Of a stretch of DNA of 64,000 bases, positions 1 through 64,000 are shown in pieces (positions within the stretch are counted from its first letter, which is position 1; every line of letters begins with the position of its first letter). The position numbers and the translations under genes were made by a program. The notes under the pieces are model-generated. The model saw only the letters and a program-made list of their open reading frames with translations, ran no database searches and was not told where the DNA came from. This DNA is from Candidatus Phyllobacterium onerii (GTDB lineage Bacteria; Pseudomonadota; Alphaproteobacteria; Rhizobiales; Rhizobiaceae): contig NZ_JAQMHX010000002.1 of the NCBI RefSeq assembly GCF_028331445.1, positions 124,001 to 188,000 on the forward strand, read 5' to 3'.

Positions 1-531
1 CCGGTTGGGGCTGTATATCCGGATCTTGTCCACCCGGCGCACTTTGGAAACCGCCGCCACATGGGCCCGGGCCATACCGCCAGAGCCCAATATCCCGACA
101 ACATGGGCATTTTCCCGCGCCATGTAGCGTATCCCCAACGCAGAATCGGCTCCAACACGCATCTTCTGCAGCAGCCCGTCATGTAGGATAGCAAGAAGCT
201 CGCCGTTGCCGCGATTGAAGAGCAGGACCAGCCCCATATAAGTGCCGGGTTCAACACAGTATTTGTCCTTCCGCGCTTTCCCGTCGAGCAAGCTGCGCGT
301 AACCACGTCCGACTTGATGCGCAGGGCGGCATATTTGTCCGACATGCCGACCGCCAGCCCCAACTGATAGTTCATTTGGGGTGTCATCTCCGCCGACTGA
401 ATATCGATGCGCGGTGCGCAGATGCCATCCTCTCCTAGAGCATAGGCCCTGTAGGCTTTGTCCAGCGATTCGATAAACTCCGCCGGCGCTATCAGAGGCT
501 CGAGATCAACATTATTCAAAAGCAGGGTCAT
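1..531 (-). CDS. Ornithine cyclodeaminase / mu-crystallin family protein (3' end outside window)
   Basis: The reverse strand opens with ATG at 529-531 and stays open for 177 codons to the window edge, so the C-terminal half is missing. The N-terminal part has the arrangement of the ornithine cyclodeaminase/mu-crystallin family: a dimerisation region, a basic RIKSD stretch near residue 81, the QKMRVGADSALG segment before the nucleotide domain, and a Rossmann glycine motif GILGSGGMARAHV near residues 147-159. Family members deaminate or reduce amino and imino acids with NAD(P). It lies 10 bp downstream of the TctAB permease gene and is probably last or near last in that operon, which hints that the imported substrate or an intermediate may carry an amino or imino group. 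Substrate unknown. Confidence 0.85.
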   Translation of the reverse strand, partial: MTLLLNNVDLEPLIAPAEFIESLDKAYRAYALGEDGICAPRIDIQSAEMTPQMNYQLGLAVGMSDKYAALRIKSDVVTRSLLDGKARKDKYCVEPGTYMGLVLLFNRGNGELLAILHDGLLQKMRVGADSALGIRYMARENAHVVGILGSGGMARAHVAAVSKVRRVDKIRIYSPNR

Positions 532-541
532 AGAGTTGTTC

Positions 542-2533
542 CTAACCAAAAGGTTCCGGCATCGTGATGTATTCGCGAAGGTACCCTGGAGCAAATGGTA
601 CCTGGAAAACATAGTTGGCCATCAGGATGAAGGCGAGAAGACCCAAGGCCAGCAGCAGGCTGAACAGGATCGATGCTCCCGCAATTTTCCGGAGGAAGAA
701 AAACACATAGATCGGCGCCGCGATTACGAAACCCACTATGTAGGCCAGGGCAGGGAGGGCAGCCAGGAGACCGGCAATGTAGAGCGTGGATTTGCTGGTC
801 GAGTCCTCTGCTGCCATCTCTGCGTCGGCGTCAAGGAAGAGCCCTGGAACCTTGCTGCCCCTCAGCATTCTGATGGTCGTGATCAGCAAAAGGATCGCAG
901 TGATGGCCGCCACGGTGAGTGGGAAGATGCTTGCCAAAAACTTGTACTGCGTTGCGTCCACGCCCACCGCTATAGCAAACAGAAGCAGCGCAATCGTGAA
1001 CGCCACCTGGGGCCAGATGTTGATGCGGGAGATATGGGTCGGCTCCATATTGCCGCCGGACGTACGCACCTTGCTGCGCATTGCATAACCGATGGATAGC
1101 ATTGCCAGCACAAGGACACCGATGGCGATTGGCCGCTCGAATATCTCCATCCCGTAGATCTGAACCGTCCGATAGAGCGATGATTCCAGCCTTTGCGACA
1201 AAACCAACCCGATAAGCAACGCGGCGCGGGACCAACCGAAGCGCTTCATGTAAATGCCAACTACACCGACAACGAGCAGAGCCAGAATATCACCCCAATC
1301 GATCTTCGCCTGATACGCCGACATGAAGATCATCACGATAATAAACGGAGCGATGAGGACGAAACGGATAGCGGTCAGGGATGCGATGGGGCGAGCCAGG
1401 ATCATGCTGATGGCCGTGCCGAGCACGTTTGAAATCGCCAGTGACCAGATGATCAGATAAATGAGATCGACGTGATTGGTGACCATATCGCGGCCGGGTG
1501 TGATGCCTATGACGACCAAGCCGCCCATAAATACAGCCATCGAGCCGGAACTCGGTATACCGAAGAAGAGCGTTGGGATGAGATCGGCGCTGTCCTTGGC
1601 ATTGTTGGCTGATTCAGGTCCGATAACACCGCGCACGTCACCTTTGCCAAACTCACTGCGGTCCTTGCTGGACTGCACGGTATGTGCGTATGAAATCCAG
1701 CCGACCACACCGCCGCCGAGCCCGGGCAGAACCCCGATCAATGACCCCAGCAGCGAGCACCGGATCACCAGCCAGAAATTTTTGATCACATCACGAATAC
1801 CGGTAATCCAGCCCTCGCCCACCAAGGCTTTTTGTGCGATGGAGCCGCCTTGCTGGCGCATCACGTCGACGACCTCGGGAAGTGCGAAGGCTCCGAGAGC
1901 CACGATTACCAGCGGTATGCCGTCGGAGAGATAGATGGTGTCGAGCGTGAAGCGATATTCCGCCGTGGCCTGTGAGGAACCGATCGTGCCCAAAAGCAGA
2001 CCGAGACTACAAGACGCGAGGCCTTTTACGGCGTTTTGCCCTGTCAACATTCCGACAAGTGTCAAAGCCAGTACAATGAACATCAGCTGCTCGCCGAAGC
2101 CAACAGCCAGCAGAATGGGCCTTGCGGCGACAAATGCGAAAGTAAGAATGAATGCGCCAACAATGCCGCCGATGAATGAGGCTGCAAACGCTGCGCTCAG
2201 CGCACGGGCAGCCTCCCCCCGCTTGGTCATGGGAAAGCCGTCGAGAACGGTCGCTGCGGTACCCGCCCCGCCCGGCACGCCAATTAGCACGGAACTGAAG
2301 GTGTCTGCAGTCGCCGTTACGGCAAATAATCCAACCATGACAGCCAATGCGGGCTCAGGCTGCATCCCGAATATGAACGGAAGAACCATCGCGAGGCCTG
2401 CGATACCGCCAATACCGGGCAAGATCCCGACAATCATGCCCAGACCTGCCCCGACGAGGAGGTAGAGAAGATGCGGACCTGTGAGGAGGTGTACCAGGGC
2501 GGGCCCAGCATTTTGCAGAACGGAGAAATCCAT
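542..2533 (-). CDS. Tripartite tricarboxylate transporter permease, TctA-TctB fusion
   Basis: A 663-residue, very hydrophobic inner-membrane protein. Residues about 1-500 match the large TctA permease, with the two inverted LPG(I/L)GG loops of the family (first near residues 38-43, second in the GVLPGLGGG segment near the middle). The last ~150 residues form four more membrane segments typical of the small TctB subunit, so both membrane subunits are fused; many clusters encode them separately. The frame extends to a TTG at 2599, but the ATG at 2533 gives a normal TctA N-terminus. It follows the tctC-type gene closely. The predicted role is cation-driven uptake of a polycarboxylate captured by the periplasmic TctC protein. 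Confidence 0.85.
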   Translation of the reverse strand: MDFSVLQNAGPALVHLLTGPHLLYLLVGAGLGMIVGILPGIGGIAGLAMVLPFIFGMQPEPALAVMVGLFAVTATADTFSSVLIGVPGGAGTAATVLDGFPMTKRGEAARALSAAFAASFIGGIVGAFILTFAFVAARPILLAVGFGEQLMFIVLALTLVGMLTGQNAVKGLASCSLGLLLGTIGSSQATAEYRFTLDTIYLSDGIPLVIVALGAFALPEVVDVMRQQGGSIAQKALVGEGWITGIRDVIKNFWLVIRCSLLGSLIGVLPGLGGGVVGWISYAHTVQSSKDRSEFGKGDVRGVIGPESANNAKDSADLIPTLFFGIPSSGSMAVFMGGLVVIGITPGRDMVTNHVDLIYLIIWSLAISNVLGTAISMILARPIASLTAIRFVLIAPFIIVMIFMSAYQAKIDWGDILALLVVGVVGIYMKRFGWSRAALLIGLVLSQRLESSLYRTVQIYGMEIFERPIAIGVLVLAMLSIGYAMRSKVRTSGGNMEPTHISRINIWPQVAFTIALLLFAIAVGVDATQYKFLASIFPLTVAAITAILLLITTIRMLRGSKVPGLFLDADAEMAAEDSTSKSTLYIAGLLAALPALAYIVGFVIAAPIYVFFFLRKIAGASILFSLLLALGLLAFILMANYVFQVPFAPGYLREYITMPEPFG

Positions 2534-2601
2534 TGCGGCCGATTCCAATATCAGGAGAGGAAGCGTTGGACTGGTGGCGAAAGCAACCAGTCCACTCAAA
2601 A

Positions 2602-3684
2602 CTATTCGGAAAGGGTAATTCCGTGGCGATCAAGCAACCACTTCCTCAGCCATGCTTGCTGTTCTTCGGTCATCCCGAGACCACCCTTAAAGACTTCTTC
2701 CGAAGCTGCACCTACGCTCTGCGGATAAACACTGAGAACGAGTTTCGCCTGTGCACTTTGAAGGACATCCGTTTTCTGGGCTTCTTCTGCAGCCTTGCTA
2801 TATATATCCACAATTTCTTTGGGTGTATCGGCCGGAAGCACCAGCATTTTTGAGCCCATCACCCGAACATTGAACAACGCCTTCCAGACGTCGTATTCGA
2901 TGCCGGACAATGGTTTGCCGTGGATCTTCTCGTAAAGTTCAAGGAACGTTGGAACTTCCGGCAGCATCGGATCGCGAACGATCTTTCCATCTTTTTCGAA
3001 TCCGAATGTGAAGATGGGTTTTGCTACGCCCTCGTCGACAAGCGGCTTTACTTCCTCGTTCCAGGATGCAGCGTTGTCATACTTCAAATTGAACTCTCCG
3101 CGCTCGAAACCGGCGCGGGACTCCGCATTGCTCAAGCCATAAACGCCCTTCTCCTTGATCCCGAGAAGATCGAAACTGAGAAGCGCGGGAAGATCCGAAG
3201 ACGTCGGGCCGGATCCACCGTACACGGTGGGGCTGGAGATAAGTTTCTTCACGTTCTCGACGGGATCATCGCCGAGGCCAAGATCAGTACGAGCATAGAC
3301 CAACAGTCCGAAGGGCGAAGTGAGGAACGGCTTGTACTCAGGAAGCGGATAGGCGACTGCCTTGTCCTTGAGGATATATTGAAAGAATGTACCGGTCGCG
3401 ATTGCTGCGATTGTAAGCCCATCGGGCTTGGCTTCTTTCTGAAACTGATTGATACCGCGCACCGAACCGCCACCATCGATGTTCTTAATGATGATCGTCG
3501 GATTCCCCGGCAAAGTTTTTTCCAGAGCCATAGCGTAGAGCCGGCCATGGATCGTGGAACCGCTCCCTTCCTGATAGGGGATAATCATTGTGATGCGCTT
3601 GCCTGAAAAGTCCTGCGCTTGTGCAAAGCTTGCAGACAAGCTTAATAAGGCTCCACATAAACTATATTTCCAACCATTTTTCAT
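2602..3684 (-). CDS. TctC/Bug-type periplasmic substrate-binding protein
   Basis: A 360-residue exported protein with a signal peptide (basic MKNGWK start, hydrophobic core, cleavage near SFAQA-QD at about residue 23). The mature N-terminus has the tripartite tricarboxylate receptor pattern: an ITMIIPY strand, then a glycine/serine-rich loop and an IIIKNIDGGGSVRGIN segment, a variant of the usual Bug-family NxxGAGG region. It is somewhat longer than the common ~320-residue Bug protein. The ATG at 3684 has a GGAGG Shine-Dalgarno about 8 nt upstream, so it is preferred over the codon five residues earlier. It sits between the flavin dehydrogenase and permease genes and should supply the TctAB permease. 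Ligand not readable from sequence. Confidence 0.8.
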   Translation of the reverse strand: MKNGWKYSLCGALLSLSASFAQAQDFSGKRITMIIPYQEGSGSTIHGRLYAMALEKTLPGNPTIIIKNIDGGGSVRGINQFQKEAKPDGLTIAAIATGTFFQYILKDKAVAYPLPEYKPFLTSPFGLLVYARTDLGLGDDPVENVKKLISSPTVYGGSGPTSSDLPALLSFDLLGIKEKGVYGLSNAESRAGFERGEFNLKYDNAASWNEEVKPLVDEGVAKPIFTFGFEKDGKIVRDPMLPEVPTFLELYEKIHGKPLSGIEYDVWKALFNVRVMGSKMLVLPADTPKEIVDIYSKAAEEAQKTDVLQSAQAKLVLSVYPQSVGAASEEVFKGGLGMTEEQQAWLRKWLLDRHGITLSE

Positions 3685-3758
3685 TTCGAATTCCTCCACT
3701 TCAGTTTTTTGTTTTCAGCCGGGCCCTGCTCCTCCAGGGTATCGTCCCAACTTTTAGG

Positions 3759-5288
3759 TCAGTGCATGCCTGCTGCCGCAAATTCTGCCGCATGGGCACC
3801 GGCAAATCTGCCGAACGTGGCACCCGACATCAGTCCGGTTCCGCTAGCGTAGTTGCCGTAGAACAATCCCCCTACCATCTCCCCAGCAGCATAAAGGCCC
3901 GGCAAGATTCCATCATAAAGATCAATTACTTCACCATTTTGCGATACTTTGAGGCCACCAAAAGTAAAGGTGATGCCGGTTGTTACGTGGTAGGCATGGT
4001 AGGGTGCGGTATCGAGGGGATTGGCCCAATTCGTCTTGTCGATAGCCAAGCCGTGCGTGGCGCGCTTGTCGAGAATATTGGGGTCAAAGGGAATGTCGGT
4101 TTGGCACGCCGCATTGAAGGCGCGTGCTGTTTCAAGAAATCCCTGCGCGTCGACACCCGTCAGCTTGGCGGCCAGTTCTTCCAACGTGGACGCCTCGGCC
4201 TTCGTCACCCGGCGAATACGATATTCACTGCGCAAAAGGTGCGTAACCTTGGTATCGAATACTTGCCATGCGTACATGCCCGGTTGCTTCAGTATTTCAG
4301 CGCCATACTTCGCATAGGTGTGACTGTGGAAGTTGGCACCCTCGTCAATGAAACGATCTCCGCGCGCATTCACTACGATACCGAACGGATAATTATGTTT
4401 CTGGAACTGATCGCCAATATCGAGATCGCCGAAAGGTGGAGCATTCACGTCCCACGCTACCGAATGGCACCCGGACCAATTGCCGTACGGGCGGGCGCCG
4501 GCGCGCAGCGCCATCATCAGCCCCTCCCCCATATTGTAACGGGTACCTCTCACCTTGGCCAAGTCCCAACCGGGTCCGAGATAGCGCGCCCGCATCTCGG
4601 GGTTCGACTCAAATCCTCCACACGCAAGGATAACCGCCGCCGCCTCGATCTCAACGTCGGTACCTTCACTGCGCGCTTTGATACCAACGACCTTGCCATC
4701 CTGCCTGATCAATTCGACAGCAGGCGTCCTGTAAGCAATCGGAATGCTTCGCTGTTCAGCAGCAGCGTAAAGTGCACGTAGCAGTTCCGCTCCGCCACCA
4801 GAAATATGCAAGGCGAGGCCGCCCCAAAACTTGAACTTGCCGTCGACCTTATATGCTTGACGGCCAAGACCAGGGTGCAGTTTTACACCTTTGCCCGCGA
4901 CCCATTTGGCCGTCTCAAAGCTGGATCGAACCAGGAGTTCGCAGAGATCCGGATCGGTGCGGTATTCGGTGAGTTCAAACATGTCATCGAGAAACTGCTC
5001 TTCGGTATAGGATCCGAAATCGACGTTCTCAAGTTCGCTATCGGTCATCTCCGGAGATATCTGGCGCAGGTCATCGACGCCCTTATAGGCAAACCGGAAC
5101 GCGCCGCCGGTATAGTGGGAATTACCGCCGCGGTCTTCATACGGCGCTGCTTCCAATATTAGCACTCGGGCGCCTCTTTCATGCGCTGACAACGCAGCGC
5201 AAAGCGCCGCGTTGCCGCCGCCAACCACCAGCACATCATATTTGGCTCTTAGGATAGGATTGGTTGTGTTTTCTGCATGTTTGTGCAT
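3759..5288 (-). CDS. FAD-dependent dehydrogenase of the TcuA (tricarballylate dehydrogenase) / fumarate reductase flavoprotein type
   Basis: A 509-residue flavoprotein. It opens with a DVLVVGGGNAALCAALSAHE FAD-binding motif (GGG near residues 23-25), has the AAVILACGGFESNPEMR strand-turn of the succinate dehydrogenase/fumarate reductase family near the middle, and ends with GLYAAGEMVGG and a TGLMSGATFGRFAG cofactor-closing motif. The pattern resembles TcuA, which oxidises tricarballylate to cis-aconitate in Salmonella; that assignment rests on recalled family features and is not a search. The frame runs to a TTG at 5333, but the ATG at 5288 is a better start. The flanking TctC/TctAB transporter and MmgE/PrpD enzyme fit oxidation of an imported tricarboxylate. 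A 3-ketosteroid-dehydrogenase-like activity is the main alternative. Confidence 0.78.
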   Translation of the reverse strand: MHKHAENTTNPILRAKYDVLVVGGGNAALCAALSAHERGARVLILEAAPYEDRGGNSHYTGGAFRFAYKGVDDLRQISPEMTDSELENVDFGSYTEEQFLDDMFELTEYRTDPDLCELLVRSSFETAKWVAGKGVKLHPGLGRQAYKVDGKFKFWGGLALHISGGGAELLRALYAAAEQRSIPIAYRTPAVELIRQDGKVVGIKARSEGTDVEIEAAAVILACGGFESNPEMRARYLGPGWDLAKVRGTRYNMGEGLMMALRAGARPYGNWSGCHSVAWDVNAPPFGDLDIGDQFQKHNYPFGIVVNARGDRFIDEGANFHSHTYAKYGAEILKQPGMYAWQVFDTKVTHLLRSEYRIRRVTKAEASTLEELAAKLTGVDAQGFLETARAFNAACQTDIPFDPNILDKRATHGLAIDKTNWANPLDTAPYHAYHVTTGITFTFGGLKVSQNGEVIDLYDGILPGLYAAGEMVGGLFYGNYASGTGLMSGATFGRFAGAHAAEFAAAGMH

Positions 5289-5329
5289 TGACGGTGTGAC
5301 CTGCGAAGAATGTGGTTGATCTTGATGTG

Positions 5330-6727
5330 TCAATTGCTCAGTGCCCGCAATGGAGCGTCGTGGAGGACGCCATCGCGCATCAATTGGCTGATACTGCTGA
5401 TATCCTTCTGATCTTCGATGTGAAGAAAAGCGTTCTCAATCGCGAGCACCGTTTCGCCGTCGAGGATGAGGCCGGCGCAATCCCTAAACTTCTGTTCCAG
5501 TGCCATGGGCGGCAAAGGGTGCTGCCTGTCCCGTCCGAGCGGTCGGTCGACGTGGGCGTCAAACACCTCCCCATCATGCATTGTCACCCGCACGTCGGCG
5601 AAGAAATGCTCGGTCGTATCCAGGATCGCGTCAGGATGGGGTGATGCATCGATACGCGCCATGAATGAGCGCACTGCCGAATCGTTGATTGCAGCGTCGC
5701 TAAAATGCTCCAGACGCACAATCCCTTCCAGGGCAGCGCGCGCGAGTACGTACTGCACACTGAATTTGGCATCGAGACCCGACTGCGGGTCGGGGCGGTT
5801 GGTGTGTTTGAGCCGCCGGGGGTGCGTCCAGGATCTGACCGACTTGACTCGGTCAGCGGCTAAATTGTTCTCGCGCATGATACGAATCAATGCATCGAGC
5901 GCGGGGTGGGTGCTTGCGCAGCAGGGATGCTGCTTGAAAGCGACCCCAGGATCGACAAGGTCAAACGGAGCGGCAAAGCCGGCAAACAATTTGTCCGCGT
6001 CGAAAGTACCGGGTCCGTTATAGACATTGAAAAAGCCTTGGGATTCTTCAAGTACGCCCGGATTTGCAGTCATTCCCTCGGCTGCCAACAAAGCCGCGAG
6101 CAAACCGTTCCGGGAACAATGACCGACGTGGTACGGCTTTGCCATTGTTCCAAAATTTGCCTTTAGCCCCGAGGCCATCGATGCCGCGAGAGATAACGCC
6201 ACCGCGAAACGATCCGCCGGCAGGTCAAGCAGACGCGCGCAAGCCGCCGCTGCGCCAAAGGTGCCGAGCGTCGAAGTCGGGTGCCAGCCTTTTTCATAGT
6301 GAGCAAAGTTGACGGCGCGGCCAATCTTCGTTTCAACCTCGAACCCTGTTACATAGGCTTCGAGAAAACCGGCACCGGACGCCTTTTGACGTTCGGCTAA
6401 CGCATTCAGGGCTGGGACTATCGGGGCCGAGGGATGCCCGCCCATCGTGTTGCTGCAATCGTCAAAATCGAGCGCATGGGCAGCGGTTCCATTGATAAGG
6501 GCTGCATCGAGAGGTGAAACCGCGATGGTATCGCCGAAGAACGTCGAGCCACCTGGCGCGAATGGGCCTGTTGCCTTGCGGACGAAATTCACACAATCTT
6601 CCCTTGAACCGGCAAGCGTAACGCCTACCGTGTCGAGCAGAGCCATTTTTGCATTGGTCAGTGCTTCCGCCGGAATATTCTCCAGCTGAATTTGCTTTGC
6701 GCGTTCTGCCAATTGAACAAGAAGCAT
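5330..6727 (-). CDS. MmgE/PrpD family protein (first copy)
   Basis: A 465-residue soluble enzyme of the MmgE/PrpD family, normal length. Recognisable segments are ALLDTVGVTLAGS near residue 28, the NGTAAHALDFDDC motif near residues 79-91 with the conserved His-Asp-Asp cluster, GWHPTSTLGTFGAAAACARLL near residue 147, and KPYHVGHCSRNGLLAALLAA near residue 197. The family includes 2-methylcitrate dehydratase, cis-aconitate decarboxylase and iminodisuccinate epimerase, so activity cannot be fixed from sequence. It is first in the leftward operon and divergent from the gntR gene. Two copies of the candidate operator palindrome lie 80-113 bp upstream of its start, implying regulation by the adjacent GntR protein. 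Confidence 0.85.
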   Translation of the reverse strand: MLLVQLAERAKQIQLENIPAEALTNAKMALLDTVGVTLAGSREDCVNFVRKATGPFAPGGSTFFGDTIAVSPLDAALINGTAAHALDFDDCSNTMGGHPSAPIVPALNALAERQKASGAGFLEAYVTGFEVETKIGRAVNFAHYEKGWHPTSTLGTFGAAAACARLLDLPADRFAVALSLAASMASGLKANFGTMAKPYHVGHCSRNGLLAALLAAEGMTANPGVLEESQGFFNVYNGPGTFDADKLFAGFAAPFDLVDPGVAFKQHPCCASTHPALDALIRIMRENNLAADRVKSVRSWTHPRRLKHTNRPDPQSGLDAKFSVQYVLARAALEGIVRLEHFSDAAINDSAVRSFMARIDASPHPDAILDTTEHFFADVRVTMHDGEVFDAHVDRPLGRDRQHPLPPMALEQKFRDCAGLILDGETVLAIENAFLHIEDQKDISSISQLMRDGVLHDAPLRALSN

Positions 6728-6806
6728 CCTAAAACCTTACGCCAACGCCGGTTTTCCTGGAAACCGGCAATCCTCCGCGCGAACATGCGTTCGCTGATTA
6801 CGGCGG

Positions 6807-6840
6807 ATTGTAGACAATGAAATTTCAGATTGTCAACAAT
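6807..6840. promoter_or_regulatory. Pair of ATTGTNNACAAT palindromes (candidate GntR operators, leftward promoter side)
   Basis: ATTGTAGACAAT lies at 6807-6818 and ATTGTCAACAAT at 6829-6840, with perfect 5-bp arms and centres 22 bp apart, about two helical turns. They sit in the divergent gap in front of the leftward MmgE/PrpD operon. FCD-type GntR regulators commonly bind short palindromes with GT-N(0-3)-AC cores, so these are the obvious sites for the adjacent regulator. The link to that protein is inferred. Confidence 0.65.
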
Positions 6841-6931
6841 AATTGAAATCACGATCTTGCAAAAATCTATTTTATCCTATTTATAGTGGATTATAGGCAT
6901 TTTTTGACCATAGATGTTTGGGAGATATCTC

Positions 6932-7675
6932 GTGATTGTCGACAACGATACAACTATTGTCAACAATGATGGAGTTGATCGGAAGAACTGGAGTGAGCCG
7001 AGTTCGCTTTCAGACAGGGCGTTCGACTACATCAGAAAAAGCATATTCGACGGTCGTTTCGGACCGGGAGACAAAATTAACGAACTAGACATCTCCAACA
7101 AGCTCGCGATCAGCCGTGGGCCGGTGCGTGAAGCCATCAGGCGCATGTCGTCGTCTGGCCTGCTTGTGTTTGAACCAAACTCCGGAGCGCGGGTGGTGGC
7201 GCTCAGTGCAGACAAAGTGGAGCAACTTTACGATGTGCGCGAAGCGCTGGAGGCACGTGCTGCTGCCTTGGCTGCTGTGCGAATGACGGATGCCGAACGT
7301 ACTGCCCTTTCTCGCACGCTCGAGGCCCATTCCCAGCAGATGACGGAGGACAACTCCAATAGCTATCCGCGCGGCGGCTCGGACTGGGACTTTCACCTGA
7401 TGATTCTCAAGGGCGCTCGCAACGACGTCATCTGGCGCATTTGCGGCGATGAGTTGAAGGACATGTTCTATTTGCTCCGCAGCCAGCATGGTTCCAGCCC
7501 CGGTCGTGGCCGCAAGGCACTCGAAGAGCATCGTTGGGTCGCGGAGGCAATTGTCGCCGGGAATGCCGACCTCGCATCACTTCTAATGGCGCAGCACATA
7601 CGTGCATCTCGCGACAATCTCCTCGCAGCAATGCGCGCGTCAGCACTTGATGCGAAAAGTTCGATATCGAGGTGA
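6932..7675 (+). CDS. GntR family transcriptional regulator, FCD subfamily
   Basis: About 247 residues. An N-terminal winged helix-turn-helix (roughly residues 25-90, with SDRAFDYIRKSIFDGRF and SRGPVREAIRRMSSSGLL) is followed by an all-helical FCD effector domain with the family's DVREALEARAAALAA helix. I place the start at GTG 6932 because GGGAG lies 7 nt before it; an in-frame ATG at 6914 has no Shine-Dalgarno. The gene heads the rightward operon and is divergent from the MmgE/PrpD-transporter operon. FCD regulators usually sense carboxylic acids. Four matching palindromes around the divergent starts suggest control of both operons and itself. Confidence 0.88.
   Translation: MIVDNDTTIVNNDGVDRKNWSEPSSLSDRAFDYIRKSIFDGRFGPGDKINELDISNKLAISRGPVREAIRRMSSSGLLVFEPNSGARVVALSADKVEQLYDVREALEARAAALAAVRMTDAERTALSRTLEAHSQQMTEDNSNSYPRGGSDWDFHLMILKGARNDVIWRICGDELKDMFYLLRSQHGSSPGRGRKALEEHRWVAEAIVAGNADLASLLMAQHIRASRDNLLAAMRASALDAKSSISR
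6935..6967. promoter_or_regulatory. Second pair of ATTGTNNACAAY palindromes overlapping the gntR start
   Basis: ATTGTCGACAAC at 6935-6946 (one arm mismatch) and ATTGTCAACAAT at 6956-6967 repeat the same operator with centres 21 bp apart. The distance between the two pairs is about 106 bp, close to ten helical turns, which would suit cooperative binding or looping. These copies lie at or inside the first codons of the regulator gene, so they may act as a roadblock or the true translation start may be unusual. Confidence 0.6.
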
Positions 7676-7677
7676 TC

Positions 7678-8580
7678 ATGACGACAAAATGGCTCAACGG
7701 GACAAATAGACCCACTGAACTCACGCCCGGGATAGCGACGCTCACATCCAAAAAGGCGACAACGGCGGTCGCCGGTGCTTGGGACGGGATATCGGCAACG
7801 CTCGCGATGCAAGCCGGCTTCAAGGCGCTTTACCTTTCAGGAGCAGCACTGTCTGCATCTATGGCCCTGCCCGACCTTGGGCTCCTGACCCTGGATGATG
7901 TCTGGCGCGCGGCACGGACGGTGATCCGGGCTTCGGGTCTACCGTTGATCGTGGATTGCGATACCGGTTTCGGCGAAGCTCTGAACGTGATGCGTCTTGT
8001 CACCGAAATGGAAGCCATCGGCGTGGCGGCCATCCAGATCGAGGACCAGCAGTTTCCGAAGAAATGCGGTCATCTTAATGACAAGCGCCTCGTTTCCGCC
8101 GAAGACATGAGCCGCAAGATTTCCGCTGCGCGTCATGCATCGGATAAGCTGTCGATCTGCGCGCGTACGGATGCTGCTTTCGTATCACTCGATGAAGCCA
8201 TAAACCGCGCAAATCTCTATGTGAAAGCCGGCGCCGACGTCATTTTTGTCGAGGCATTAACTAATCTTGATGACATCAAGCGCGTGCGCGCTGAAGTCCG
8301 TGCGCCTTTATTGGCCAATATGACCGAATTCGGACGCACGCCGCAGATTTCCTTGAAAGACTGGGAAGACCTCGGATACGATCTGGTGATCTATCCCGTC
8401 TCGGCACTCCGCGTTGCATCACGGGCCATGGAGAAGTTCTATCAATCGCTGTCGCAGCGAGGCGATGTCTCCGACTTTCTACCTGAGATGATGACCCGCG
8501 CCGAATTATATGACCGGATAGGCTATTTCGATTACGAAAAGCTCGACGAGCAGATCACCAAGACCGTTCTGCCAACCTGA
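7678..8580 (+). CDS. Isocitrate lyase/PEP mutase superfamily protein (methylisocitrate lyase-like)
   Basis: A 300-residue TIM-barrel enzyme. Motifs include GAWDGISATLAMQAGF near residue 33, the metal-binding DCDTGFGEALN segment near residues 84-94, the active-site loop KKCGH near residue 124 (KRCGH in PrpB-type 2-methylisocitrate lyases, where the Cys is catalytic), and ARTDA near residue 160. It overlaps the regulator's stop region and starts at ATG 7678 with a GAGGTGA ribosome site partly formed by the regulator's last codons. It likely cleaves a 2-hydroxy-di/tricarboxylate to an oxoacid plus succinate-like product. 2,3-Dimethylmalate lyase or oxaloacetate decarboxylase activities of the superfamily remain possible. 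Confidence 0.82.
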   Translation: MTTKWLNGTNRPTELTPGIATLTSKKATTAVAGAWDGISATLAMQAGFKALYLSGAALSASMALPDLGLLTLDDVWRAARTVIRASGLPLIVDCDTGFGEALNVMRLVTEMEAIGVAAIQIEDQQFPKKCGHLNDKRLVSAEDMSRKISAARHASDKLSICARTDAAFVSLDEAINRANLYVKAGADVIFVEALTNLDDIKRVRAEVRAPLLANMTEFGRTPQISLKDWEDLGYDLVIYPVSALRVASRAMEKFYQSLSQRGDVSDFLPEMMTRAELYDRIGYFDYEKLDEQITKTVLPT

Positions 8581-8606
8581 TTTCCAAGAGACACCGGAGT
8601 ATCTAT

Positions 8607-10010
8607 ATGAGCGCCCATTCTGCCGGCAACGAACGCACGACAGCCATCGCTTCATTCGTCGCCAATTTGACCTATGAGCAAATTCCCCCTGAAGTCCGAT
8701 CACGTATCAAACTTCTGGTTCTCGACTCGCTCGGTTGTGGGCTTTATGGCGCTGAGAGGCCCTGGACCCGCATTTTGCGTGACACGCTCCATGCTGTAGA
8801 TCAAACCCGAACCACACTGGTTTGGGGAACGGGCGAGCACCTTTCGGCGCCGCATGCGGCACTCGTGAACGGCACCTCTATTCAGGGATTTGAGCTGGAC
8901 GATGTTCATCGGCAGGGCGTGCTGCATGTCGGGGCGGTTACGCTTCCCGCCCTGTTTGCGACGATAAAACCAGAAACGGCACTGAACGGGCGCGACTTGC
9001 TGACCGCGACTGTCGCGGGCTACGAAATCGGACCACGTGTCGGAATGTGCATGGGCCAGGAACACATTGGTCAAGGTTGGCATTCTGGCGCGACGGTCGG
9101 GGTCTTTTCCGCCGCTGCAGGCGCCGCGCGTGCACTTAAGCTGTCTCCAGAACAAACCATCCACGCTCTGGGTATTGCCGGTACGCAAGCATCCGGCTTG
9201 ATGGCCGCGCAATATGGCGCCATGGTCAAAAGAATGCACGCGGGGCGCGCATCACAAAGCGGGCTCTACGGAGCTCTCCTCGCCGCCAATGGATTCACAG
9301 GCATCGTCGACGTCTTCGAAGCTCCCTATGGCGGGTTCTGCACGACGTTCTCACGATCGCAGGACCGTTTCAATCTCGCCGAGCTTGATCGTGCGCTCGG
9401 CGAAACCTTTGAAACCATGCGCATTTCGCTTAAATTCTACTCTTGTGTCGGCAGCAACCACACAACCTTGGATGCCATCCGCAACATACAACAGCGCCGA
9501 CCCTTTACGCTTGACGAGCTAGATCGCATCGTCGTCTACGGCTCGCAGGTCACGGCCGATCATGTCGGGTGGCCGTATCGTCCGGAAGGCTTGACTTCGG
9601 CTCAGCTCAACCTGCCATTTTGTGTTGCAACACTCCTGCTTGAAGGCGACGTTTTTGTCGAACAATTTGACGAGGGCTGCGTTACGGACGAAAGGCGCAT
9701 CGCGCTTTCGCGCCGGGTAGAAGTACGCGAAGATCCGGAAATCACCTCACAGGGGTCTAGGTTCCGGCACAAAGTACACGTCGAAGTATGTTTGCGGGAC
9801 GGCAGTATCGAACGGGAAACATGCGAAGCACCCCGCGGAAGCGAAAAATCCTTTGCGTCAGAAGAGGAGATAGTCGCGAAATTCATGAAGCTTACCCGGC
9901 ACTTTTTGTCGGAAAAACAACGCAACGACCTTGTCGAAGCCGTGCTGGAAATGGAAAGCCTATCATCGGCCCGCCGATTGGTTGATTTGATGCGAGTGAC
10001 GTCGCATTAA
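8607..10010 (+). CDS. MmgE/PrpD family protein (second copy)
   Basis: A 467-residue MmgE/PrpD protein, only distantly like the copy at 5330-6727. It has LVLDSLGCGLYGAERPW near residue 35, NGTSIQGFELDDVHRQG near residues 88-104 (the usual AHALDFDD is changed to QGFELDDVH), GQGWHSGATVGVFSAAAGAARAL near residue 153, and RMHAGRASQSGLYGALLAA near residue 208. It lies 26 bp after the lyase gene and is likely co-transcribed with it and the regulator. With the lyase, it could perform the dehydration or rehydration step that isomerises a hydroxytricarboxylate, as PrpD does before PrpB in the 2-methylcitrate cycle. The exact substrate is unknown. Confidence 0.84.
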   Translation: MSAHSAGNERTTAIASFVANLTYEQIPPEVRSRIKLLVLDSLGCGLYGAERPWTRILRDTLHAVDQTRTTLVWGTGEHLSAPHAALVNGTSIQGFELDDVHRQGVLHVGAVTLPALFATIKPETALNGRDLLTATVAGYEIGPRVGMCMGQEHIGQGWHSGATVGVFSAAAGAARALKLSPEQTIHALGIAGTQASGLMAAQYGAMVKRMHAGRASQSGLYGALLAANGFTGIVDVFEAPYGGFCTTFSRSQDRFNLAELDRALGETFETMRISLKFYSCVGSNHTTLDAIRNIQQRRPFTLDELDRIVVYGSQVTADHVGWPYRPEGLTSAQLNLPFCVATLLLEGDVFVEQFDEGCVTDERRIALSRRVEVREDPEITSQGSRFRHKVHVEVCLRDGSIERETCEAPRGSEKSFASEEEIVAKFMKLTRHFLSEKQRNDLVEAVLEMESLSSARRLVDLMRVTSH

Positions 10011-10070
10011 CGACCGCTGGGCGCCCGGCTATCCGGTCTGGTAGACGATGCGAGGTCAAAGATTGAAGGC

Positions 10071-10799
10071 TCAGACTGCTAACCTGGAATTTACTCGCTG
10101 CTCAAGCTCTGCCGCACCTTCTTTACGTTCGCTGTACCGGTCAGTCAGATAGCCCGACACGTCGCGGGTCAGAAGCGTAAACTTGACCAACTCTTCCATG
10201 ACGTCGACGACCCGGTCGTAGTAGGCCGATGGCTGCATACGACCCTGTTCGTCGAATTCCTGATAGGCTTTCGCCACAGATGACTGGTTGGGTATTGTAA
10301 TCATACGCATCCAGCGCCCGAGTACCCGCATCTGGTTGACGGCATTGAATGATTGCGAGCCCCCCGAGACCTGCATGACTGCGAGCGTACGCCCCTGCGT
10401 TGGCCGGATCGAACCCATTGCAAGAGGTATCCAATCGATCTGCGATTTCATCACGCCTGTCATCGCCCCATGCCGTTCCGGACTTGTCCAGACCTGGCCT
10501 TCCGACCACAATGAAAGCTCACGCAGCTCCTGCACCTTGGGGTGATCAATTGGAGCGTCATCCGGTAGCGGCAATCCGGCTGGATCGTAAATGCGGATCT
10601 CAGCACCGAAATGTTGCAGTAGCCGCCCCGCCTCCTGTGTCAGCAAACGGCTATAGGAGATCTTGCGCAATGAACCGCAGAGCAGGAGTATTTTGGGCGC
10701 ATGCGAGGATCTTGGTGCGGCCAACCTGGACGCATCGACCTTGTGCAGAGCCTGTTCCAAAGTGTTTGGCAGATCAGACAACGCGTTTTCCTTTTGCAT
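10071..10799 (-). CDS. arsH: Arsenical resistance flavoprotein ArsH
   Basis: A 242-residue NADPH-dependent FMN reductase of the ArsH type. The N-terminal [22 protein letters not shown] holds the flavodoxin-like phosphate-binding loop, and [19 protein letters not shown] plus the [15 protein letters not shown] tail are characteristic of ArsH. ArsH proteins oxidise trivalent organoarsenicals and reduce azo dyes or metals. I choose ATG 10799, with GCGAGG about 10 nt upstream; ATG 10817 lies directly against a purine run and would overlap arsC further. It overlaps the end of arsC by 26 bp, so the genes are translationally linked. Confidence 0.9.
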
Positions 10800-11196
10800 C
10801 GATGACGGCCTCGCCATCCTCTTTGGTAAACGCTTCCTTTGGCGGCTGCGGCAGAATATCCAATACCAGTTCCGATGGTCGGCTCAATCGCACGCCCTTC
10901 TCAGTCACCACAAATGGGCGGTTGATGAGGATTGGATGGGCTTCCATGGCGTCAAGCAACTGTTCGTCGGTCAATGACATATCATCCAGACCAAGCTCAG
11001 CATAGGGCGTACCCTTTGCGCGAATGGCTTCGCGAACAGTCAGCCCAGCTCTTCGGATCAAGTCTTTGAGTTCCTGGCGCGCAGGCGGCGACTTCAGATA
11101 TTCGATGATCGTCGGCTCGATGCCCGCGCTGCGAATGAGAGCCAGCGTGTTGCGTGACGTGCCGCAAGAGGGATTGTGATAGATGGTAACGGCCAT
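10774..11196 (-). CDS. arsC: Arsenate reductase ArsC, glutaredoxin-coupled type
   Basis: A 140-residue thioredoxin-fold arsenate reductase. [18 protein letters not shown] at the N-terminus contains the catalytic Cys (residue 11) of the E. coli plasmid R773-type enzyme, and [16 protein letters not shown] near residues 91-106 supplies the arginines that bind arsenate. It reduces arsenate to arsenite with glutathione and glutaredoxin. ATG 11196 has an AAGGA ribosome site 7-8 nt upstream. The reading frame continues upstream without a stop into a relic of the arsenite pump Acr3. With no intact efflux gene beside it, the arsenite produced must be handled elsewhere. Confidence 0.92.
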
Positions 11197-11328
11197 TAAA
11201 CAGTCCTTTCGATTTTCTGGAAGTTCTGCACGTCCCGCGCCGCGCTCGTACCAATTTTTGCTGCGGTTGACGATCCACACGACCGACAACATCACCCGAA
11301 TTTCGATCAGGAGGCCAAAGCCGCCCCT
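11197..11328 (-). pseudogene. acr3: C-terminal relic of arsenite efflux permease Acr3
   Basis: Between the arsR stop and the arsC start, the frame in phase with arsC is open from just after a TGA at 11329-11331. It reads GLLIEIRVMLSVVWIVNRSK, then NWYERG. This matches the last membrane helix and tail of Acr3 permeases, whose C-termini commonly read GVLxEVPVMLS(V)...NRS...WYERG. Everything N-terminal to this (about 310 residues) is missing, the first relic codons follow the arsR stop directly, and no stop separates the relic from arsC. I read this as an internal deletion that removed acr3 while leaving both neighbours intact. The family match is from memory, not a search. Confidence 0.75.
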
Positions 11329-11341
11329 TCAATCCGACAGG

Positions 11342-11704
11342 TCACGCATGAAGCCCCTGGTTTTCCTTTGCCGGGCAACAGGGAACGATATCGGCTAACA
11401 GCGGCGCACAGATATCGGGATGTCCGGCACAACAATCTTTCAGCAAGAAGTTAATTGCTTCGCGCAGGTTTACGAAATTAGCCCGGTAGATAATTGAACG
11501 GCTCTGTCGCTCAGAGGAAATCAACCCCGCTCGCAACAGGATCGCGAGATGGGTAGACATGGTGTTCTGCGGAACGTCGAGGAGGCCAGACACCTCTCCA
11601 GCCGCAATCCCATCTGGCTCACGCATCACAATCAGCTTGAACGCATCCATGCGGGTTGGCTGGGCAAGAGCCGAAAACGCTTCGATCGTTTGTTCTTTTT
11701 TCAT
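11342..11704 (-). CDS. arsR: ArsR family metalloregulator (arsenite-type)
   Basis: A 120-residue winged-helix repressor. The recognition region VPQNTMSTHLAILLRAGLI (about residues 44-62) is a typical ArsR/SmtB helix-turn-helix. It lacks the ELCVCDL metal box of E. coli ArsR but has a C-terminal cysteine set: Cys91-Cys92, Cys99 and Cys109-Cys110. A Cys-Cys-x(n)-Cys arrangement near residue 95 is the As(III) site of Acidithiobacillus-type ArsR, so arsenite or antimonite sensing is likely. An imperfect dyad (ATCTGG-ATTTA-CCGAT, 11707-11722) lies just before the start and may be its operator. It leads the arsR-arsC-arsH unit. Confidence 0.88.
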   Translation of the reverse strand: MKKEQTIEAFSALAQPTRMDAFKLIVMREPDGIAAGEVSGLLDVPQNTMSTHLAILLRAGLISSERQSRSIIYRANFVNLREAINFLLKDCCAGHPDICAPLLADIVPCCPAKENQGLHA

Positions 11705-12050
11705 ATATCTGGATTTACCGATGTGTTAGAAAATGTCAAGTGCGGATTGTCAGTTCTCAGGTCAAAATCAACGGCTGCATTCTCGCGTTTTCCAATACCA
11801 GAATTTCAGCTCAAGGTTGGAGGGAAGCGGATGGCTTCCACGCTTCGTCCGCTGAAGTGCTGTCTGTCAGGGGTTTTTCTGAATTGTGCCGGTGTCACTG
11901 CCGAGCACCCGCCGCTTCTGGTCATTACGAACCCGTTACTTGACTTCCAGCAGGCAGCATCCATTTGTTCAATGTCAAATTCAAAAAGAACCTGCTGCGA
12001 CGAAACTCCCAATTTCGCAACGCAGCTACTCGAAAAGTTGAGGTCATATA
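11705..12050. other. Divergent intergenic region between arsR and the Old Yellow Enzyme gene
   Basis: 346 bp without a convincing gene. The left edge should hold the arsR promoter and the dyad at 11707-11722. The right edge ends in GAGGTCATATA before the ATG at 12051. Short open frames here lack ribosome sites and recognisable composition. No long repeat or hairpin stands out. Confidence 0.6.
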
Positions 12051-13160
12051 ATGAGCCAGTTGTTTCAACCGCTGCGATTGGATTCGCTCGAACTCGCAAA
12101 CAGGATCATAATCGCTCCCATGTGCCAGTATTCCGCCGAAGATGGCTCGGCCTCCGGCTGGCACATGATGCATCTCGGCCACCTTGCCCTGTCTGGCGCC
12201 GGCTTGCTGGTCACGGAAGCGACCGCAGTAACGCCTGAAGGACGCATATCTCCCCGCGATCTCGGGCTTTACTCCGATGACAATGAAGCAGCCCTCGGGC
12301 GTGTTGTCGCCGCAATCCGGGACTATTCGCCGATGCCCATCGCCGTGCAGCTGGCCCACGCCGGGCGAAAGGCATCAACCCGCGTGCCATGGGAAGGCGG
12401 CAAACAGATTGCGCCAAATGAGCCGACCGGCTGGAAAACCGTGGCCCCTTCGCCAGTGCCCTATCTGAATGAGTACGATGTTCCAACGGCATTGGATGGT
12501 GCTGGCCTTGATCGCATACGGGAGGCGTTCGTCAAGGCGGCGAAACGCGCTGACAGGATCGGTATCGACGGTATCGAAATTCATGGAGCCCATGGGTATC
12601 TGCTGCACGAGTTCCTGTCACCGCTCTCCAACAAGCGTGAAGATAAATATGGTGGAAGTCTGGAAAACCGAATGCGCTTCCCTCTTGAAGTGTTCGAGGC
12701 AGTCCGGGCAGCGTTTCCCGCCAACAAGCCTGTCTGGATACGCGTTTCGGCGTCTGACTGGGTCGATGGAGGATGGGATGTCGAGAGCACCGTGATCTTT
12801 GCAAAGGAATTGGAGGCACGCGGCTGTGCCGCCATCCATGTCAGCAGTGGCGGTCTTTCGGCCTTGCAGAAAATGCCGGTTGAACCCAACTATCAGGTCC
12901 CATTCGCGCGGCGCATCAAGGCCGAGGTGAAAATGCCCGTCATTGCCGTCGGACTAATCACCGAGGCGAAACAGGCAGAAGACATTATTGCCAACGGTGA
13001 CGCCGATGCGATCGCACTTGCACGTGCAATCCTCTATGATCCCCGCTGGCCTTGGCATGCAGCGGCGGAACTCGGAGCACAGGTGGTGGCTCCCGAACAA
13101 TATTGGCGATCCCAGCCCCGGGATCACGCGGATCTGTTTAAAATCCCCCAAACAGCCTAA
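12051..13160 (+). CDS. NADPH:flavin oxidoreductase / Old Yellow Enzyme, YqjM (NamA) type
   Basis: A 369-residue FMN-dependent ene-reductase with a single TIM barrel. The N-terminal NRIIIAPMCQYSAEDG contains the FMN-tuning Cys (residue 25) and Tyr typical of the thermophilic-like/YqjM class. QLAHAGRKAS near residue 104 and EIHGAHGYLLHEFLSPLSNKR near residue 167 hold the paired substrate-binding histidines, and VGLITEAKQAEDIIANGDAD-like phosphate loops close the barrel. It reduces activated C=C bonds of enals, enones or nitro compounds. GAGGT lies 6 nt before the ATG. It is monocistronic and faces the GGDEF gene tail to tail; it may be part of the electrophile response but nothing ties it to arsenic. 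Confidence 0.9.
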   Translation: MSQLFQPLRLDSLELANRIIIAPMCQYSAEDGSASGWHMMHLGHLALSGAGLLVTEATAVTPEGRISPRDLGLYSDDNEAALGRVVAAIRDYSPMPIAVQLAHAGRKASTRVPWEGGKQIAPNEPTGWKTVAPSPVPYLNEYDVPTALDGAGLDRIREAFVKAAKRADRIGIDGIEIHGAHGYLLHEFLSPLSNKREDKYGGSLENRMRFPLEVFEAVRAAFPANKPVWIRVSASDWVDGGWDVESTVIFAKELEARGCAAIHVSSGGLSALQKMPVEPNYQVPFARRIKAEVKMPVIAVGLITEAKQAEDIIANGDADAIALARAILYDPRWPWHAAAELGAQVVAPEQYWRSQPRDHADLFKIPQTA

Positions 13161-13182
13161 TTTGAAACGCGGGCGGTCGTAA

Positions 13183-14643
13183 CTAGTCGAGGTTACGACG
13201 CTCGTTCTCTGACGAATAATGCGAACGCTTGTCTTCGTACATCAGCAGATCGGCGCGTTTGGCCACAGCTTCCATCTTCTCTCCGACATGACTGGTGGCC
13301 CAGCCGATCGATATGTTCAGGGGTATATTGGAATAATACTGGTTGTTTATTTCGATAAGGCTGCGTATTTCCTCGATCATGCTTGCGCAGCCAAGCTCAT
13401 CGACGGCCGGAAGAAGAATGGCGAATTCATCGCCGCCAATACGCGCGGCATAGCAGGGAGGCTTGACGGCCCCACCCAGCACTTCGCCAACCCGCCGTAA
13501 CAGACCATCACCAACGCCATGCCCCCACTGATCATTGATCACCTTCAATCCGTTAAGGTCGAGGATGATGATCGATACAGGATGGAATTCACGACGTTCG
13601 AGCCTGTTCAACTCGTCCACGTATAAGGCGCGGTTGTAAAGTTTGGTGAGCACATCATGCTTGCCGAGATATTCTAGATAGGCTTCGGCTTTCTTGCGTG
13701 CCATGATATCGGTCAAGGATATCTGGACCAATGACCAATCCTGTTCGTGGCCCGGCAGAACGGAAAATTGCAGCAGCACATGGCGTTCGGTACCATCGAG
13801 CGCGTAGTTCACGGTCTCACGCTGATGGAAGAGGTTGCCATTCCAGAGTTCGATAAGCTGTTCCCTGAAATGCACATCCATCCCATCCTTGAAAATGTCA
13901 GGAAGCCTGCGCAACAATGTCAATTTGTCGGGTGCGAGAAACAGTCTGAGCGTCTCGTTGTTGACGTCGATGACACGGATCTCGCTTGCACATTGTCCAA
14001 CGAATTCAGGATGGACATCGGTAAACACACGAAAATCGGTAATGCCCTGCTCCCGCACGTCATCAAGCAAACGCTTGATGCGGCTGAAATCTTCCACCCA
14101 AAGAGACACGGGAGAATGCTCGAACAACCCTTCCGCGTAGCGCTTGCTCTCGATCTGCTGCCGCCGCGCGTCCTCGCGTTCGGTTACATCTTCGATGGAA
14201 AGCAATACCCGCGTCCACGAATCTTCATATCCTGGTAAAATTGCGCCTCGAAGCTGGATATCCAGCCGGCGACCCGTCAGCGTGTAGTTCACCGTGTCAC
14301 TGGAGAATTCGGTATCGCCATCCCACAGAGCCGACAGCTCCTGTATATGCGACTGCAGCATGTCGTCGCGAAAGACAGAACCGAGATTGCCGGTCAGGTG
14401 GTTGAAGTCATCTGCTTCGAAAAGAGCAAGGGTCTTCTTGTTGACCTTGAGAACGCGGATCAGGCTTGAGCATTCCTTAATCCGGCCCTCATCCTCACGC
14501 AGATAGGATCTGATATCGGTGACGCCCGATTGCCGCCATTTCTCGAACAGATGCTTGACGCCACCAAAATCCTCCAGCCATAACGAGATCGGCGCGAGAT
14601 CGAATGTCTCGATATCGGCGTGGTGATCGACATGCTCATTCAT
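13183..14643 (-). CDS. Diguanylate cyclase with two tandem PAS-like sensory repeats and a GGDEF domain
   Basis: About 486 residues. Two copies of a ~150-residue module (roughly residues 15-165 and 170-320) share the pattern (A/S)P(I/V)SLW(L/V)EDF...K.L....R..G(V/I)TD.R, then a SxIRV..VN..TL.LF segment and a VNY.L.G strand, followed by a GGDEF domain (about 330-480). The catalytic signature RIGGDEFAILL is intact, so it should make cyclic di-GMP; the RxxD inhibitory site five residues before it is not visible. There is no membrane segment. I prefer ATG 14643; a GTG at 14703 would add 20 residues. A PilZ receptor gene lies about 3.5 kb away. Signal unknown. Confidence 0.87.
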   Translation of the reverse strand: MNEHVDHHADIETFDLAPISLWLEDFGGVKHLFEKWRQSGVTDIRSYLREDEGRIKECSSLIRVLKVNKKTLALFEADDFNHLTGNLGSVFRDDMLQSHIQELSALWDGDTEFSSDTVNYTLTGRRLDIQLRGAILPGYEDSWTRVLLSIEDVTEREDARRQQIESKRYAEGLFEHSPVSLWVEDFSRIKRLLDDVREQGITDFRVFTDVHPEFVGQCASEIRVIDVNNETLRLFLAPDKLTLLRRLPDIFKDGMDVHFREQLIELWNGNLFHQRETVNYALDGTERHVLLQFSVLPGHEQDWSLVQISLTDIMARKKAEAYLEYLGKHDVLTKLYNRALYVDELNRLERREFHPVSIIILDLNGLKVINDQWGHGVGDGLLRRVGEVLGGAVKPPCYAARIGGDEFAILLPAVDELGCASMIEEIRSLIEINNQYYSNIPLNISIGWATSHVGEKMEAVAKRADLLMYEDKRSHYSSENERRNLD

Positions 14644-14732
14644 ATAGCGCGAATCTCTCGGCTGGTTCCTCTGCCAACAGGTATCTATATGAACGATATT
14701 CACTGAACAATCGTTACCTTGCGCAGAACGAA

Positions 14733-14749
14733 CGCGGGAAGACCCCGCG
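14733..14749 (-). terminator. Possible terminator hairpin after the Bax inhibitor-1 gene
   Basis: On the minus strand CGCGGG-GTCTT-CCCGCG forms a perfect 6-bp stem with a 5-nt loop, followed by TTCGTTCT. It lies 37 bp beyond the stop of the BI-1 family gene. The T-run is interrupted, so termination is plausible but unproven. Confidence 0.35.
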
Positions 14750-14785
14750 CCGCGGGCTGCATCACACAGGACTGCTACCCTGTCG

Positions 14786-15505
14786 CTATTCTTCCCGCTG
14801 ACCGGTCAGGCTGAGCAGCAGCTGGAAGAGGTTAATGAAGTTCAGGTAGAGCGAGAAGGCCCCGAACACAGCCAACTTCTGCTGCGATTCCGAATCGTAG
14901 CTTTCGGCATACTGTTCCTTGATCGACTGCGTGTCCCAAGCCGTCAAACCGATGAACACCAGAACGCCGGCAACCGAGACAACGAACTGCAGCATTGAAG
15001 AGCCAAGGAAAATGTTGACGACACTCGCCACGACGACACCGATCAAACCCATCATCAGGAACGAGCTGAACTGGGAGAGATCACGCTTCGTTGTATAACC
15101 ATAAAGGCTGGTAGCGCCGAACATCGTGGCCGCGATGAAGAATGTGCGGGCGATGCTGGTTCCGGTAAAGACAAGGAAGACCGATGCCAGCGAAAGCCCC
15201 ATGACCGCACAGAATGCCCAGAACATAGCCTGTGCCGATGCTGCCGACATGGTTTGCATTTTGAAGGAGAAGAACATCACGAAAGCAAGTGGCGCCAGCA
15301 TGACGACCCATTTCAGAGGGGTCGAAAAGATGGGAACATAAAGGGCCGGTGTCGAGGCGACGACGAAGGCAACAACGCCTGTCAGAACAAGGCCCAAGCC
15401 CATATAATTGTAGATGCGCAGCATATGCTGGCGCAGTCCTTCATCGAACAGTGCAGCCGACTGTCCGCGCGCTGTACCCATTTCATAGCGAAGTGGTGTA
15501 TTCAT
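14786..15505 (-). CDS. Bax inhibitor-1/YccA family membrane protein
   Basis: A 239-residue inner-membrane protein with a hydrophilic N-terminus (about 30 residues) and about seven hydrophobic segments. The TSLYGYTTKRDLSQFSSFLMMGL segment and the late ...GLTAWDTQSIKEQY... region, with its conserved WDTQ, identify the BI-1/UPF0005 family (YccA, YbhL). Family members act in membrane protein quality control or calcium leak; the bacterial role is poorly defined. An AAGAGGATCACAACC stretch precedes the ATG. It lies 21 bp downstream of the anti-sigma gene on the same strand and could be co-transcribed with the ECF pair. Confidence 0.88.
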   Translation of the reverse strand: MNTPLRYEMGTARGQSAALFDEGLRQHMLRIYNYMGLGLVLTGVVAFVVASTPALYVPIFSTPLKWVVMLAPLAFVMFFSFKMQTMSAASAQAMFWAFCAVMGLSLASVFLVFTGTSIARTFFIAATMFGATSLYGYTTKRDLSQFSSFLMMGLIGVVVASVVNIFLGSSMLQFVVSVAGVLVFIGLTAWDTQSIKEQYAESYDSESQQKLAVFGAFSLYLNFINLFQLLLSLTGQREE

Positions 15506-15526
15506 GGTTGTGATCCTCTTGGTTAA

Positions 15527-16300
15527 TCAGTAAAGGGTCGTTACAAGCTGCGACGCAGCAGTTTCGAGATCGGTGGGGCTTGCATTCGACACGAGCGCAT
15601 AGGCGACATCGCCAATCTGGAAATAAGCCGCCGAGCTATCACCCACACGCACTGCTTTTGGCTTCACGACATCGAAATTGCCGGGGCGAACCGCGAAAAG
15701 CGAGAGCCGTCCCATATCCGCAGATGTGATTTCCATCTCGACGCTTGGCCCGAAGGCTGATGGGAAAAGCTGGACATCATTGACGATCCAACGGTCCAAA
15801 AGTTGTGGCATGGTGATAGCGGTGGCCGCACGTATTTCCGCAGGATCGTAACTATTCACCTCGGACTGCGACGTCATCTCTGCCCTGACCAGGGACGTCT
15901 TGTGGGCCATCACTGCATCCGAAACATAAGCTGGCGGCGGTGTCGAGGCAACGACCTGCGAGATGGTGAGTGGGCCAAAACCGGCATGGGCCAGCCACCC
16001 GAGACCGACAAGAACGGCCACCGCGGCAACACGTTGTAAATTGCCAAGCAGCCGGTTTCGCATAAGGCCGCGTTCAAGGCGGCGCGCCGCTTCGCTCGTC
16101 TCCGGCGATCCCTTGCTGGGCATGCCGGTTAGCGCCAGCCGCAATTCGTCCCTCGCCTGTAGATCCGACATGACGCGGGCCGCCTGCTCGGGATGATGCG
16201 AGAGATAACGGGCGATCTCGATGCGGCGGCCCGCATCCAGCTGGTCGTCGACATAGGCATCAAGGTCGGCCTCAACGACAGGGTCAATCGTGTCATTCAT
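15527..16300 (-). CDS. Transmembrane anti-sigma factor, partner of the adjacent ECF sigma factor
   Basis: A 257-residue protein with an N-terminal cytoplasmic helical region (about residues 7-60: DLDAYVDDQLDAGRRIEIARYL then a helical SDLQARDELRLAL), a transmembrane segment near 87-105 (VAAVAVLVGLGWLAHAGF) and a periplasmic domain. This is the usual layout of ECF anti-sigma factors of rhizobia; there is no HxxxCxxC zinc motif, so it is not a ZAS-type redox sensor. ATG 16300 has GGAGG 6 nt upstream and overlaps the sigma gene's stop by 8 bp, so the two are translationally coupled. It should hold the sigma factor inactive at the membrane until an envelope signal arrives. Confidence 0.82.
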   Translation of the reverse strand: MNDTIDPVVEADLDAYVDDQLDAGRRIEIARYLSHHPEQAARVMSDLQARDELRLALTGMPSKGSPETSEAARRLERGLMRNRLLGNLQRVAAVAVLVGLGWLAHAGFGPLTISQVVASTPPPAYVSDAVMAHKTSLVRAEMTSQSEVNSYDPAEIRAATAITMPQLLDRWIVNDVQLFPSAFGPSVEMEITSADMGRLSLFAVRPGNFDVVKPKAVRVGDSSAAYFQIGDVAYALVSNASPTDLETAASQLVTTLY

Positions 16301-16826
16301 CGCGGCCTCCAACAATTTTCAGACGTGCGGCTTTGCCGGGTTGCTCCGCCTCGAGAGACCGCAGTGTCGCACGCGCGCGGCCAATTCTGGACATCAGCGT
16401 GCCGATCGGTATCCCCAAGGTTGCTGCGGCTTCTTCGTAGGAGAGACCTTCGATCGCCACCAAATGCAGAGCCGCTCTCTGCTCTTCGGGCAGCGAAAAG
16501 AAGGCATCCCTGACCTCCATTAACCGCATGGAGTGCTCTTGCGGCGGTTGGAGGACGGTTTCGGCAATGACTGCAAAAGCATCTCCGCGGCGCGCTTCCG
16601 ACTGGCTTGAACGCTTGCTGTCGATAAAACCATTATGGAGGATCGACAAAAGCCAGCCCTTCAGGTTTCCGCCATTGCGAAAATGACTGCGCCGCTCGTA
16701 AGCGCGCACCAGCGTATCCTGCACAAGGTCTTCCGCGTCGGTCTCGTTGCGGGTGAGCGAACGTGCATACCGGCGCAACGATCCAAGCTGGCCAACAACG
16801 TCAAAACGGGGTTTCGGACTATCCAT
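16293..16826 (-). CDS. ECF-type RNA polymerase sigma factor
   Basis: A 177-residue sigma-70 family protein. Region 2 is visible as LRRYARSLTRNETDAEDLVQ then DTLVRAYERRSHFRNGGNLKGWL (about residues 17-60), and region 4 as a helix-turn-helix LPEEQRAALHLVAIEGLSYE, AAATLGIPIGTLMSRIGRAR (about 114-155). I set the start at ATG 16826; upstream in-frame codons lie inside a probable -35/-10 pair. The gene is coupled to its anti-sigma factor. The likely autoregulatory promoter ends only 6 nt before this ATG, which would give a leaderless or near-leaderless message. Confidence 0.88.
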   Translation of the reverse strand: MDSPKPRFDVVGQLGSLRRYARSLTRNETDAEDLVQDTLVRAYERRSHFRNGGNLKGWLLSILHNGFIDSKRSSQSEARRGDAFAVIAETVLQPPQEHSMRLMEVRDAFFSLPEEQRAALHLVAIEGLSYEEAAATLGIPIGTLMSRIGRARATLRSLEAEQPGKAARLKIVGGRDE

Positions 16827-16832
16827 AGGGCG

Positions 16833-16860
16833 TATACGCACCTGCGGCGGATTTATTCCC
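16833..16860 (-). promoter_or_regulatory. Candidate autoregulatory ECF promoter
   Basis: On the minus strand GGGAATA (16854-16860) and CGTATA (16833-16838) are separated by 15 bp, the spacing and GGGAAT/CGT style of ECF-dependent promoters. The -10 element ends 6 nt before the sigma ATG. Location directly before an ECF gene supports autoregulation; the sequence match was made by eye. Confidence 0.5.
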
Positions 16861-16902
16861 TGCCATCGGGAAATTATATCACGCGAGCGCAAATTTGCTG
16901 GC

Positions 16903-17925
16903 CTAGATCAGGCTCTGTTTTTTAAGTTCGTCCTTGAGGTAGGCATAATAAATCGGAGCGGCGATGAGGCCAGCGATACCGAACCAGGCTTCCAGCACGA
17001 TCATCGCGAGGAGCAATTCCCATGCCCGCGATTTTATCCGCGATCCGATGATCCTGGCATTCAGGAAATATTCGAGTTTGTGGATGATTACCAGAAACGC
17101 GAGCGAACCCACCGCGGCAACAAATGAAACACTGAGTGCCACGACGACAATCACAGTGTTGGAGATCAAATTGCCGATAACAGGAAGCAGACCCGCAATG
17201 AACGTCACGGCAATCATGGTCTTGACCAGCGGCAGGTGAACGCCGAAAAACGGCAGGATTACAACAAGATAGATGGCAGTGAAAACTGTGTTCAAAGCCG
17301 AGATTCGAAGCTGTGAGAACACAATATTGCGAAATGCCGCGCTTAATAGCTCGATACGTTCCCGAAGGGCAATCGCGAGTGGGCCCGGTTCACGTGATGC
17401 GGCAACGGAAGAACTGAGCGCGATCATTCCCCCGATCACCATTCCGACAATGATTCGAACCAGGAGAACGCCAAGTTCCCGGCCGACAAGCTGAAGCTGG
17501 CCCGCATGTTCCCGCAGCCACTTTGCCGCCAGCGTTTCGAGTTCTTCAAGATTTGACGGGAAATAATCGCGCGCCCAATTCGGCAGATGTAACTGGGCCG
17601 TATCGATGATTTCCGCCATCTTCTGGAAAAGCGATACTATACCTTCGTCGGAGCCATCGGTGAGCAGTGCCATGCTGCTCATGACGGCCGCGACAATCAC
17701 CAAGATGAAGATCAGCGCCAGCATTGCCAACGCTATGGTTTTTGCCAGATGTCCGGAGATGCCTAATCGACCGAGCAATGGAGCCGAATAATGGACGAGG
17801 TTGTAAACGAGCAGTCCGGAAAGGAGAGCCGAGAGCAAGCCTAGTTCAAGCACAGCGACGAGCGCGATGAACGACAAAATGTAGGAGGCAATTCGGAGCC
17901 TGGTGGCGGTTGGCAAGTGTGTCAC
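16903..17925 (-). CDS. AI-2E family transporter
   Basis: A 340-residue polytopic inner-membrane protein. Hydrophobic helices near residues 13-60, a soluble or amphipathic stretch about 95-150 (contains the LPNWARDYFPSNLEELETL segment), then further helices including LVKTMIAVTFIAGLLPVIGN and a C-terminal SRAWELLLAMIVLEAWFGIA helix pair identify the AI-2E/PerM (UPF0118) superfamily. Members export small molecules or ions; the name does not prove quorum-signal transport. It is a single gene, 77 bp upstream of the ECF gene on the same strand, and divergent from the PilZ gene. Confidence 0.85.
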   Translation of the reverse strand: MTHLPTATRLRIASYILSFIALVAVLELGLLSALLSGLLVYNLVHYSAPLLGRLGISGHLAKTIALAMLALIFILVIVAAVMSSMALLTDGSDEGIVSLFQKMAEIIDTAQLHLPNWARDYFPSNLEELETLAAKWLREHAGQLQLVGRELGVLLVRIIVGMVIGGMIALSSSVAASREPGPLAIALRERIELLSAAFRNIVFSQLRISALNTVFTAIYLVVILPFFGVHLPLVKTMIAVTFIAGLLPVIGNLISNTVIVVVALSVSFVAAVGSLAFLVIIHKLEYFLNARIIGSRIKSRAWELLLAMIVLEAWFGIAGLIAAPIYYAYLKDELKKQSLI

Positions 17926-18148
17926 CTGAGGGGGCTGTCAATATTCAACTGTACCTACTCTTGAAAACGTCCGCGACGCAAGCTCCATTGATCCAGGACC
18001 GTAAACCTTCGCAGTCTCGAGCGGTGTAACCGATCAAAGCATAACGGATTTGCAATTGTTTGCCTCTACAAGCGACGCATGACACCGCCGGTATGAAAGT
18101 CGTCCGTGCGCCTTTTTACCGGCTTCAATTCGGGCCAGGCGAGCTTAC

Positions 18149-18490
18149 ATGCCATTTTACCAAACGAACAGCAGAGCGGAGAAGCGAGTCGAGGAGCGCA
18201 AAAGAACACGGTTGCGCTCCGGCAAACTCGTCACGCTCGATGGGCATTTTCTGACCGAATGTCATTTTCACAACCTAGCCGGCGGCGGCGCCAAGATCAG
18301 GCTTGTCAGCCAATCCACCGTCCCCACTCGCTTCTGGCTGTTCGATGATCAATATAACGGCGCGTTGATTGCGGAAGTCGTCTGGCGCCAGGACATGGAA
18401 CTTGGCGTGCGGTTCATCGACGATCCGGACGTTACGCCTTTGACAGACACAATTCTGCGCACGCTTGCCGGTAAGTATTATTCACTCTGA
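18149..18490 (+). CDS. PilZ domain protein (putative c-di-GMP receptor)
   Basis: A 113-residue single-domain protein. The N-terminal RVEERKRTRLRSGK fits the RxxxR half of the c-di-GMP motif and NLAGGGAKIRL the position of the (D/N)xSxxG half, although Ser is replaced by Ala. Strands VWRQDMELGVRFID then complete the PilZ barrel (typically ...GV.F). Its 3' end overlaps the flagellar operon's last gene by 13 bp, tail to tail. PilZ proteins near flagellar genes often brake motility or control exopolysaccharide; that role here is inferred from position only. Confidence 0.8.
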   Translation: MPFYQTNSRAEKRVEERKRTRLRSGKLVTLDGHFLTECHFHNLAGGGAKIRLVSQSTVPTRFWLFDDQYNGALIAEVVWRQDMELGVRFIDDPDVTPLTDTILRTLAGKYYSL

Positions 18491-18966
18491 TGTGCTTGCT
18501 GACGCTCCAGACCCTTGGTGTTCTGGTCGCGGATTTCCTTGGCAGTTATGTAGTTGAATTGCTCAACCAGCAGGTCTTTCACCAGTGGTTGCGGAAATCG
18601 TGCATTGATACCGTCGATGATGGATTTCTTGACATCGTCGAACTTGACTTCCTGGACATTCTTAGCGTCGGAATAATGCCCGTAGAACTGGTTGAAAATC
18701 TCGTCATTGATGAAATACGATACCGGAATCTTGAAGGAGGCGTTCACCGTGTGATCCAGTGTATAGGCCAACTGAGACACGACATAACCCTGAACCGCGT
18801 TGTCCACGATGATCGGAACACTGAAGACTTCGGTCTTGCCATCATCCAGTGCCTCCTGGGCGTTGGGTGCAACGGCTGCTGTCGCCGAATTCTGCCAGAC
18901 GGCAAAATACAGGGATCCCAGTGCAACGACGCAGATCCACAGACCGATCAGCACAATACGGATCAT
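18478..18966 (-). CDS. Membrane-anchored protein of the flagellar cluster, function unknown
   Basis: A 162-residue protein with one N-terminal membrane anchor (residues about 3-22, IVLIGLWICVVALGSLYFAV) and a periplasmic domain with YVVSQLAYTLDHTV near the middle and a C-terminal helical tail. It is last in the flhA-fliR operon and its ATG overlaps the FlgN-like gene's stop (ATGA type), so it is co-translated with flagellar genes. Topology is like FliL, with which it shares only a general look. I do not recognise a named family. Confidence 0.7.
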   Translation of the reverse strand: MIRIVLIGLWICVVALGSLYFAVWQNSATAAVAPNAQEALDDGKTEVFSVPIIVDNAVQGYVVSQLAYTLDHTVNASFKIPVSYFINDEIFNQFYGHYSDAKNVQEVKFDDVKKSIIDGINARFPQPLVKDLLVEQFNYITAKEIRDQNTKGLERQQAHQSE

Positions 18967-19379
18967 GCACCGAGCCCATTTCTGACCTGGCTCGCAGTGT
19001 ACGTTCCGTCGGCTTCCTGTGTCTCAAGCGCATCGCGGATAATTCCCGCGAGCTCTGTCACTGCGCGCAAGTGCAATTTGATGGCATCGCAATTGCGATC
19101 AAGCTTCTGACGCAGGCTATCGAGAACCGGCTGGAGCGTCTTGAGCGCGCGCGTATCGACGGTCTTCACCGCCTTGCCCATCGCCTTGTTGAAATCACGT
19201 AGCCCGCGGCTCTTATTGGCGTTGATATTTGCCAGATCTACCAACTGACCTTCGAGAAGCAGCCGTGTCTCGCGCTCGACGACATCTTCCAAACGACGAA
19301 TGGCGAAAAGGACGGGCTCCAGCGCCGGTTCGGGCACATCGCTGCGGTTCTGATCATTGGTCATTATTTCTATTTCCAT
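18963..19379 (-). CDS. flgN: FlgN-like flagellar chaperone
   Basis: A 138-residue, mainly helical soluble protein. Helices around LFAIRRLEDVVERETRLLLE then NANKSRGLRDFNKAMGKAV, and a C-terminal LRAVTELAGIIRDALETQEA, fit the FlgN fold that escorts hook-filament junction proteins FlgK and FlgL to the export gate. ATG 19379 with GGAGAG 6 nt upstream is better than the upstream in-frame codon at 19442, which lies inside flgJ. It lies downstream of flgJ in the flhA operon. The family call rests on helix pattern and context; its similarity to enteric FlgN is weak. Confidence 0.65.
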   Translation of the reverse strand: MEIEIMTNDQNRSDVPEPALEPVLFAIRRLEDVVERETRLLLEGQLVDLANINANKSRGLRDFNKAMGKAVKTVDTRALKTLQPVLDSLRQKLDRNCDAIKLHLRAVTELAGIIRDALETQEADGTYTASQVRNGLGA

Positions 19380-19419
19380 ATCTATCTCTCCAATCTCGTC
19401 GGCCTTGATAGTTCGCGCT

Positions 19420-20031
19420 CTAACTCTGCCTCGAGTTGTCAACGCTTTCCGTTGATTTTAATTGCTTATGAATGAGCTGGCGTTGGATTTGGTACAAAAT
19501 GACATTTGAATCCTGGTTTTGAAAATGTTGCTGATGTGCGGACATCCCCGAAGCTGCTCCCTCAGCTTGCGTTGCGGCTTCAGACTTCGCCTTTTTGGCG
19601 CTCTGCTGCTCCAACATGCGGGCGACGCCTATGCCGCCGGCATCGGCCATCTTGTTGGCGACAGCTTCGGCCATCATCGATTTCCAGTAGTCTCCGGCAA
19701 TTCCTTCGCCGAAGACTGCCTGATTGTCTCCCGTGAACATGGATTCGACAAAGGATTGCAGCATAAAAGCTTCGAACTTTTTGAATGCGCCGTTCGGTGC
19801 ATGAGTTACGCTACCGGCAATAGAGCCACGCGTCGAAGCCGGTTGCTGCATGGAGGCAAAGTTCTCACGTGACAGCTGCATCTGTGCCGCGACGCGATCG
19901 GATGCCAGGCTACGCAACTTCTCCATTGAGGTTCGCAACGTGTCCGGATCGGCTGCCATGGCAACATCCAATACCAGATCGGAAGGTGGATTAATGGCCA
20001 TCGATTCCTGTTCCATCCTGTTTCGCTCCAT
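19420..20031 (-). CDS. flgJ: FlgJ-like rod-binding protein (no muramidase domain)
   Basis: A 203-residue protein. The central segment FKKFEAFMLQSFVESMFTGD, followed by a GIAGDYWKSMMAEAVANKMA helix, is the rod-binding (FlgJ N-terminal) domain. The C-terminal peptidoglycan hydrolase domain of enteric FlgJ is absent, as is usual in alphaproteobacteria; a separate lytic transglycosylase is encoded at 29773-30363. GGGAGG lies about 9 nt before ATG 20031. It acts in the periplasm as scaffold or cap for rod assembly, and is encoded between the FliJ-like and FlgN-like genes. Confidence 0.8.
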   Translation of the reverse strand: MERNRMEQESMAINPPSDLVLDVAMAADPDTLRTSMEKLRSLASDRVAAQMQLSRENFASMQQPASTRGSIAGSVTHAPNGAFKKFEAFMLQSFVESMFTGDNQAVFGEGIAGDYWKSMMAEAVANKMADAGGIGVARMLEQQSAKKAKSEAATQAEGAASGMSAHQQHFQNQDSNVILYQIQRQLIHKQLKSTESVDNSRQS

Positions 20032-20076
20032 GCACCCTACCCTCCCAAACTTACGGGAGGCTTGAGCCTTGCGTCT

Positions 20077-20481
20077 TTAGATCAAGCGTCCGCCAAGCAG
20101 ATGGGCCATATATTCGTCCGTTTCGTCCGTGACTTCTGCGCGCGATGTCTCCTTCGCCAAATCGCGAAGCCGGCCATCCAGCGTGTCGAGCGTTCGTGAC
20201 GTTTTCAGCAGGTTGCGTTTGGCTTCGACCATCTGGTCCGACAACTGAGCCTGAAGTGACTTGTTGGTCTCAAGGCGCTTCAAAATAATGTGCACAGGAA
20301 CGAACGCTGCTGTATCTGCGGCGAAGCGATCTTCCTGCATCCTGAAGAGAGCGCCATTCTCCTCCTCGATCGCAGCTTGCTTTGCATTGAGGCGTGACAG
20401 TTCCAGCTCATGGCGCGCTTTGGCGAGCTTTTGCAGCCTGATCAATCCGAGATAGGATGTCCGGGATGCGTTCGTTGTCAT
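20077..20481 (-). CDS. fliJ: FliJ-like coiled-coil protein
   Basis: A 134-residue, almost entirely helical, charged protein predicted as coiled coil (LIRLQKLAKARHELELSRLN, and LSDQMVEAKRNLLKTSRTLD). Length and composition fit FliJ, the export-ATPase stalk and chaperone-recycling protein that sits between FliI and FlhA. Its gene is 3 bp after the fliR stop and upstream of flgJ. FliJ is poorly conserved, so the name rests on fold and context. Confidence 0.6.
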   Translation of the reverse strand: MTTNASRTSYLGLIRLQKLAKARHELELSRLNAKQAAIEEENGALFRMQEDRFAADTAAFVPVHIILKRLETNKSLQAQLSDQMVEAKRNLLKTSRTLDTLDGRLRDLAKETSRAEVTDETDEYMAHLLGGRLI

Positions 20482-20484
20482 CGC

Positions 20485-21240
20485 TCAAAAGTTCCTCAGA
20501 TACATGCCGGCCTCATTGGTGAAAAAACGCAGAAGGTCCGACATGCTGAAATAGAGCAGCATCAGCCCGCCTGCGAGGACGAAGGGCAAGGAAATGAAAT
20601 AAACGGGAATCGATGGCGTGAGTTTGTTGATCAGGCCCACCGCAATATTGACAACGACGGCGAAGACGATGAAGGGCGCCGCGATGCGTATGGTGCTCAT
20701 GAACGCCTTCGACAGCGTGTCGGTCAGGTTGACCATCGCCGTTGCCGGCTGAAAGATCCCGTCCACCGGAATTGTCGCATAGGATGAAAGCAGCGCACGC
20801 AACACCTCCAGATGCAGGTCTGATACGAAGAACAGACACAGCGCAGAGAGCGTGATCAGACTTGCAATGGCCGCCTGCGGTTCTTCCGATTCAATGGCGC
20901 GCTCTGGTGCGCCTGAATATCCAGTCGCCATCGCCATCGCATTGGCCATGAATTGCAGTGCCCAAAAGTAGAGGCGCGACAAAATGCCGATGAACGCGCC
21001 AACGATCGCTTCGATGACGATTATCCGCATCAGCATCAACGGGGCTGCCTTTGCCGCCGGAGTAACCTGCGGCAGCACCATTGGCACGACCATAAGAGAG
21101 CAGGCGAGCGCCAGGAAAAGACGTATCTGCATGGGAATGCGTGGGCTGGAAATGCCCGGCATGATCATCAGGCAGGCTCCGACGCGGGCAAAAACAAGCA
21201 GGGCCGCAATGATGCTATCGCTCAGTGGCGGCACGTTCAA
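20485..21240 (-). CDS. fliR: Flagellar export gate protein FliR
   Basis: A 251-residue inner-membrane protein with about six hydrophobic segments. ALLVFARVGACLMIMPGISSPR at the N-terminus, an IGILSRLYFWALQFMANAMA stretch and a late helix VYFISLPFVLAGGLMLLYFS match FliR. With FliP and FliQ it forms the export pore. It starts 4 bp after the flhA stop in the same operon. Length is close to family norm (about 250). Confidence 0.92.
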   Translation of the reverse strand: MNVPPLSDSIIAALLVFARVGACLMIMPGISSPRIPMQIRLFLALACSLMVVPMVLPQVTPAAKAAPLMLMRIIVIEAIVGAFIGILSRLYFWALQFMANAMAMATGYSGAPERAIESEEPQAAIASLITLSALCLFFVSDLHLEVLRALLSSYATIPVDGIFQPATAMVNLTDTLSKAFMSTIRIAAPFIVFAVVVNIAVGLINKLTPSIPVYFISLPFVLAGGLMLLYFSMSDLLRFFTNEAGMYLRNF

Positions 21241-21244
21241 AGCC

Positions 21245-23335
21245 TCACGAAATAGTGCCGAGGGAACGCACCTCTACGCCCCGCGCGATCTCGACATGCG
21301 ACAGGACCGACAATGTCGCGAACAGGCGCTCGATGATCATTCTGATGTAAGGCCGCGCTTCCGGCGAAGCGACGAGGACGAAGCGCTCTCCCCCGTCAAG
21401 GTGCTTGCGGATCGCGACACTCGCCTCATTGCCGAACTGCTCCAGCAGACGCGGATCGATATCGAATTCCGTAATCTCGCCCTTGGCATCCCGTTTGAGA
21501 CTCTGGTGGAAGACCAGATCCCAACGGTTGCCGAGACGTAAAACCGAAAGAACGCCATTATCGGCAAGGTCGCCGCAGATCTGCTGGGCCATACGCATCC
21601 GCACATGTTCCACGATCATTTCCGCGCGGCGGATATGCGGCGCCACTTCCGCTATTGCTTCGAGGATGAGATTCAGATTGCGGATCGACACCCGTTCCGT
21701 CAGCAGCAGCTTGAGAACCGCCTGCAGGCCAGAATAGGAGAGATGCGCAGGGCAAATATCGTCGAGCAATTTGCGGTATTCGGGTCCAAGACGGTCCAAC
21801 AGTGCACGCATGTCCTTGTAGGAAAGCAGCTGCGCCAGATTGTTGCGGACGATCTCGCTGAGATGCGTCAGCAATACGGAGAGATTATCGACCGTCATGT
21901 AGTTGTCGCGCTTGAGGTCCGCTGCAAAGATTTCCGGAACGGAGTATGCCTTCATGCCGAAGGCCGGTTCCCTCACCTCTTCGCCCGGTACATGCGGGGG
22001 TGGCCGGTCACCGGGAATAACCAGGATTTCACCGACCCGCAGCTCATGCGAAGCCACAACTGTCCCGTGGATCTTGATCCGGTATGTCTTCGGGGGCAGG
22101 AGAAAATCATCCGTAACTTTGATCTCCGGGACTACAAAGCCGTACTCAACTGCAAATTTCTTGCGCATCTTGTTGACACGATGCGCAAGTTCAAGCTGCG
22201 ATGCGAGCAGTCTCGCCGAGATTTGCTTGCCCAGACAGAGCTCGATCTGCGCCGTTTCGAGTGAGGCCCTGACAGAATCCCGGTCTACCTGTTCCGCATG
22301 TTGCTGCTTCAGTGCGGTTTCGGCCTGTGCAGCAGCGGCCACCCGGGCGAGCTTGCGCGGGACAGATACGCCAATCGCCACAAGTCCAGCCGCGAGCACG
22401 AAAAACGGAAAGGCAGGCAGCCCCGGCAAGATGCCAAGCACGAATAATAACAAGGCGGCGACGAAAAGCGCTTTCGGATAAGCACCAAGCTGACCAAAGA
22501 CGGCCTTGTCGGTTGAACCGCGCGTCCCGCCTTTGGAGACGAGAAGACCGGCCGCCAGCGATACGATCAGTGCCGGGATTTGGGTGACGAGACCGTCGCC
22601 GACAGAGAGCTTTGTAAAGACATCGGCTGCTTCGCTGACTTCCATGCCATGCCGCGTCACACCGATGATAATACCGCCAAAGATGTTGACGGCGGTAATG
22701 ATGAGGCCGGCAATCGCGTCACCACGCACGAATTTTGAAGCACCGTCCATCGATCCGAAGAAGGCGCTTTCTTCTTCAAGTTCGCGCCGCCGGTGCTGTG
22801 CTTCCTTCTCGTCGATCAGGCCGGACGACAGGTCCGCATCGATGGCCATCTGCTTGCCGGGAATGGCGTCGAGCGTGAAGCGCGCACCAACTTCGGCAAT
22901 ACGCGTGGCGCCCTTGGTGATGACGAGAAAATTGACGATGATAAGAATGGCGAAGACCACCAGCCCGATGACGAAATCACCGCCCATGACAAACTGCGAA
23001 AAGCCATGGATAACTTGTCCGGCTGCGGCGTAACCCTCGTCGCCATGGGTCAGGATGACGCGCGTCGTCGCAATGTTGAGCGACAGGCGCATCATTGTCG
23101 CGATCAGAAGCACCGTCGGAAAGGCAGAGAAATCGAGAGGCCGCTGGATCCACAGCGACACCATCAGGATGAGCACGGAGAGAGCAATGGAGAAGGCGAG
23201 ACCAATATCGAGAACGATTGGTGAAACGGGAAGGAAAAGAACCGTCAGGATGATGACGATGCCGAGAGCAAGGCCAACATCGCTGCCCGTCAGATAGCCC
23301 TTGTCACCCAATCGTTTTACTGCGGCTTGCTGCAC
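21245..23335 (-). CDS. flhA: Flagellar export gate protein FlhA
   Basis: A 696-residue protein with the FlhA/InvA layout: eight N-terminal membrane helices (about residues 16-320), including the conserved cytoplasmic loop (FHIPEP-type) segment [20 protein letters not shown] then [16 protein letters not shown], and a ~350-residue cytoplasmic domain that docks chaperone-substrate complexes. It uses proton motive force in type III export. It leads the flhA-fliR-fliJ-flgJ-flgN operon. The promoter gap upstream carries the shared flagellar box at 23359-23386, 39 bp before the ATG. Confidence 0.96.
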
Positions 23336-23358
23336 GGCATTCTCCTATTGTCACGGGG

Positions 23359-23386
23359 ACAATAGATACCGAAGCTTGTGCGAGGC
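23359..23386 (-). promoter_or_regulatory. Flagellar promoter box of the flhA operon
   Basis: On the minus strand GCCTCGCACAAG (23375-23386) is followed after exactly 10 nt by TATTGT (23359-23364). This is one of six matching elements upstream of flagellar operons in this window. Its downstream edge lies 24 bp from the flhA ATG and the core 39 bp. Confidence 0.6.
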
Positions 23387-23413
23387 CAACGTGAGTGCAC
23401 GCGGCTGACCGCG

Positions 23414-23680
23414 TCAGAAACCCTTCTCAATCCGAGAATATGTCAGCAGCGTCAGCGTGTTGATCTGTGAGCCAACGAACGGAGCGGTCAATGCAAGAAC
23501 CGCCAGGATGACAAGGATTTTCGGGACAAAGGTGAGTGTGATTTCCTGTATTTGCGTCAGTGCCTGAAACAGTGCAATGCAGACCCCGGCCAGCATCGCG
23601 GCTCCGACTGCCGGGCCAGAGGCAACGATGACCGTCCAGATAGCCTGATTGATGATGTCGAGTGCATCTGCCTCATTCAT
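23414..23680 (-). CDS. fliQ: Flagellar export gate protein FliQ
   Basis: An 88-residue protein with two membrane helices, standard FliQ length. MNEADALDIINQAIWTVIVA, GPAVGAAMLAGVCIALFQAL, TQIQEITLTFVPKIL and the final QINTLTLLTYSRIEKGF region match the family. The ATG at 23680 overlaps the flgD stop by 8 bp and is preferred to an upstream in-frame codon at 23743. It is last in the flgE operon, so the export-gate genes are divided among operons: fliQ here, fliR and flhA just downstream, fliP in the flgB operon and flhB in the motA operon. Confidence 0.93.
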   Translation of the reverse strand: MNEADALDIINQAIWTVIVASGPAVGAAMLAGVCIALFQALTQIQEITLTFVPKILVILAVLALTAPFVGSQINTLTLLTYSRIEKGF

Positions 23681-24080
23681 TGCCGGCCGAAATGACGATG
23701 CCGGCTGTGATTGGAAGCTGGGCGCCACCCACGAGGGTTGCAATCATGCCGTCGCTGTAGATGCGCACGGACTCGACAACGCCCTTGACGGTACCGTCAG
23801 CGCTGGTGACGGTCCGGCCAATGATACCATCGGCCTGTGACAACGACGAACTCGCAAGCAACTGGTCGAGCTTGGTGTTTGTCTGAACCGCTTGTTCAAC
23901 GCTCGAAAACTGTGCGAGCTGGGAGATTTGCTGCGTCGCATCCATCGGCTCGGTTGGATCCTGGTTTTTCATTTCTGCAACGAGAAGCTTCAGGAAAGCC
24001 TGATAGTCGACGCCAGGTCCGGTAGCCTTGGACGTATCTGTCGTATCGGCCTGTGTTCCTACGGGAGGGATCGTGGTCAT
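23673..24080 (-). CDS. flgD: Hook-cap protein FlgD, short alphaproteobacterial form
   Basis: A 135-residue protein containing the FlgD N-terminal signature FLKLLVAEMKNQDPTEPMDA then TQQISQLAQFSSVEQAVQTN, followed by a short beta segment. The Ig/Tudor C-terminal half of enteric FlgD is absent, a common state in rhizobia. It forms the scaffold at the growing hook tip. Its start overlaps the flbT stop. Confidence 0.92.
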   Translation of the reverse strand: MTTIPPVGTQADTTDTSKATGPGVDYQAFLKLLVAEMKNQDPTEPMDATQQISQLAQFSSVEQAVQTNTKLDQLLASSSLSQADGIIGRTVTSADGTVKGVVESVRIYSDGMIATLVGGAQLPITAGIVISAGNE

Positions 24081-24517
24081 GCGGTTGCCTCCGGCCTGAC
24101 GGCCTGTTGTGTTTGAGAGGAAATGGTCGGTTCTGCTGAGCCGAAAAGAATCTGTGCTTCCAGCGCGTAGAGCAATCGGATCGATTTAAGGGCGTCGAAC
24201 ACCCGTTCGTTGCACATCATCTCGTCGATCAGCTTCAATTCTTTCAGCATCTGCTGGTTTTCGAAGGTTGCGAGGAGTGACGCCAGCATACGCTTGAATG
24301 TGCGGTTGGCCTCTTCCTTCATTGCAGGATTGATCAGCATGATCTGTGCAGCGAAATAGAGCTGCCGTAGCGGCGTTGTCGTCTGATCCGCCTGCATGAC
24401 GTGGCTTTCGAGAAGAAAACTGACATCGTTGATGAATTCAATGGAAACCTTGCGGTCAACGCGTAAGACTGCCCCATTCACGTAAACTTTTTCACCGGCA
24501 CGCAACGATAGTTTCAT
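24077..24517 (-). CDS. flbT: Flagellin synthesis regulator FlbT
   Basis: A 146-residue protein with the FlbT pattern: KLSLRAGEKVYVNGAVLRVD near the N-terminus, VSIEFINDVSFLLESHVMQ, then TTPLRQLYFAAQIMLINPA and a helical C-terminal half. In Caulobacter FlbT binds the 5' untranslated region of flagellin mRNA and couples filament production to hook completion. ATG 24517 overlaps the flaF stop region. The flagellin gene in this window has a dyad in its leader that could be a target. Confidence 0.92.
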   Translation of the reverse strand: MKLSLRAGEKVYVNGAVLRVDRKVSIEFINDVSFLLESHVMQADQTTTPLRQLYFAAQIMLINPAMKEEANRTFKRMLASLLATFENQQMLKELKLIDEMMCNERVFDALKSIRLLYALEAQILFGSAEPTISSQTQQAVRPEATA

Positions 24518-24519
24518 GA

Positions 24520-24864
24520 TCAAAGCCCATCGCGAATGGTCTTGGTGATATCAATAATGCTGTCGTAGTCTCGCGAGGTCTCCTGCCGGATGGCCTCCAG
24601 CTCCCGCAAAATGAACAGGCCGATCGAAATGAGTGATGCCCGCAATTGCTGGGGCAATCCATTGGCAGGACTGCCGAGATCTTCGATCACAATCATCCAC
24701 AGACGCGACGTAAAATACACGGCCTCAACGCCTTTATAGGAATAACCGTTTTCATCGCGAGCCGCTTCCAGCATTATGATCGACTGATCGAACAAGGAGC
24801 GTTCCCGCTCCTTGGCTTCGTCAGCACCATCGTTCATGATGTCGTCGTATCGGGCCTGGTACAT
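24520..24864 (-). CDS. flaF: Flagellin biosynthesis regulator FlaF
   Basis: A 114-residue alpha-helical protein. ERERSLFDQSIIMLEAARDE, the AVYFTSRLWMIVIEDLGSPA segment and LRASLISIGLFILRELEAIR are the FlaF family core. FlaF acts opposite to FlbT in alphaproteobacteria and promotes flagellin synthesis or secretion, probably as a flagellin chaperone. It sits between flgL and flbT as in rhizobial clusters. Confidence 0.92.
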   Translation of the reverse strand: MYQARYDDIMNDGADEAKERERSLFDQSIIMLEAARDENGYSYKGVEAVYFTSRLWMIVIEDLGSPANGLPQQLRASLISIGLFILRELEAIRQETSRDYDSIIDITKTIRDGL

Positions 24865-24909
24865 GTGCTTTTCCGGCTTTTAACGAACGCGGCCATCGCG
24901 TTCGTTGTT

Positions 24910-25959
24910 TTACTTCAGGTAATTGAGCAGGCTCAGGCTCTGGATCTTCACGGTCAAGGCATAGGAAGCATCAATCTGGGTCCTCAAAGCCTCAACCCGG
25001 TTGGCGGCCTCAAACGGGTCCACCGCCTCCAGATCGAGAACCGAGCTATTGAGAACATTGATCTGTACTGTCAGCCGGTCGGTCGCGTCCTTTGTCCGGG
25101 CCTGGGCATTACCGAGAAAGGACTGAGCACCCGCCAGTAAAGTAGAGTTCTGGTTGGTCGTCTCCGCGACCTTGTCGATCACCGTGTCAAATGCTGCCTG
25201 ATTGAGGCCGATATCTCCGAGTTCCGCCATCATTGTGTAGCTCATGGCGAGCTGGCGGAATCCCGCATTGTTGGCGCTAACCGACGTCTCCGCCAGCTCA
25301 GTTGGCGCAATCCGGCTCTTGACGAGCGTATCCGACGCCGAAGACCAATTGGCCGACCAGGCAGCGGAATCGAATTGCGCCGCGAGCGACGTGTCCAGGT
25401 AGGTTTTCATGTCTGCCGCGCTGATATTTGCTACCTGCGGGTCAGTGGTCGGGAAGCCGAAGTAATCCTGAAAGGACTGCAAAACAGCGGCCTTGGCGGG
25501 ATCGCCTGCGGAGCCGTAGTCACCCAGCGGCTTCACGTCGGTGTTCTCTCCTGCGAAAATATACTCACCATTGTAGCTGGTGTTGATCAGGTCGGTGGCG
25601 GTCTGCAACAGACCCTTCGCTTTGTCGACGATAATCGAACGGCCCTCGCTCGCCCCGCGCATCGCCGTCACGTTGCCGAGAAAATCCTGCGATCCCTTGA
25701 TGACATTGCTCAAGGCATCTTGAGAGGCTTTCATTCGTTCAGAGATCAGCCCATTGGTCTGGGTCAAGACTGTCAGCCGATCGTGCTCTTTACGCAGAGA
25801 AAGCGACTGGCCCGTGCGGCTTCCAAGGGTAAGCCCTGTGTCGAAAACAAAACCCGTTGTGGCTTCCTGATTCGCCTTGACCAGTTCTGCCTGCGCCTTG
25901 GCGATGATATTACGTGTCGAGTTGGATAGCATATAGGATGAAACCGACTGGGTCTTCAT
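24910..25959 (-). CDS. flgL: Hook-filament junction protein FlgL
   Basis: A 349-residue flagellin-like protein with the N-terminal coiled-coil helix SNSTRNIIAKAQAELVKANQ then EATTGFVFDTGLTLGSRTGQ, and a C-terminal helix ending DASYALTVKIQSLSLLNYL, which form the D0/D1 shell as in FlgL. It starts 2 bp after the flgK stop. FlgL is the second junction protein, exported with its chaperone. Confidence 0.9.
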   Translation of the reverse strand: MKTQSVSSYMLSNSTRNIIAKAQAELVKANQEATTGFVFDTGLTLGSRTGQSLSLRKEHDRLTVLTQTNGLISERMKASQDALSNVIKGSQDFLGNVTAMRGASEGRSIIVDKAKGLLQTATDLINTSYNGEYIFAGENTDVKPLGDYGSAGDPAKAAVLQSFQDYFGFPTTDPQVANISAADMKTYLDTSLAAQFDSAAWSANWSSASDTLVKSRIAPTELAETSVSANNAGFRQLAMSYTMMAELGDIGLNQAAFDTVIDKVAETTNQNSTLLAGAQSFLGNAQARTKDATDRLTVQINVLNSSVLDLEAVDPFEAANRVEALRTQIDASYALTVKIQSLSLLNYLK

Positions 25960-25961
25960 AT

Positions 25962-27428
25962 CTATCTCACCGCCTGAAAGAGTTCGTTCAACATGGCATC
26001 AACGGCGGAGATGATCTGCGCCGATGCCTTATAGGAATGTTCGAGATCGAGCATCGACGCCATCTCCGTGTCTATATTCACGCCACTGGTGTTGGAAATG
26101 GCGTCTTCGGCACGCGATGCCAGAACGGTGTTGTACTCATTGGTCTGGGTTACAGATTTGCGCTTGGTCTCAAGCGAACTGATCGTGGCCGCAGAAAAAT
26201 CAAGAAGACTTTTCCTATCGCCGGCGGCTGCATCCGGATCGTAGTTGCGAGGCGCCGAGATAGAACCGATGAGATCCTGGAGCCGCGCTGAAAATCCCGC
26301 GGAGCCGTCGGGATTCTGTACGTAATCTGCGCCTGCCGCACCGCCATCGCGCAAGAGAGCTGGGTTGCCGCCTTCGGTCAGGATGAAGGCGGCAGAAACC
26401 CTGATTGTGCCGGCAATGCCCGGAAGAATCGCCGCGTCCGCCGGCATTGTTGGCGCACCTGAATACGTGAACAGACCGGGCACCGTCGGTAGCGTCGCCG
26501 GTGTTTTCTGGTCCTTTTCCGCGAACATGCTGACGAGGCTGCGCGCTATCTCGTCGAGTTGGTTTTGATAGGCCGGCGCCGTGTCGTCGCGCAGTTGCAA
26601 CAAACCGCTGAGGCGGCCAGTACCATAGGGCTGCTGAAATGTTCCATGCGATAGCGGCACGCCATCGACATAGACATCGTTGCCGCCTGTACCCGCGCTG
26701 AATGCGCTGGTCGGTGTGAAGCTGACCGTGCGCGGTGAACCTTCGAAAAGCGTTACACCGGATTCGGCAAACACCACCATGTCGTTATCGCCGCGGACCA
26801 GCGTCGTGATGCCGATCTCGCCTGACATCTGCTTCAGCAGGCCATCGCGCTGGTCGAGATAGTCCGAGACGTCTGTGCCGGAACGCGTGCCGTTGATGAT
26901 CCTGTTGTTGACGGTCTCGAACTGCGCCAGCAGCGCGTTCAGATTCTTGACGGAATCGCCGATGTCGTTGTCGGCATCCTGGCGCAGCTTCTGCGTTTCT
27001 TCCGTGCCCTTGTTCAGCGCGTTGGCGAGTTCTGTCGCCTTGGTGACCGCGGATTCCCCAACTGACGTGTTGCCGGGCTGCGAGGCGTAGAGCTGCAATG
27101 AATCGCGCAAGTCGCCAAGGAGCGAACTTGGTGATCCCGATGCATCATCGGCCGAATAGATCCCGGACAGCCGGTCGAGGCCGGCCTGCAGCGTGTTGGA
27201 CGCGTTATACTGGCTGTTGCTTTCAATAAATTTGGACAGAAGCGCGGAGTCGGCCGAGCGGGTCATGGAAAGATAGGTCGATCCGTTTGGCCCGCTCACG
27301 ACGGAACCAATACGCCGGGTAAAATCAGGATCGTTGGCGCCCGCGATGTTGCGGGAGACCAGCGCTGTCTGTTTCGATACGGTATTGAGCGCACTCTGAG
27401 CAGTAAGGAGCGCCGAAGTTAGTGACAT
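25962..27428 (-). CDS. flgK: Hook-filament junction protein FlgK
   Basis: A 488-residue axial protein. The N-terminus SLTSALLTAQSALNTVSKQT, with ALVSRNIAGANDPDFTRRIG, is the rod/hook N-terminal helix (N.A...DPDF). The C-terminal SGVNIDTEMASMLDLEHSYK then ASAQIISAVDAMLNELF is the matching helix of FlgK. Length agrees with rhizobial FlgK. It lies between flgE and flgL. Confidence 0.94.
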   Translation of the reverse strand: MSLTSALLTAQSALNTVSKQTALVSRNIAGANDPDFTRRIGSVVSGPNGSTYLSMTRSADSALLSKFIESNSQYNASNTLQAGLDRLSGIYSADDASGSPSSLLGDLRDSLQLYASQPGNTSVGESAVTKATELANALNKGTEETQKLRQDADNDIGDSVKNLNALLAQFETVNNRIINGTRSGTDVSDYLDQRDGLLKQMSGEIGITTLVRGDNDMVVFAESGVTLFEGSPRTVSFTPTSAFSAGTGGNDVYVDGVPLSHGTFQQPYGTGRLSGLLQLRDDTAPAYQNQLDEIARSLVSMFAEKDQKTPATLPTVPGLFTYSGAPTMPADAAILPGIAGTIRVSAAFILTEGGNPALLRDGGAAGADYVQNPDGSAGFSARLQDLIGSISAPRNYDPDAAAGDRKSLLDFSAATISSLETKRKSVTQTNEYNTVLASRAEDAISNTSGVNIDTEMASMLDLEHSYKASAQIISAVDAMLNELFQAVR

Positions 27429-27459
27429 GCCCTGTGTCCATTCGCCATTAGGAGTTCAG

Positions 27460-28722
27460 CTATCTTTTCAGATTCACCAGCACGTCCATCAAATCCGCGC
27501 CGGTCTGAAAGACCTTCGAATTTGCGGTATAGCTTCTCTGAGATTCAATCATTTCCGTCAGTTCCTGCGCGATGTCGGCATTCGATTCTTCGAGCGCCCC
27601 GGATGTCAGCGTGCCAAAGCTGCCGCTACCGGCAAAGCCGAGTTGGACGTCGCCGGATTCTGCACTCGGGGAGAACACATTGCCTGTCATGACAAGCAGG
27701 TTGTCAGGACTTGGAACGTCGGCCAGCGCAATCTGGTAAATCGCCCGCTTCGCACCGTTCTTGTAGATGGCGGTTACGGTGCCATCGTCGGCGATGCTGA
27801 CATTTTCGATTGGGCTTGGCGTGTTGCCGTCAATCTTTACCTCGATTGGCGTGTAATCACCTGCCAGCTGTTTGGTGGCGGAAAAGTCGATTTCCAGCGC
27901 CTGTCCGTTTGGTACTGGGACCGAGATCGACTTGTCAGCAGAAGTAAGCTTGCCGGTGACGGCATCAAACGTATAATTTTCCGTCGTCAACGGAGCGGCA
28001 GGCGTATAGGGAAACCCACCGGCGGCCGATGCATTGGCATGATTATAGGCGGCAACTTCCCAGGTATTGTCTGCAGTCTTGGTGAAGTAGAGATCGACGA
28101 CGACGACGTTACCGAGATTGTCAAATGTCTGCACGGATGTCTTGGCCGTATATTGAGCTGACGCAGTGGCATTTGTCGGCGGGCGGTCAGCCGCGGCAAC
28201 AATCGAAGCGCCTGCCGGGAGATTGGCCGTAAATATGCCGGTCTTGCTTGGATCGGCGATCAGGTCATTTTGAGCGATGTTGACCTTTTCGAGCCCCTGA
28301 AAGCCATTGGCAACCGGATTGACGTTGCCATTGACCACCGGATAACCCATCAGATAGTAACCGGCCGAATTGACAAGGTTGCCTTGCGCATCCGGTACGA
28401 ATGAACCGGCGCGCGTCAGATAGGGCGTATCGTCGGCATTGCCGACGATGAAGAAGCCATTGCCTTTCAGCGCAAGGTCGGTCGAAGAAGTCGTAAAGCG
28501 CTGCGAGCCGTCATCCGAAATATGGTGGCGAATGACCGTTTCGACACCACCGGAATTATAAGCCCCGCCAGAACTTGGCAACACCAGCGATGCGAACTGC
28601 GTGCTGGCGCGCTTGTAGCCGGTCGTGCTGGAGTTGGCGATGTTGTCCGCCACGGTCGACAGCCTGTTGGCCTGAGCATTCATGCCCGACACACCGGTTC
28701 GCATCATTCCATAGAGGCTCAT
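27460..28722 (-). CDS. flgE: Flagellar hook protein FlgE
   Basis: A 420-residue protein with the flagellar rod N-terminal motif GMNAQANRLSTVADNIANSS then TTGYKRASTQFASLV, central hook domains, and the C-terminal SNADIAQELTEMIESQRSYT then ANSKVFQTGADLMDVLVNL. AAGGAGACGG precedes the ATG. It leads the flgE-flgK-flgL-flaF-flbT-flgD-fliQ operon; the flagellar promoter box at 28756-28783 lies about 50 bp upstream of the start. Confidence 0.95.
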   Translation of the reverse strand: MSLYGMMRTGVSGMNAQANRLSTVADNIANSSTTGYKRASTQFASLVLPSSGGAYNSGGVETVIRHHISDDGSQRFTTSSTDLALKGNGFFIVGNADDTPYLTRAGSFVPDAQGNLVNSAGYYLMGYPVVNGNVNPVANGFQGLEKVNIAQNDLIADPSKTGIFTANLPAGASIVAAADRPPTNATASAQYTAKTSVQTFDNLGNVVVVDLYFTKTADNTWEVAAYNHANASAAGGFPYTPAAPLTTENYTFDAVTGKLTSADKSISVPVPNGQALEIDFSATKQLAGDYTPIEVKIDGNTPSPIENVSIADDGTVTAIYKNGAKRAIYQIALADVPSPDNLLVMTGNVFSPSAESGDVQLGFAGSGSFGTLTSGALEESNADIAQELTEMIESQRSYTANSKVFQTGADLMDVLVNLKR

Positions 28723-28755
28723 TTCCGTCTCCTTGCACCGTGATTCCGTTCAGAA

Positions 28756-28783
28756 TCGTTAGCGCGCAATACTTGCGCGAAGC
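28756..28783 (-). promoter_or_regulatory. Flagellar promoter box of the flgE operon
   Basis: On the minus strand GCTTCGCGCAAG (28772-28783) is followed after 10 nt by TAACGA (28756-28761). It matches the fliF copy at 11 of 12 box positions. Core edge to flgE ATG is 49 bp. Confidence 0.62.
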
Positions 28784-28861
28784 TGACGTTCAGATGGTGT
28801 CACCGGGGAATACTTGAATTTCGACTTGACCGCCGATGGCGGCCAAAATTACTCTGGCAAG

Positions 28862-29533
28862 TCAGTCCAGATTGATGCAGTAGCCGAGAAAGCGCTTGGA
28901 ATCGATCGGATCATAACCAAGTTGCTCACGCAGCTTCTTGCGAAGCTTGCTGATATGACTCTCAACGACACTTTCCTCGACATCGCTGTCGAAAATGCCG
29001 TAGATCGCGCTGAATATCTGCGCCTTGTTGAGCCGGCGTCCGCGATTGGCGATCAAATATTCAAGTATGCGCCGTTCCCGCCGCGGCAAGGAAAAATCAA
29101 GCCCGTTGACCTGCGGATCGCGGCCGTCAGAAAATACCCGGATCGGACCGACCTGCGTTCCCGCATCGCCATTGCCATAGCGGCGGCGAATGGCATTGAT
29201 CCGCGCCAGTATCTCCCGCACATGCATCGGCTTGCGAACCACATCGTCGACACCCGCCTGAAAAAGTTCCAGCGTATGTTCCAATGACTGCGTTTCATTG
29301 ACAGCGATGACCGGCGCTGAACAGCGCTCGCGAATTTTTTGTGGAAACTGGCTGCGATTGACACATTCTCCTATGAGAAATGCCTCGACCGCCATAATGT
29401 CGTTCTTCTGAACGGTGGCGACCCAATCGCCGAAATCGTCCGGAGTAAAACCTGTTGTTGTTATGCCCTCCCGGGCGAACCACGCCGAATACCCACTCGT
29501 CACCAGACTTCGTTCGTCGACGACTACAATCAC
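28862..29533 (-). CDS. ftcR: Flagellar master regulator FtcR, OmpR-type with atypical receiver
   Basis: A 223-residue response-regulator-like protein. The receiver-like N-terminus [20 protein letters not shown] matches FtcR of Brucella and Rem of Sinorhizobium. The C-terminal winged helix (about residues 125-222) contains [20 protein letters not shown] and [20 protein letters not shown]. Where a canonical receiver has a phosphorylated Asp after its third strand, this one reads [12 protein letters not shown], so phosphorylation there is unlikely. I place the start at GTG 29533, with GGAAGG 7 nt upstream and the conserved VIVVVDE start. In Brucella FtcR is reported to act at the fliF promoter. 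It is a single gene between the transglycosylase and flgE. Confidence 0.9.
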
Positions 29534-29607
29534 TGCCCCACCTTCCGAATCATTTATTTTGCCCCAAGCAACACACAACTAGCGGGGTCGATGACTCGGC
29601 GACAATT

Positions 29608-29635
29608 CCCAATATATTGTACCTAATTTATTGGG
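29608..29635. promoter_or_regulatory. Inverted repeat upstream of ftcR
   Basis: CCCAATA (29608-29614) and TATTGGG (29629-29635) form a perfect 7-bp dyad with a 14-bp AT-rich centre, 74-102 bp upstream of the ftcR start. It is in a gene-free AT-rich 239-bp gap (29534-29772) and could be the operator of a regulator acting on ftcR, for example the VjbR protein encoded at 52451-53242. No binding evidence. Confidence 0.4.
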
Positions 29636-29772
29636 AGACCTAAATAATTCGGATTAGATGCATTCTCGGGGAAGCTGGCAGGTCCGGCGCGGGCAGGATC
29701 ATTACCAATTTGAACTTTACAAAATATGACAGTGAAGACAAATTCACGTTTTATTACCAAGTATTAACACAA

Positions 29773-30363
29773 TCACTTATCGCAAAACATTCGCGCCTTT
29801 GGCGTCCAGTTGCCGAAGCCGGTAGCCACCATATTTTCAATTACCCGGCAAACATATTGCTTCTGGGACGGGTCGTTGTTGGGTCCCGCGTGATAGCGCG
29901 CAACCGCCATGGTCCAACCGCCTTCGCGTGCTCTGAGCTCTTTTAGAAATCGCGCGGCGTAGTCGACATTCGCGGCAGGGTTTAACATTGCCTCTACAGA
30001 CGGGAATTTGCTGGCGTGAAAATAGTGATTGATCTGCATGCATCCGATGTCGATGAGCTTTGCTCCGCGCGCATGCGCCTCGTTGAATTTGGCCATGGCA
30101 GCTGCTGCTGACGGCATAAAAACCGCTTTGCCTTCTATATTCATTGCATAGGGCTGGAGCGAGTCCTTGTGCCCCGTTTCAGTCAAACCTACCGCGTAGA
30201 GAATGCCGATAGGAATATCGTACTTCCTCGACGCACGGTGCATTTGCTGCTCGCAGAGGTTTTCCGCCGAGGCAGTCTGCAACGCGAGAAACAGGCTAAA
30301 CAACCAACCCGCGTGAACGGCCATACCCAATATCCGGCTCGGTTGCCTTTTCCACACGCGCAT
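29773..30363 (-). CDS. Lytic transglycosylase of the flagellar cluster
   Basis: A 196-residue secreted protein. A basic start (MRVWKRQPSR) and a hydrophobic stretch ending at SAENLC form a signal peptide; then YDIPIGILYAVGLTETGHKD holds the catalytic Glu of the SLT fold, GCMQINHYFHA the GxMQI motif, and YAARFLKELRAREGGWTMAV the closing AxxYxxG-type region, with AVARYHAGPN. It should open peptidoglycan for the rod, replacing the missing FlgJ hydrolase domain. ATG 30363 has GGAGAG upstream and lies within the last 68 bp of fliK in another frame. Rhizobial clusters hold a homologous gene between motD/fliK and rem. Confidence 0.85.
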   Translation of the reverse strand: MRVWKRQPSRILGMAVHAGWLFSLFLALQTASAENLCEQQMHRASRKYDIPIGILYAVGLTETGHKDSLQPYAMNIEGKAVFMPSAAAAMAKFNEAHARGAKLIDIGCMQINHYFHASKFPSVEAMLNPAANVDYAARFLKELRAREGGWTMAVARYHAGPNNDPSQKQYVCRVIENMVATGFGNWTPKARMFCDK

Positions 30364-31510
30364 CGGATCGCATCTCTCCAAAGGGTTCTTGATTGCCGGA
30401 ACGGTCACCGGGCGAGCCGTCGAACCCGGATTGACCCTGACCGCTGGCTCGCGCGCCGGCCTGATCCTGCGCGGACGGGTTCTGCTGCCCTGTCTGCGTG
30501 CTCGAGGCGGCTCCGGAGCGATCAATGACCGAGATGGTGACTGACGAGGCATCATCTGCCACACCCGCCCGCTGCAGCGCCTTGCCAAGCATGTCATGGT
30601 CCTTGGCCAGATGTTCTGCCATCGCCGGGTTTTCCGCCATCAATTGGATATGCATCCCGTCAGGCGTCAGACGCATGCGCGCCGTTACCGTTCCAAGTTC
30701 GATGGGCTGAAGCTGGATCACCAGCGTTCTGGCGCCGGGCATGCTGCGATCAGAAAGAACCTCGACATCGGTTATCGGCAGGCGGGAGGTTTGTACCGGC
30801 ACCGAATTATTCGACGCAGCCGCACCGAGTTTTGCCTCCGCCTGAACCGACGGGAGGAGTGCGGGCGTAGCTGCCTCACCAGGCGCGGCGTATTCGACCG
30901 GGGCGGCCTTGATGTTCACCTTGGCTTTCGGTGCCTCGGGTGCCTCGGTCGCAGGCGCAACGTCCTGCCCGGCTTGCGAGACTAATTTGCCGGGTTGCTG
31001 TCTGTCCTGCAAGGCAGCGGCTACCTGGGTATTCGTGACGGCTTTCAGATCGCTCTTCCCGGGCCTTTTATCGGGCACGGATATCTCGGCCGGTTTTTCG
31101 CTTGCCTGATCCGCGTCGACGATTTGCATGGGTTCTATAACGATATCGGCTTTGGATGACGCCCTGGCTTTGGTGACGGATTGTGGCTTTGCGCCATTTT
31201 CGTGCTGCTGCCGGTCGAGCAATTGTTCGAAAGCAAGAAGCGCCTGGCCGAAGACACCTTGAGCGGGAGCGCCCGGAACATCCCTGTCCTCCTCATCCAG
31301 CTCCGCTGTATCGCGCCATTCCGTCAAGCTCTTGTCCGGCTTTGAATTTTCCTTGTCGAGCTTCAGCTTCGGGCCAACCGCTCTCACCATTGAGCTGAAA
31401 TCCGAAGATGCATCCTTCTCCGGCTTTTGGTCAGGCATAGCGTCCTTGCCCTTGTCGCGGACAATTGCTTCAAGCATTGTCTTAAGAGGCATCTGAGCTC
31501 CCATGGTCAT
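30296..31510 (-). CDS. fliK: Flagellar hook-length control protein FliK (MotD)
   Basis: A 404-residue hydrophilic protein. The first ~260 residues are low-complexity, rich in Lys, Asp, Ala and Pro, as in other hook-length rulers. The C-terminal domain (about residues 265-340) has LVIQLQPIELGTVTARMRLT then PDGMHIQLMAENPAMAEHLA, the FliK substrate-switch core. In Sinorhizobium this gene was first called motD and later recognised as fliK. Its start overlaps the motC stop and its 3' end overlaps the transglycosylase gene by 68 bp. Confidence 0.87.
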   Translation of the reverse strand: MTMGAQMPLKTMLEAIVRDKGKDAMPDQKPEKDASSDFSSMVRAVGPKLKLDKENSKPDKSLTEWRDTAELDEEDRDVPGAPAQGVFGQALLAFEQLLDRQQHENGAKPQSVTKARASSKADIVIEPMQIVDADQASEKPAEISVPDKRPGKSDLKAVTNTQVAAALQDRQQPGKLVSQAGQDVAPATEAPEAPKAKVNIKAAPVEYAAPGEAATPALLPSVQAEAKLGAAASNNSVPVQTSRLPITDVEVLSDRSMPGARTLVIQLQPIELGTVTARMRLTPDGMHIQLMAENPAMAEHLAKDHDMLGKALQRAGVADDASSVTISVIDRSGAASSTQTGQQNPSAQDQAGARASGQGQSGFDGSPGDRSGNQEPFGEMRSDARVEKATEPDIGYGRSRGLVV

Positions 31511-32709
31511 TTCCTCGCCCTCCCGAGCAGCGCGTCAACGGCGTCGAGTTTCTTGCGTGTTTCATCAATCATCGGATCGACGGCATTGACCGGAGCTGCC
31601 TTGGCGCTGCCAGGTTCGGCGATTGCAATGGCACTGCCTGCGACCGGCGCTTGCTGCAGTCCATCCATCCCCGCAATTGGTTGTGCAAGAATCTTGTTTG
31701 CCATCACGATCGCAGCCTCCAAGAGATTGACGTCACGACCATGCAGACGGTCTCTCGGCAGTTTCGAAAGCATGAACCTGGCGTCGCCGGTCTTGTCGGA
31801 TCCAACATTGCTGACCGCCAGATAGAGCTTGGCTTGCGTGTCGTCTGTCCTAAGCACAGTTGAAAGGGCGTCAGCCTGTTCCGACGCAAATCGTGCCCGC
31901 TGCATATCGCCATCGACGATCGCACCTCGGGCAATGCGCAGGTAGAAAGGCAAGCGGGCACCGGGCCACGCCAAGGAGGCCAACTCTTCGATCTCCGCAT
32001 TGCTGATCTTATCCTTGATCACCATCAAGGCGTCGACAAGCTGGCGAAAGAAGTCCTCCGAATAGGGGGAAAGGGCGAAGCGCTGAAGATAATTCCGCGC
32101 CAATAACCTGACCTTGTCCTTGTCTCCAAGGCGTGCCGCGATCATCAGTCCACGCCGCAGCGCCGCCTCCTCCAGCAGCGTTCCCGGTGCGTTGAGGCGT
32201 ATATAATCCAGGCGCTTGAGTGCGGTTCCTGCGTCGAGGCCCGCGAGCTGTGTCGCCGTGACCAGATAGATCGATGCAACAAGCTCGATGGGAACATTAG
32301 GCGGCAGTTCCTGGAAATTCTCGATAATGCGCAGCGTATCGCCATCGGCATAAGCCAGAGACCCCGCTACGAGTTTGGGATCGACCTGACCGAGATTTGC
32401 CGAGGTCAATATGGTGCGAACGACCTCTGGATTGCCGCCATTAAGGAGATAGATGAAAATGGCGTAGACATTTGCCGGTTTCGACCAGACTTCCGGCCTG
32501 GCAGCCTGTAGCTGTTCAGCAATATGGCCGAGCACGCGATTGAGCATCGGCAATGCTTCCGGCTTTCCGGACGCCACCTGATCCTGCAGCATGCGCATGG
32601 ATCGCACCAGCATGTAGGGCTCAGGTGAGGGCATGGCAGCATGCGCCGTTGTCAGCGGCATACTGATCAGGCCGAACAACAACCAGCGGATGGTTTGCCG
32701 TGCGATCAT
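31507..32709 (-). CDS. motC: Periplasmic motor protein MotC
   Basis: A 400-residue exported protein with a signal peptide (residues 1-24, ending TTAHA-AMP) and a long alpha-helical repeat-like domain (LDYIRLNAPGTLLEEAALRR, ARNYLQRFALSPYSEDFFRQ). It fits MotC of rhizobia, a periplasmic partner that binds MotB and is needed for rotation. ATG overlaps the motB stop. A dedicated chaperone, MotE, is encoded at 39286-39819. Confidence 0.9.
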   Translation of the reverse strand: MIARQTIRWLLFGLISMPLTTAHAAMPSPEPYMLVRSMRMLQDQVASGKPEALPMLNRVLGHIAEQLQAARPEVWSKPANVYAIFIYLLNGGNPEVVRTILTSANLGQVDPKLVAGSLAYADGDTLRIIENFQELPPNVPIELVASIYLVTATQLAGLDAGTALKRLDYIRLNAPGTLLEEAALRRGLMIAARLGDKDKVRLLARNYLQRFALSPYSEDFFRQLVDALMVIKDKISNAEIEELASLAWPGARLPFYLRIARGAIVDGDMQRARFASEQADALSTVLRTDDTQAKLYLAVSNVGSDKTGDARFMLSKLPRDRLHGRDVNLLEAAIVMANKILAQPIAGMDGLQQAPVAGSAIAIAEPGSAKAAPVNAVDPMIDETRKKLDAVDALLGRARK

Positions 32710-33950
32710 CTGGAAGCTGTCTTCAGAAAGATGTCGATGCGCCGGTTCTGGGCAGCGTAAGGATCTGCCGGAATCTTTGGGTCGCGGTCGGCATAGCCTT
32801 CAACGCGCAGGATGCGTTTGGCGTTAAGACCACCACGCGTCAGCATATAATAGGCCATATGTGCACGTGCCGATGACAGGCGCCAGTTGTCATAGGTTTC
32901 GCTTTTGAACGGTCGCGCATCGGTGTGTCCGCTGATGACCACGTCGCCCTTGCGGGTGGCAATGATCTTGGCGATTTCATCGAGCACCTGCACCACGCGT
33001 TTGTCAGGCTTGGCCGATCCTATGGCAAACATGCCATAATCAACCTTGTCGGTGAGCTGGATCATGACGCCATCTTCAGTGGGGACGACCGAAATGTCAG
33101 GCGCTTTTTCATCCGAGCTCGCGCCCGTTTTCTTCGAAATCTCCGCTGCAAGTTCACGGGCAGCGTTGATCTCAACCGCGCCGGGCTTTTCGTCTTTCAC
33201 GACCGCTGCCTTTTCGGCATTCGCCAGCTTGACATCATTGGATGCAGCAGCTTTCGCGTCGGCCAGCGGCTCGCCAGCGGCCATTCGTTTCTCCAGCGCC
33301 ACCTGCTTTATTTGCCCGTCATCAGAAGCCTCATTCGGCTGTGGCGCTATCGCTTTGTCCTGGGATGGAGGCGACGTTACCGGACTGTCCGTCAGAGGGA
33401 AAATCTCATCCTCGACGTGGGTCGACCAGTAGTTGGGATTGAATGGGTCGCGATAGGCGTCTCCGCCCTCGGCACCTGTCGATGGACCGGCACGATTGGA
33501 GCCGCCCTCCCCCGCTGCAGAACGGTTTTGCAGAACGCCGGACTCCGTGGCGATCTCGGCAAGCACGGCATACGGATCTTTGAAAATCTGCCGTTCTTCG
33601 GTTGCAGGTGGTGATTGAACCTGCTTTTCATTGCGCGCACTTTTGGTCTCGGCATCGGTCGCATCCAGGCTTTCAAAGCGAACCTTGCCCTCCTGGTTGT
33701 CGGTTTCCTCAATGCCTTTCGGCCTCGATTGCCGGTCCATCAGTTTGACCGGATTGAAATAGGCGGCAACGGCAGCCTTCGTTTCCTCGTTGGCCGCATT
33801 GATGAGCCACATGACAAGGAAGAAGGCCATCATTGCGGTCATAAAATCCGCATAGGCGATTTTCCAGACCCCGCCGTGATGACCCTCTTCATGTTCACGG
33901 CCGCGCCGCACAATTATGATTTCACGGTGCGTTTCCGGATCAATGTTCAT
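32706..33950 (-). CDS. motB: Flagellar stator protein MotB
   Basis: A 414-residue protein. The single N-terminal membrane helix WKIAYADFMTAMMAFFLVMW carries the proton-binding Asp35. A long linker follows, and the C-terminal OmpA-like peptidoglycan-binding domain (about 290-410) shows VVISGHTDARPF and LSSARAHMAYYMLTRGGL with RILRVEGYADRDPKIP. The linker is long, typical of alphaproteobacterial MotB that contacts MotC. Unlike many bacteria, motA is not adjacent; it lies 13 kb away at 47202. Confidence 0.95.
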   Translation of the reverse strand: MNIDPETHREIIIVRRGREHEEGHHGGVWKIAYADFMTAMMAFFLVMWLINAANEETKAAVAAYFNPVKLMDRQSRPKGIEETDNQEGKVRFESLDATDAETKSARNEKQVQSPPATEERQIFKDPYAVLAEIATESGVLQNRSAAGEGGSNRAGPSTGAEGGDAYRDPFNPNYWSTHVEDEIFPLTDSPVTSPPSQDKAIAPQPNEASDDGQIKQVALEKRMAAGEPLADAKAAASNDVKLANAEKAAVVKDEKPGAVEINAARELAAEISKKTGASSDEKAPDISVVPTEDGVMIQLTDKVDYGMFAIGSAKPDKRVVQVLDEIAKIIATRKGDVVISGHTDARPFKSETYDNWRLSSARAHMAYYMLTRGGLNAKRILRVEGYADRDPKIPADPYAAQNRRIDIFLKTASR

Positions 33951-34605
33951 CGGCGGTATCTCTCAACGCGTCGATGAGGCGGCCAAGCCGCGTCTCGACC
34001 ACTGCATCATCCAGTTTCATCGACAATTCCGATTGGCCAGATTCCCGGAAGGTGCAACGCATCTGCTCGATCTCCGGTCGCATACGAAGCACGTCGAGAA
34101 GATGGGATGGACCGGAAATTTCCATGCTGACAGCGGCGAATTCCTTGGTCATCCGTTCCACCTCATGAGCAAATGCCTCGACGGCGCGTTCACGCAAGCG
34201 CTCTTCGACCAAAGGCGTGAGAACGGCAGCGAGCGACCCCGAAAGATCCGATGCAATTGCGCCCAGCCCGTCGCCGATCTGCTCCGCCATGCGCGTGCCG
34301 GTTTGTTGCATGAAGAGCACTTCCGCGGCGGCCAGCTGATCCTGGAACTCCCTCTCAAGCCGGATTTTCTCGGCCTCGAACAGCACCGCGGCCTCCGCCT
34401 GACCGGATTCGCGCCCCGCAACAAATGCCTCCTTGATCTTCAACTCGTAATCGATGAGTTCAACAACATCCTCCGATGGCTCCTCGATCTTTGCCAATAA
34501 GTCGGCTCGTTCCCTGTTCACGGCCGCAAAGACGGTGACGCGCTCCGCTGGCACGTGCTTCGGCGTGAAATCAGTCAGCACACTGGCGACAGAGCGCGCG
34601 ACCAT
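33940..34605 (-). CDS. FliH-like export regulator
   Basis: A 221-residue hydrophilic protein. A predicted long helix with acidic and Ala-rich repeats (LIDYELKIKEAFVAGRESGQ then AEAAVLFEAEKIRLEREFQD) and a C-terminal region with ELSMKLDDAVVETRLGRLID recall FliH, the regulator of the FliI ATPase. The ATG overlaps the fliF stop (TGATG) and its end overlaps motB by 11 bp. Position between fliF and motB agrees with the uncharacterised or FliH-like gene of Brucella and rhizobia. Sequence support is moderate. Confidence 0.6.
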   Translation of the reverse strand: MVARSVASVLTDFTPKHVPAERVTVFAAVNRERADLLAKIEEPSEDVVELIDYELKIKEAFVAGRESGQAEAAVLFEAEKIRLEREFQDQLAAAEVLFMQQTGTRMAEQIGDGLGAIASDLSGSLAAVLTPLVEERLRERAVEAFAHEVERMTKEFAAVSMEISGPSHLLDVLRMRPEIEQMRCTFRESGQSELSMKLDDAVVETRLGRLIDALRDTADEH

Positions 34606-36251
34606 CAGGCTGCCTCGTGAACCCATTGTTTCAGGATAGCCGCGACCCGTTCTTCATCCATGTCGATCATCTGCTCCAGACGATTTTGCGCAGGCACGCG
34701 CATGCGTCGTCTGAGTTCGCTCAGATCATCATAAGGCAGGCTATGTTCCGCACGAACCTGCGCAACGACCGGAACATTAGACGCGGGGGCCAAACCTGGA
34801 ACCGGAAGGTTCGAACTCGCGGCGAGTTGCAGAGCCTCTGGCGGCTTGTTCATTTCACGCATCAGGGGGCGGACTCCGAACCAGAGCACGAGCCCCACCG
34901 CGGCGACAAGCGCGGCGGCGTTGATGAAACTGCCGGCTTGACGGAAGATCATCTCGGCCACCGGCGTTGAAGCAGGCGCCAGCTGTTCGTCTGAAGCCTC
35001 CATGAAATTGACCGCAGTCACATTAATCACGTCGCCGCGCTTCTGGTCGAGACCCGCCGCCGTTGCGACAAGTTCGGTGATTTTTGCGATCTGCTGCTCG
35101 AGGAATTTGTCGGGAGCCGGCGTCACACCGGCCGTTGCCAGCAGGCGCGCCTGATCGATGACGACTGCGATCGAGAGCCGCTTGATCTGATAACTGTCGC
35201 TGGTCGTCGAGACTGTCTTCGAGTTCAACTCGTAATTGGTCAGTTCTTCTCGCTTGTCAGTCTTTTCTGTAGAACTATCACCATTCTTGCTGGCGATTTC
35301 TTCCTGCGGAATGTTCTGTTCGACACCCGTTGCATTGTCGCTGGTCGAATTCTTCGAATCGCCGCTCTCGCGCACCACCCGCACCGAACGTTCGACGCGC
35401 GATTCCGGATCAAATACCGTCTCGTTGGTCTGGCGGCGATCCGTGTCGAGCGCGACCTGAACGCTGGTCTGGAAATGGCCAACGCCAAGATAGGGCGCAA
35501 GGGCCTTGCGGATGCTCTCATCCACCGACGCGGAAACGTTCTGTTCCAGCGTCGCCGACATCACGGCACCCGCATTGGTGCCGTCATCCTTCGAGGCAAG
35601 CAGACGGCCATTGGTATCGAGAATGGTGACTTCGGCAGCTGTGAGCTGCGGCACCGCAGCAGCAACGAGCTGGCGGATCGACTGTGCTGATTCGATGGCG
35701 AAGTCGCCTTCGGTACGAATGACAACCGAGGCAGATGGCGCCTGATCGCCACGACGGAAGCTCCCCTTTTCCGGCAAGACGATATGAACGCGAGCGGCCT
35801 TGATACCGCGAATTGCCTGAATGGTACGGGAAATTTCACCCTCGAGCGCTCGAACCCGGGTGATCTCCTGCATGAACGATGTGAGGCCGAGCGAGCCCAT
35901 ATTGTCGAACAGCTCGTAACCGGCATTGTTGCTGGTGGGAAGACCTTTTTCCGCTAGGTACATGCGTGCCTGATCGGCTTTGCCAAAGGCCACCAGAATG
36001 GAGGTGCCGTCCGATTTCACATCGAAGGGAATGCCGGCTTCGCCGAGCGCCATGCCCATGCGGTTAACATCGTCGCGGCTGAGACCGACATACAGCGTCT
36101 CGTATTGCGGCCGGTTGAGGTAAAGGCTTGATACAAGAATGGCGCTGAACAGCGTGATGCCAATGATCGCAAGAGCAAGGAGCCGCCTTGCGCCAAGCTT
36201 CTGCATCGCCGTGCCGAGCTGCGCAAATGTCTGTCTTATGTTCTTTTCCAT
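34605..36251 (-). CDS. fliF: MS-ring protein FliF
   Basis: A 548-residue protein with two membrane helices (about residues 21-43 and 430-450) flanking periplasmic ring-building domains. LYVGLSRDDVNRMGMALGEA and LARTIQAI-type segments (ALEGEISRTIQAIRGIKAAR VHIVLPE) are the FliF/YscJ core. The C-terminal tail DMDEERVAAILKQWVHEAA is the FliG-binding helix. GGTGGGA precedes the ATG. It leads the fliF-fliH-motB-motC-fliK-transglycosylase operon, with the shared promoter box 43 bp upstream, and the homologous promoter is the reported FtcR target in Brucella. Confidence 0.95.
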   Translation of the reverse strand: MEKNIRQTFAQLGTAMQKLGARRLLALAIIGITLFSAILVSSLYLNRPQYETLYVGLSRDDVNRMGMALGEAGIPFDVKSDGTSILVAFGKADQARMYLAEKGLPTSNNAGYELFDNMGSLGLTSFMQEITRVRALEGEISRTIQAIRGIKAARVHIVLPEKGSFRRGDQAPSASVVIRTEGDFAIESAQSIRQLVAAAVPQLTAAEVTILDTNGRLLASKDDGTNAGAVMSATLEQNVSASVDESIRKALAPYLGVGHFQTSVQVALDTDRRQTNETVFDPESRVERSVRVVRESGDSKNSTSDNATGVEQNIPQEEIASKNGDSSTEKTDKREELTNYELNSKTVSTTSDSYQIKRLSIAVVIDQARLLATAGVTPAPDKFLEQQIAKITELVATAAGLDQKRGDVINVTAVNFMEASDEQLAPASTPVAEMIFRQAGSFINAAALVAAVGLVLWFGVRPLMREMNKPPEALQLAASSNLPVPGLAPASNVPVVAQVRAEHSLPYDDLSELRRRMRVPAQNRLEQMIDMDEERVAAILKQWVHEAA

Positions 36252-36278
36252 CAATTCCCACCACCGTCGCGTGATGGA

Positions 36279-36306
36279 ACCATAGAGCGCGAAGCTTGCG
36301 CGAAGT
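36279..36306 (-). promoter_or_regulatory. Flagellar promoter box of the fliF operon
   Basis: On the minus strand ACTTCGCGCAAG (36295-36306) is followed after 10 nt by TATGGT (36279-36284). Core edge to ATG is 43 bp. The box sits where FtcR binding is expected from Brucella work. Confidence 0.62.
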
Positions 36307-36334
36307 TAGAGCCTCGTGTCGGAACATCGTTGCA

Positions 36335-36366
36335 AAACAAAAAAGGCCACGCGCGAAGCGTGGCCC
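36335..36366 (-). terminator. Intrinsic terminator of the flagellin gene
   Basis: On the minus strand GGCCACGC-TTCGC-GCGTGGCC forms a perfect 8-bp stem (36345-36365) followed by TTTTTTGTTTTG. It lies 28 bp after the flagellin stop and isolates it from the fliF operon. Confidence 0.9.
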
Positions 36367-36393
36367 AAATCTGAACTAGAAAAATTATCGTTA

Positions 36394-37176
36394 TCAGCCG
36401 CGGAACAGCGACAGGATGCTCTGATTGCTGGAGTTGGCAATCGAGAGAGCCTGGATACCCAGCTGCTGCTGAACCTGAAGAGCCGACAAACGTGCGGATT
36501 CTGCATTCATGTCGGCGTCGACGAGCTGGCCAACGCCGCGATCGATTGCGTCCATCAGATTGCCGGTGAACGTCTGCTGTGTATCAATGCGAGTCTTGGC
36601 AGAGCCAAGGCCGGCGGCAGCAGCCTTCATGGCGTTGACGGCTGTTTCAACGGTTGAGGACGATGTTGCAGCGGTCAGCGCGGCTTCAAGATCATAGGCC
36701 GCGACGCTCATCGTTGTTACGCCCGTTCCAGACGTGTAGCCGGTCACGATGTTCTGTGCCGCGCCACCAGTCTCCAACAGGTTTACACCCTGGAATGTTG
36801 CGCCCTTCGCCATCTCGACGATCTGGGCCTTCATTTCAGCGATGTCAGCGTCGATAATCGTGCCGTCCGTACCAGGGGTTTCCTTGGCAACGTATTTCGC
36901 CTGGATCTTGCTGGCGAGGTCGATGGCGCTGGTCAATGCGGTGTAAGCAGTGTCCACGATCGAAGCGCCGAGACCCAGACCGTCCTTGACGGCCGAAAGA
37001 GCGGAATTCTGCGTGCGCATGCCGGTCGCGATTGACCAGTAAGCGGCATTGTCGGAAGCGGTAGAAACGCGCTGGCCGGTGGCGATGCGATCCTGCGTGG
37101 TCGCAAGGTTCTTGTTGGTTGTGTTGAGTGTCTGCAGCGCAGTCATTGCTGATGCGTTTGTAAGAATGCTGGTCAT
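36394..37176 (-). CDS. Flagellin (short form)
   Basis: A 260-residue flagellin with only the conserved shell. The N-terminal MTALQTLNTTNKNLATTQDR then IATGQRVSTASDNAAYWSIA, and the C-terminal GVGQLVDADMNAESARLSAL then QVQQQLGIQALSIANSSNQS, are the D0/D1 helices. The middle is too short for D2/D3 outer domains. Brucella FliC is of similar size. It is the only flagellin gene in this window. It has its own terminator and leader, lacks the operon promoter box, and is expected to be a late gene controlled by FlaF/FlbT. Confidence 0.95.
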   Translation of the reverse strand: MTSILTNASAMTALQTLNTTNKNLATTQDRIATGQRVSTASDNAAYWSIATGMRTQNSALSAVKDGLGLGASIVDTAYTALTSAIDLASKIQAKYVAKETPGTDGTIIDADIAEMKAQIVEMAKGATFQGVNLLETGGAAQNIVTGYTSGTGVTTMSVAAYDLEAALTAATSSSTVETAVNAMKAAAAGLGSAKTRIDTQQTFTGNLMDAIDRGVGQLVDADMNAESARLSALQVQQQLGIQALSIANSSNQSILSLFRG

Positions 37177-37214
37177 AGGATCAAGCCCCTGATGAGATAT
37201 CTGGATCGGGACAT

Positions 37215-37230
37215 ATCGGATTTTACCGAT
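37215..37230 (-). promoter_or_regulatory. Dyad in the flagellin leader region
   Basis: ATCGG-TAAAAT-CCGAT on the minus strand gives a 5-bp stem with a 6-nt AT-rich loop, 38-54 bp before the flagellin ATG. It may be an mRNA hairpin in the leader or a DNA operator. FlbT, encoded nearby, is known in Caulobacter to bind flagellin leaders. Confidence 0.35.
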
Positions 37231-37362
37231 TTGACGGAGCGGCGTGATGCCTATTGTCTTGATGACAACCCGTCATGGCGTGATGAGTACGACATAAGTA
37301 TTACAGTTTCAATAACACTAAGCGTTAATTTTTTTCTTCTTGGGTTAAGAGCTGAAAGCCGT

Positions 37363-38097
37363 TCAGGAGAACGAACGGATCAGGCTGCCGACGAGAATAT
37401 TCCAGCCATCGATGAGCACGAAAAACAGGATCTTGAAGGGGAGCGACAGCACCGTTGGCGGCAGCATCATCATGCCCATCGACATTGTCAGCGTCGCAAC
37501 GATGAGATCGATTACCAGAAAGGGCAATACGATCAGGAAGCCGATCTCGAAACCGCGGCGCAGTTCAGAGATCATGAAGGCTGGAATGAGGATGCGCATG
37601 TCGACGACATCATTGGCCTTGGTGCGAAATGACTCGTCCGCCAGGTCCTCGAAGAGGCGCAGATCCTTGTCGCGCACCTGTCGCAGCATGAACTCGCGAA
37701 ACGGTGTGGCGATCTCGTTGATAGCCACTTCCTGGGTAATCTGATTGTTGACCAGCGGCTGGACGCCATTTTGCCAGGCTCGATCGAATACAGGCGCCAT
37801 GACATAGAATGTCATGAACAAGGCAAGGCTGATCATCACCAGATTGGCCGGCGTCGTCTGCAGGCCCAAGCCTGAGCGCAGCATCGAAAAAGCAATGGCG
37901 AAGCGGGTAAAGCTGGTCACCATGATCAAGAGGCCCGGTGCGATGGACAGTACCGTCAGCGCCGCCAGCATCTGCATGATCTGGCCGCTGGTCGATGCAC
38001 TGCCGGGCGGGAGCAAACCCTCGAGCAGCGAGGTTTGCGCCATCGCCGTCCCGGTGAGAACCAGGAGTAATGCTGGCGTCAGAAACCGTCTTTTCAT
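37363..38097 (-). CDS. fliP: Flagellar export gate protein FliP
   Basis: A 244-residue protein with a cleavable signal (RRFLTPALLLVLTGTAMAQ) and four membrane segments. LIMVTSFTRFAIAFSMLRSG then LGLQTTPANLVMISLALFMT, and the C-terminal IDLIVATLTMSMGMMMLPPT then VLSLPFKILFFVLIDGW, are FliP signatures. It forms the export pore with FliQ and FliR. ATG overlaps the fliL stop; it is the last gene of the flgB operon. Confidence 0.96.
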   Translation of the reverse strand: MKRRFLTPALLLVLTGTAMAQTSLLEGLLPPGSASTSGQIMQMLAALTVLSIAPGLLIMVTSFTRFAIAFSMLRSGLGLQTTPANLVMISLALFMTFYVMAPVFDRAWQNGVQPLVNNQITQEVAINEIATPFREFMLRQVRDKDLRLFEDLADESFRTKANDVVDMRILIPAFMISELRRGFEIGFLIVLPFLVIDLIVATLTMSMGMMMLPPTVLSLPFKILFFVLIDGWNILVGSLIRSFS

Positions 38098-38567
38098 TCC
38101 ATCACCAGCGCCCAGATATAGACTTTCTCGATCTTGCCCTGGGAGCGTATCACCGCGCGCTCCTGCAGATCAGTCCTCAGATACTCGATGCCTGCGGGAC
38201 CACGCAGCTGCATCAAATTGACAGTTCTCATGAAAGCCGTGAAATCGCCAGCGACCGTCGCGGCAAGCTCGTCCGAAACTTTCTCACCGGGCCGCGCCAC
38301 GACGCCGGTTTCGAGCCGGATCCATACGTCCTGCGGTATCTTGATGTTGGTGAGTATGGGTTTCAGCGGAACGACGCTGCCGGTCGGCAATTCCGCCGCG
38401 ATGGCGGGTTTTTCCCCCTCGGGCTTGGCCTCTTCGGCAAGGCCAAGTTGGCCACCAAGAAACCATCCACCACCCGCTGCGATAAGCGTCAGCACCGCAA
38501 CGACACCGATCAACGCGCCGATCGAAGGGCCTTTCGGGGCAGATAGAGTATCTTCAGAAGCACTCAT
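38094..38567 (-). CDS. fliL: Flagellar basal-body associated protein FliL
   Basis: A 157-residue protein with one membrane helix (about residues 17-40, SIGALIGVVAVLTLIAAGGG) and a periplasmic domain carrying VPLKPILTNIKIPQDVWIRL then DFTAFMRTVNLMQLRGPAG, the FliL core. It sits around the stator and supports torque. ATG 38567 has AGGATTG just upstream. Confidence 0.88.
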   Translation of the reverse strand: MSASEDTLSAPKGPSIGALIGVVAVLTLIAAGGGWFLGGQLGLAEEAKPEGEKPAIAAELPTGSVVPLKPILTNIKIPQDVWIRLETGVVARPGEKVSDELAATVAGDFTAFMRTVNLMQLRGPAGIEYLRTDLQERAVIRSQGKIEKVYIWALVME

Positions 38568-38575
38568 TGTCAATC

Positions 38576-39289
38576 CTAGATCGGCGAGACGGTGTCGAGG
38601 ATCTGCTGACCCCAAGGCGGCTGTTGCACCTCGCTCTGGCGTCCGCGTCCACCATAGAAGATCCGCGCCTCGGCAATCTTGTCGTACGGAATTCTGTTCA
38701 GATTGGTGATGTCTCGGGGACGGACCACGCCCGCCACATTAAGAACCCGCAACTCGTTGTTGACACCGATTTCCTGTGAGCCCCGGATAACCATGTTTCC
38801 GTTCGGCAGAATTGCGGTGACGATCGCCGCGACCTGGAGATTGATCTTTTCCGACCGGTCGATCTTGCCTTCGCCCTTGGAGCGGCTATCCGAATTCAGG
38901 TCGAGATTGCCGCTGATATCGCTCGGTGACACTCCGCTGCCGCCTATGTCAGCGGACAATCCATAGCCGGAGGATGCTACACGCGACCGGTCAGACTTGT
39001 TGTCCAGCTTTGCCTTGTCATCAATGGTGATGTCGACGGTCAGCACGTCACCGGGATTGGTTGCCCGCGGATCACGGAAGAAACTTGCCTGACTGTCCCG
39101 CCAGAGCGAATATTTTTGTGGCCGCGGTTGTGACGGGTAGTAAGCCGGGTCAGTAACATTGAAGCCTTGGCCAACGCCTGTGCCCACTGGCGACATTTCG
39201 GGCGCGCGATTGAAGTCGCGTAAATTGTTCGCGCAGCCTGCAAGAGTGAAAATACCGACAAGAGCGATCGATTGGGCCGCTTTTTTCAT
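38576..39289 (-). CDS. flgH: Flagellar L-ring lipoprotein FlgH
   Basis: A 237-residue lipoprotein. The signal ends in a lipobox LAGC near residue 19; the SLWRDSQASFFRDPRATNPG region, VLTVDITIDDKAKLDNKSDR and the final VVRPRDITNLNRIPYDKIAE and ARIFYGGRGRQSEVQQPPWG match FlgH. It forms the outer-membrane L ring with FlgI. Start overlaps the motE stop. Confidence 0.95.
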   Translation of the reverse strand: MKKAAQSIALVGIFTLAGCANNLRDFNRAPEMSPVGTGVGQGFNVTDPAYYPSQPRPQKYSLWRDSQASFFRDPRATNPGDVLTVDITIDDKAKLDNKSDRSRVASSGYGLSADIGGSGVSPSDISGNLDLNSDSRSKGEGKIDRSEKINLQVAAIVTAILPNGNMVIRGSQEIGVNNELRVLNVAGVVRPRDITNLNRIPYDKIAEARIFYGGRGRQSEVQQPPWGQQILDTVSPI

Positions 39290-39819
39290 TGGGCGGTTCT
39301 TTCTGCTGCTGGAACAATGCGTGACCCGACGATGACCCGGGCAAGCTTCGATGATTTTTCCGCAGGCATTTCATTTAAAATGACGCTGGAGACGCGTGGA
39401 TTGAGTTTGAGAAGAAGTGCGGCGGCGGCCTCGTCGCCAAGCAGCGCCATCTGCGCTGCCGCTGCGTCCGGCCGCATCTTGGAGATGATGCCGACAAGGG
39501 AATCCTCGGCCTTGTCGATAAACGCGTCGCGTCGCTTCAGCCAGACTTCATATTCCTTGCGCCTGGCGTCGAGCTGCTCGATACGGCTGTCTATATCCGC
39601 GCGAAGCTGTGCCAATTCGCGTGTCTGCATGGCATAGCGTTCATCGGCCGCCTTGTCGCTGATGTTGGTGCAATAGCGGTCAATCTCTTGACCGCTCTCT
39701 TGCTTGACCGCCGGTTCCTGCGAAATACCATAGGTAACAGGCAGCAACAGAGCCGAACTGAAGACGAGTGCAGCAATGCTCGATCTGATCGATTTCTTCA
39801 TGCCCGATATCATAGTCAT
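39286..39819 (-). CDS. motE: MotC chaperone MotE
   Basis: A 177-residue exported protein with a signal peptide (hydrophobic stretch SSIAALVFSSALLLPVTYG) and a coiled-coil stretch RELAQLRADIDSRIEQLDAR, then AEDSLVGIISKMRPDAAAAQ with MALLGDEAAAALLLKLNPRV. This is MotE of rhizobia, a periplasmic chaperone for MotC folding. It lies between flgI and flgH with overlapping starts and stops. An internal ATG at 39801 is an alternative start nearer the basic signal region. Confidence 0.85.
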   Translation of the reverse strand: MTMISGMKKSIRSSIAALVFSSALLLPVTYGISQEPAVKQESGQEIDRYCTNISDKAADERYAMQTRELAQLRADIDSRIEQLDARRKEYEVWLKRRDAFIDKAEDSLVGIISKMRPDAAAAQMALLGDEAAAALLLKLNPRVSSVILNEMPAEKSSKLARVIVGSRIVPAAERTAQ

Positions 39820-41060
39820 TGGACCACCAGCTCCGCATGCAAAGCGCCCGCCGTCTTGATACCCTGCAGGATCGCGATAATTCCCTGTGGTTTGACGCCG
39901 ATCTGGTTCAACCCTTTGACGAGACTTTCGAGATCGGTACCACCGAGAATCCCGAGCTTCGACGTCTGGGTTGCATCAATGGCCGTGTTCGGCTCAACTG
40001 CCGTCACGCCATCGGAGAAAGGCTCGGGCTGGACGATCGTCGGTGTCTCGGTGACGCGCACCGACAAACTGCCATGGCTGATTGCGACACGCGAAATGCG
40101 CACTTTCTCACCGATCACCACCGTGCCGGTCCGCTCATCGACGACAACGCGCGCGACCTCATCGGTCACGACCGGCAGTCCCTCGATCTCGGCAAGGAAC
40201 CGTGTTGCGGAAATATTCTTGGGCCTGCGCAGGCGGATCGTCTTTGAGTCGCGTTCTTTGGCAACCGGCTGGTTGTAGCGCCGCTTGGCAAAGGCATTGA
40301 TCGTATCGGTAATGCGTACAGCTGTCGTGAAGTCCGGCTCGCGCAATTCAACCACAAGTTCGTCCTGGCCGAAATTGCCCGTCACTTCCTTTTCGACGAG
40401 CGCGCCGTTCGGAATACGGCCACTGGTCGGAACACCTTGGGTCAAGGTTTCGGCCTGTCCTGAAGCCACGAACCCGGAGACAACCATATTGCCCTGTGCA
40501 ACTGCATAGGTCTGGCCATCGGCCGCCGCCAGCGGCGTCATCACCAGTGTTCCGCCGGCAAGCGATGTTGCGTCACCGAGGGAGGAAACCGTAACATCGA
40601 TGCGCGAGCCCCGCCCGGCAAAGGGTGGCAGGTTGGCGGTGATGATAACCGCCGCGACATTTTTTACGCGCGAGGCGCCCGGAGGTGGGCTGATGCCGAG
40701 ATTGTCGAGCATTGCGCGCAAGGATTGTTCGGTGAAGGGTGCACTGCGCAGGCTGTCGCCCGTCCCGTTCAAACCTATGACAAGACCATAGCCGACGAGC
40801 TGATTTTCGCGCACACCCTGAATGTTGGCGATATCCTTCAAGCGGGCAATCGCCCCGCCTTCCCCCAAAGGCGACGCGGCACCGCCCCAGTGCCCATCAT
40901 CGCCTCTTTGCAGTGCGGCCTGCGCTTCAGCCTTTCGCCATGCAGCCTTGGCTTCGCCAGGTGTGCCATATAGTTTGGCATTCGGCGACGGCTCAGCGGC
41001 CTTCACGACCACAGTACCTGCCAGTATCCCCACGAGGAGAGCGGCTGTTAAACGCATCAT
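39816..41060 (-). CDS. flgI: Flagellar P-ring protein FlgI, with extended N-terminal linker
   Basis: A 414-residue periplasmic protein, about 40 longer than typical FlgI. A signal peptide (residues 1-21) is followed by an extra ~48-residue linker rich in Ala, Gly, Glu and Lys. The conserved FlgI region then begins with ARLKDIANIQGVRENQLVGY, GLVIGLNGTGDSLR and NVAAVIITANLPPFAGRGSR, and ends with LVKGLNQIGVKPQGIIAILQ and IKTAGALHAELVVQ. It builds the ring around the rod in peptidoglycan. Confidence 0.94.
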   Translation of the reverse strand: MMRLTAALLVGILAGTVVVKAAEPSPNAKLYGTPGEAKAAWRKAEAQAALQRGDDGHWGGAASPLGEGGAIARLKDIANIQGVRENQLVGYGLVIGLNGTGDSLRSAPFTEQSLRAMLDNLGISPPPGASRVKNVAAVIITANLPPFAGRGSRIDVTVSSLGDATSLAGGTLVMTPLAAADGQTYAVAQGNMVVSGFVASGQAETLTQGVPTSGRIPNGALVEKEVTGNFGQDELVVELREPDFTTAVRITDTINAFAKRRYNQPVAKERDSKTIRLRRPKNISATRFLAEIEGLPVVTDEVARVVVDERTGTVVIGEKVRISRVAISHGSLSVRVTETPTIVQPEPFSDGVTAVEPNTAIDATQTSKLGILGGTDLESLVKGLNQIGVKPQGIIAILQGIKTAGALHAELVVQ

Positions 41061-41539
41061 TGCATGCCGACCTGGATACTGCCGTCGGCCAACACCGTGC
41101 CGGAGACGATAATGCCACTGTCCATATTACGTACCTTGATGAAGTCGCCCGCGTGTCCGGCTTCCATCGGCGAGCCTTTGGCGGTGATGACCAATGTGCC
41201 CGTGCTGTACACCAGAGCGACCGGAACACCGCGCTCGACCAGATCAGGCTCATTCAATGCATTGACCAGAATTGGCTGTCCGGGCAGCAGAGTCCGACGC
41301 GCCACCTTGCCGACAAGCTGTTGCGAAGACAGGACATATTGGCCCGCCGCACTTGCTCTGATAGTGAAGTATTTTTCGTGAAGTCCTGAACCGCCGATTA
41401 TCTCGCCCGGGTAGATAATCTGCGAGGGAACGAGAAACGCTATGCGGTCGGCACAGGCGGCAAACGCAAACGGCCAAACGCAGCCGGCCAAGGCCACTAT
41501 GCGAATGATATTTTTGGCCGAGTAAGTTGCCACCTTCAT
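41057..41539 (-). CDS. flgA: P-ring assembly chaperone FlgA
   Basis: A 160-residue exported protein with a signal peptide (residues 1-31, ending FAACA). The SAF-like domain shows LVGKVARRTLLPGQPILVNA then LNEPDLVERGVPVALVY, and the C-terminal MEAGHAGDFIKVRNMDSGII matches FlgA. It assists FlgI polymerisation. Its gene lies between flgG and flgI. Confidence 0.92.
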   Translation of the reverse strand: MKVATYSAKNIIRIVALAGCVWPFAFAACADRIAFLVPSQIIYPGEIIGGSGLHEKYFTIRASAAGQYVLSSQQLVGKVARRTLLPGQPILVNALNEPDLVERGVPVALVYSTGTLVITAKGSPMEAGHAGDFIKVRNMDSGIIVSGTVLADGSIQVGMQ

Positions 41540-41547
41540 AATTCTCC

Positions 41548-42336
41548 TTAGCGCAGGTTCTTTGAAACGACTTGAGCCATTTCGTCCGCAGCCTGAATCA
41601 CCTTCGAATTCATCTCGTAGGCGCGCTGCGCCGTGATCAGATCAGTGATTTCCTTGACCGGATCGACGTTGGAATTCTCCAGATAGGCCTGTTTCAACGT
41701 CGCAAATCCGGGATCCCCCGGAACACCGACAACCGCATCACCTGAAGCATCTGTCTGCTTGTAGAGATTGTCGCCAAGCGGCTCCAACCCGGCTTCGTTG
41801 GCAAAGTTTGCGATCGTCAGCTGGCCGAGATCGACAAGTGCCGTCTGATCGGCCATTTTTGCAAACACCTGGCCCGTATCGGTAATTTTGACCTCGATCG
41901 CATCCGTGGGGACAATGATGTTCGGTTCGACCAGATTTCCATCGAGTGTCACCAGTTGGCCGGTACTGTTCGTGTTGAATGTGCCGGCCCGGCTATACAA
42001 CGTCTCGCCAGCCGGGTTCTGGATCTGGAACCATCCGCGACCGACCAGCGCCACATCGAACGGATTACCGGTTTGGTTGAGCCCGCCCTGAATATGCAGA
42101 TTGCGCACCGCCGATGTCTGAACACCCAGCCCGACCATCGCCCCTTCCGGAATAATGCTTTGGTTTGCCGCATTGGGTACGCCTGCCGTCCGTTCCGCCT
42201 GATATAGCAGATCCGAAAATTCCGCCTTGGCGCGCTTGAAGCCCGTTGTGTTAATGTTGGCGATGTTATTGGCAATCACTTCCAGATTGAGCTGCTGGGC
42301 ATTCATGCCGGTTGCAGCGATAGTAAGCGCTTTCAT
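41548..42336 (-). CDS. flgG: Distal rod protein FlgG
   Basis: A 262-residue axial protein, family-standard length. The N-terminal [20 protein letters not shown] then [20 protein letters not shown] and the C-terminal [20 protein letters not shown] then [19 protein letters not shown] are the FlgG signatures. It extends the rod to the L/P rings. It is between fliE and flgA. Confidence 0.96.
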
Positions 42337-42345
42337 CGTTGATCC

Positions 42346-42663
42346 TTAGATAGGCATGCGGCTGATTTCGAGATAGGCCTGGACGATCTTGTCGCGGATG
42401 GCGATGGCCGTTTGCAGCGACTGTTCCGCATCCATGACCGCATTCACGACGTCGCGGGTCGGCACGTCGCCGGTCATGCTCTTCATCGAAACCGCTTCGG
42501 CACCTTCAAGCTTATGACTGACCGATCCTGCCAGTTGTGACAGAACATTGCCGAATGAAGACTGGCCAGTGGTTGCGGCGGGGGACGCTGCGCCTGGGGC
42601 TACGCTCTCCGCCAAATTCGAGAGGGCGTTACGCGTGGAAACACTGAGAAGTTGGTCTATCAT
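42346..42663 (-). CDS. fliE: MS-ring/rod adaptor FliE
   Basis: A 105-residue protein of standard FliE length. [20 protein letters not shown] and the helical [20 protein letters not shown] then [14 protein letters not shown] tail are family hallmarks. It joins the MS ring and FliP/R gate to the rod. Its start overlaps the flgC stop by 1 bp. Confidence 0.92.
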
Positions 42664-43082
42664 CAGGAATTCCTCAAAAGGTCGACAGTCATGGCAATCA
42701 GTTCGCGTGCTTGCTTGACGACTTGGAGATTGGCTTCATAGGAGCGATTGGCTTCACGCATGTCCGCCATTTCAACGACCATGCTGACATTGGGCAATTT
42801 CACATAGCCATTGGCATCGGCTGCCGGATGGCTCGGGTCATATTCTTCGGTAAAGGCAGAGGTATCCTTACCGACCTCGGCAATGCGTACTGTTTCGACG
42901 CCGGTGGCGCGATCAAGCTCTGTCGCAAAGGAGACCGTCTTGCGTCGATAAGGGTCGCTGCCTGCGGTCTTGCCCGTCGACTGTGCATTGGCCAGGTTTT
43001 CCGAAACAATGCGCAGGCGCGTCGATTGGGCGGAAAGACCGGATGCGGCGACTTTGAGGGCGGCTTGCAATGGATCGGACAT
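42663..43082 (-). CDS. flgC: Proximal rod protein FlgC
   Basis: A 139-residue rod protein. The N-terminal [20 protein letters not shown] then [20 protein letters not shown] and the C-terminal [20 protein letters not shown] then [19 protein letters not shown] match FlgC. It lies between flgB and fliE. Confidence 0.95.
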
Positions 43083-43083
43083 C

Positions 43084-43464
43084 TCAGCTCTTTACCGCTG
43101 ACAGCATCATGCGATGAAACGCTTTCACGATGCTGGTGTTGAGCGAGAACTGACGGTTGATCTCGCCGGATTTCACCATTTCCTCCTCGAGGCTGACCGT
43201 ATTTTTGGAATGATTCTGTTCGGTCACCGCATCCTTGCGCAGCGCTGTCGCGCTGATGCCGGACGCATCGATCTCAAGATGTTTGGGATTGGTCGCAGCC
43301 ATGGTCAGCTGCGTTTGTTCCAGCACATCCTTGAACGGCTCGACATCGCGCGCCTTGAAGCCCGGCGTATTCGCATTGGCCACATTTCCGGAGATCGCCG
43401 CCTGCCTCACCGAGAGCCATTCGGCCTGACGTGATGCCAGCTCGAACAGATGGATGCCCTGCAT
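43084..43464 (-). CDS. flgB: Proximal rod protein FlgB
   Basis: A 126-residue rod protein. [20 protein letters not shown] then [20 protein letters not shown], and the late [20 protein letters not shown] then [17 protein letters not shown], match FlgB. It leads the ten-gene flgB-flgC-fliE-flgG-flgA-flgI-motE-flgH-fliL-fliP operon. GCGAGGAAAGAT precedes the ATG; the shared promoter box lies 53 bp upstream. Confidence 0.95.
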
Positions 43465-43501
43465 ATCTTTCCTCGCACGTCTGACACGGTTAACTGGCCT
43501 T

Positions 43502-43529
43502 AACCTATGCTTTCAAACTTGCGTGAGAC
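43502..43529 (-). promoter_or_regulatory. Flagellar promoter box of the flgB operon
   Basis: On the minus strand GTCTCACGCAAG (43518-43529) is followed after 10 nt by TAGGTT (43502-43507). Core edge to the flgB ATG is 53 bp, the longest of the six. Confidence 0.58.
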
Positions 43530-43573
43530 TTGCGGCCCGATGCGCCAGGAACATATGTTCAAAACGACGTTCA

Positions 43574-44146
43574 CTAGTTGGTGCGGCTGATCACATCGCC
43601 GTCAGATGTCTTGATCTGCCAGCTGTCCTTGCCATCACCGCGCTCGATAGCGACGAGCTTGCTTCCATCCGGGAGGGTTGCGCCTTTTTCGACGAACCAG
43701 TAGCCGGTATCGTCTTCGATCATAACCAGGCCGCCAACGATCTCGCGTAACAGAAAAACCGGTTTGCCGGGAAACGGCTGCTTGCTGGCCTCTTCTATGC
43801 CGGACACCCGGTTTTCCTTCAGATCCGCGGTCGTGGCGGTCGTCATGGGGTCAAATTCCTCGCTCGGTTTGCCCGGCGAGGCCCCGTTCCTGCCATGGGT
43901 CTCACGTACGACCTTCTGATTGGTCCGGTTGAGCGGATCATTGACTTTTTGGCCCGAGGACATGGGCGTCGATCGCGCATCAAGAATATCGTAGTACATG
44001 ACGAAGGGCAGTACGAAACTACCGACCGCCAGCGCGAACCCGGCACTCTTCAAATAGCCGTCAAAGCGTTTATCGCGCGGACGAATTAGTCTGGGCTCTG
44101 CCGCTGTCGCTGCCGATTTCGCGAGCGGTGCCTGTTGTTTCGTCAT
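43574..44146 (-). CDS. Single-pass membrane protein of the flagellar cluster, function unknown
   Basis: A 190-residue protein with a basic cytoplasmic N-terminus (about 33 residues), one membrane helix (SAGFALAVGSFVLPFVMYYD), a Pro/Lys/Thr-rich linker and a C-terminal beta-rich domain (about 130-188, FLLREIVGGLVMIEDDTGYW then FVEKGATLPDGSKLVAIERG). That last domain resembles small periplasmic docking domains of the PilP/GspC kind, by look only. Its ATG overlaps the fliI stop, so it belongs to the DUF1217-flgF-fliI operon. Not recognised as a named flagellar protein. Confidence 0.65.
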   Translation of the reverse strand: MTKQQAPLAKSAATAAEPRLIRPRDKRFDGYLKSAGFALAVGSFVLPFVMYYDILDARSTPMSSGQKVNDPLNRTNQKVVRETHGRNGASPGKPSEEFDPMTTATTADLKENRVSGIEEASKQPFPGKPVFLLREIVGGLVMIEDDTGYWFVEKGATLPDGSKLVAIERGDGKDSWQIKTSDGDVISRTN

Positions 44147-45519
44147 GATGGCTCCTTTGGTCGAAGCGATGCCGCAAGGTCGTTGTAAGGGTCTTGCGAG
44201 AGTGGCGACGTCGGCGTTTGCTGCATGGCTTCATAGATGAGAGGGACAAGATTGACCGCCTGATCGATGAGAAGGTCGCTACCCGCCTGATACGCGCCGA
44301 TCATGCGCAGATCGCGCGTTTCTTCATAGCGCGCGACGAGGCCGCGCAGACTGGTCACCAATTTCTGTTGTTCTGTTGTCCAGTTATGCTGTGCCAGACG
44401 AGAAATGGAACCGAGAATATCGACCGCCGGGAACCGTCCCCGCGCCGCGATGCCACGATCAAGAACGATATGGCCGTCAAGCGTGCCACGAATGGCATCA
44501 GAGATAGGATCATTGTGGTCGTCGCCGTCGACAAGAACCGCATAGATACCGGTAATGGTGCCGCCGCTTTCGAGACCAGGTCCAGCGCGTTCGAGCAGGC
44601 GCGGCAGCTGACTGAAAACGCTTGGTGGATAACCGCGCGATACCGGTGGTTCGCCCGCTGCGATGGCGATTTCCCGCGCCGCATGAGCAAAGCGCGTGAT
44701 GGAATCAACGACCAGCAGAACATTCTCGCCGCGATCACGGAAATATTCTGCAATCGCGGTTGCCGTATTGGGTGCAAGCCGGCGCATCATCGGGCTTTCG
44801 TCGCCCGTGGCGACGACGGCGATGGTCTTATCGAGCTTCCCAGCCATCGTGTCTTCAAGCATGTCCCGCACTTCGCGCCCGCGCTCGCCTGTCAGAGCCA
44901 GCACGACCGTATCGAAGTCGGTGGCTTTCGTCATCATGGCGAGCAGCGTGGATTTGCCAACGCCAGACCCGGCGAAAACGCCCATGCGCTGGCCGAAGCA
45001 CATCGGCATGAAGACGTCGACGACATTGACGCCGGTGCGCAGTCCCCTTTCCACCCGGCCGCGATTCATCGCCGACGGTGCCGGGCAATCCACAGGCTTC
45101 GGATCGGTTCCCGCTGATAATGGTCCCTTATTGTCGAGTGGATATCCCAGAGCATTGATTACCCTGCCCTTCCAGTCGGGTGCAGGCGCAATACGCAACG
45201 GTCCTTCCGGGAAGACCGGTGTTCCAAGCGATGGCACGATGCGGTCATCGAACGGCTTGATCAGCACTCTTGTCTGTTCGAGCCGGACAACCTCCGCCGG
45301 GTGGAGCTGGTTGTCCGCGCGGATTGCCACGATGTCGCCGAGTTGAACCTTGTCCGATATTCCACGAACCCCGATGGCGGAGCGCGACACCTCATTGACA
45401 TAGCCGCCGACAACAACAGGATTTCGCTCCTGGACAATCTGCGACACGATCCTTGCCAGCGTCTCCAGGCTGCCCGTCCGTTGGCGTATCATAGGCAAGG
45501 CTGCTGCAAGTGACTGCAT
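44143..45519 (-). CDS. fliI: Flagellum-specific ATPase FliI
   Basis: A 458-residue F1-beta-like ATPase. Walker A FAGSGVGKSTLLAMM near residue 160, VVLALTGERGREVRDMLED with the catalytic Glu, Walker B ENVLLVVDSITRFAHAAREI, and PPVSRGYPPSVFSQLPRLLE with RAG identify FliI. It energises unfolding and release of export substrates with FliH and FliJ. ATG 45519 is preferred over a TTG six bases upstream. It lies between flgF and the unknown membrane protein. Confidence 0.96.
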   Translation of the reverse strand: MQSLAAALPMIRQRTGSLETLARIVSQIVQERNPVVVGGYVNEVSRSAIGVRGISDKVQLGDIVAIRADNQLHPAEVVRLEQTRVLIKPFDDRIVPSLGTPVFPEGPLRIAPAPDWKGRVINALGYPLDNKGPLSAGTDPKPVDCPAPSAMNRGRVERGLRTGVNVVDVFMPMCFGQRMGVFAGSGVGKSTLLAMMTKATDFDTVVLALTGERGREVRDMLEDTMAGKLDKTIAVVATGDESPMMRRLAPNTATAIAEYFRDRGENVLLVVDSITRFAHAAREIAIAAGEPPVSRGYPPSVFSQLPRLLERAGPGLESGGTITGIYAVLVDGDDHNDPISDAIRGTLDGHIVLDRGIAARGRFPAVDILGSISRLAQHNWTTEQQKLVTSLRGLVARYEETRDLRMIGAYQAGSDLLIDQAVNLVPLIYEAMQQTPTSPLSQDPYNDLAASLRPKEPS

Positions 45520-45532
45520 GGTCAAACGGCGA

Positions 45533-46255
45533 TCACGTCTTCGATCCGAGCGTCTTTATGGCTTCGGAGAACGTATTCTCACTGCCGCGAAGCAATGCGT
45601 CAACGCGTTCGAAAGCGCGTGATACGCTCATCAACCGCGTCATTTCGCTGATTGCGTCTACGTTCGACCCTTCGATCGAACCCTGAATTACACCGGCATT
45701 GGGATTGTCGATAGCAGGCTGCGCCGCCAGGCTCGGAATGACTGAGGAATTGTCGAAATAGGTCAGCTTGGCGTTCGGGCTAATGGTAAAAAGACCGATC
45801 GCGCCCAGTTGCTTGCCGTTTTGATAGACTGCTCCATCCGAAGAAATATCAGGCGGTCCACCATTTGGATCGATCGTCAAAGGCTGCCCACCCGCATCGA
45901 GAATCGGATAGCCCTTCACGGAGAGGAGTTCGCCCGTGGTCGACATCTGCATACGACCATCGCGCGTATAGACCTGACCGGCCGGCGACTGGAGGGAGAA
46001 CCAAACGTCGCCTTTTGCAGCCACATCGAGTGGATTGCCTGTCTGGGTGATCGGACCGGCTTCGGTCTTGATGTAGCTCTCACCGGCCGTAACGAAACTT
46101 GAGTTTTCCGCGGCTTTCGACACCATTGCCTCGAACTTCATGCCTGTGGCGCGAAAGCCAGGCGTCGACATGTTGGCGACATTGTGAGCAAGCGCATCGA
46201 GCCGGCGCTCCAGCGAGATTTGCGCCGAAAGCCCAACATAGATTGAATTTTCCAT
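45533..46255 (-). CDS. flgF: Proximal rod protein FlgF
   Basis: A 240-residue axial protein. ENSIYVGLSAQISLERRLDA then LAHNVANMSTPGFRATGMKF at the N-terminus, and SNVDAISEMTRLMSVSRAFE then RVDALLRGSENTFSEAIKTL at the C-terminus, match FlgF. The ATG at 46255 overlaps the upstream DUF1217 gene's stop. Separated from flgG, as in rhizobia. Confidence 0.93.
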   Translation of the reverse strand: MENSIYVGLSAQISLERRLDALAHNVANMSTPGFRATGMKFEAMVSKAAENSSFVTAGESYIKTEAGPITQTGNPLDVAAKGDVWFSLQSPAGQVYTRDGRMQMSTTGELLSVKGYPILDAGGQPLTIDPNGGPPDISSDGAVYQNGKQLGAIGLFTISPNAKLTYFDNSSVIPSLAAQPAIDNPNAGVIQGSIEGSNVDAISEMTRLMSVSRAFERVDALLRGSENTFSEAIKTLGSKT

Positions 46256-47037
46256 CAACGACCACCCAGCTTGAAGGACTGCAGGGTCGCAAGAATGCTT
46301 GCCGAGATCCCGATCGTAGAGGTTGCTCCGAGCAGCAAGGATGGTGCGCTCGCCGGTGTGGAGGGATTCTTCATCTCATACATGGCAGTAAACCGCGTTA
46401 ACAGCTTGTTGAGTTTGGCGGGGTCCTTGAGATCCTTCAGATTAAGTTTGTCCTCGACCAGTTCGGCCTGTCGGTCGATGTCGAGATTGGACATCTGTGC
46501 GGGCATGTTGAAGGTTGCCTGGAAGACCTGCAGCAGCGCCTTGTCACCAAGTATCTCGAAAGCATTGGTAATGGTTGGCGCCTTGCGGGCGAAATACAGC
46601 GCCAGCCGCACGCCTTCATTCTGCTGGCCCGTCTCGACCTCCAGGGTCTGGCGCACATATTTGTCGACGATGGGCTGCTTTACCTGAGGTTGGGCAGTTG
46701 TCTTGTCGCCAAGCTTGACAAAATTGAACGTCGTTGCGAGTTCCTTGTAACGGGGGTCCGTCAGCTTGTTGGCGAAACTGTCGGGATTGTCGATGCCTTC
46801 GGTGAGTACCTTGCGGATGAAGGCTTTGGCATAGGCCATATCTTCAAGCCCGAACGCCTTCAATGCATAATTGTACAGCTTCGTGTCTTTCATGAAATCG
46901 TCGATGGATTTCACATTGCCTATATTTTTCAGATAGTAATCGCTCTCGCGCTGAACGATCGGCTCCTTGGAGACGCGGGCGAGCGAACGCGGCAAGTCGG
47001 CGGCAATCAGCCTATAGCCCGTCATCGTATTGATCAT
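46255..47037 (-). CDS. DUF1217 family flagellar protein
   Basis: A 260-residue soluble, mostly helical protein. ESDYYLKNIGNVKSIDDFMK, DTKLYNYALKAFGLEDMAYA then KAFIRKVLTEGIDNPDSFAN, and the C-terminal LKDPAKLNKLLTRFTAMYEM motif are those of the DUF1217 family, found in alphaproteobacterial flagellar clusters and of unknown function. It leads the DUF1217-flgF-fliI operon and is divergent from motA; a promoter box lies 46 bp before its ATG. A conserved gene placed first before flgF suggests a structural or export-related role. Confidence 0.82.
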   Translation of the reverse strand: MINTMTGYRLIAADLPRSLARVSKEPIVQRESDYYLKNIGNVKSIDDFMKDTKLYNYALKAFGLEDMAYAKAFIRKVLTEGIDNPDSFANKLTDPRYKELATTFNFVKLGDKTTAQPQVKQPIVDKYVRQTLEVETGQQNEGVRLALYFARKAPTITNAFEILGDKALLQVFQATFNMPAQMSNLDIDRQAELVEDKLNLKDLKDPAKLNKLLTRFTAMYEMKNPSTPASAPSLLLGATSTIGISASILATLQSFKLGGR

Positions 47038-47067
47038 GATGCGCCTTTCCTGAAAACGTTTGGCTCA

Positions 47068-47095
47068 TGTGTGTCAAATCAAGCTTGCCTGAAGC
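47068..47095 (-). promoter_or_regulatory. Flagellar promoter box of the DUF1217-flgF-fliI operon
   Basis: On the minus strand GCTTCAGGCAAG (47084-47095) lies 46 bp before the ATG. The hexamer 10 nt downstream is CACACA, the weakest -10 of the six. A second box for motA lies 50 bp away in the opposite orientation. Confidence 0.5.
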
Positions 47096-47145
47096 TGGCG
47101 GCACTGGATCCGCGCGCGCCACTGGGCGAACGCCCGTCGCTGCAA

Positions 47146-47173
47146 GGTTCACGCAAGCCGACGCTGTTAGCGC
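47146..47173 (+). promoter_or_regulatory. Flagellar promoter box of the motA operon
   Basis: GGTTCACGCAAG (47146-47157) is followed after 10 nt by TAGCGC (47168-47173). Core edge to the motA TTG start is 44 bp. It is the only plus-strand copy and points towards motA, as expected for a promoter element. Confidence 0.58.
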
Positions 47174-47201
47174 TCTAACGATAAACGTGCAGGAGAGCGC
47201 C

Positions 47202-48083
47202 TTGGGTATTCTGGTTGGACTCGTCGTGACGATGGGATGTCTTCTCGGCGGATTTATCGCAATGGGAGGCCATGTTGCCGTGCTCATGCAGCCTTGGGAA
47301 TTCGTCATCATCGGCGGCTCTGCGCTCGGCACCTTCCTGGTGGCCAATCCGTTTTCGGCGGTCAAAGATACAGGTCGGGCCTGTATGGAAGCCTTTACCA
47401 ACAAGATTCCCAAGCAGCGGGACTACCTTGATGTGCTCGGGGTCCTTTACGCCCTGATGCGGGAATTGCGTGCCAAGTCGCGCAACGAGGTTGAGGTTCA
47501 CATCGACAACCCAACGGAATCAACAATTTTCCAAGCCTTTCCGAGCGTGCTCAAGAACCACGATCTGACGCATTTCATCTGCGATTATTGCCGCCTCATT
47601 ATCATCGGCAATGCACGCTCGCATGAGATCGAAGCCCTGATGGACGAAGAGATCCACACCATCGCCCGTGACAAGCTCAAACCCTATAATGCCATGGTCA
47701 GCGTTTCCGAAGGCCTTCCGGCGCTCGGCATCGTCGCGGCGGTACTCGGTGTGATCAAGGCCATGGGTGCGCTGAACGAATCGCCGGAGGTGCTCGGCCA
47801 TTTGATAGGCGCGGCATTGGTCGGAACCTTCGCCGGAATTTTCCTTTCCTATGGCGTCGTCGGTCCGATCGCCACCAAGATCAAGACAACCCGTGAGAAG
47901 CAAAACCGTCTCTACATGATCGTCAAGCAGACATTGCTTGCTTATATGAATGGCGCACTGCCCCAAATTGCGCTGGAGTACGGCCGCAAGACGATTTCCG
48001 CCTATGATCGCCCGTCCATCGATGTTGTCGAGCAGGAAACGCTGACGCCATCGGCCCCTGCCCCGTTGCAGCAAGCGGCGTAA
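47202..48083 (+). CDS. motA: Flagellar stator protein MotA
   Basis: A 293-residue membrane protein with four helices. [20 protein letters not shown], then [20 protein letters not shown]-type segments, and the second pair [20 protein letters not shown] and [20 protein letters not shown] match MotA (TIGR-type I). I choose TTG 47202, with AGGAG 6 nt upstream, because it gives the family's usual start and length; the upstream frame from 47067 would cover the promoter box. It leads motA-fliM-unknown-fliN-fliG-flhB. Confidence 0.94.
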
Positions 48084-48090
48084 GACGATC

Positions 48091-49029
48091 ATGGAGGTCG
48101 AAGCCGAACAGAGACGACCCGACGCGCTCGCAGAGAACATTCTGCGGGCTGCAGGCCTCTCGGTGGATGATCTTAAATCGCTGGAAGCAGTCTTCCGCGA
48201 TCTTGCCGGTTCATTCGGTTCAAGGGTTCAAGCTCAAACCGATGTTGCGATAGGTGCGGAATTCATCCGCATTGAATCACTTGAGAAAGATGCGATCAGC
48301 GAGAATCTCCTGCGCGCCAGCCTTGTCGGTATGGTTCCGGTTGCCAAGTGGGGATCGCGGCTGATGCTTGCTGCAGATCGCAACTTTATCGATTGCGGTG
48401 TTGAAGCGCTGTTCGGTTCCGGCGCGAGTGACGGCACTGGCGCTGCGGCGCGCCCGCTGACCTCCGTCGACCTTGGCATCGCCGGACAGATATTCAGCGA
48501 TGTTACCGCTTCGCTCGATCATATCTTCTCGGCCGGCGGTGAGCCGCTGTTCCAGATCGGCGACCTCGTCGAGACCGAGCATCTTGCACCAGGAGCGGTC
48601 ACGGAAACACGCATGATCTGCTGCACGATCGCGTTAAAGGCGACCGGACGCTCCGGTCACATCCTGATCCTTTTGCCGCGGTCCAGTTTCAAGCCGATGC
48701 AGGAAGCAATTGCCCGGTTGCTTCGCCAGCCTGCACATCACTCCGATCCTGCATGGGCCAAGAAACTGCGGCTCGAAGTCAGCCGCGCCCGCATCGATGT
48801 TGAAGCCTATCTGCAGCAAGGTTCGATGACGCTCGAGCAAGTCGCCCTATTGCAGCCTGGTCAGGTGCTGTATTTGCCCAAGGATGCAATCGATCAGGTC
48901 CGTCTGCGCAGCGGCAAACAGGCGCTTTACAAATGTCGGCTTGGCAAGGCCGGCAGCGCATTCACCGTACGGATCACCGATTCCGTCAATGAAGAAGAGG
49001 ATCTCCTCGATGAGCTTGCCGCTGATTAA
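48091..49029 (+). CDS. fliM: Flagellar switch protein FliM
   Basis: A 312-residue C-ring protein. The middle CheC-like domain (about residues 50-230) and a C-terminal SpoA/FliN-like domain (MTLEQVALLQPGQVLYLPKD, LRSGKQALYKCRLGKAGSAF) fit FliM. The N-terminal CheY-binding LSQxEID motif is not obvious; rhizobial FliM is diverged. It follows motA by 7 bp. Confidence 0.85.
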   Translation: MEVEAEQRRPDALAENILRAAGLSVDDLKSLEAVFRDLAGSFGSRVQAQTDVAIGAEFIRIESLEKDAISENLLRASLVGMVPVAKWGSRLMLAADRNFIDCGVEALFGSGASDGTGAAARPLTSVDLGIAGQIFSDVTASLDHIFSAGGEPLFQIGDLVETEHLAPGAVTETRMICCTIALKATGRSGHILILLPRSSFKPMQEAIARLLRQPAHHSDPAWAKKLRLEVSRARIDVEAYLQQGSMTLEQVALLQPGQVLYLPKDAIDQVRLRSGKQALYKCRLGKAGSAFTVRITDSVNEEEDLLDELAAD

Positions 49030-49468
49030 TTTCATTTCGATCGCGCTGACCGCGGTATCGCTCGTCGTCTTCTTTGCGGCGCTGCGCAGGGCCAGCCGCC
49101 TGACGACTATGAGCCGCAGCATGGCGCATCAGGTTGCCAGCTCTGCCGCAAACCTGCAGCAGGCGCTCGCGATCCTGCAGGCGGAGCGGGAAACCTGCCG
49201 CGACGAGAGCGTCCGGCTCGAGGCCAGGCTGAAGGATTCGGATCGTGTGCGTTCCGAAATCACCCGCGCCATCGACCTCGTCGAACGTGCCAAAAATGAT
49301 CTCAAGGACAATGTCAGGGTGATGCCGACACCTGTCCAGCAATCAGATATTGCCCCGGCAACGCCCGCGTCTATTGCAAAGGCCGTACCTGTGGCTCCCG
49401 CAAAGAATCTCCCCGTATTCGTCAACCGCATCGTGCGCAGTGCCGATGTGGCAAGCGCCGTCCTCTAA
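49010..49468 (+). CDS. Membrane-anchored coiled-coil protein between fliM and fliN, function unknown
   Basis: A 152-residue protein. An N-terminal membrane helix (LINFISIALTAVSLVVFFAA) is followed by a ~90-residue helical coiled coil (AHQVASSAANLQQALAILQA, ERETCRDESVRLEARLKDSD) and a Pro/Ala-rich tail. ATG 49010 has a GAGG 9 nt upstream and lies within the last 20 bases of fliM in another frame, so translation is coupled. It resembles small single-helix proteins such as DUF6468 members in alphaproteobacterial flagellar loci; I am not sure of that family. FliO, otherwise missing, is another option. Confidence 0.65.
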   Translation: MSLPLINFISIALTAVSLVVFFAALRRASRLTTMSRSMAHQVASSAANLQQALAILQAERETCRDESVRLEARLKDSDRVRSEITRAIDLVERAKNDLKDNVRVMPTPVQQSDIAPATPASIAKAVPVAPAKNLPVFVNRIVRSADVASAVL

Positions 49469-49486
49469 CTCTGGGCTCTCCAAATC

Positions 49487-49840
49487 ATGGCCATATCCGA
49501 CAAGAACTCCATTGAAGACGAACTCAACGAAGCGATCGAAGATTTGAAGCGTGATGATGCGCAGCCAAACCGCAAATCGGCAGGCACGAAGCCCAACATC
49601 GATCTCATCATGGGCATCCCGGTGGATGTCCAGGTCGTGCTCGGCAGTACATCGATGCCCGTCGCCAATCTTATGAAGCTTGGCCGCGGCGCCGTTGTCA
49701 CCCTGGACAAGCAGATCGGCGATCCGGTCGATATCGTTGTCAATGGCAGGGTTATCGCCCGCGGCGAAGTAATCGTTCTTGAGGATGATTCCTCTCGCTT
49801 CGGCGTCAGCCTCACCGAGGTTATCGGCAGCGGCATCTGA
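49487..49840 (+). CDS. fliN: Flagellar switch protein FliN
   Basis: A 117-residue protein. The SpoA domain MGIPVDVQVVLGSTSMPVAN then LMKLGRGAVVTLDKQIGDPV and DIVVNGRVIARGEVIVLEDD is FliN. It forms the base of the C ring and docks FliH. It precedes fliG. Confidence 0.95.
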   Translation: MAISDKNSIEDELNEAIEDLKRDDAQPNRKSAGTKPNIDLIMGIPVDVQVVLGSTSMPVANLMKLGRGAVVTLDKQIGDPVDIVVNGRVIARGEVIVLEDDSSRFGVSLTEVIGSGI

Positions 49841-49878
49841 TCGAAAATTCATACCACAACTCTTGGAAGCCGGGCCGC

Positions 49879-50907
49879 ATGAGCGATCAAGAAATACCTC
49901 AAAGTTCAAGCGCCATCATGGATCTGTCAGGTCCCGAAAAGGTGGCGGCATTGCTCGTTGCCATCGGGCGGCCATCCGCATCGCGGCTTCTCAAGCATTT
50001 CACCGCCGATGATCTGCGTTCGCTGGCCGGCCACGCGCGCAAGCTCGAACCGATCACGCCAGGTGATTTCGAAGAGCTGGTCAAGCAGTTCGAAAACGCC
50101 TTCGCCGATGGCGCGCCGGTATCCGAGGCCGGGATGCGCTTCGAAGGATTGTTGCGCGAAACGCTCTCAGCCGACGAGGCCAGCGCTGTCATCGAGAACC
50201 GCCGTCCGGAATTGGTGACGCAGGAATCGGTGTGGGACCAGTTGCCACGCATTCCAGCCGACGTGCTTCACGCCTATCTGACCGCACAACATCCGCAGGT
50301 AAGCGCCTATGTTATTTCCCGCCTGCCGTCCGATATTGCTGCCAAACTCCTGGTTCGTTTCGATGCAGGTGAGCGCAGCGCCATCATCCAGCGCACGTTG
50401 CACATTCGTAAGGTTGGTGCAGCCGTTTCGACGATGCTGGAGGGCATCCTGCAGCGCGAGGTCACCGGCAAGGACAACACGGGTTCCGAAAAGAGCCATC
50501 ATGGAACGATCGCCAATATCATCAATCAGCTGGAAAAATCCGAGATCGACGAATTGCTTGCGGGCCTAACCGATCTTCACGCCGATGATCTCGCCAAGAT
50601 CAAAGCCAAGCTGTTCACCTTCGAGGACATCGCCCGCATATCGCAGCGCGCGCGGCTCGTTCTTTTCGATGAAATCCAGACCGACGTCGTCACGACAGCC
50701 TTGCACGGCTGCCAACCGCAGTTACAGGAACTCATCCTGCAGTCACTGTCCACCCGCGGGCGGCGCATGGTGGAAACCGAACTTTCCAGCCAGACCAACA
50801 TCAACGCCAATGCGGTGACAGAAGCACGGCGTGCAATTGCCCGCACGGCTATTGTGCTCGCAGACCGCGGTGACCTCAAACTCGAAGCCGAAGAGCCCGC
50901 AGCGTGA
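49879..50907 (+). CDS. fliG: Flagellar switch protein FliG
   Basis: A 342-residue protein with three armadillo-like regions. LSGPEKVAALLVAIGRPSAS near the N-terminus, the middle HPQVSAYVISRLPSDIAAKL with VRFDAGERSAIIQRTLHIRK (EHPQ-like patch), and the C-terminal KLFTFEDIARISQRARLVLF with DEIQTDVVTTALHGCQPQLQ match FliG. The C-terminal charged ridge meets MotA. It lies between fliN and flhB. Confidence 0.95.
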   Translation: MSDQEIPQSSSAIMDLSGPEKVAALLVAIGRPSASRLLKHFTADDLRSLAGHARKLEPITPGDFEELVKQFENAFADGAPVSEAGMRFEGLLRETLSADEASAVIENRRPELVTQESVWDQLPRIPADVLHAYLTAQHPQVSAYVISRLPSDIAAKLLVRFDAGERSAIIQRTLHIRKVGAAVSTMLEGILQREVTGKDNTGSEKSHHGTIANIINQLEKSEIDELLAGLTDLHADDLAKIKAKLFTFEDIARISQRARLVLFDEIQTDVVTTALHGCQPQLQELILQSLSTRGRRMVETELSSQTNINANAVTEARRAIARTAIVLADRGDLKLEAEEPAA

Positions 50908-50924
50908 GACGAGTTCGCTAGCCA

Positions 50925-51989
50925 ATGGCGGATACGGCCGACAAGGAAAGCAAAACCGAGGAAGCCACTGAGAAAAAAATCAGTGATGCCATCGAAAAGG
51001 GCAATCTTCCTTTCTCACGGGAAGCGCCAATCCTCGCTTCGATCATCGCTTTTCTCATCATCATGGTGTTCGTCGTCGTACCCAGCGGCGCAAAACTTGC
51101 TTCGTTTCTTTCCCAACTCATGGATAAATCGGACGATTGGCGGCTGAGCAGTGCCGACGACGCGCGACAATTGTTTGGCATTATCGGCTCAGCCGTCGGC
51201 TTGGCCTTGCTGCCGGTCCTCATCATTGTCCCCGGCGCGGGTATCCTTGCATCTGTCCTGCAAAACGCGCCTCGCATTGTCTTCGACCGCATCCAGCCGG
51301 AAGCGTCGCGTGTTTCCATTGTAAAAGGCTGGTCTCGTCTTTTCGGTTCAGCAGGCCGCGTCGAGTTCCTCAAATCCACTTTGAAATTTGCCGCCGCGAG
51401 CATCATCGTCTTCATGATCTTCTTTAAAGACAGCCATTTCTTCGTCGACGCTATCATCACCGAGCCTGGTCAGTTGCCCGAACTCATCCGCACGCATATC
51501 GTGCGCCTGCTTTCCTCCGTAGCGATTGCCGTCACCGTGCTTGCAGCATTCGACCTTGCCTGGACCCGTATTCATTGGCGCAGCGAACTTCGCATGACAC
51601 GCCAGGAAATCAAAGATGAACACAAGCAGGCGGAAGGCGACCCACTGCTCAAATCGCGCTTGCGTTCACTTGGCCGGGACCGGGCGCGTCAGCGCATGAT
51701 TGCTTCAGTACCGACTGCCACACTGATCGTCGCAAATCCGACACACTTCTCGGTTGCTCTGCGTTACAATCCTGCCAAAGACGGGGCACCCGTGGTTGTG
51801 GCAAAGGGTCAAGATATCATCGCCATAAAGATCAGAGAGATCGCCGAGGCGCATGACATACCCATATTCGAGAATATCCAGTTGGCGCGGTCACTTTATA
51901 AACAGGTCCAGGTCAATCACGTGATAGCTCCGGAATTTTATAAGGCGGTCGCCGAACTTATTCAATTTGTTAATGGACGCCGTCAATAA
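50925..51989 (+). CDS. flhB: Flagellar export switch protein FlhB
   Basis: A 354-residue protein with four membrane helices and a cytoplasmic autocleavage domain. The N-terminal KTEEATEKKISDAIEKGNLP then FSREAPILASIIAFLI and the self-cleaving NPTH motif (IVANPTHFSVALRYNP, about residue 270) are diagnostic. It controls the change from hook to filament export. It is the last well-known gene of the motA operon. Confidence 0.96.
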   Translation: MADTADKESKTEEATEKKISDAIEKGNLPFSREAPILASIIAFLIIMVFVVVPSGAKLASFLSQLMDKSDDWRLSSADDARQLFGIIGSAVGLALLPVLIIVPGAGILASVLQNAPRIVFDRIQPEASRVSIVKGWSRLFGSAGRVEFLKSTLKFAAASIIVFMIFFKDSHFFVDAIITEPGQLPELIRTHIVRLLSSVAIAVTVLAAFDLAWTRIHWRSELRMTRQEIKDEHKQAEGDPLLKSRLRSLGRDRARQRMIASVPTATLIVANPTHFSVALRYNPAKDGAPVVVAKGQDIIAIKIREIAEAHDIPIFENIQLARSLYKQVQVNHVIAPEFYKAVAELIQFVNGRRQ

Positions 51990-52015
51990 TTGCCTACATT
52001 CAAGCGGATAAGCAT

Positions 52016-52447
52016 ATGAAGAGAACACAATTTTCCGTTGCCCGCGTCGGGATCATCTCCGCGCATCTGCAGGAAGTCATACACGATCTTTGTCTGGTAG
52101 ATGTAGCAGACTATATCGCTTTCATTCGTTGCGAACTGTTCGGCAATATTGCCGACATCGTCAATTCTGCGACGGAACTGACCTTTTACCCGAATACGCT
52201 TACCTTCGGCCTCGGTGGCGAGTATTTACTCGACTGGAATTCAACGCCAAAGGTGATGCTTGATCTGGAATTCAGCAATATGGGCGTGAATGCTTATTTC
52301 AGATTGACCCTGTCGTCCGATTCAACCGAGATCGACCTGCATCATGTTCGATTCGCCGAAACGGGCAAAAGTCCGGCCGATAATACGGCGCTGCTCGCGG
52401 CAGCATTCGACAACGCCCGGCTGCCACAACTGACTACACCCAAATAG
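52016..52447 (+). CDS. Conserved protein downstream of flhB, function unknown
   Basis: A 143-residue soluble protein, alpha/beta by pattern (VARVGIISAHLQEVIHDLCL near the N-terminus, then a beta-rich TFYPNTLTFGLGGEYLLDWN and LHHVRFAETG). It starts 26 bp after flhB on the same strand and ends 3 bp before the convergent vjbR gene. Position at the end of the motA operon is suggestive of a flagellar role. Not recognised. Confidence 0.6.
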   Translation: MKRTQFSVARVGIISAHLQEVIHDLCLVDVADYIAFIRCELFGNIADIVNSATELTFYPNTLTFGLGGEYLLDWNSTPKVMLDLEFSNMGVNAYFRLTLSSDSTEIDLHHVRFAETGKSPADNTALLAAAFDNARLPQLTTPK

Positions 52448-52450
52448 GTT

Positions 52451-53242
52451 CTAGAACCTGCTGGCAATGGCTGGCATCTCGATGACACCCAGGGCCAGCG
52501 CTGTCGCCACCGTTGAAGTGCGATTGGAGCAACCAAGCTTGTTCTTGGCGTTCTGCAGATAGGTCACTACGGTCCAGCGGGCGATGTTGAGAATTTCACC
52601 AATTTCACCGTCGGTTTTACCGTTGGCGGCCCAGTACAAACAATCCATTTCGCGTTTCGTCAGCAGCTTCGCGACGACCGCTGCAAGACCCGGATTACGA
52701 TTGCCATGCAGCACGTTGTGCAGGCGCGTGGAAACTGTCGCCAACCGCTTTCGCATCCCGTCCACGAATACCACTTCATGTGCCGGTTCAATGTCGAAAC
52801 TAAAAAGCGTAACGCCGCGAAAACCATGTGCATTCGAAACATCGACCATTAGGTAGAGATTACCCAAACCACGCAACTCGCAATCGCGCAGAAAGTGTCT
52901 CGCCTCTATCGACAATCCACCCTCTGCTGCGAGGTTGCGGATGGTGCCAGGTGCGTTTCCATGTTGTCTGGATGCCCTGACGGCATGCATGATTGGATCG
53001 ATGGCGAAGTAGTTCTTGGCTGCATAGCGCATCACCCATTTCGTCGGCACAGTGGTGAGCACAGATATATCCGGAGCAGGACCGCGATAAGGGCCAGGCT
53101 GATCGCTATGGCCCACATGCGTGATGTGACGGCAATTCAGCTGCTGCCTGATGCCAACAAGCATTTCAAGGGTGTCGTGCTTGACGGCCCCACTTATAAA
53201 ACCTTCTTCGAAATCCGGAAAGTGGGCCAGATTAAAATGCAT
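52451..53242 (-). CDS. vjbR: LuxR-type quorum-sensing regulator, VjbR-like
   Basis: A 263-residue LuxR-family protein. The N-terminal autoinducer-binding half has LEMLVGIRQQLNCRHITHVG and MRYAAKNYFAIDPIMHAV (conserved Tyr/Asp of AHL pockets). The C-terminal helix-turn-helix LTKREMDCLYWAANGKTDGE then IGEILNIARWTVVTYLQNAK and KLGCSNRTSTVATALALGVI closely resembles Brucella VjbR as I recall it. VjbR controls the virB secretion system and flagellar genes in Brucella and lies near a flagellar locus there. I set the start at ATG 53242; an upstream extension has no typical ribosome site. Confidence 0.83.
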   Translation of the reverse strand: MHFNLAHFPDFEEGFISGAVKHDTLEMLVGIRQQLNCRHITHVGHSDQPGPYRGPAPDISVLTTVPTKWVMRYAAKNYFAIDPIMHAVRASRQHGNAPGTIRNLAAEGGLSIEARHFLRDCELRGLGNLYLMVDVSNAHGFRGVTLFSFDIEPAHEVVFVDGMRKRLATVSTRLHNVLHGNRNPGLAAVVAKLLTKREMDCLYWAANGKTDGEIGEILNIARWTVVTYLQNAKNKLGCSNRTSTVATALALGVIEMPAIASRF

Positions 53243-53554
53243 CGTGGGAGTGAACCGTTCCTCGTGGCAGCAAAATATGCCGGTATCCTCGTTAAAATTT
53301 AAAAATTCGAACAGGTTGAAAAGGCACAGAATCAATAACATGCATATGGTTGCACTACCTTTGCCCGAGGCACAAGTCGATCAACTATTGTATTCTTTCT
53401 TTGTCACATTTTTACAACGCAACAGCGATCTGCAGTTGATAGTCCTTATCTATTGTCCAGTTTAGGAGGCCGTTGTTTTTCCGTTATAAGTCCAGACATC
53501 GCCCAATGCAGTTCGCCCATCGCTCGCCACTTTGGATTGTGCTAACCCTTGCGC
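53243..53554. other. Divergent intergenic region between vjbR and the DUF3095 gene
   Basis: 312 bp with no credible gene. It is AT-rich in 53340-53470 and must contain the vjbR promoter and that of the DUF3095 gene. I see no strong palindrome of lux-box form and no hairpin with a T-run. Confidence 0.5.
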
Positions 53555-54709
53555 ATGATCACAGAAACATCTGGCGACTTCTTTGAAACGCTCCCTGTCT
53601 TCGAACACTTCGAGGGTGTTTCCGACCCCGGCAACTATAAGCCACTCCCGGATGACTGGGTGTTGGCAACGGCCGACATTGTTGATTCGACCCTCGCGAT
53701 CAAGGCGGGACGCTACAAGGCTGTAAACATGGCCGGCGTGAGTGTCATCTCTGCGCTCCTCAACGTGCTCGACAGGAAAAACTATCCCTTCGTTTTCGGT
53801 GGCGATGGGGCATTGGTGGCACTACCGGCATTCACCGTTCCGCTCGCTCGTGAAGCGCTGGCAGCTGTACAATCCTGGGTTGCCGATGAACTGCAGTTGA
53901 ACCTGCGCGCCGCCCTTGTCCCCATGCGCGATATCCGAGCCGAGGGCCTTGATGTGCGGGTCGCCCGCTTCAGGGTGAGCCCCGACGTTTCTTACGCGAT
54001 GTTTGCCGGAGGTGGGGCGAGTTGGGCGGAAGCGCAGATGAAAGCAGGCGCCTACGCGATCGAACCGGCTCCTTCGGGTACGCGGCCTGACCTGACCGGC
54101 CTTTCCTGCCGCTGGAATCCGATTGAGGCACGCAACGGCGAAATCGTGTCGATCATCGCAGTGCCGGGGCCATCAGGTGCCGGCAAGGAATTCCAGACGC
54201 TTGTTGGCGATATCATTGCCGTTACAGCCGAGCAAAGCCGCGGCGCCCACCCACTTCCCGCCGAAGGCCCGCCGATAAACTTGTTGATCAAGGGCGTCGA
54301 TGCCGAAGCGCGGGCCACCGCTCCGGCGGGTAAACGCATTTCCCGCAAACTTGCGATTATCGGACAGATCATTTTAACGTTTCTGCTCGACAGGCTCGGA
54401 CTTACGGCGGGCGGCTTCGATCCCAGGCGCTACAAAATCGAATTGTCGCAAAATTCCGATTTCCGCAAATTCGACGACGGCCTCAAGATGACCATCGACA
54501 TCGATGGCCAGCGTTCGCACCGCATCGAAATGCTGCTCGAAAATGCTGCGAAAGCCGGCATCGTTCAATATGGCTTGCACCGGCAGGATGCCGCGCTGAT
54601 TACCTGTTTCGTGCCGACGCCACGCGCCCACGACCACATTCACTTTATCGATGGCGCAATGGGTGGCTATGCTATGGCAGCAAGCAATCTGAAAGCAAAA
54701 ATGACCTAG
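53555..54709 (+). CDS. DUF3095 protein, degenerate class III cyclase-like
   Basis: A 384-residue soluble protein. LATADIVDSTLAIKAGRYKA near residue 38 and VFGGDGALVALPAF near residue 80 sit at the positions of the two metal-binding Asp motifs of class III nucleotidyl cyclases (DxxxST and GDG), and a second conserved block (KIELSQNSDFRKFDDGLKMT) is typical of DUF3095. The Lys four residues before the second Asp, which selects adenine, is Val here. The reaction is unknown. ATG 53555 is chosen over a TTG 6 bases upstream. It is convergent with the dehydrogenase gene. Confidence 0.75.
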   Translation: MITETSGDFFETLPVFEHFEGVSDPGNYKPLPDDWVLATADIVDSTLAIKAGRYKAVNMAGVSVISALLNVLDRKNYPFVFGGDGALVALPAFTVPLAREALAAVQSWVADELQLNLRAALVPMRDIRAEGLDVRVARFRVSPDVSYAMFAGGGASWAEAQMKAGAYAIEPAPSGTRPDLTGLSCRWNPIEARNGEIVSIIAVPGPSGAGKEFQTLVGDIIAVTAEQSRGAHPLPAEGPPINLLIKGVDAEARATAPAGKRISRKLAIIGQIILTFLLDRLGLTAGGFDPRRYKIELSQNSDFRKFDDGLKMTIDIDGQRSHRIEMLLENAAKAGIVQYGLHRQDAALITCFVPTPRAHDHIHFIDGAMGGYAMAASNLKAKMT

Positions 54710-54721
54710 GACGTCAACCGG

Positions 54722-56059
54722 CTACGCCTTCACGACATGCCCGGCCATCAGTCCCAGCCTGGTGAAAACATTGCGCGTATCGAGGATGAGAGGCGCCCAT
54801 TTCGCCAGAGCAGCATAGTCAACGCGATCATGATCGGTCGAGATCAGAATGGCGTCGTAGGATCTGATTGAAGTCTCGTTGAGATCGACAGACCTGCGAC
54901 CCTTCAACGCCATGTATTCACGCGTTGTCGGGATTTCGTCAACGAAAGGATCATGAAAATGTGCAGTTCCGCCACGTTCCTCGATGATCTCGATCAGCCG
55001 CAAAGACGGGCTCTCGCGGATATCCGGCACATTCTTCTTGTAAGCCAGTCCCAGGACAAGAATACGAGAACGGCTGAGCGCCTTGCCTGCCCGAACATCC
55101 AGCGCCTCCGCAAGCCTGCTGACGACATGGCGCGGCATGGCGGAATTGATTTCGCCGGCCAGCTCGATGAACCTTGTCGGTAGCTCATATTCACGCGATT
55201 TCCACGTCAGATAAAACGGATCGATGGGAATGCAATGGCCGCCGAGTCCTGGCCCAGGATAGAAGGGCATATAGCCAAAGGGTTTGGTCTTCGCTGCTTC
55301 GATGACCTCCCAGATATCGATACCCATCGCCGCGTAGACGGTCTTGAGTTCGTTGACGAGCGCGATATTGACCGATCTGAAGATATTTTCCGTGAGCTTG
55401 ACCGCTTCGGCTGTCGCATTGGACGAAACCGGCACCACGGTTTTTACCGCCGCACCATAAAAGGCCTGCATCAACGCGCGTGCCTCCTCGCCGTCGCCCG
55501 CAACGATTTTCGGGATCGTGGCAGTGTGGAAGTCGCGATTGCCAGGATCTTCGCGCTCCGGCGAAAATCCGAGGAAAAAGTCCGTGCCGGATCTGAGACC
55601 GGTTTTTTCCAGGATCGTCTTGACCACCTCGTCGGTCGTGCCGGGATAGGTCGTCGACTCAAGTACGACCAGTTGCCCGGGGCGCAAGGCCGCCGCAATC
55701 GAGCGGCAGGTCGCCTCGACAAAGGAAAGATCTGGATCCCGATGTTTCGTCAGGGGCGTCGGCACGCAGATGATGATGACGTCGCACTTTGCAAGTTCGG
55801 AAAAGTCGCTTGTCGAGGCAAATCTTTTCGCTGCCACCTCGGTTTTGAGAGCCTCGTCCGTTACCGCTTCGATATAGGAGCGCCCCGCATCGAGCGAGAC
55901 TTTCTTGTCCGGATCGATATCGAAACCGGTAACGGCAAAACCGCTGCGCGCCAGAGTAATCGCCAGCGGCAATCCGACGTAGCCAAGCCCTATAACACCG
56001 GCGTGGGCCTGCCGCGTTGAGATTTTAGCGGAGAGGTCGGAAAAAGGGGACGAAGCCAA
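54722..56059 (-). CDS. Nucleotide-sugar 6-dehydrogenase (WbpA/TviB-type)
   Basis: A 445-residue enzyme of the UDP-glucose/GDP-mannose dehydrogenase family. The Rossmann GVIGLGYVGLPLAITLARSG is near residue 21, FLGFSPEREDPGN near residue 163 and the catalytic Cys segment YPGPGLGGHCIPIDPFYLTW near residue 268. The PEREDPGN and GGHCIPIDP motifs point to UDP-N-acetylglucosamine 6-dehydrogenases (WbpA) rather than UDP-glucose dehydrogenase. It oxidises C6 of a UDP-sugar to the uronic acid for surface polysaccharide. A polysaccharide lyase is encoded 1.8 kb away. Confidence 0.88.
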   Translation of the reverse strand: MASSPFSDLSAKISTRQAHAGVIGLGYVGLPLAITLARSGFAVTGFDIDPDKKVSLDAGRSYIEAVTDEALKTEVAAKRFASTSDFSELAKCDVIIICVPTPLTKHRDPDLSFVEATCRSIAAALRPGQLVVLESTTYPGTTDEVVKTILEKTGLRSGTDFFLGFSPEREDPGNRDFHTATIPKIVAGDGEEARALMQAFYGAAVKTVVPVSSNATAEAVKLTENIFRSVNIALVNELKTVYAAMGIDIWEVIEAAKTKPFGYMPFYPGPGLGGHCIPIDPFYLTWKSREYELPTRFIELAGEINSAMPRHVVSRLAEALDVRAGKALSRSRILVLGLAYKKNVPDIRESPSLRLIEIIEERGGTAHFHDPFVDEIPTTREYMALKGRRSVDLNETSIRSYDAILISTDHDRVDYAALAKWAPLILDTRNVFTRLGLMAGHVVKA

Positions 56060-56491
56060 TATGTTCTTTCTTGTACAAGCGCCGCTGCCGGCTATCGGGT
56101 CAGTTTTAGATGGCCGCTACGACGTTGGCTGTCAAGCGTGGACGGTCGCGACCTGTCGCGAAGATTTTTCAAGAAACAAACCACATGTCTGTCGACAGGC
56201 AGCTCACAATCAAGTGACAATTGCCTATTGTTTCGATTGGGCAACATGCCCATTTGAGCAAATGGAAATAATGACTGACAGAGGACCTCCCGCCGAACGA
56301 CCCGCCTGAGCTGTATCGGACCGGTGAGATTGCGGTGTTATCACCCCTGTCGCCGACGTTGACACCACTATCCGATTCGCTCATCTTCCTCCCGTTGTCT
56401 GACAGGTTCGTGCGATCGATCACGCTTGCTTGGGAGCAACGACTGGGTGCGGGAAAGTGGACGTGGCTCGCATTTGCAAGGACGACACCGG
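56060..56491. other. Divergent intergenic region with two palindromes
   Basis: 432 bp with no convincing gene. Two inverted repeats stand out: CTGTCGACAG at 56189-56198 and CATTTG-AG-CAAATG at 56251-56264, either of which could be an operator for the dehydrogenase or cyclase gene. A minus-strand open frame at 56169-56423 has no ribosome site and no recognisable features. Confidence 0.45.
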
Positions 56492-57835
56492 ATGAGCACG
56501 AGCGAATTTGACGTATCCAGCATACTTCTCGACAAGGTAGCCGACTGGCTCACACAAACGTCGCTTGCCGGGGAAAATCTGGAGACTATTGTCCGCGGCT
56601 TTTGCGAACGTATCGCGGCGGCGGGCCTGCCGATCGCCCGCGTCAATCTCTCGTTTTCCATGCTGCATCCGCTCTACGATGCGCTGGGATTCACCTGGAA
56701 ACGTGCAAGTGGCATGAGTGTTGAAGGTTACCGGCACGACCCAGCCGGAAAGCCTGAACGCTTCCTTTTGAGCCCCTACTTCTATCTTCTCAGCAATAAT
56801 CTGGAACATTTGCGGCGACGCATCGACGTCGATGGACAACTTGAATTCCCCGTTCTCGACGAGTTGAGACAGGAAGGCGTCACCGATTATCTCGCTTTCT
56901 TGCAGCCTTTTGGCGGTCAGTCGACGCAGGGCATGATGGGTTCCTGGTCAACCGACAGCAAGGAGGGGTTCAGCGATGCCATGATCGCCGCGCTCCTGCG
57001 ACTGCAGAACCATCTGGCAGTTGCCGCCAAAATGGCGGTCCTCGGCAAACTCGCGGATAACATGCTGACCACATATCTCGGCGGCAATGCCGGCAAGCGC
57101 GTCCTGAACGGCCAGATCAGGCGTGGTGATGGCGACACGATCCGGGCCGCCCTTGTCATGGGCGATATGCGCGAGTCGACCGTCCTGGCCGAAAAAGAGG
57201 GCAGGCAAGCCTATATCGATACGCTCAATCATTTTTTTGATGCGATTGCGGCCCCGTTCAATCGGGGTGGCGGCGAAATTCTCAGCTTTATGGGCGACGG
57301 CTTTTTGGCGGTCTATCCCTGCGGTCGTCATAAGGATCCGTCGAAGATTGCTTGCCAAACCGCTCTCAATGCGGTGTTCAAGGCGCAGGCACGTGTCGCA
57401 GAACTCAACAAGGAGCGGCGCAAGGACGGTCTTGGCGATATTCGCTATGGCATTGGCCTGCACGTCGGTAACGTCATGTTTGGCAATGTCGGTCTGAAAG
57501 ACCGCTTGACCTTCTCGGCTTTCGGCTCTGCCGTCAACGAAGTGCAGCGCTTGCAGGGCCTCACCAAGAAATATTCGCGCGAGGTTATCGCCAGTCAGGC
57601 ATTTGCCACCTATTGTGGTGGCGACTGGGTCACCTTGGGCGAGGAAAAATTGCGCGGTGTTGGACAGAAAGTCACGGTTCTATTGCCAAAAACGTCGGAA
57701 CAAACAGCCCAGCTTGACGATGCATATGATCAGGTCACCTATGATGGCCTGTCAGATGCAGAACAGGTTATGCTGTTGCATCGCGATGCCAAGACCCAGG
57801 AACGGCGGCCCATGATAGACAAATTCATGCAATGA
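56492..57835 (+). CDS. Class III adenylate/guanylate cyclase
   Basis: A 447-residue soluble protein. The N-terminal ~200 residues form an uncharacterised sensory region with the SMLHPLYDALGFTW segment. The catalytic domain (about 225-405) shows ALVMGDMRESTVLAEKEGRQ, the GDG loop EILSFMGDGFLAVYP and FGSAVNEVQRLQG. Both metal Asp residues and the Asn and Arg of the VNxxxRL motif are present, but the adenine-selecting Lys is Ser and the paired Asp is Ser, so substrate use is uncertain. ATG 56492 has AAGGA 9 nt upstream. It overlaps the following lyase gene by 4 bp. Confidence 0.85.
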   Translation: MSTSEFDVSSILLDKVADWLTQTSLAGENLETIVRGFCERIAAAGLPIARVNLSFSMLHPLYDALGFTWKRASGMSVEGYRHDPAGKPERFLLSPYFYLLSNNLEHLRRRIDVDGQLEFPVLDELRQEGVTDYLAFLQPFGGQSTQGMMGSWSTDSKEGFSDAMIAALLRLQNHLAVAAKMAVLGKLADNMLTTYLGGNAGKRVLNGQIRRGDGDTIRAALVMGDMRESTVLAEKEGRQAYIDTLNHFFDAIAAPFNRGGGEILSFMGDGFLAVYPCGRHKDPSKIACQTALNAVFKAQARVAELNKERRKDGLGDIRYGIGLHVGNVMFGNVGLKDRLTFSAFGSAVNEVQRLQGLTKKYSREVIASQAFATYCGGDWVTLGEEKLRGVGQKVTVLLPKTSEQTAQLDDAYDQVTYDGLSDAEQVMLLHRDAKTQERRPMIDKFMQ

Positions 57836-58791
57836 CAGGAAAGATCGTCGCCATGGCTCTCCTTGCCGCAACTCTAAACCTGACTGATGCGGCAGCAGAG
57901 CCAGGAAGCGACACGCTTTTTGATGGTTTCGACGGCAAGGATTTTGCCGCAAGCAGCGGACTCTACTACCGCAAGAATTTCGAGCAGCGCGCGGGCAGTT
58001 TCGAGTTCCAGTCCGACGTCAAGCAGACCGGTACGGGCGCGCTGAAGCTGAGCGTCAAGCCATTTTGCCCAAACGTCAAACAGAACTGCAGCGAACGGGC
58101 TGAGATTTGGGAGAAAACCGACCGTCGTGTGCCCTATACGGAAGGTGTCTGGTATGGTTTTGCCGTCAAGTTTGCCGATCCAATTCCAAAAGGCGACCAT
58201 CGCTATCTTATCGCGCAATGGAAGCGTGAGATCGGGCCCGACGCGGTGGGTGATTTCAGTCCTTTCCTGGCGCTGCGCCTGAACCAGGGCAAGCTGTTCG
58301 CGACCGTCGAGACCAATTATGTCGCGCCTGCCAAAGCGGAAGGGGCAAGTCCTGTCCAGGCCTGCGCCAACAACCAAACGCCGGTCTGGTTCCGGCCGGA
58401 CACAGACCAGATGCGCGCGCTCATAGCGACTGACGGGTCCTGGACACCTCAGGACGGTAGCCAGTTCAACAGCTGCACCGATGCGATCACCGTGACCGAT
58501 CATGGCAACAAACTGCCTTCGCCAGATTCCGGCTGGATTGATTTCGCCATTTACACCAAGCCCGGTCCTGACGGGTCCGGCCATATCGAGATTTTCGCCA
58601 ACAAGAAATGGATCGTGACAGTCAAAGGGCATATCGGTCACGGCGACAACGGCCTTGGTAAAAATCAGTATTTCAAATTTGGTCCTTATCGAGCTGCCGA
58701 CAAGACCGAGTGGACCCTATATTACGATAATTTCCGCCGTTCGCCGCGCTGTGAAGACGTGCTTGGTCCGGGGATTTGTCCCGCACCTTGA
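57832..58791 (+). CDS. Secreted polysaccharide lyase (heparin lyase I-like)
   Basis: A 319-residue exported protein. A signal peptide (residues 1-22, ending DAAAEP) is followed by a jelly-roll domain. The CSERAEIWEKTDRRVPYTEG segment and WYGFAVKFADPIPKGDHRYL then IAQWKREIGPD are the sort of motifs in the Polysacc_lyase/heparin lyase I-like family (PL7/PL20 clan). Cysteines at CPNVKQNC and in the C-terminal tail suggest disulfides in the periplasm or outside. The start overlaps the cyclase stop by ATGA, so lyase output is tied to the cyclase gene. Substrate, perhaps the cell's own uronic-acid polymer, is unknown. Confidence 0.82.
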   Translation: MTGKIVAMALLAATLNLTDAAAEPGSDTLFDGFDGKDFAASSGLYYRKNFEQRAGSFEFQSDVKQTGTGALKLSVKPFCPNVKQNCSERAEIWEKTDRRVPYTEGVWYGFAVKFADPIPKGDHRYLIAQWKREIGPDAVGDFSPFLALRLNQGKLFATVETNYVAPAKAEGASPVQACANNQTPVWFRPDTDQMRALIATDGSWTPQDGSQFNSCTDAITVTDHGNKLPSPDSGWIDFAIYTKPGPDGSGHIEIFANKKWIVTVKGHIGHGDNGLGKNQYFKFGPYRAADKTEWTLYYDNFRRSPRCEDVLGPGICPAP

Positions 58792-58858
58792 TTGTTCTTA
58801 TTGCATCTCGCACCTCCAGGACGCCATATCGCTTTGAATTGCGGGCAAAGCTGATCAT

Positions 58859-58884
58859 CGCATAGCCTCCGCCAAAGGTATGCG
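58859..58884. other. Imperfect hairpin between lyase and ABC transporter operons
   Basis: CGCATA-G-CCT pairs with AGG-TATGCG, leaving one bulged G and a loop of about 7 nt. It lies 68 bp past the lyase stop and 93 bp before the ATPase start. No T-run follows, so it might be a leader structure, an operator or chance. Confidence 0.3.
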
Positions 58885-58977
58885 ATGTCATCGGCACATA
58901 GAGCCAGCTAGACTCCCCCAAGGCCGTGCGATAGGTTCAATTTCAAGTGAGCAACGAACAAGGCTCCGAGGGAACAA

Positions 58978-60876
58978 TTGGCTGGCATGAAGTCGGAATC
59001 TGATCTGTTGCGTATCGAAAATCTGGGCATTTCGTTTTCGATGCTTGGCGGACGTTTGCAAGTCGTCAAGGGCGCCAACCTGCGCGTTCTCCCGGGAAAA
59101 GTCACTGCTCTCGTCGGTGAATCCGGTTCGGGAAAGTCTGTTATCAGTCAGTCAGTTATGGGAATCCTGCCCAATACGGCAAAGGTCACCGGGAAAATAC
59201 TGTTCACTGATCCAATCGACGGCAGAAGCACGGATATTCTGCAATTGTCACGGGATGGGCCTGAAATTCGGGCGTTACGCGGCAGCCGCATGGCGAAAAT
59301 CTTTCAGGAGCCGATGACATCGCTGTCGCCGCTGCACACCGTTGGCAATCAGATCAGCGAAGTTCTAGCCATCCACACCGACGCGACAAAGGACGAGCGT
59401 CGGGCCAAAACCGAAGAAATGCTTGGTCTCGTCGGCTTTGCCAAGCCAAGTCGCACCTATGACATGTATCCGTTCGAGCTTTCCGGTGGTATGCGCCAGC
59501 GGGCCATGATTGCCATGGCGCTCATCTGCCGCCCTGCCCTCCTCATCGCCGATGAGCCGACGACGGCGCTTGATGTGACGATCCAGGCGCAGATCCTCGA
59601 ACTGCTGCGCGATCTTCAACACAAGCTGAACATGGCAATGCTGCTCATCACCCATGATCTCGGCGTCGTCGCCAATATGGCCGACGAGGTGGTGGTCATC
59701 TATCACGGTGAGATCATGGAAGCAGGACCGGTCGACGCAATCTTTCGTCAGCCGCAGCATCCCTATCTGAAAGGCCTCATGGCCGCCGTACCGCATTTTG
59801 ACATGAAGCCTGGTGAACGCCTGAAGGCACTACGCGAGGTCCCGGTCAATTCGAACACATTGTGGGCAAAGAAAAAGCAGATCGAAAACGCGCCGGACAT
59901 TCTTCTTTCCGTTCGCGACCTGGTGAAAGCCTATGGCATCCGCAAATCGGGCCTGTTTGGCAAGCAGGACAAGACCTTGGTCAAAGCGGTGGACGGCATC
60001 AGCTTCGATATCAGGCGCGGCGAATGCCTCGGTCTTGTCGGCGAGAGCGGCAGCGGCAAAACCACGGTCAGCAAAATATTGATGCGCGCTATCACACCTG
60101 ACAGCGGCTCCGTCACCTTTGATGACGGCAGGGGCAAGATCGATGTTCTCAAGGCGCAGGGCGACGAGCTTATGGAGTTGCGCACCCGCATCCAGATGGT
60201 GTTCCAGGATCCGGTCTCATCGCTCTCACCGCGCATGACAGTGCAGAACATCCTCAGTGAACCGCTGGAGATCCATGGACTTGGCGACAATGCTTACCGT
60301 CTGGAGAAGGTGCGCGCGCTGATGCAGGCCATTGGCCTCGACCAGCGCTATCTCAACCGCTATCCACACAGTTTTTCCGGCGGTCAGCGCCAGCGCATAG
60401 GTATCGCCCGTGCTCTGGCGCTCGGGCCGCAACTGTTGATTTGCGACGAACCCGTCTCGGCACTCGACGTTTCAGTTCAGGCGCAGATCCTCAATCTTCT
60501 CAAGGACCTGCAGAAGGAACTCGGGCTTACTTATCTGTTTATCTCCCACAACCTTGCCGTTGTCGACTATATGGCGGACCGTATTGCCGTCATGTGTGGA
60601 GGCAGGATTGTCGAGATAGCACCGCGCGAAATAATACTTCGTGACCCGGTTCATCCCTACACGCGCTCGCTGCTGGCGGCTGTGCCTTTTCCCGATCTGG
60701 ACAGGCCGCTTGACTTCGAAACATTGAAGATGGGTGGCGCCTCGGACCAACACTCCTGGGGTGCCCAGTTCGCCGGTGATGGCGACAGCGCGACACTGGC
60801 TCCAGCCGATCTTGGTGGCGGCCATCTCGTCCTGGCGCGCCGCAATGCCGATGCAAGGGAGTTACGTTCGTGGTAA
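58978..60876 (+). CDS. Dual ATP-binding protein of an oligopeptide-type ABC importer
   Basis: A 632-residue protein with two ABC ATPase domains in one chain (as in YejF). The first has Walker [12 protein letters not shown] near residue 44, signature [15 protein letters not shown] and Walker [13 protein letters not shown]. The second has Walker [35 protein letters not shown] and [12 protein letters not shown]. Both have the C-terminal HPYxxGLMAAVP or [12 protein letters not shown] motif of peptide/nickel importers. A TTG at 58978 has GAGGG 5 nt upstream; ATG 58987 is an alternative. It overlaps the binding-protein gene by 7 bp. Confidence 0.92.
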
Positions 60877-62795
60877 CGCGCCGCACTATCCTTGGTACTT
60901 TCGGCCTTGGTGCTTTGGGTTGCGCGATGCTGCCGGACCTGACAGGTGCTGCCGACCGCGATATTGAGCCGGAATATCTTGCCGATCAATTGCGTGCGCG
61001 CAGTTTGCCTCCGCTTCCGCAACGATTGCCAAAGCGGCCGCGCATTGTGCGCCTGAAGGAAATGGGACGAACCCCCGGGCAATATGGCGGAACGGTCCGC
61101 ACGATCATCGGCAGTGCCAAAGACATCCGGTTCATGACCATTTACGGTTATGCGCGGCTGATTGGCTATGACGAACGTCTGGTTTTCCAGCCTGATATTC
61201 TTGAGGGCTTTCAGTCCGAAAACGACACCGTGTTCACTTTCACGCTCCGCGAAGGCCACAAATGGTCGGACGGGTCTCCATTTACCGTCGATGATTTCCG
61301 CTATTGGTGGGAGGACGTCCTGCTCAACAAGGATCTGACACCTGGCGGTGGCTCCATGGTGTTGCGTGTCGATGGAAATCTGCCGCGCTTTGAAGTTCTC
61401 GATGAATGGACCATCCGCTACTCCTGGGACAAGCCAAATCCGGATTTCCTGCCAAATCTCGCCGGGCCGCAGCCATTGGTCCTCGTCGGGCCTGCAGGCT
61501 ATCTCAAGCAGTTCCACAAGGAGTATCAGGACCAATTCAGGCTTTCCGCCTTGATGAAGGAACAGCGGGTGAAGAAGTGGGCTGACCTTCATATCAAAAT
61601 GTCACGAACGTACCGGCCGGAGAATCCCAAGCTGCCAACGCTTGATCCGTGGCGAAACATGACAGCGCCGCCGGCGGAGCAATTCATCTTCGAACGCAAC
61701 CCGTTCTTCCACCGCGTCGACGAGAACGGCCGTCAACTGCCCTATATCGACCGCTTCGTGCTCAATGTCAGTTCGTCCTCCATCATTCCCGCCAAAACCG
61801 GCGCGGGAGAAAGCGACCTGCAGGCAACCGGCATTGATTTTGCCGATTACACCTTTCTGAAGGACGCGGAAGACCGCTACCCTGTGAAGGTTGATTTGTG
61901 GAAAATGACGCGCGGTTCGCGCGTCGCAATCCTGCCGAATCTCAATTGCGGCGATGACGTCTGGCGTGGGCTGTTTCGTGACGTGCGGGTGCGACGGGCT
62001 TTGTCGCTTGCCATCGACCGGCATGAAATCAATATGGCGGTGTTTTACGGTCTCGGCGTTCCCAGTGCTGATACCCTTCTGCCCGAAAGTCCCCTGTTCA
62101 AGCCCGAATATGCCAATGCGTGGATCGATCACGATACGCAACAGGCCAACGCGCTTCTTGACGAGGCCGGATTGCAAAATCGCGATGAGGACGGCATTCG
62201 CCTGCTCCCGGACGGCCGGCTGGCCGAGATCACAATCGAAACGCCGGGCGAGAGCTCCGTGGATACGGATGTGCTTGAACTCGTCACCGATCACTGGCGC
62301 AAGATCGGCATCGCGCTGTTCATTCGCACATCCCAGCGCGACATTTTCCGCAGCCGTGCCATGGGCGGGCGCATCATGATGTCGATCTGGTATGGCATGG
62401 ACAACGGCGTGGCAACTGCCGACATGAACCCGGGACAGCTGGCGCCCACGATGGACGATCAGCTGCAATGGCCGCTCTGGGGAATGCATTACCTGTCGCA
62501 TGGCAGCCAGGGCAAGGCACCGGACCTTCCTGAAGCGATTGAGCTCACTGAACTTTTGGGGCGCTGGCAGCGATCCGCCCACATGGCGGAGCGCACCGAA
62601 ATCTGGCAGCAGATGCTGGCCATCTATACCCAGCAGGTATTTTCGATCGGGCTTGTCAATGGCACGCTGCAACCGATCGTGCGTACATCACGTTTGCAGA
62701 ACGTTCCCGAAAAGGGCCTGTACGGCTTTGATCCCACATCCTATCTCGGCATTTACATGCCTGATACTTTCTGGCTGAGCGGGGAGCAGGTCTAA
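60870..62795 (+). CDS. ABC transporter substrate-binding protein, family 5, Tat signal
   Basis: A 641-residue exported solute-binding protein of the peptide/nickel (SBP_bac_5) family. The N-terminus [18 protein letters not shown] carries a twin-arginine motif, so it is probably exported folded by Tat. [20 protein letters not shown] and RYWWEDVL are typical of the family, as is [18 protein letters not shown]. The GTG start at 60870 has AAGGGAG 8 nt upstream. It is longer than usual (~530), as in YejA-like and related proteins. Its ligand could be a peptide, opine or oligosaccharide. Confidence 0.9.
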
Positions 62796-62799
62796 ACAA

Positions 62800-63798
62800 A
62801 TGCTGCGTTATATCCTTTGGCGTATTGCTGCGATGATCCCCACCCTCTTGGTCATCTCGGCCCTGGTCTTTACCATTATCGAGTTGCCGCCCGGCAATTT
62901 CTTCGAAAGCCAGATCGCGGAGCTCCGTGCCCAGGGTGAAACCGTCAATCTGCAGGAGATTGAGGAACTGCGCCATCAATACGGTTTCGACCGACCGCCG
63001 GTGCTGCGTTATTTCCATTGGCTTGGCGGCATGCTTCAGGGTGATTTCGGCTATTCCTTCGAGTACCAGCTGCCGGTGAGCGAGGTGGTGGGAGAACGGA
63101 TGTGGCTGACAATCCTCGTCTCTTTCGTCACGATCTTGTTCACCTGGGTCATCGCCTTTCCTATCGGCATGTACTCAGCCACACATCAATATAGCTGGAG
63201 CGACTATGGGCTGACGTTGTTCGGGCTTCTCGGCATTGCCATCCCCAATTTCATGCTGGCGCTTATACTGATGTACTTCGCCAATATCTGGTTCGGCACA
63301 TCGATTGGCCATCTGATGGATCAGAAGTTTCTGGGCGAACCGATGAGCTGGGAAAAAGCGCGGTCTATTCTTTCCCATCTGTGGATTCCGGTCATTATCG
63401 TCGGCACCGCGGGCACCGCCGGCATGATCCGGCGCTTGCGCGCCAACCTCCTGGACGAGTTACAAAAGCAATATGTGATGACGGCGCGCGCCAAAGGACT
63501 TCACCCGTTTCGCACGCTGGTCAAGTACCCGCTGCGCATGGCGCTGAACTTCTTCGTCTCCGATATCGGTTCCATATTGCCCTCGATCATCTCCGGCGCT
63601 GAAATCACCGCGATCGTTCTTTCACTGGAGACAACCGGCCCAATGCTCATCAAGGCGTTGCAAAGTCAGGATATGTATCTTGCAGGCTCCTTTTTGATGT
63701 TCCTGGCACTCCTGACGGTCATCGGCGTGCTCATATCGGATATTGCGCTTGCCTTTCTTGATCCGCGCATTCGCTTGCAAGGCAGGAGTACCAAGTGA
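62800..63798 (+). CDS. ABC transporter permease, DppB/OppB type
   Basis: A 332-residue inner-membrane protein with six helices. LRYILWRIAAMIPTLLVISA at the N-terminus, LRHQYGFDRPPVLRYFHWLG then GMLQGDFGYSFEYQLPVSEV, and the EAA-like VMTARAKGLHPFRTLVKYPL then RMALNFFVSDIG loop are OppB-type marks. It starts 4 bp after the binding-protein stop and overlaps the next permease gene by 4 bp. Confidence 0.93.
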   Translation: MLRYILWRIAAMIPTLLVISALVFTIIELPPGNFFESQIAELRAQGETVNLQEIEELRHQYGFDRPPVLRYFHWLGGMLQGDFGYSFEYQLPVSEVVGERMWLTILVSFVTILFTWVIAFPIGMYSATHQYSWSDYGLTLFGLLGIAIPNFMLALILMYFANIWFGTSIGHLMDQKFLGEPMSWEKARSILSHLWIPVIIVGTAGTAGMIRRLRANLLDELQKQYVMTARAKGLHPFRTLVKYPLRMALNFFVSDIGSILPSIISGAEITAIVLSLETTGPMLIKALQSQDMYLAGSFLMFLALLTVIGVLISDIALAFLDPRIRLQGRSTK

Positions 63799-64000
63799 CG
63801 GCACCGCTTCCCCCGCCCGGCGCGCCCCTGCAACATTACGTTTCCACCGCCCCGTTCGATCCAATGTCGATCGAGGCGATGACCGATGCGCAGGCGAAAA
63901 TCCATCTTGCATCGCAGGCGCGTTTGATGTGGTGGAAATTCAAGCGGCACAAGCTCGCTTTGGCATCCGGCATATTCTTGCTCTTGCTCTACGGCATGAT
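63795..64000 (+). CDS. ABC transporter permease, DppC/OppC type (truncated by window end)
   Basis: The frame opens with GTG at 63795, overlapping the previous stop, with GGCAGGAG 7 nt upstream, and runs to the window edge (68 codons). A hydrophilic Pro-rich start (MTAPLPPPGA) is followed by MTDAQAKIHLASQARLMWWK then FKRHKLALASGIFLLLLYGM, the start of the first membrane helix as in OppC/YejE-type permeases. It should pair with the upstream permease and use the dual ATPase. Confidence 0.85.
   Translation, partial: MTAPLPPPGAPLQHYVSTAPFDPMSIEAMTDAQAKIHLASQARLMWWKFKRHKLALASGIFLLLLYGM

What the first reader, a model, noticed from the sequence alone, without database searches (positions are those of the whole stretch)
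23359..47173. One promoter element shared by all six flagellar operons (candidate FtcR box)
Upstream of flhA, flgE, fliF, flgB, DUF1217 (flgF-fliI) and motA I find, in gene orientation, GCCTCGCACAAG, GCTTCGCGCAAG, ACTTCGCGCAAG, GTCTCACGCAAG, GCTTCAGGCAAG and GGTTCACGCAAG. Consensus GCTTCRCGCAAG. Each lies 39-53 bp from the start codon. Exactly 10 nt after each CAAG comes TATTGT, TAACGA, TATGGT, TAGGTT, CACACA or TAGCGC, i.e. a TANNNT-like -10 in five of six. The box covers the -35 position, so it is either an activator site (FtcR, reported to act at Brucella fliF, is the natural candidate) or a special sigma recognition site. The flagellin and ftcR upstream regions lack it.
Basis: partly seen in the sequence, partly recalled or inferred. 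Interest (0 to 1): 0.88.

Follow-up and report, generated by a model that had tools for sequence, protein, structure and literature searches.

The report
Conserved flagellar promoter box (FtcR/Rem operator)
The flagellar genes in this soil bacterium share one DNA switch, two copies of an 11-letter repeat placed a fixed distance before the start of transcription, and many relatives in its bacterial order carry the same switch, which makes it the likely landing site of the flagellar master regulator FtcR/Rem.

Summary
A model trained only on relatives' flgE, fliF and flhA promoters, with no window sequence, ranks the six boxes as the best six of 28 hits in the window. In the 6.0-Mb genome its four best of 10 hits are fliF, flgE, flhA and flgB. 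The loose 12-mer alone is not enriched.

The box was described too narrowly. It is an 11-bp direct repeat, C[A/C]AG-N7-CAAG, often followed by CTTCG; of lags 4-16 only 11 is significant. In relatives the TA of a -10 starts exactly 10 nt after CAAG in 156 of 167 sites. A weaker seventh site lies upstream of flgJ.

The box goes with FtcR-type flagella: it scores above 0 at 13 of 19 fliF genes of that type and 0 of 51 of the other; two genomes have both types and carry it only at the FtcR type. It is most likely the FtcR/Rem operator, replacing the -35 in PhoB-like fashion. Binding is inferred. The published Brucella FtcR motif TGTGGGCA is absent from the promoters examined. My searches found no printed description; the 2006 Rem paper was not readable.

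The parts
23359..23389 (-). Element at flhA: TTGGCCTCGCACAAG-N10-TATTGT (box 23375-23386)
   Evidence: 22.4 bits; 29.6
28756..28786 (-). Element at flgE: TCAGCTTCGCGCAAG-N10-TAACGA (box 28772-28783)
   Evidence: 22.5 bits; 27.2
36279..36309 (-). Element at fliF: CTAACTTCGCGCAAGCTTCGCGCTC-TATGGT (box 36295-36306); the two 11-mers agree at 9 of 11 positions
   Evidence: 27.0 bits; 34.4
43502..43532 (-). Element at flgB: CAAGTCTCACGCAAG-N10-TAGGTT (box 43518-43529)
   Evidence: 15.8 bits; exact match to the full pattern
47068..47098 (-). Element at DUF1217-flgF-fliI operon: CCAGCTTCAGGCAAG-N10-CACACA (box 47084-47095); deviant -10
   Evidence: 8.9 bits; 11.5
47143..47173 (+). Element at motA: CAAGGTTCACGCAAG-N10-TAGCGC (box 47146-47157)
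   Evidence: 11.1 bits; exact match to the full pattern
20034..20064 (-). Seventh element, not in the finding: upstream of flgJ, CAAGCCTCCCGTAAG-N10-TAGGGT (box 20050-20061)
   Evidence: Profile score 12.7, seventh-ranked position of the window, but only 5.1 bits and twelfth of 28 with model R1. Same form upstream of flgJ in Phyllobacterium and Brucella-clade relatives. The -10 leaves no leader before the ATG at 20031, so the in-frame ATG at 20016 is the likelier start (inference)
28862..29578 (-). [quoted passage not shown] real start probably near 29533 (inferred from relatives' N-termini)
21245..23335 (-). flhA, first gene behind the box
   Evidence: FHIPEP
27460..28722 (-). flgE, first gene of an inferred flgE-flgK-(flgL)-flaF-flbT-flgD operon
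   Evidence: operon inferred from gene order and spacing
34605..36254 (-). fliF, first gene of an inferred fliF-orf228-motB-motC-fliK operon
   Evidence: operon inferred
43084..43464 (-). flgB, first gene of an inferred flgB-flgC-fliE-flgG-flgA-flgI-orf177-flgH-fliL-fliP operon
   Evidence: operon inferred
46255..47037 (-). DUF1217 gene, first gene of an inferred DUF1217-flgF-fliI operon
   Evidence: operon inferred
47202..48083 (+). motA, first gene of an inferred operon with fliM, fliG and flhB
   Evidence: operon inferred
19420..20031 (-). flgJ-like gene (rod-binding domain) behind the seventh element
   Evidence: PF10135

Best explanation
The box is the operator of FtcR (called Rem in Sinorhizobium). 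FtcR subunits bind head to tail on two 11-bp repeats (C[A/C]AG-N7-CAAG) that take the place of the -35 element. They recruit the housekeeping sigma polymerase to a -10 whose TA lies exactly 10 nt beyond CAAG, and so switch on at least seven flagellar operons together. Shown here: the sequences, the repeat, the fixed spacing, the conservation, and the association with FtcR-type flagella. Inferred: direct binding by FtcR, activation, operon extents, and the start points of transcription. The receiver domain is degenerate, so the signal is probably the amount of FtcR rather than its phosphorylation (inference, in line with what PMC9812332 says of Rem).
For: Held-out recovery in window and genome. 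The six-site 12-mer profile reaches 11 in 74 of 76 flgE, 47 of 52 fliF and 46 of 54 flhA upstreams of relatives, against 3.2% of 3000 random pieces of the same loci. Upstream of flgB 29 of 30, motA 28 of 30 and DUF1217 17 of 26 relatives score above 8 on a profile that had not seen those genes. TA at offset exactly 10 in 69/75, 47/48 and 40/44 sites. Lag-11 self-similarity p 0.0005; the other lags from 4 to 16 have p above 0.18. FtcR-type fliF upstreams score above 0 in 13 of 19 (the window is one of them), the other type in 0 of 51 scanned of 69, and both dual-system genomes carry the box only at the FtcR type. 16 of 24 FtcR+ and 1 of 97 FtcR- genomes have an R1 hit at E 1e-3 or better. FtcR has the OmpR/PhoB DNA-binding domain and its gene lies inside the cluster. 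That Rem activates class II flagellar genes is reported (PMC8429497 and PMC9812332, passages read).
Against: No binding or transcription-start data were seen. A ChIP-seq study of Brucella melitensis FtcR reports another motif, TGTGGGCA, confirmed by EMSA at ftcR and betI (PMC9456535, passages). 6 of 19 FtcR-type fliF upstreams do not score above 0. 8 of 24 FtcR+ genomes have no R1 hit at 1e-3, one FtcR- genome (G108) has one, and at the looser E 0.05 a hit is found in 22 of 24 FtcR+ but also in 24 of 97 FtcR- genomes. R1 was trained on loci that lie next to ftcR, so that association is partly built in, phylogeny is not corrected for, and score thresholds were set after seeing scores; the B-type fliF control suffers less. 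DUF1217 lacks a canonical -10, and 9 of 26 relatives' DUF1217 upstreams do not score above 8. A different regulator that always travels with FtcR-type flagella is not excluded.
Confidence: 0.85

Rival explanations
1. The element is a promoter for a special flagellar sigma factor (box = -35, TANNNT = -10) and FtcR acts elsewhere.
For: The element sits at the -35 position with a fixed distance to the -10.
Against: An 11-bp direct repeat is not a usual feature of -35 elements (recalled). No FliA over the family cut-off in this genome; the two best matches, in ORFs of 676 and 339 aa, are probably the housekeeping and heat-shock sigmas (identity inferred). A loose sigma-54 pattern does not match on the gene strand near the seven boxes. 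Other sigma factors were not tested.
Confidence: 0.05
2. The box is bound by another regulator that always travels with this flagellar type (a LuxR-type protein, CtrA, or an unknown one), while FtcR binds TGTGGGCA as published.
For: PMC9456535 reports TGTGGGCA by ChIP-seq with EMSA (passages). A LuxR-type gene with an autoinducer domain lies at 52451-53341.
Against: Exact TGTGGGCA is absent (0 of 8 at each of flgE, fliF and flhA) in the Brucella-clade relatives, where the box is present 8 of 8 times; with one mismatch it is found in 1, 1 and 0 of 8, no more than the shuffled rate. It is also absent, one mismatch allowed, from 300 bp upstream of the window's ftcR and fliF. LuxR-type operators are usually palindromes and the CtrA consensus is TTAA-N7-TTAA (both recalled); neither looks like the box. 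VisN is not above cut-off in this genome, yet the box is there.
Confidence: 0.09
3. Chance resemblance among GC-rich promoters.
For: The loose 12-mer (up to 3 mismatches) is not enriched in the window.
Against: Held-out recovery, conservation in relatives, fixed spacing and lag-11 periodicity.
Confidence: 0.01

Closest known systems
Pho box of PhoB-activated promoters
   Same: 11-bp direct repeats bound by an OmpR/PhoB-family activator in place of the -35; the box ends about 10 nt before the -10 (pho box details recalled)
   Different: Sequence is C[A/C]AG-N7-CAAG with CTTCRCG between, not CTGTCAT; FtcR has a degenerate receiver
Rem (S. meliloti) and FtcR (Brucella) flagellar regulons
   Same: Same regulator family; flagellar operons of the same kind are targets according to PMC8429497, PMC9812332 and PMC9456535 (passages read)
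   Different: No operator sequence for Rem was found in the papers reachable here; the FtcR motif in print is TGTGGGCA, not this box
LafR of Bradyrhizobium lateral flagella
   Same: Rem homologue that controls one of two flagellar systems (PMC8429497, passage). G035, an 8.0-Mb genome with two FliF types, shows the box only at the FtcR type
   Different: No LafR operator was seen in print; G035 is unnamed, so its likeness to Bradyrhizobium is inference
CtrA boxes at alphaproteobacterial flagellar promoters
   Same: OmpR-type regulator overlapping the -35 (recalled); PMC6180460 (passage) says CtrA activates the S. meliloti flagellin genes directly, which would fit the lack of the box there
   Different: The recalled TTAA-N7-TTAA consensus does not resemble the element

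Membership tests
FtcR/Rem orthologue (regulator) | Full-length similarity to the FtcR/Rem group, set apart from other response regulators | tested here: met
   24 of 121 order genomes match at 2.7e-49 or better, next best genome 2.6e-21; 60-100% identity to the 80 fetched loci, among them Sinorhizobium, Mesorhizobium, Brucella and Phyllobacterium
FtcR/Rem orthologue (regulator) | Receiver lacking the phosphoacceptor Asp | tested here: met
   alignment to RegX3: its Asp in LLD faces Glu in the window's FtcR (VEAF). Across the 19 rows of A1 the position is mostly E or Q, but D in two rows (read by eye)
OmpR/PhoB-type tandem operator | Direct repeats of 10-11 bp | tested here: met
   lag 11 p 0.0005, no other lag from 4 to 16 below 0.18
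OmpR/PhoB-type tandem operator | Repeat overlaps the -35 at fixed distance from a sigma-70-type -10 | tested here: met
   TA exactly 10 nt after CAAG in 156 of 167 sites
OmpR/PhoB-type tandem operator | Bound by the activator as a head-to-tail dimer | not testable with these tools
   Needs EMSA, footprint or structure
Published FtcR motif TGTGGGCA | TGTGGGCA present in the target promoters | tested here: not met
   exact motif 0 of 8 at flgE, fliF and flhA of the Brucella clade, and 0 of 76, 0 of 52, 0 of 54 in all loci; none within one mismatch upstream of ftcR or fliF in the window. B. melitensis 16M itself was not examined
FliA (sigma-28) promoters | FliA present in the genome | tested here: not met
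   TIGR02479, best 107.4 bits against cut-off 189.6
Sigma-54 promoters | -24/-12 GG-GC element at the promoters | tested here: not met

The most novel reading that the evidence does not exclude
The element is the so far unprinted operator of the FtcR/Rem/LafR family: an 11-bp repeat with a fixed -10, kept across FtcR-bearing members of the order, that marks which of two flagellar systems in a genome belongs to this regulator. The motif in print for Brucella FtcR (TGTGGGCA) would then not be the site by which FtcR drives flagellar genes.
Probability: 0.6. Interest if true: 0.65.

Novelty: new member of a known kind. Interest (0 to 1): 0.55.

Why it matters
A defined operator would let the FtcR/Rem regulon be read from sequence in genomes of the order, show which flagellar system the regulator controls where there are two, predict transcription starts, and give a simple DNA test for how a response regulator without a working phosphorylation site activates transcription. 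It also calls for a re-check of the one FtcR motif that I found in print.

Tried and rejected
Tried without result: (a) covariation between a recognition-helix residue (Ser or Gly in ..VVE[S/G]HISKLRK..) and box position 6; Gly-type genomes also carry TTCGCG and TTCACG boxes, so the idea was dropped by eye and no test was run. (b) Regulon members outside flagella: the six non-flagellar hits lie inside ORFs of at least 100 aa; the window site at 56610(-) lies antisense in a cyclase-like ORF; the site at 11457(+) is followed by an ORF with no Pfam match and was not pursued; the fourth match was not examined. (c) A Sinorhizobium site near 7.5 kb of the loci lies inside motC and may reflect coding constraint; not claimed. 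Searches for the box itself showed no paper that looked to be about this element, judged from titles; of the 99 papers only 30 were listed. Passages of PMC4560400, PMC3616915, PMC6180460, PMC9812332, PMC12632262, PMC9731437 and PMC7617929 gave no Rem operator sequence.

Counts and dropped rows: of 80 named loci, upstreams could be cut for 76 flgE, 52 fliF and 54 flhA. A few of the 46 flhA passes are not at the expected place (L047, L084, L117). The training set used 40 of the 80 loci; 11 gene/locus pairs without CAAG or below score 8.5 were skipped, leaving 91, so the model is built from boxed promoters only. Of 69 B-type fliF genes, 51 were scanned, the other 18 not. Of 24 FtcR+ genomes, 19 have the A-type FliF; G116 has only a B-type one, without a box (-15.5, counted among the 51), and G017, G068, G073 and G120 gave no FliF match. 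For one search, 31 genomes were searched and 30 had matches; these genomes also supplied other promoters to the training set. One search scanned only CAAG-bearing positions, with a profile trained on part of the same loci.
Full report
What was checked. The window lies in a 6.0-Mb genome whose FtcR is identical over 226 residues to that of Phyllobacterium bourgognense. The genes around the boxes are flagellar. The six boxes are present exactly as described, 39-53 bp from the start codons.

Conservation. An alignment of 19 FtcR proteins fetched 80 named loci with up to 10 kb on each side, from Phyllobacterium, Brucella/Ochrobactrum, Bartonella, Mesorhizobium, Sinorhizobium/Ensifer, Methylocapsa and others. 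A profile of the six window 12-mers reaches 11 upstream of 74 of 76 flgE, 47 of 52 fliF and 46 of 54 flhA orthologues, against 3.2% of 3000 random 310-bp pieces of the same loci (the random pieces can include true sites, and a few flhA passes are at other places). The 15 misses lie in ten loci: Propylenella, Lichenibacterium, Methylocapsa, Consotaella, Antarcticirhabdus and five metagenome-assembled genomes, one of them a Mesorhizobium. The -10 was not used to choose these sites, yet among sites that score 8.5 and hold CAAG, TA starts exactly 10 nt after CAAG in 69 of 75, 47 of 48 and 40 of 44; no other offset from 0 to 19 exceeds 5 in any gene.

Held-out test. A sequence-only model (R1) was built from 91 flgE/fliF/flhA promoters of relatives with no window sequence. 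In the window its six best of 28 hits are the six boxes: fliF 27.0, flgE 22.5, flhA 22.4, flgB 15.8, motA 11.1, DUF1217 8.9 bits, next 7.7. Over the whole genome the four best of 10 hits are fliF, flgE, flhA and flgB; the other six lie inside ORFs, and motA and DUF1217 are not among the 10 (150 of 1812 first-look candidates were scored). The full pattern CMAGNYTCRCRCAAG-N10-TA with up to one mismatch has four matches in the genome, three of them flagellar (flgB, motA, flgE), and none for the reversed control; fliF, flhA and DUF1217 differ too much to match it. In 30 relatives a profile that had not seen these genes scores above 8 upstream of flgB in 29 of 30, motA in 28 of 30 and DUF1217 in 17 of the 26 loci with that gene. 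Among CAAG-bearing positions of 1.63 Mb of loci plus window, 209 reach 13: 170 at flgE, fliF or flhA, 5 at other query genes, 34 elsewhere. None was labelled inside one of the 22 query genes, but motC was not a query, and 10 of the 25 'elsewhere' sites listed are the Sinorhizobium site that proved to lie in motC in the one locus checked.

Anatomy. Averaged over six promoter classes, the element repeats itself at a lag of 11 bp (p 0.0005 in 2000 column permutations); lags 4-10 and 12-16 have p above 0.18. The unit is C[A/C]AG-CTTCRCG, then CAAG-CTTCG, then the -10. The second CTTCG is strong at fliF and flhA and weak elsewhere. At fliF in the window the two 11-mers agree at 9 of 11 positions; at the other six sites at 4 to 7 of 11. 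With the -10 at about -12 the repeat covers about -37 to -16, so it replaces the -35 (inference). From memory, the pho box of E. coli phoA also ends about 10 nt before the -10.

A seventh site. Upstream of flgJ lies CAAGCCTCCCGTAAG-N10-TAGGGT (box 20050-20061, minus). By profile it is the seventh-ranked position of the window (12.7), behind one non-flagellar site at 56610 and ahead of DUF1217; by model R1 it is only twelfth (5.1 bits). The same form recurs at flgJ of Phyllobacterium and Brucella-clade relatives; Sinorhizobium has a weaker version ending in TAAG with GATAGT. In Sinorhizobium, where fliF is not beside motB, a strong box lies roughly 300 bp upstream of orf228-motB, and fliF has one of its own (scores 30-35 in six genomes).

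Link to FtcR. In 121 genomes of the order, 24 have an FtcR orthologue, with a wide gap to the next protein. R1 has a hit at E 1e-3 or better in 16 of these 24 and in 1 of the other 97 (Fisher 3e-13). At E 0.05 the figures are 22 of 24 and 24 of 97. Phylogeny is not corrected, and the model was trained on FtcR-linked loci. FliF falls into two types: 19 genomes at 375 bits or more, all FtcR+, and 69 matches at 258 bits or less. Upstream of the first type 13 of 19, the window included, score above 0; of the second type 0 of 51 scanned do (maximum -1.0). Two genomes have both types: G035 10.6 against -14.9, and G119 21.4 against -14.6. In 18 FtcR+ genomes other than the window's (774 kb), 42 of 165 matches to C[AC]A-N8-CAAG lie within 300 bp upstream of a flagellar or ftcR start, against 4 of 131 for the reversed pattern (Fisher 2e-8).

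Mechanism. FtcR has an OmpR/PhoB DNA-binding domain and a receiver in which the phosphoacceptor Asp is Glu, in line with what is reported for Rem (PMC9812332, passage). The best reading is a head-to-tail FtcR dimer on the repeat that recruits housekeeping-sigma polymerase. FliA is not above cut-off in this genome and a loose sigma-54 pattern does not match near the boxes, which speaks against a special sigma factor. Binding is inferred, not shown. The flagellin and ftcR upstreams lack the box in the window; PMC6180460 (passage) says S. meliloti flagellin genes are activated directly by CtrA, which would fit.

What is in print. Passages of PMC8429497 say that Rem activates class II flagellar genes and that LafR controls lateral flagella. 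PMC8639532 (passages) reports lower flagellar gene expression without the FtcR-like ActR. PMC9456535 (passages) gives TGTGGGCA as the FtcR motif in B. melitensis. That exact 8-mer is absent from the flgE, fliF and flhA upstreams of all eight Brucella-clade loci examined, while the box is there in 8 of 8 each time; B. melitensis itself was not among them. Searches for the box sequence and for named Rem, FtcR or LafR boxes, on Rem with MirA and on flagellar regulons with direct repeats showed no description of this element. The main Rem paper of 2006 is not held, so priority is open.

Verdict. A real operator, widely conserved among FtcR-bearing members of the order with some gaps, most likely of FtcR/Rem: a new member of a known kind (OmpR/PhoB tandem-repeat operators). 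It interests specialists because it makes the regulon readable from sequence and disagrees with the printed motif.

Noticed in passing
order sample: FliF of the order falls into two clearly separate types; only the type that goes with FtcR carries the box where scanned, and two genomes (G035, G119) hold both types.
   Followed up: partly
window 36394-37176: Several other FtcR+ genomes have a box about 140-200 bp upstream of the flagellin fliC2; the window does not.
   Followed up: partly
whole genome: VisN, which activates rem in Sinorhizobium, is not above its family cut-off in this genome; the best match (38.9 bits, cut-off 250) is the LuxR-type gene with an autoinducer domain at window 52451-53341, beside the flagellar cluster.
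   Followed up: no
window 24910-25959: A second flagellin-like protein right after flgK is probably flgL rather than a flagellin.
   Followed up: no
window 53549-54709 and 56426-57835: A DUF3095 protein and an adenylate/guanylate-cyclase-domain protein lie just beyond the flagellar cluster.
   Followed up: no
L076 (Sinorhizobium kostiense) near 7524: A box-like site with TA at the right distance lies inside the 3' part of motC, upstream of fliK; similar sites are listed in ten Sinorhizobium/Ensifer loci. It may be an internal promoter or coding constraint.
   Followed up: no
G108: A genome without an FtcR orthologue and without a FliF match has an R1 hit at E 6.6e-4; not examined.
   Followed up: no
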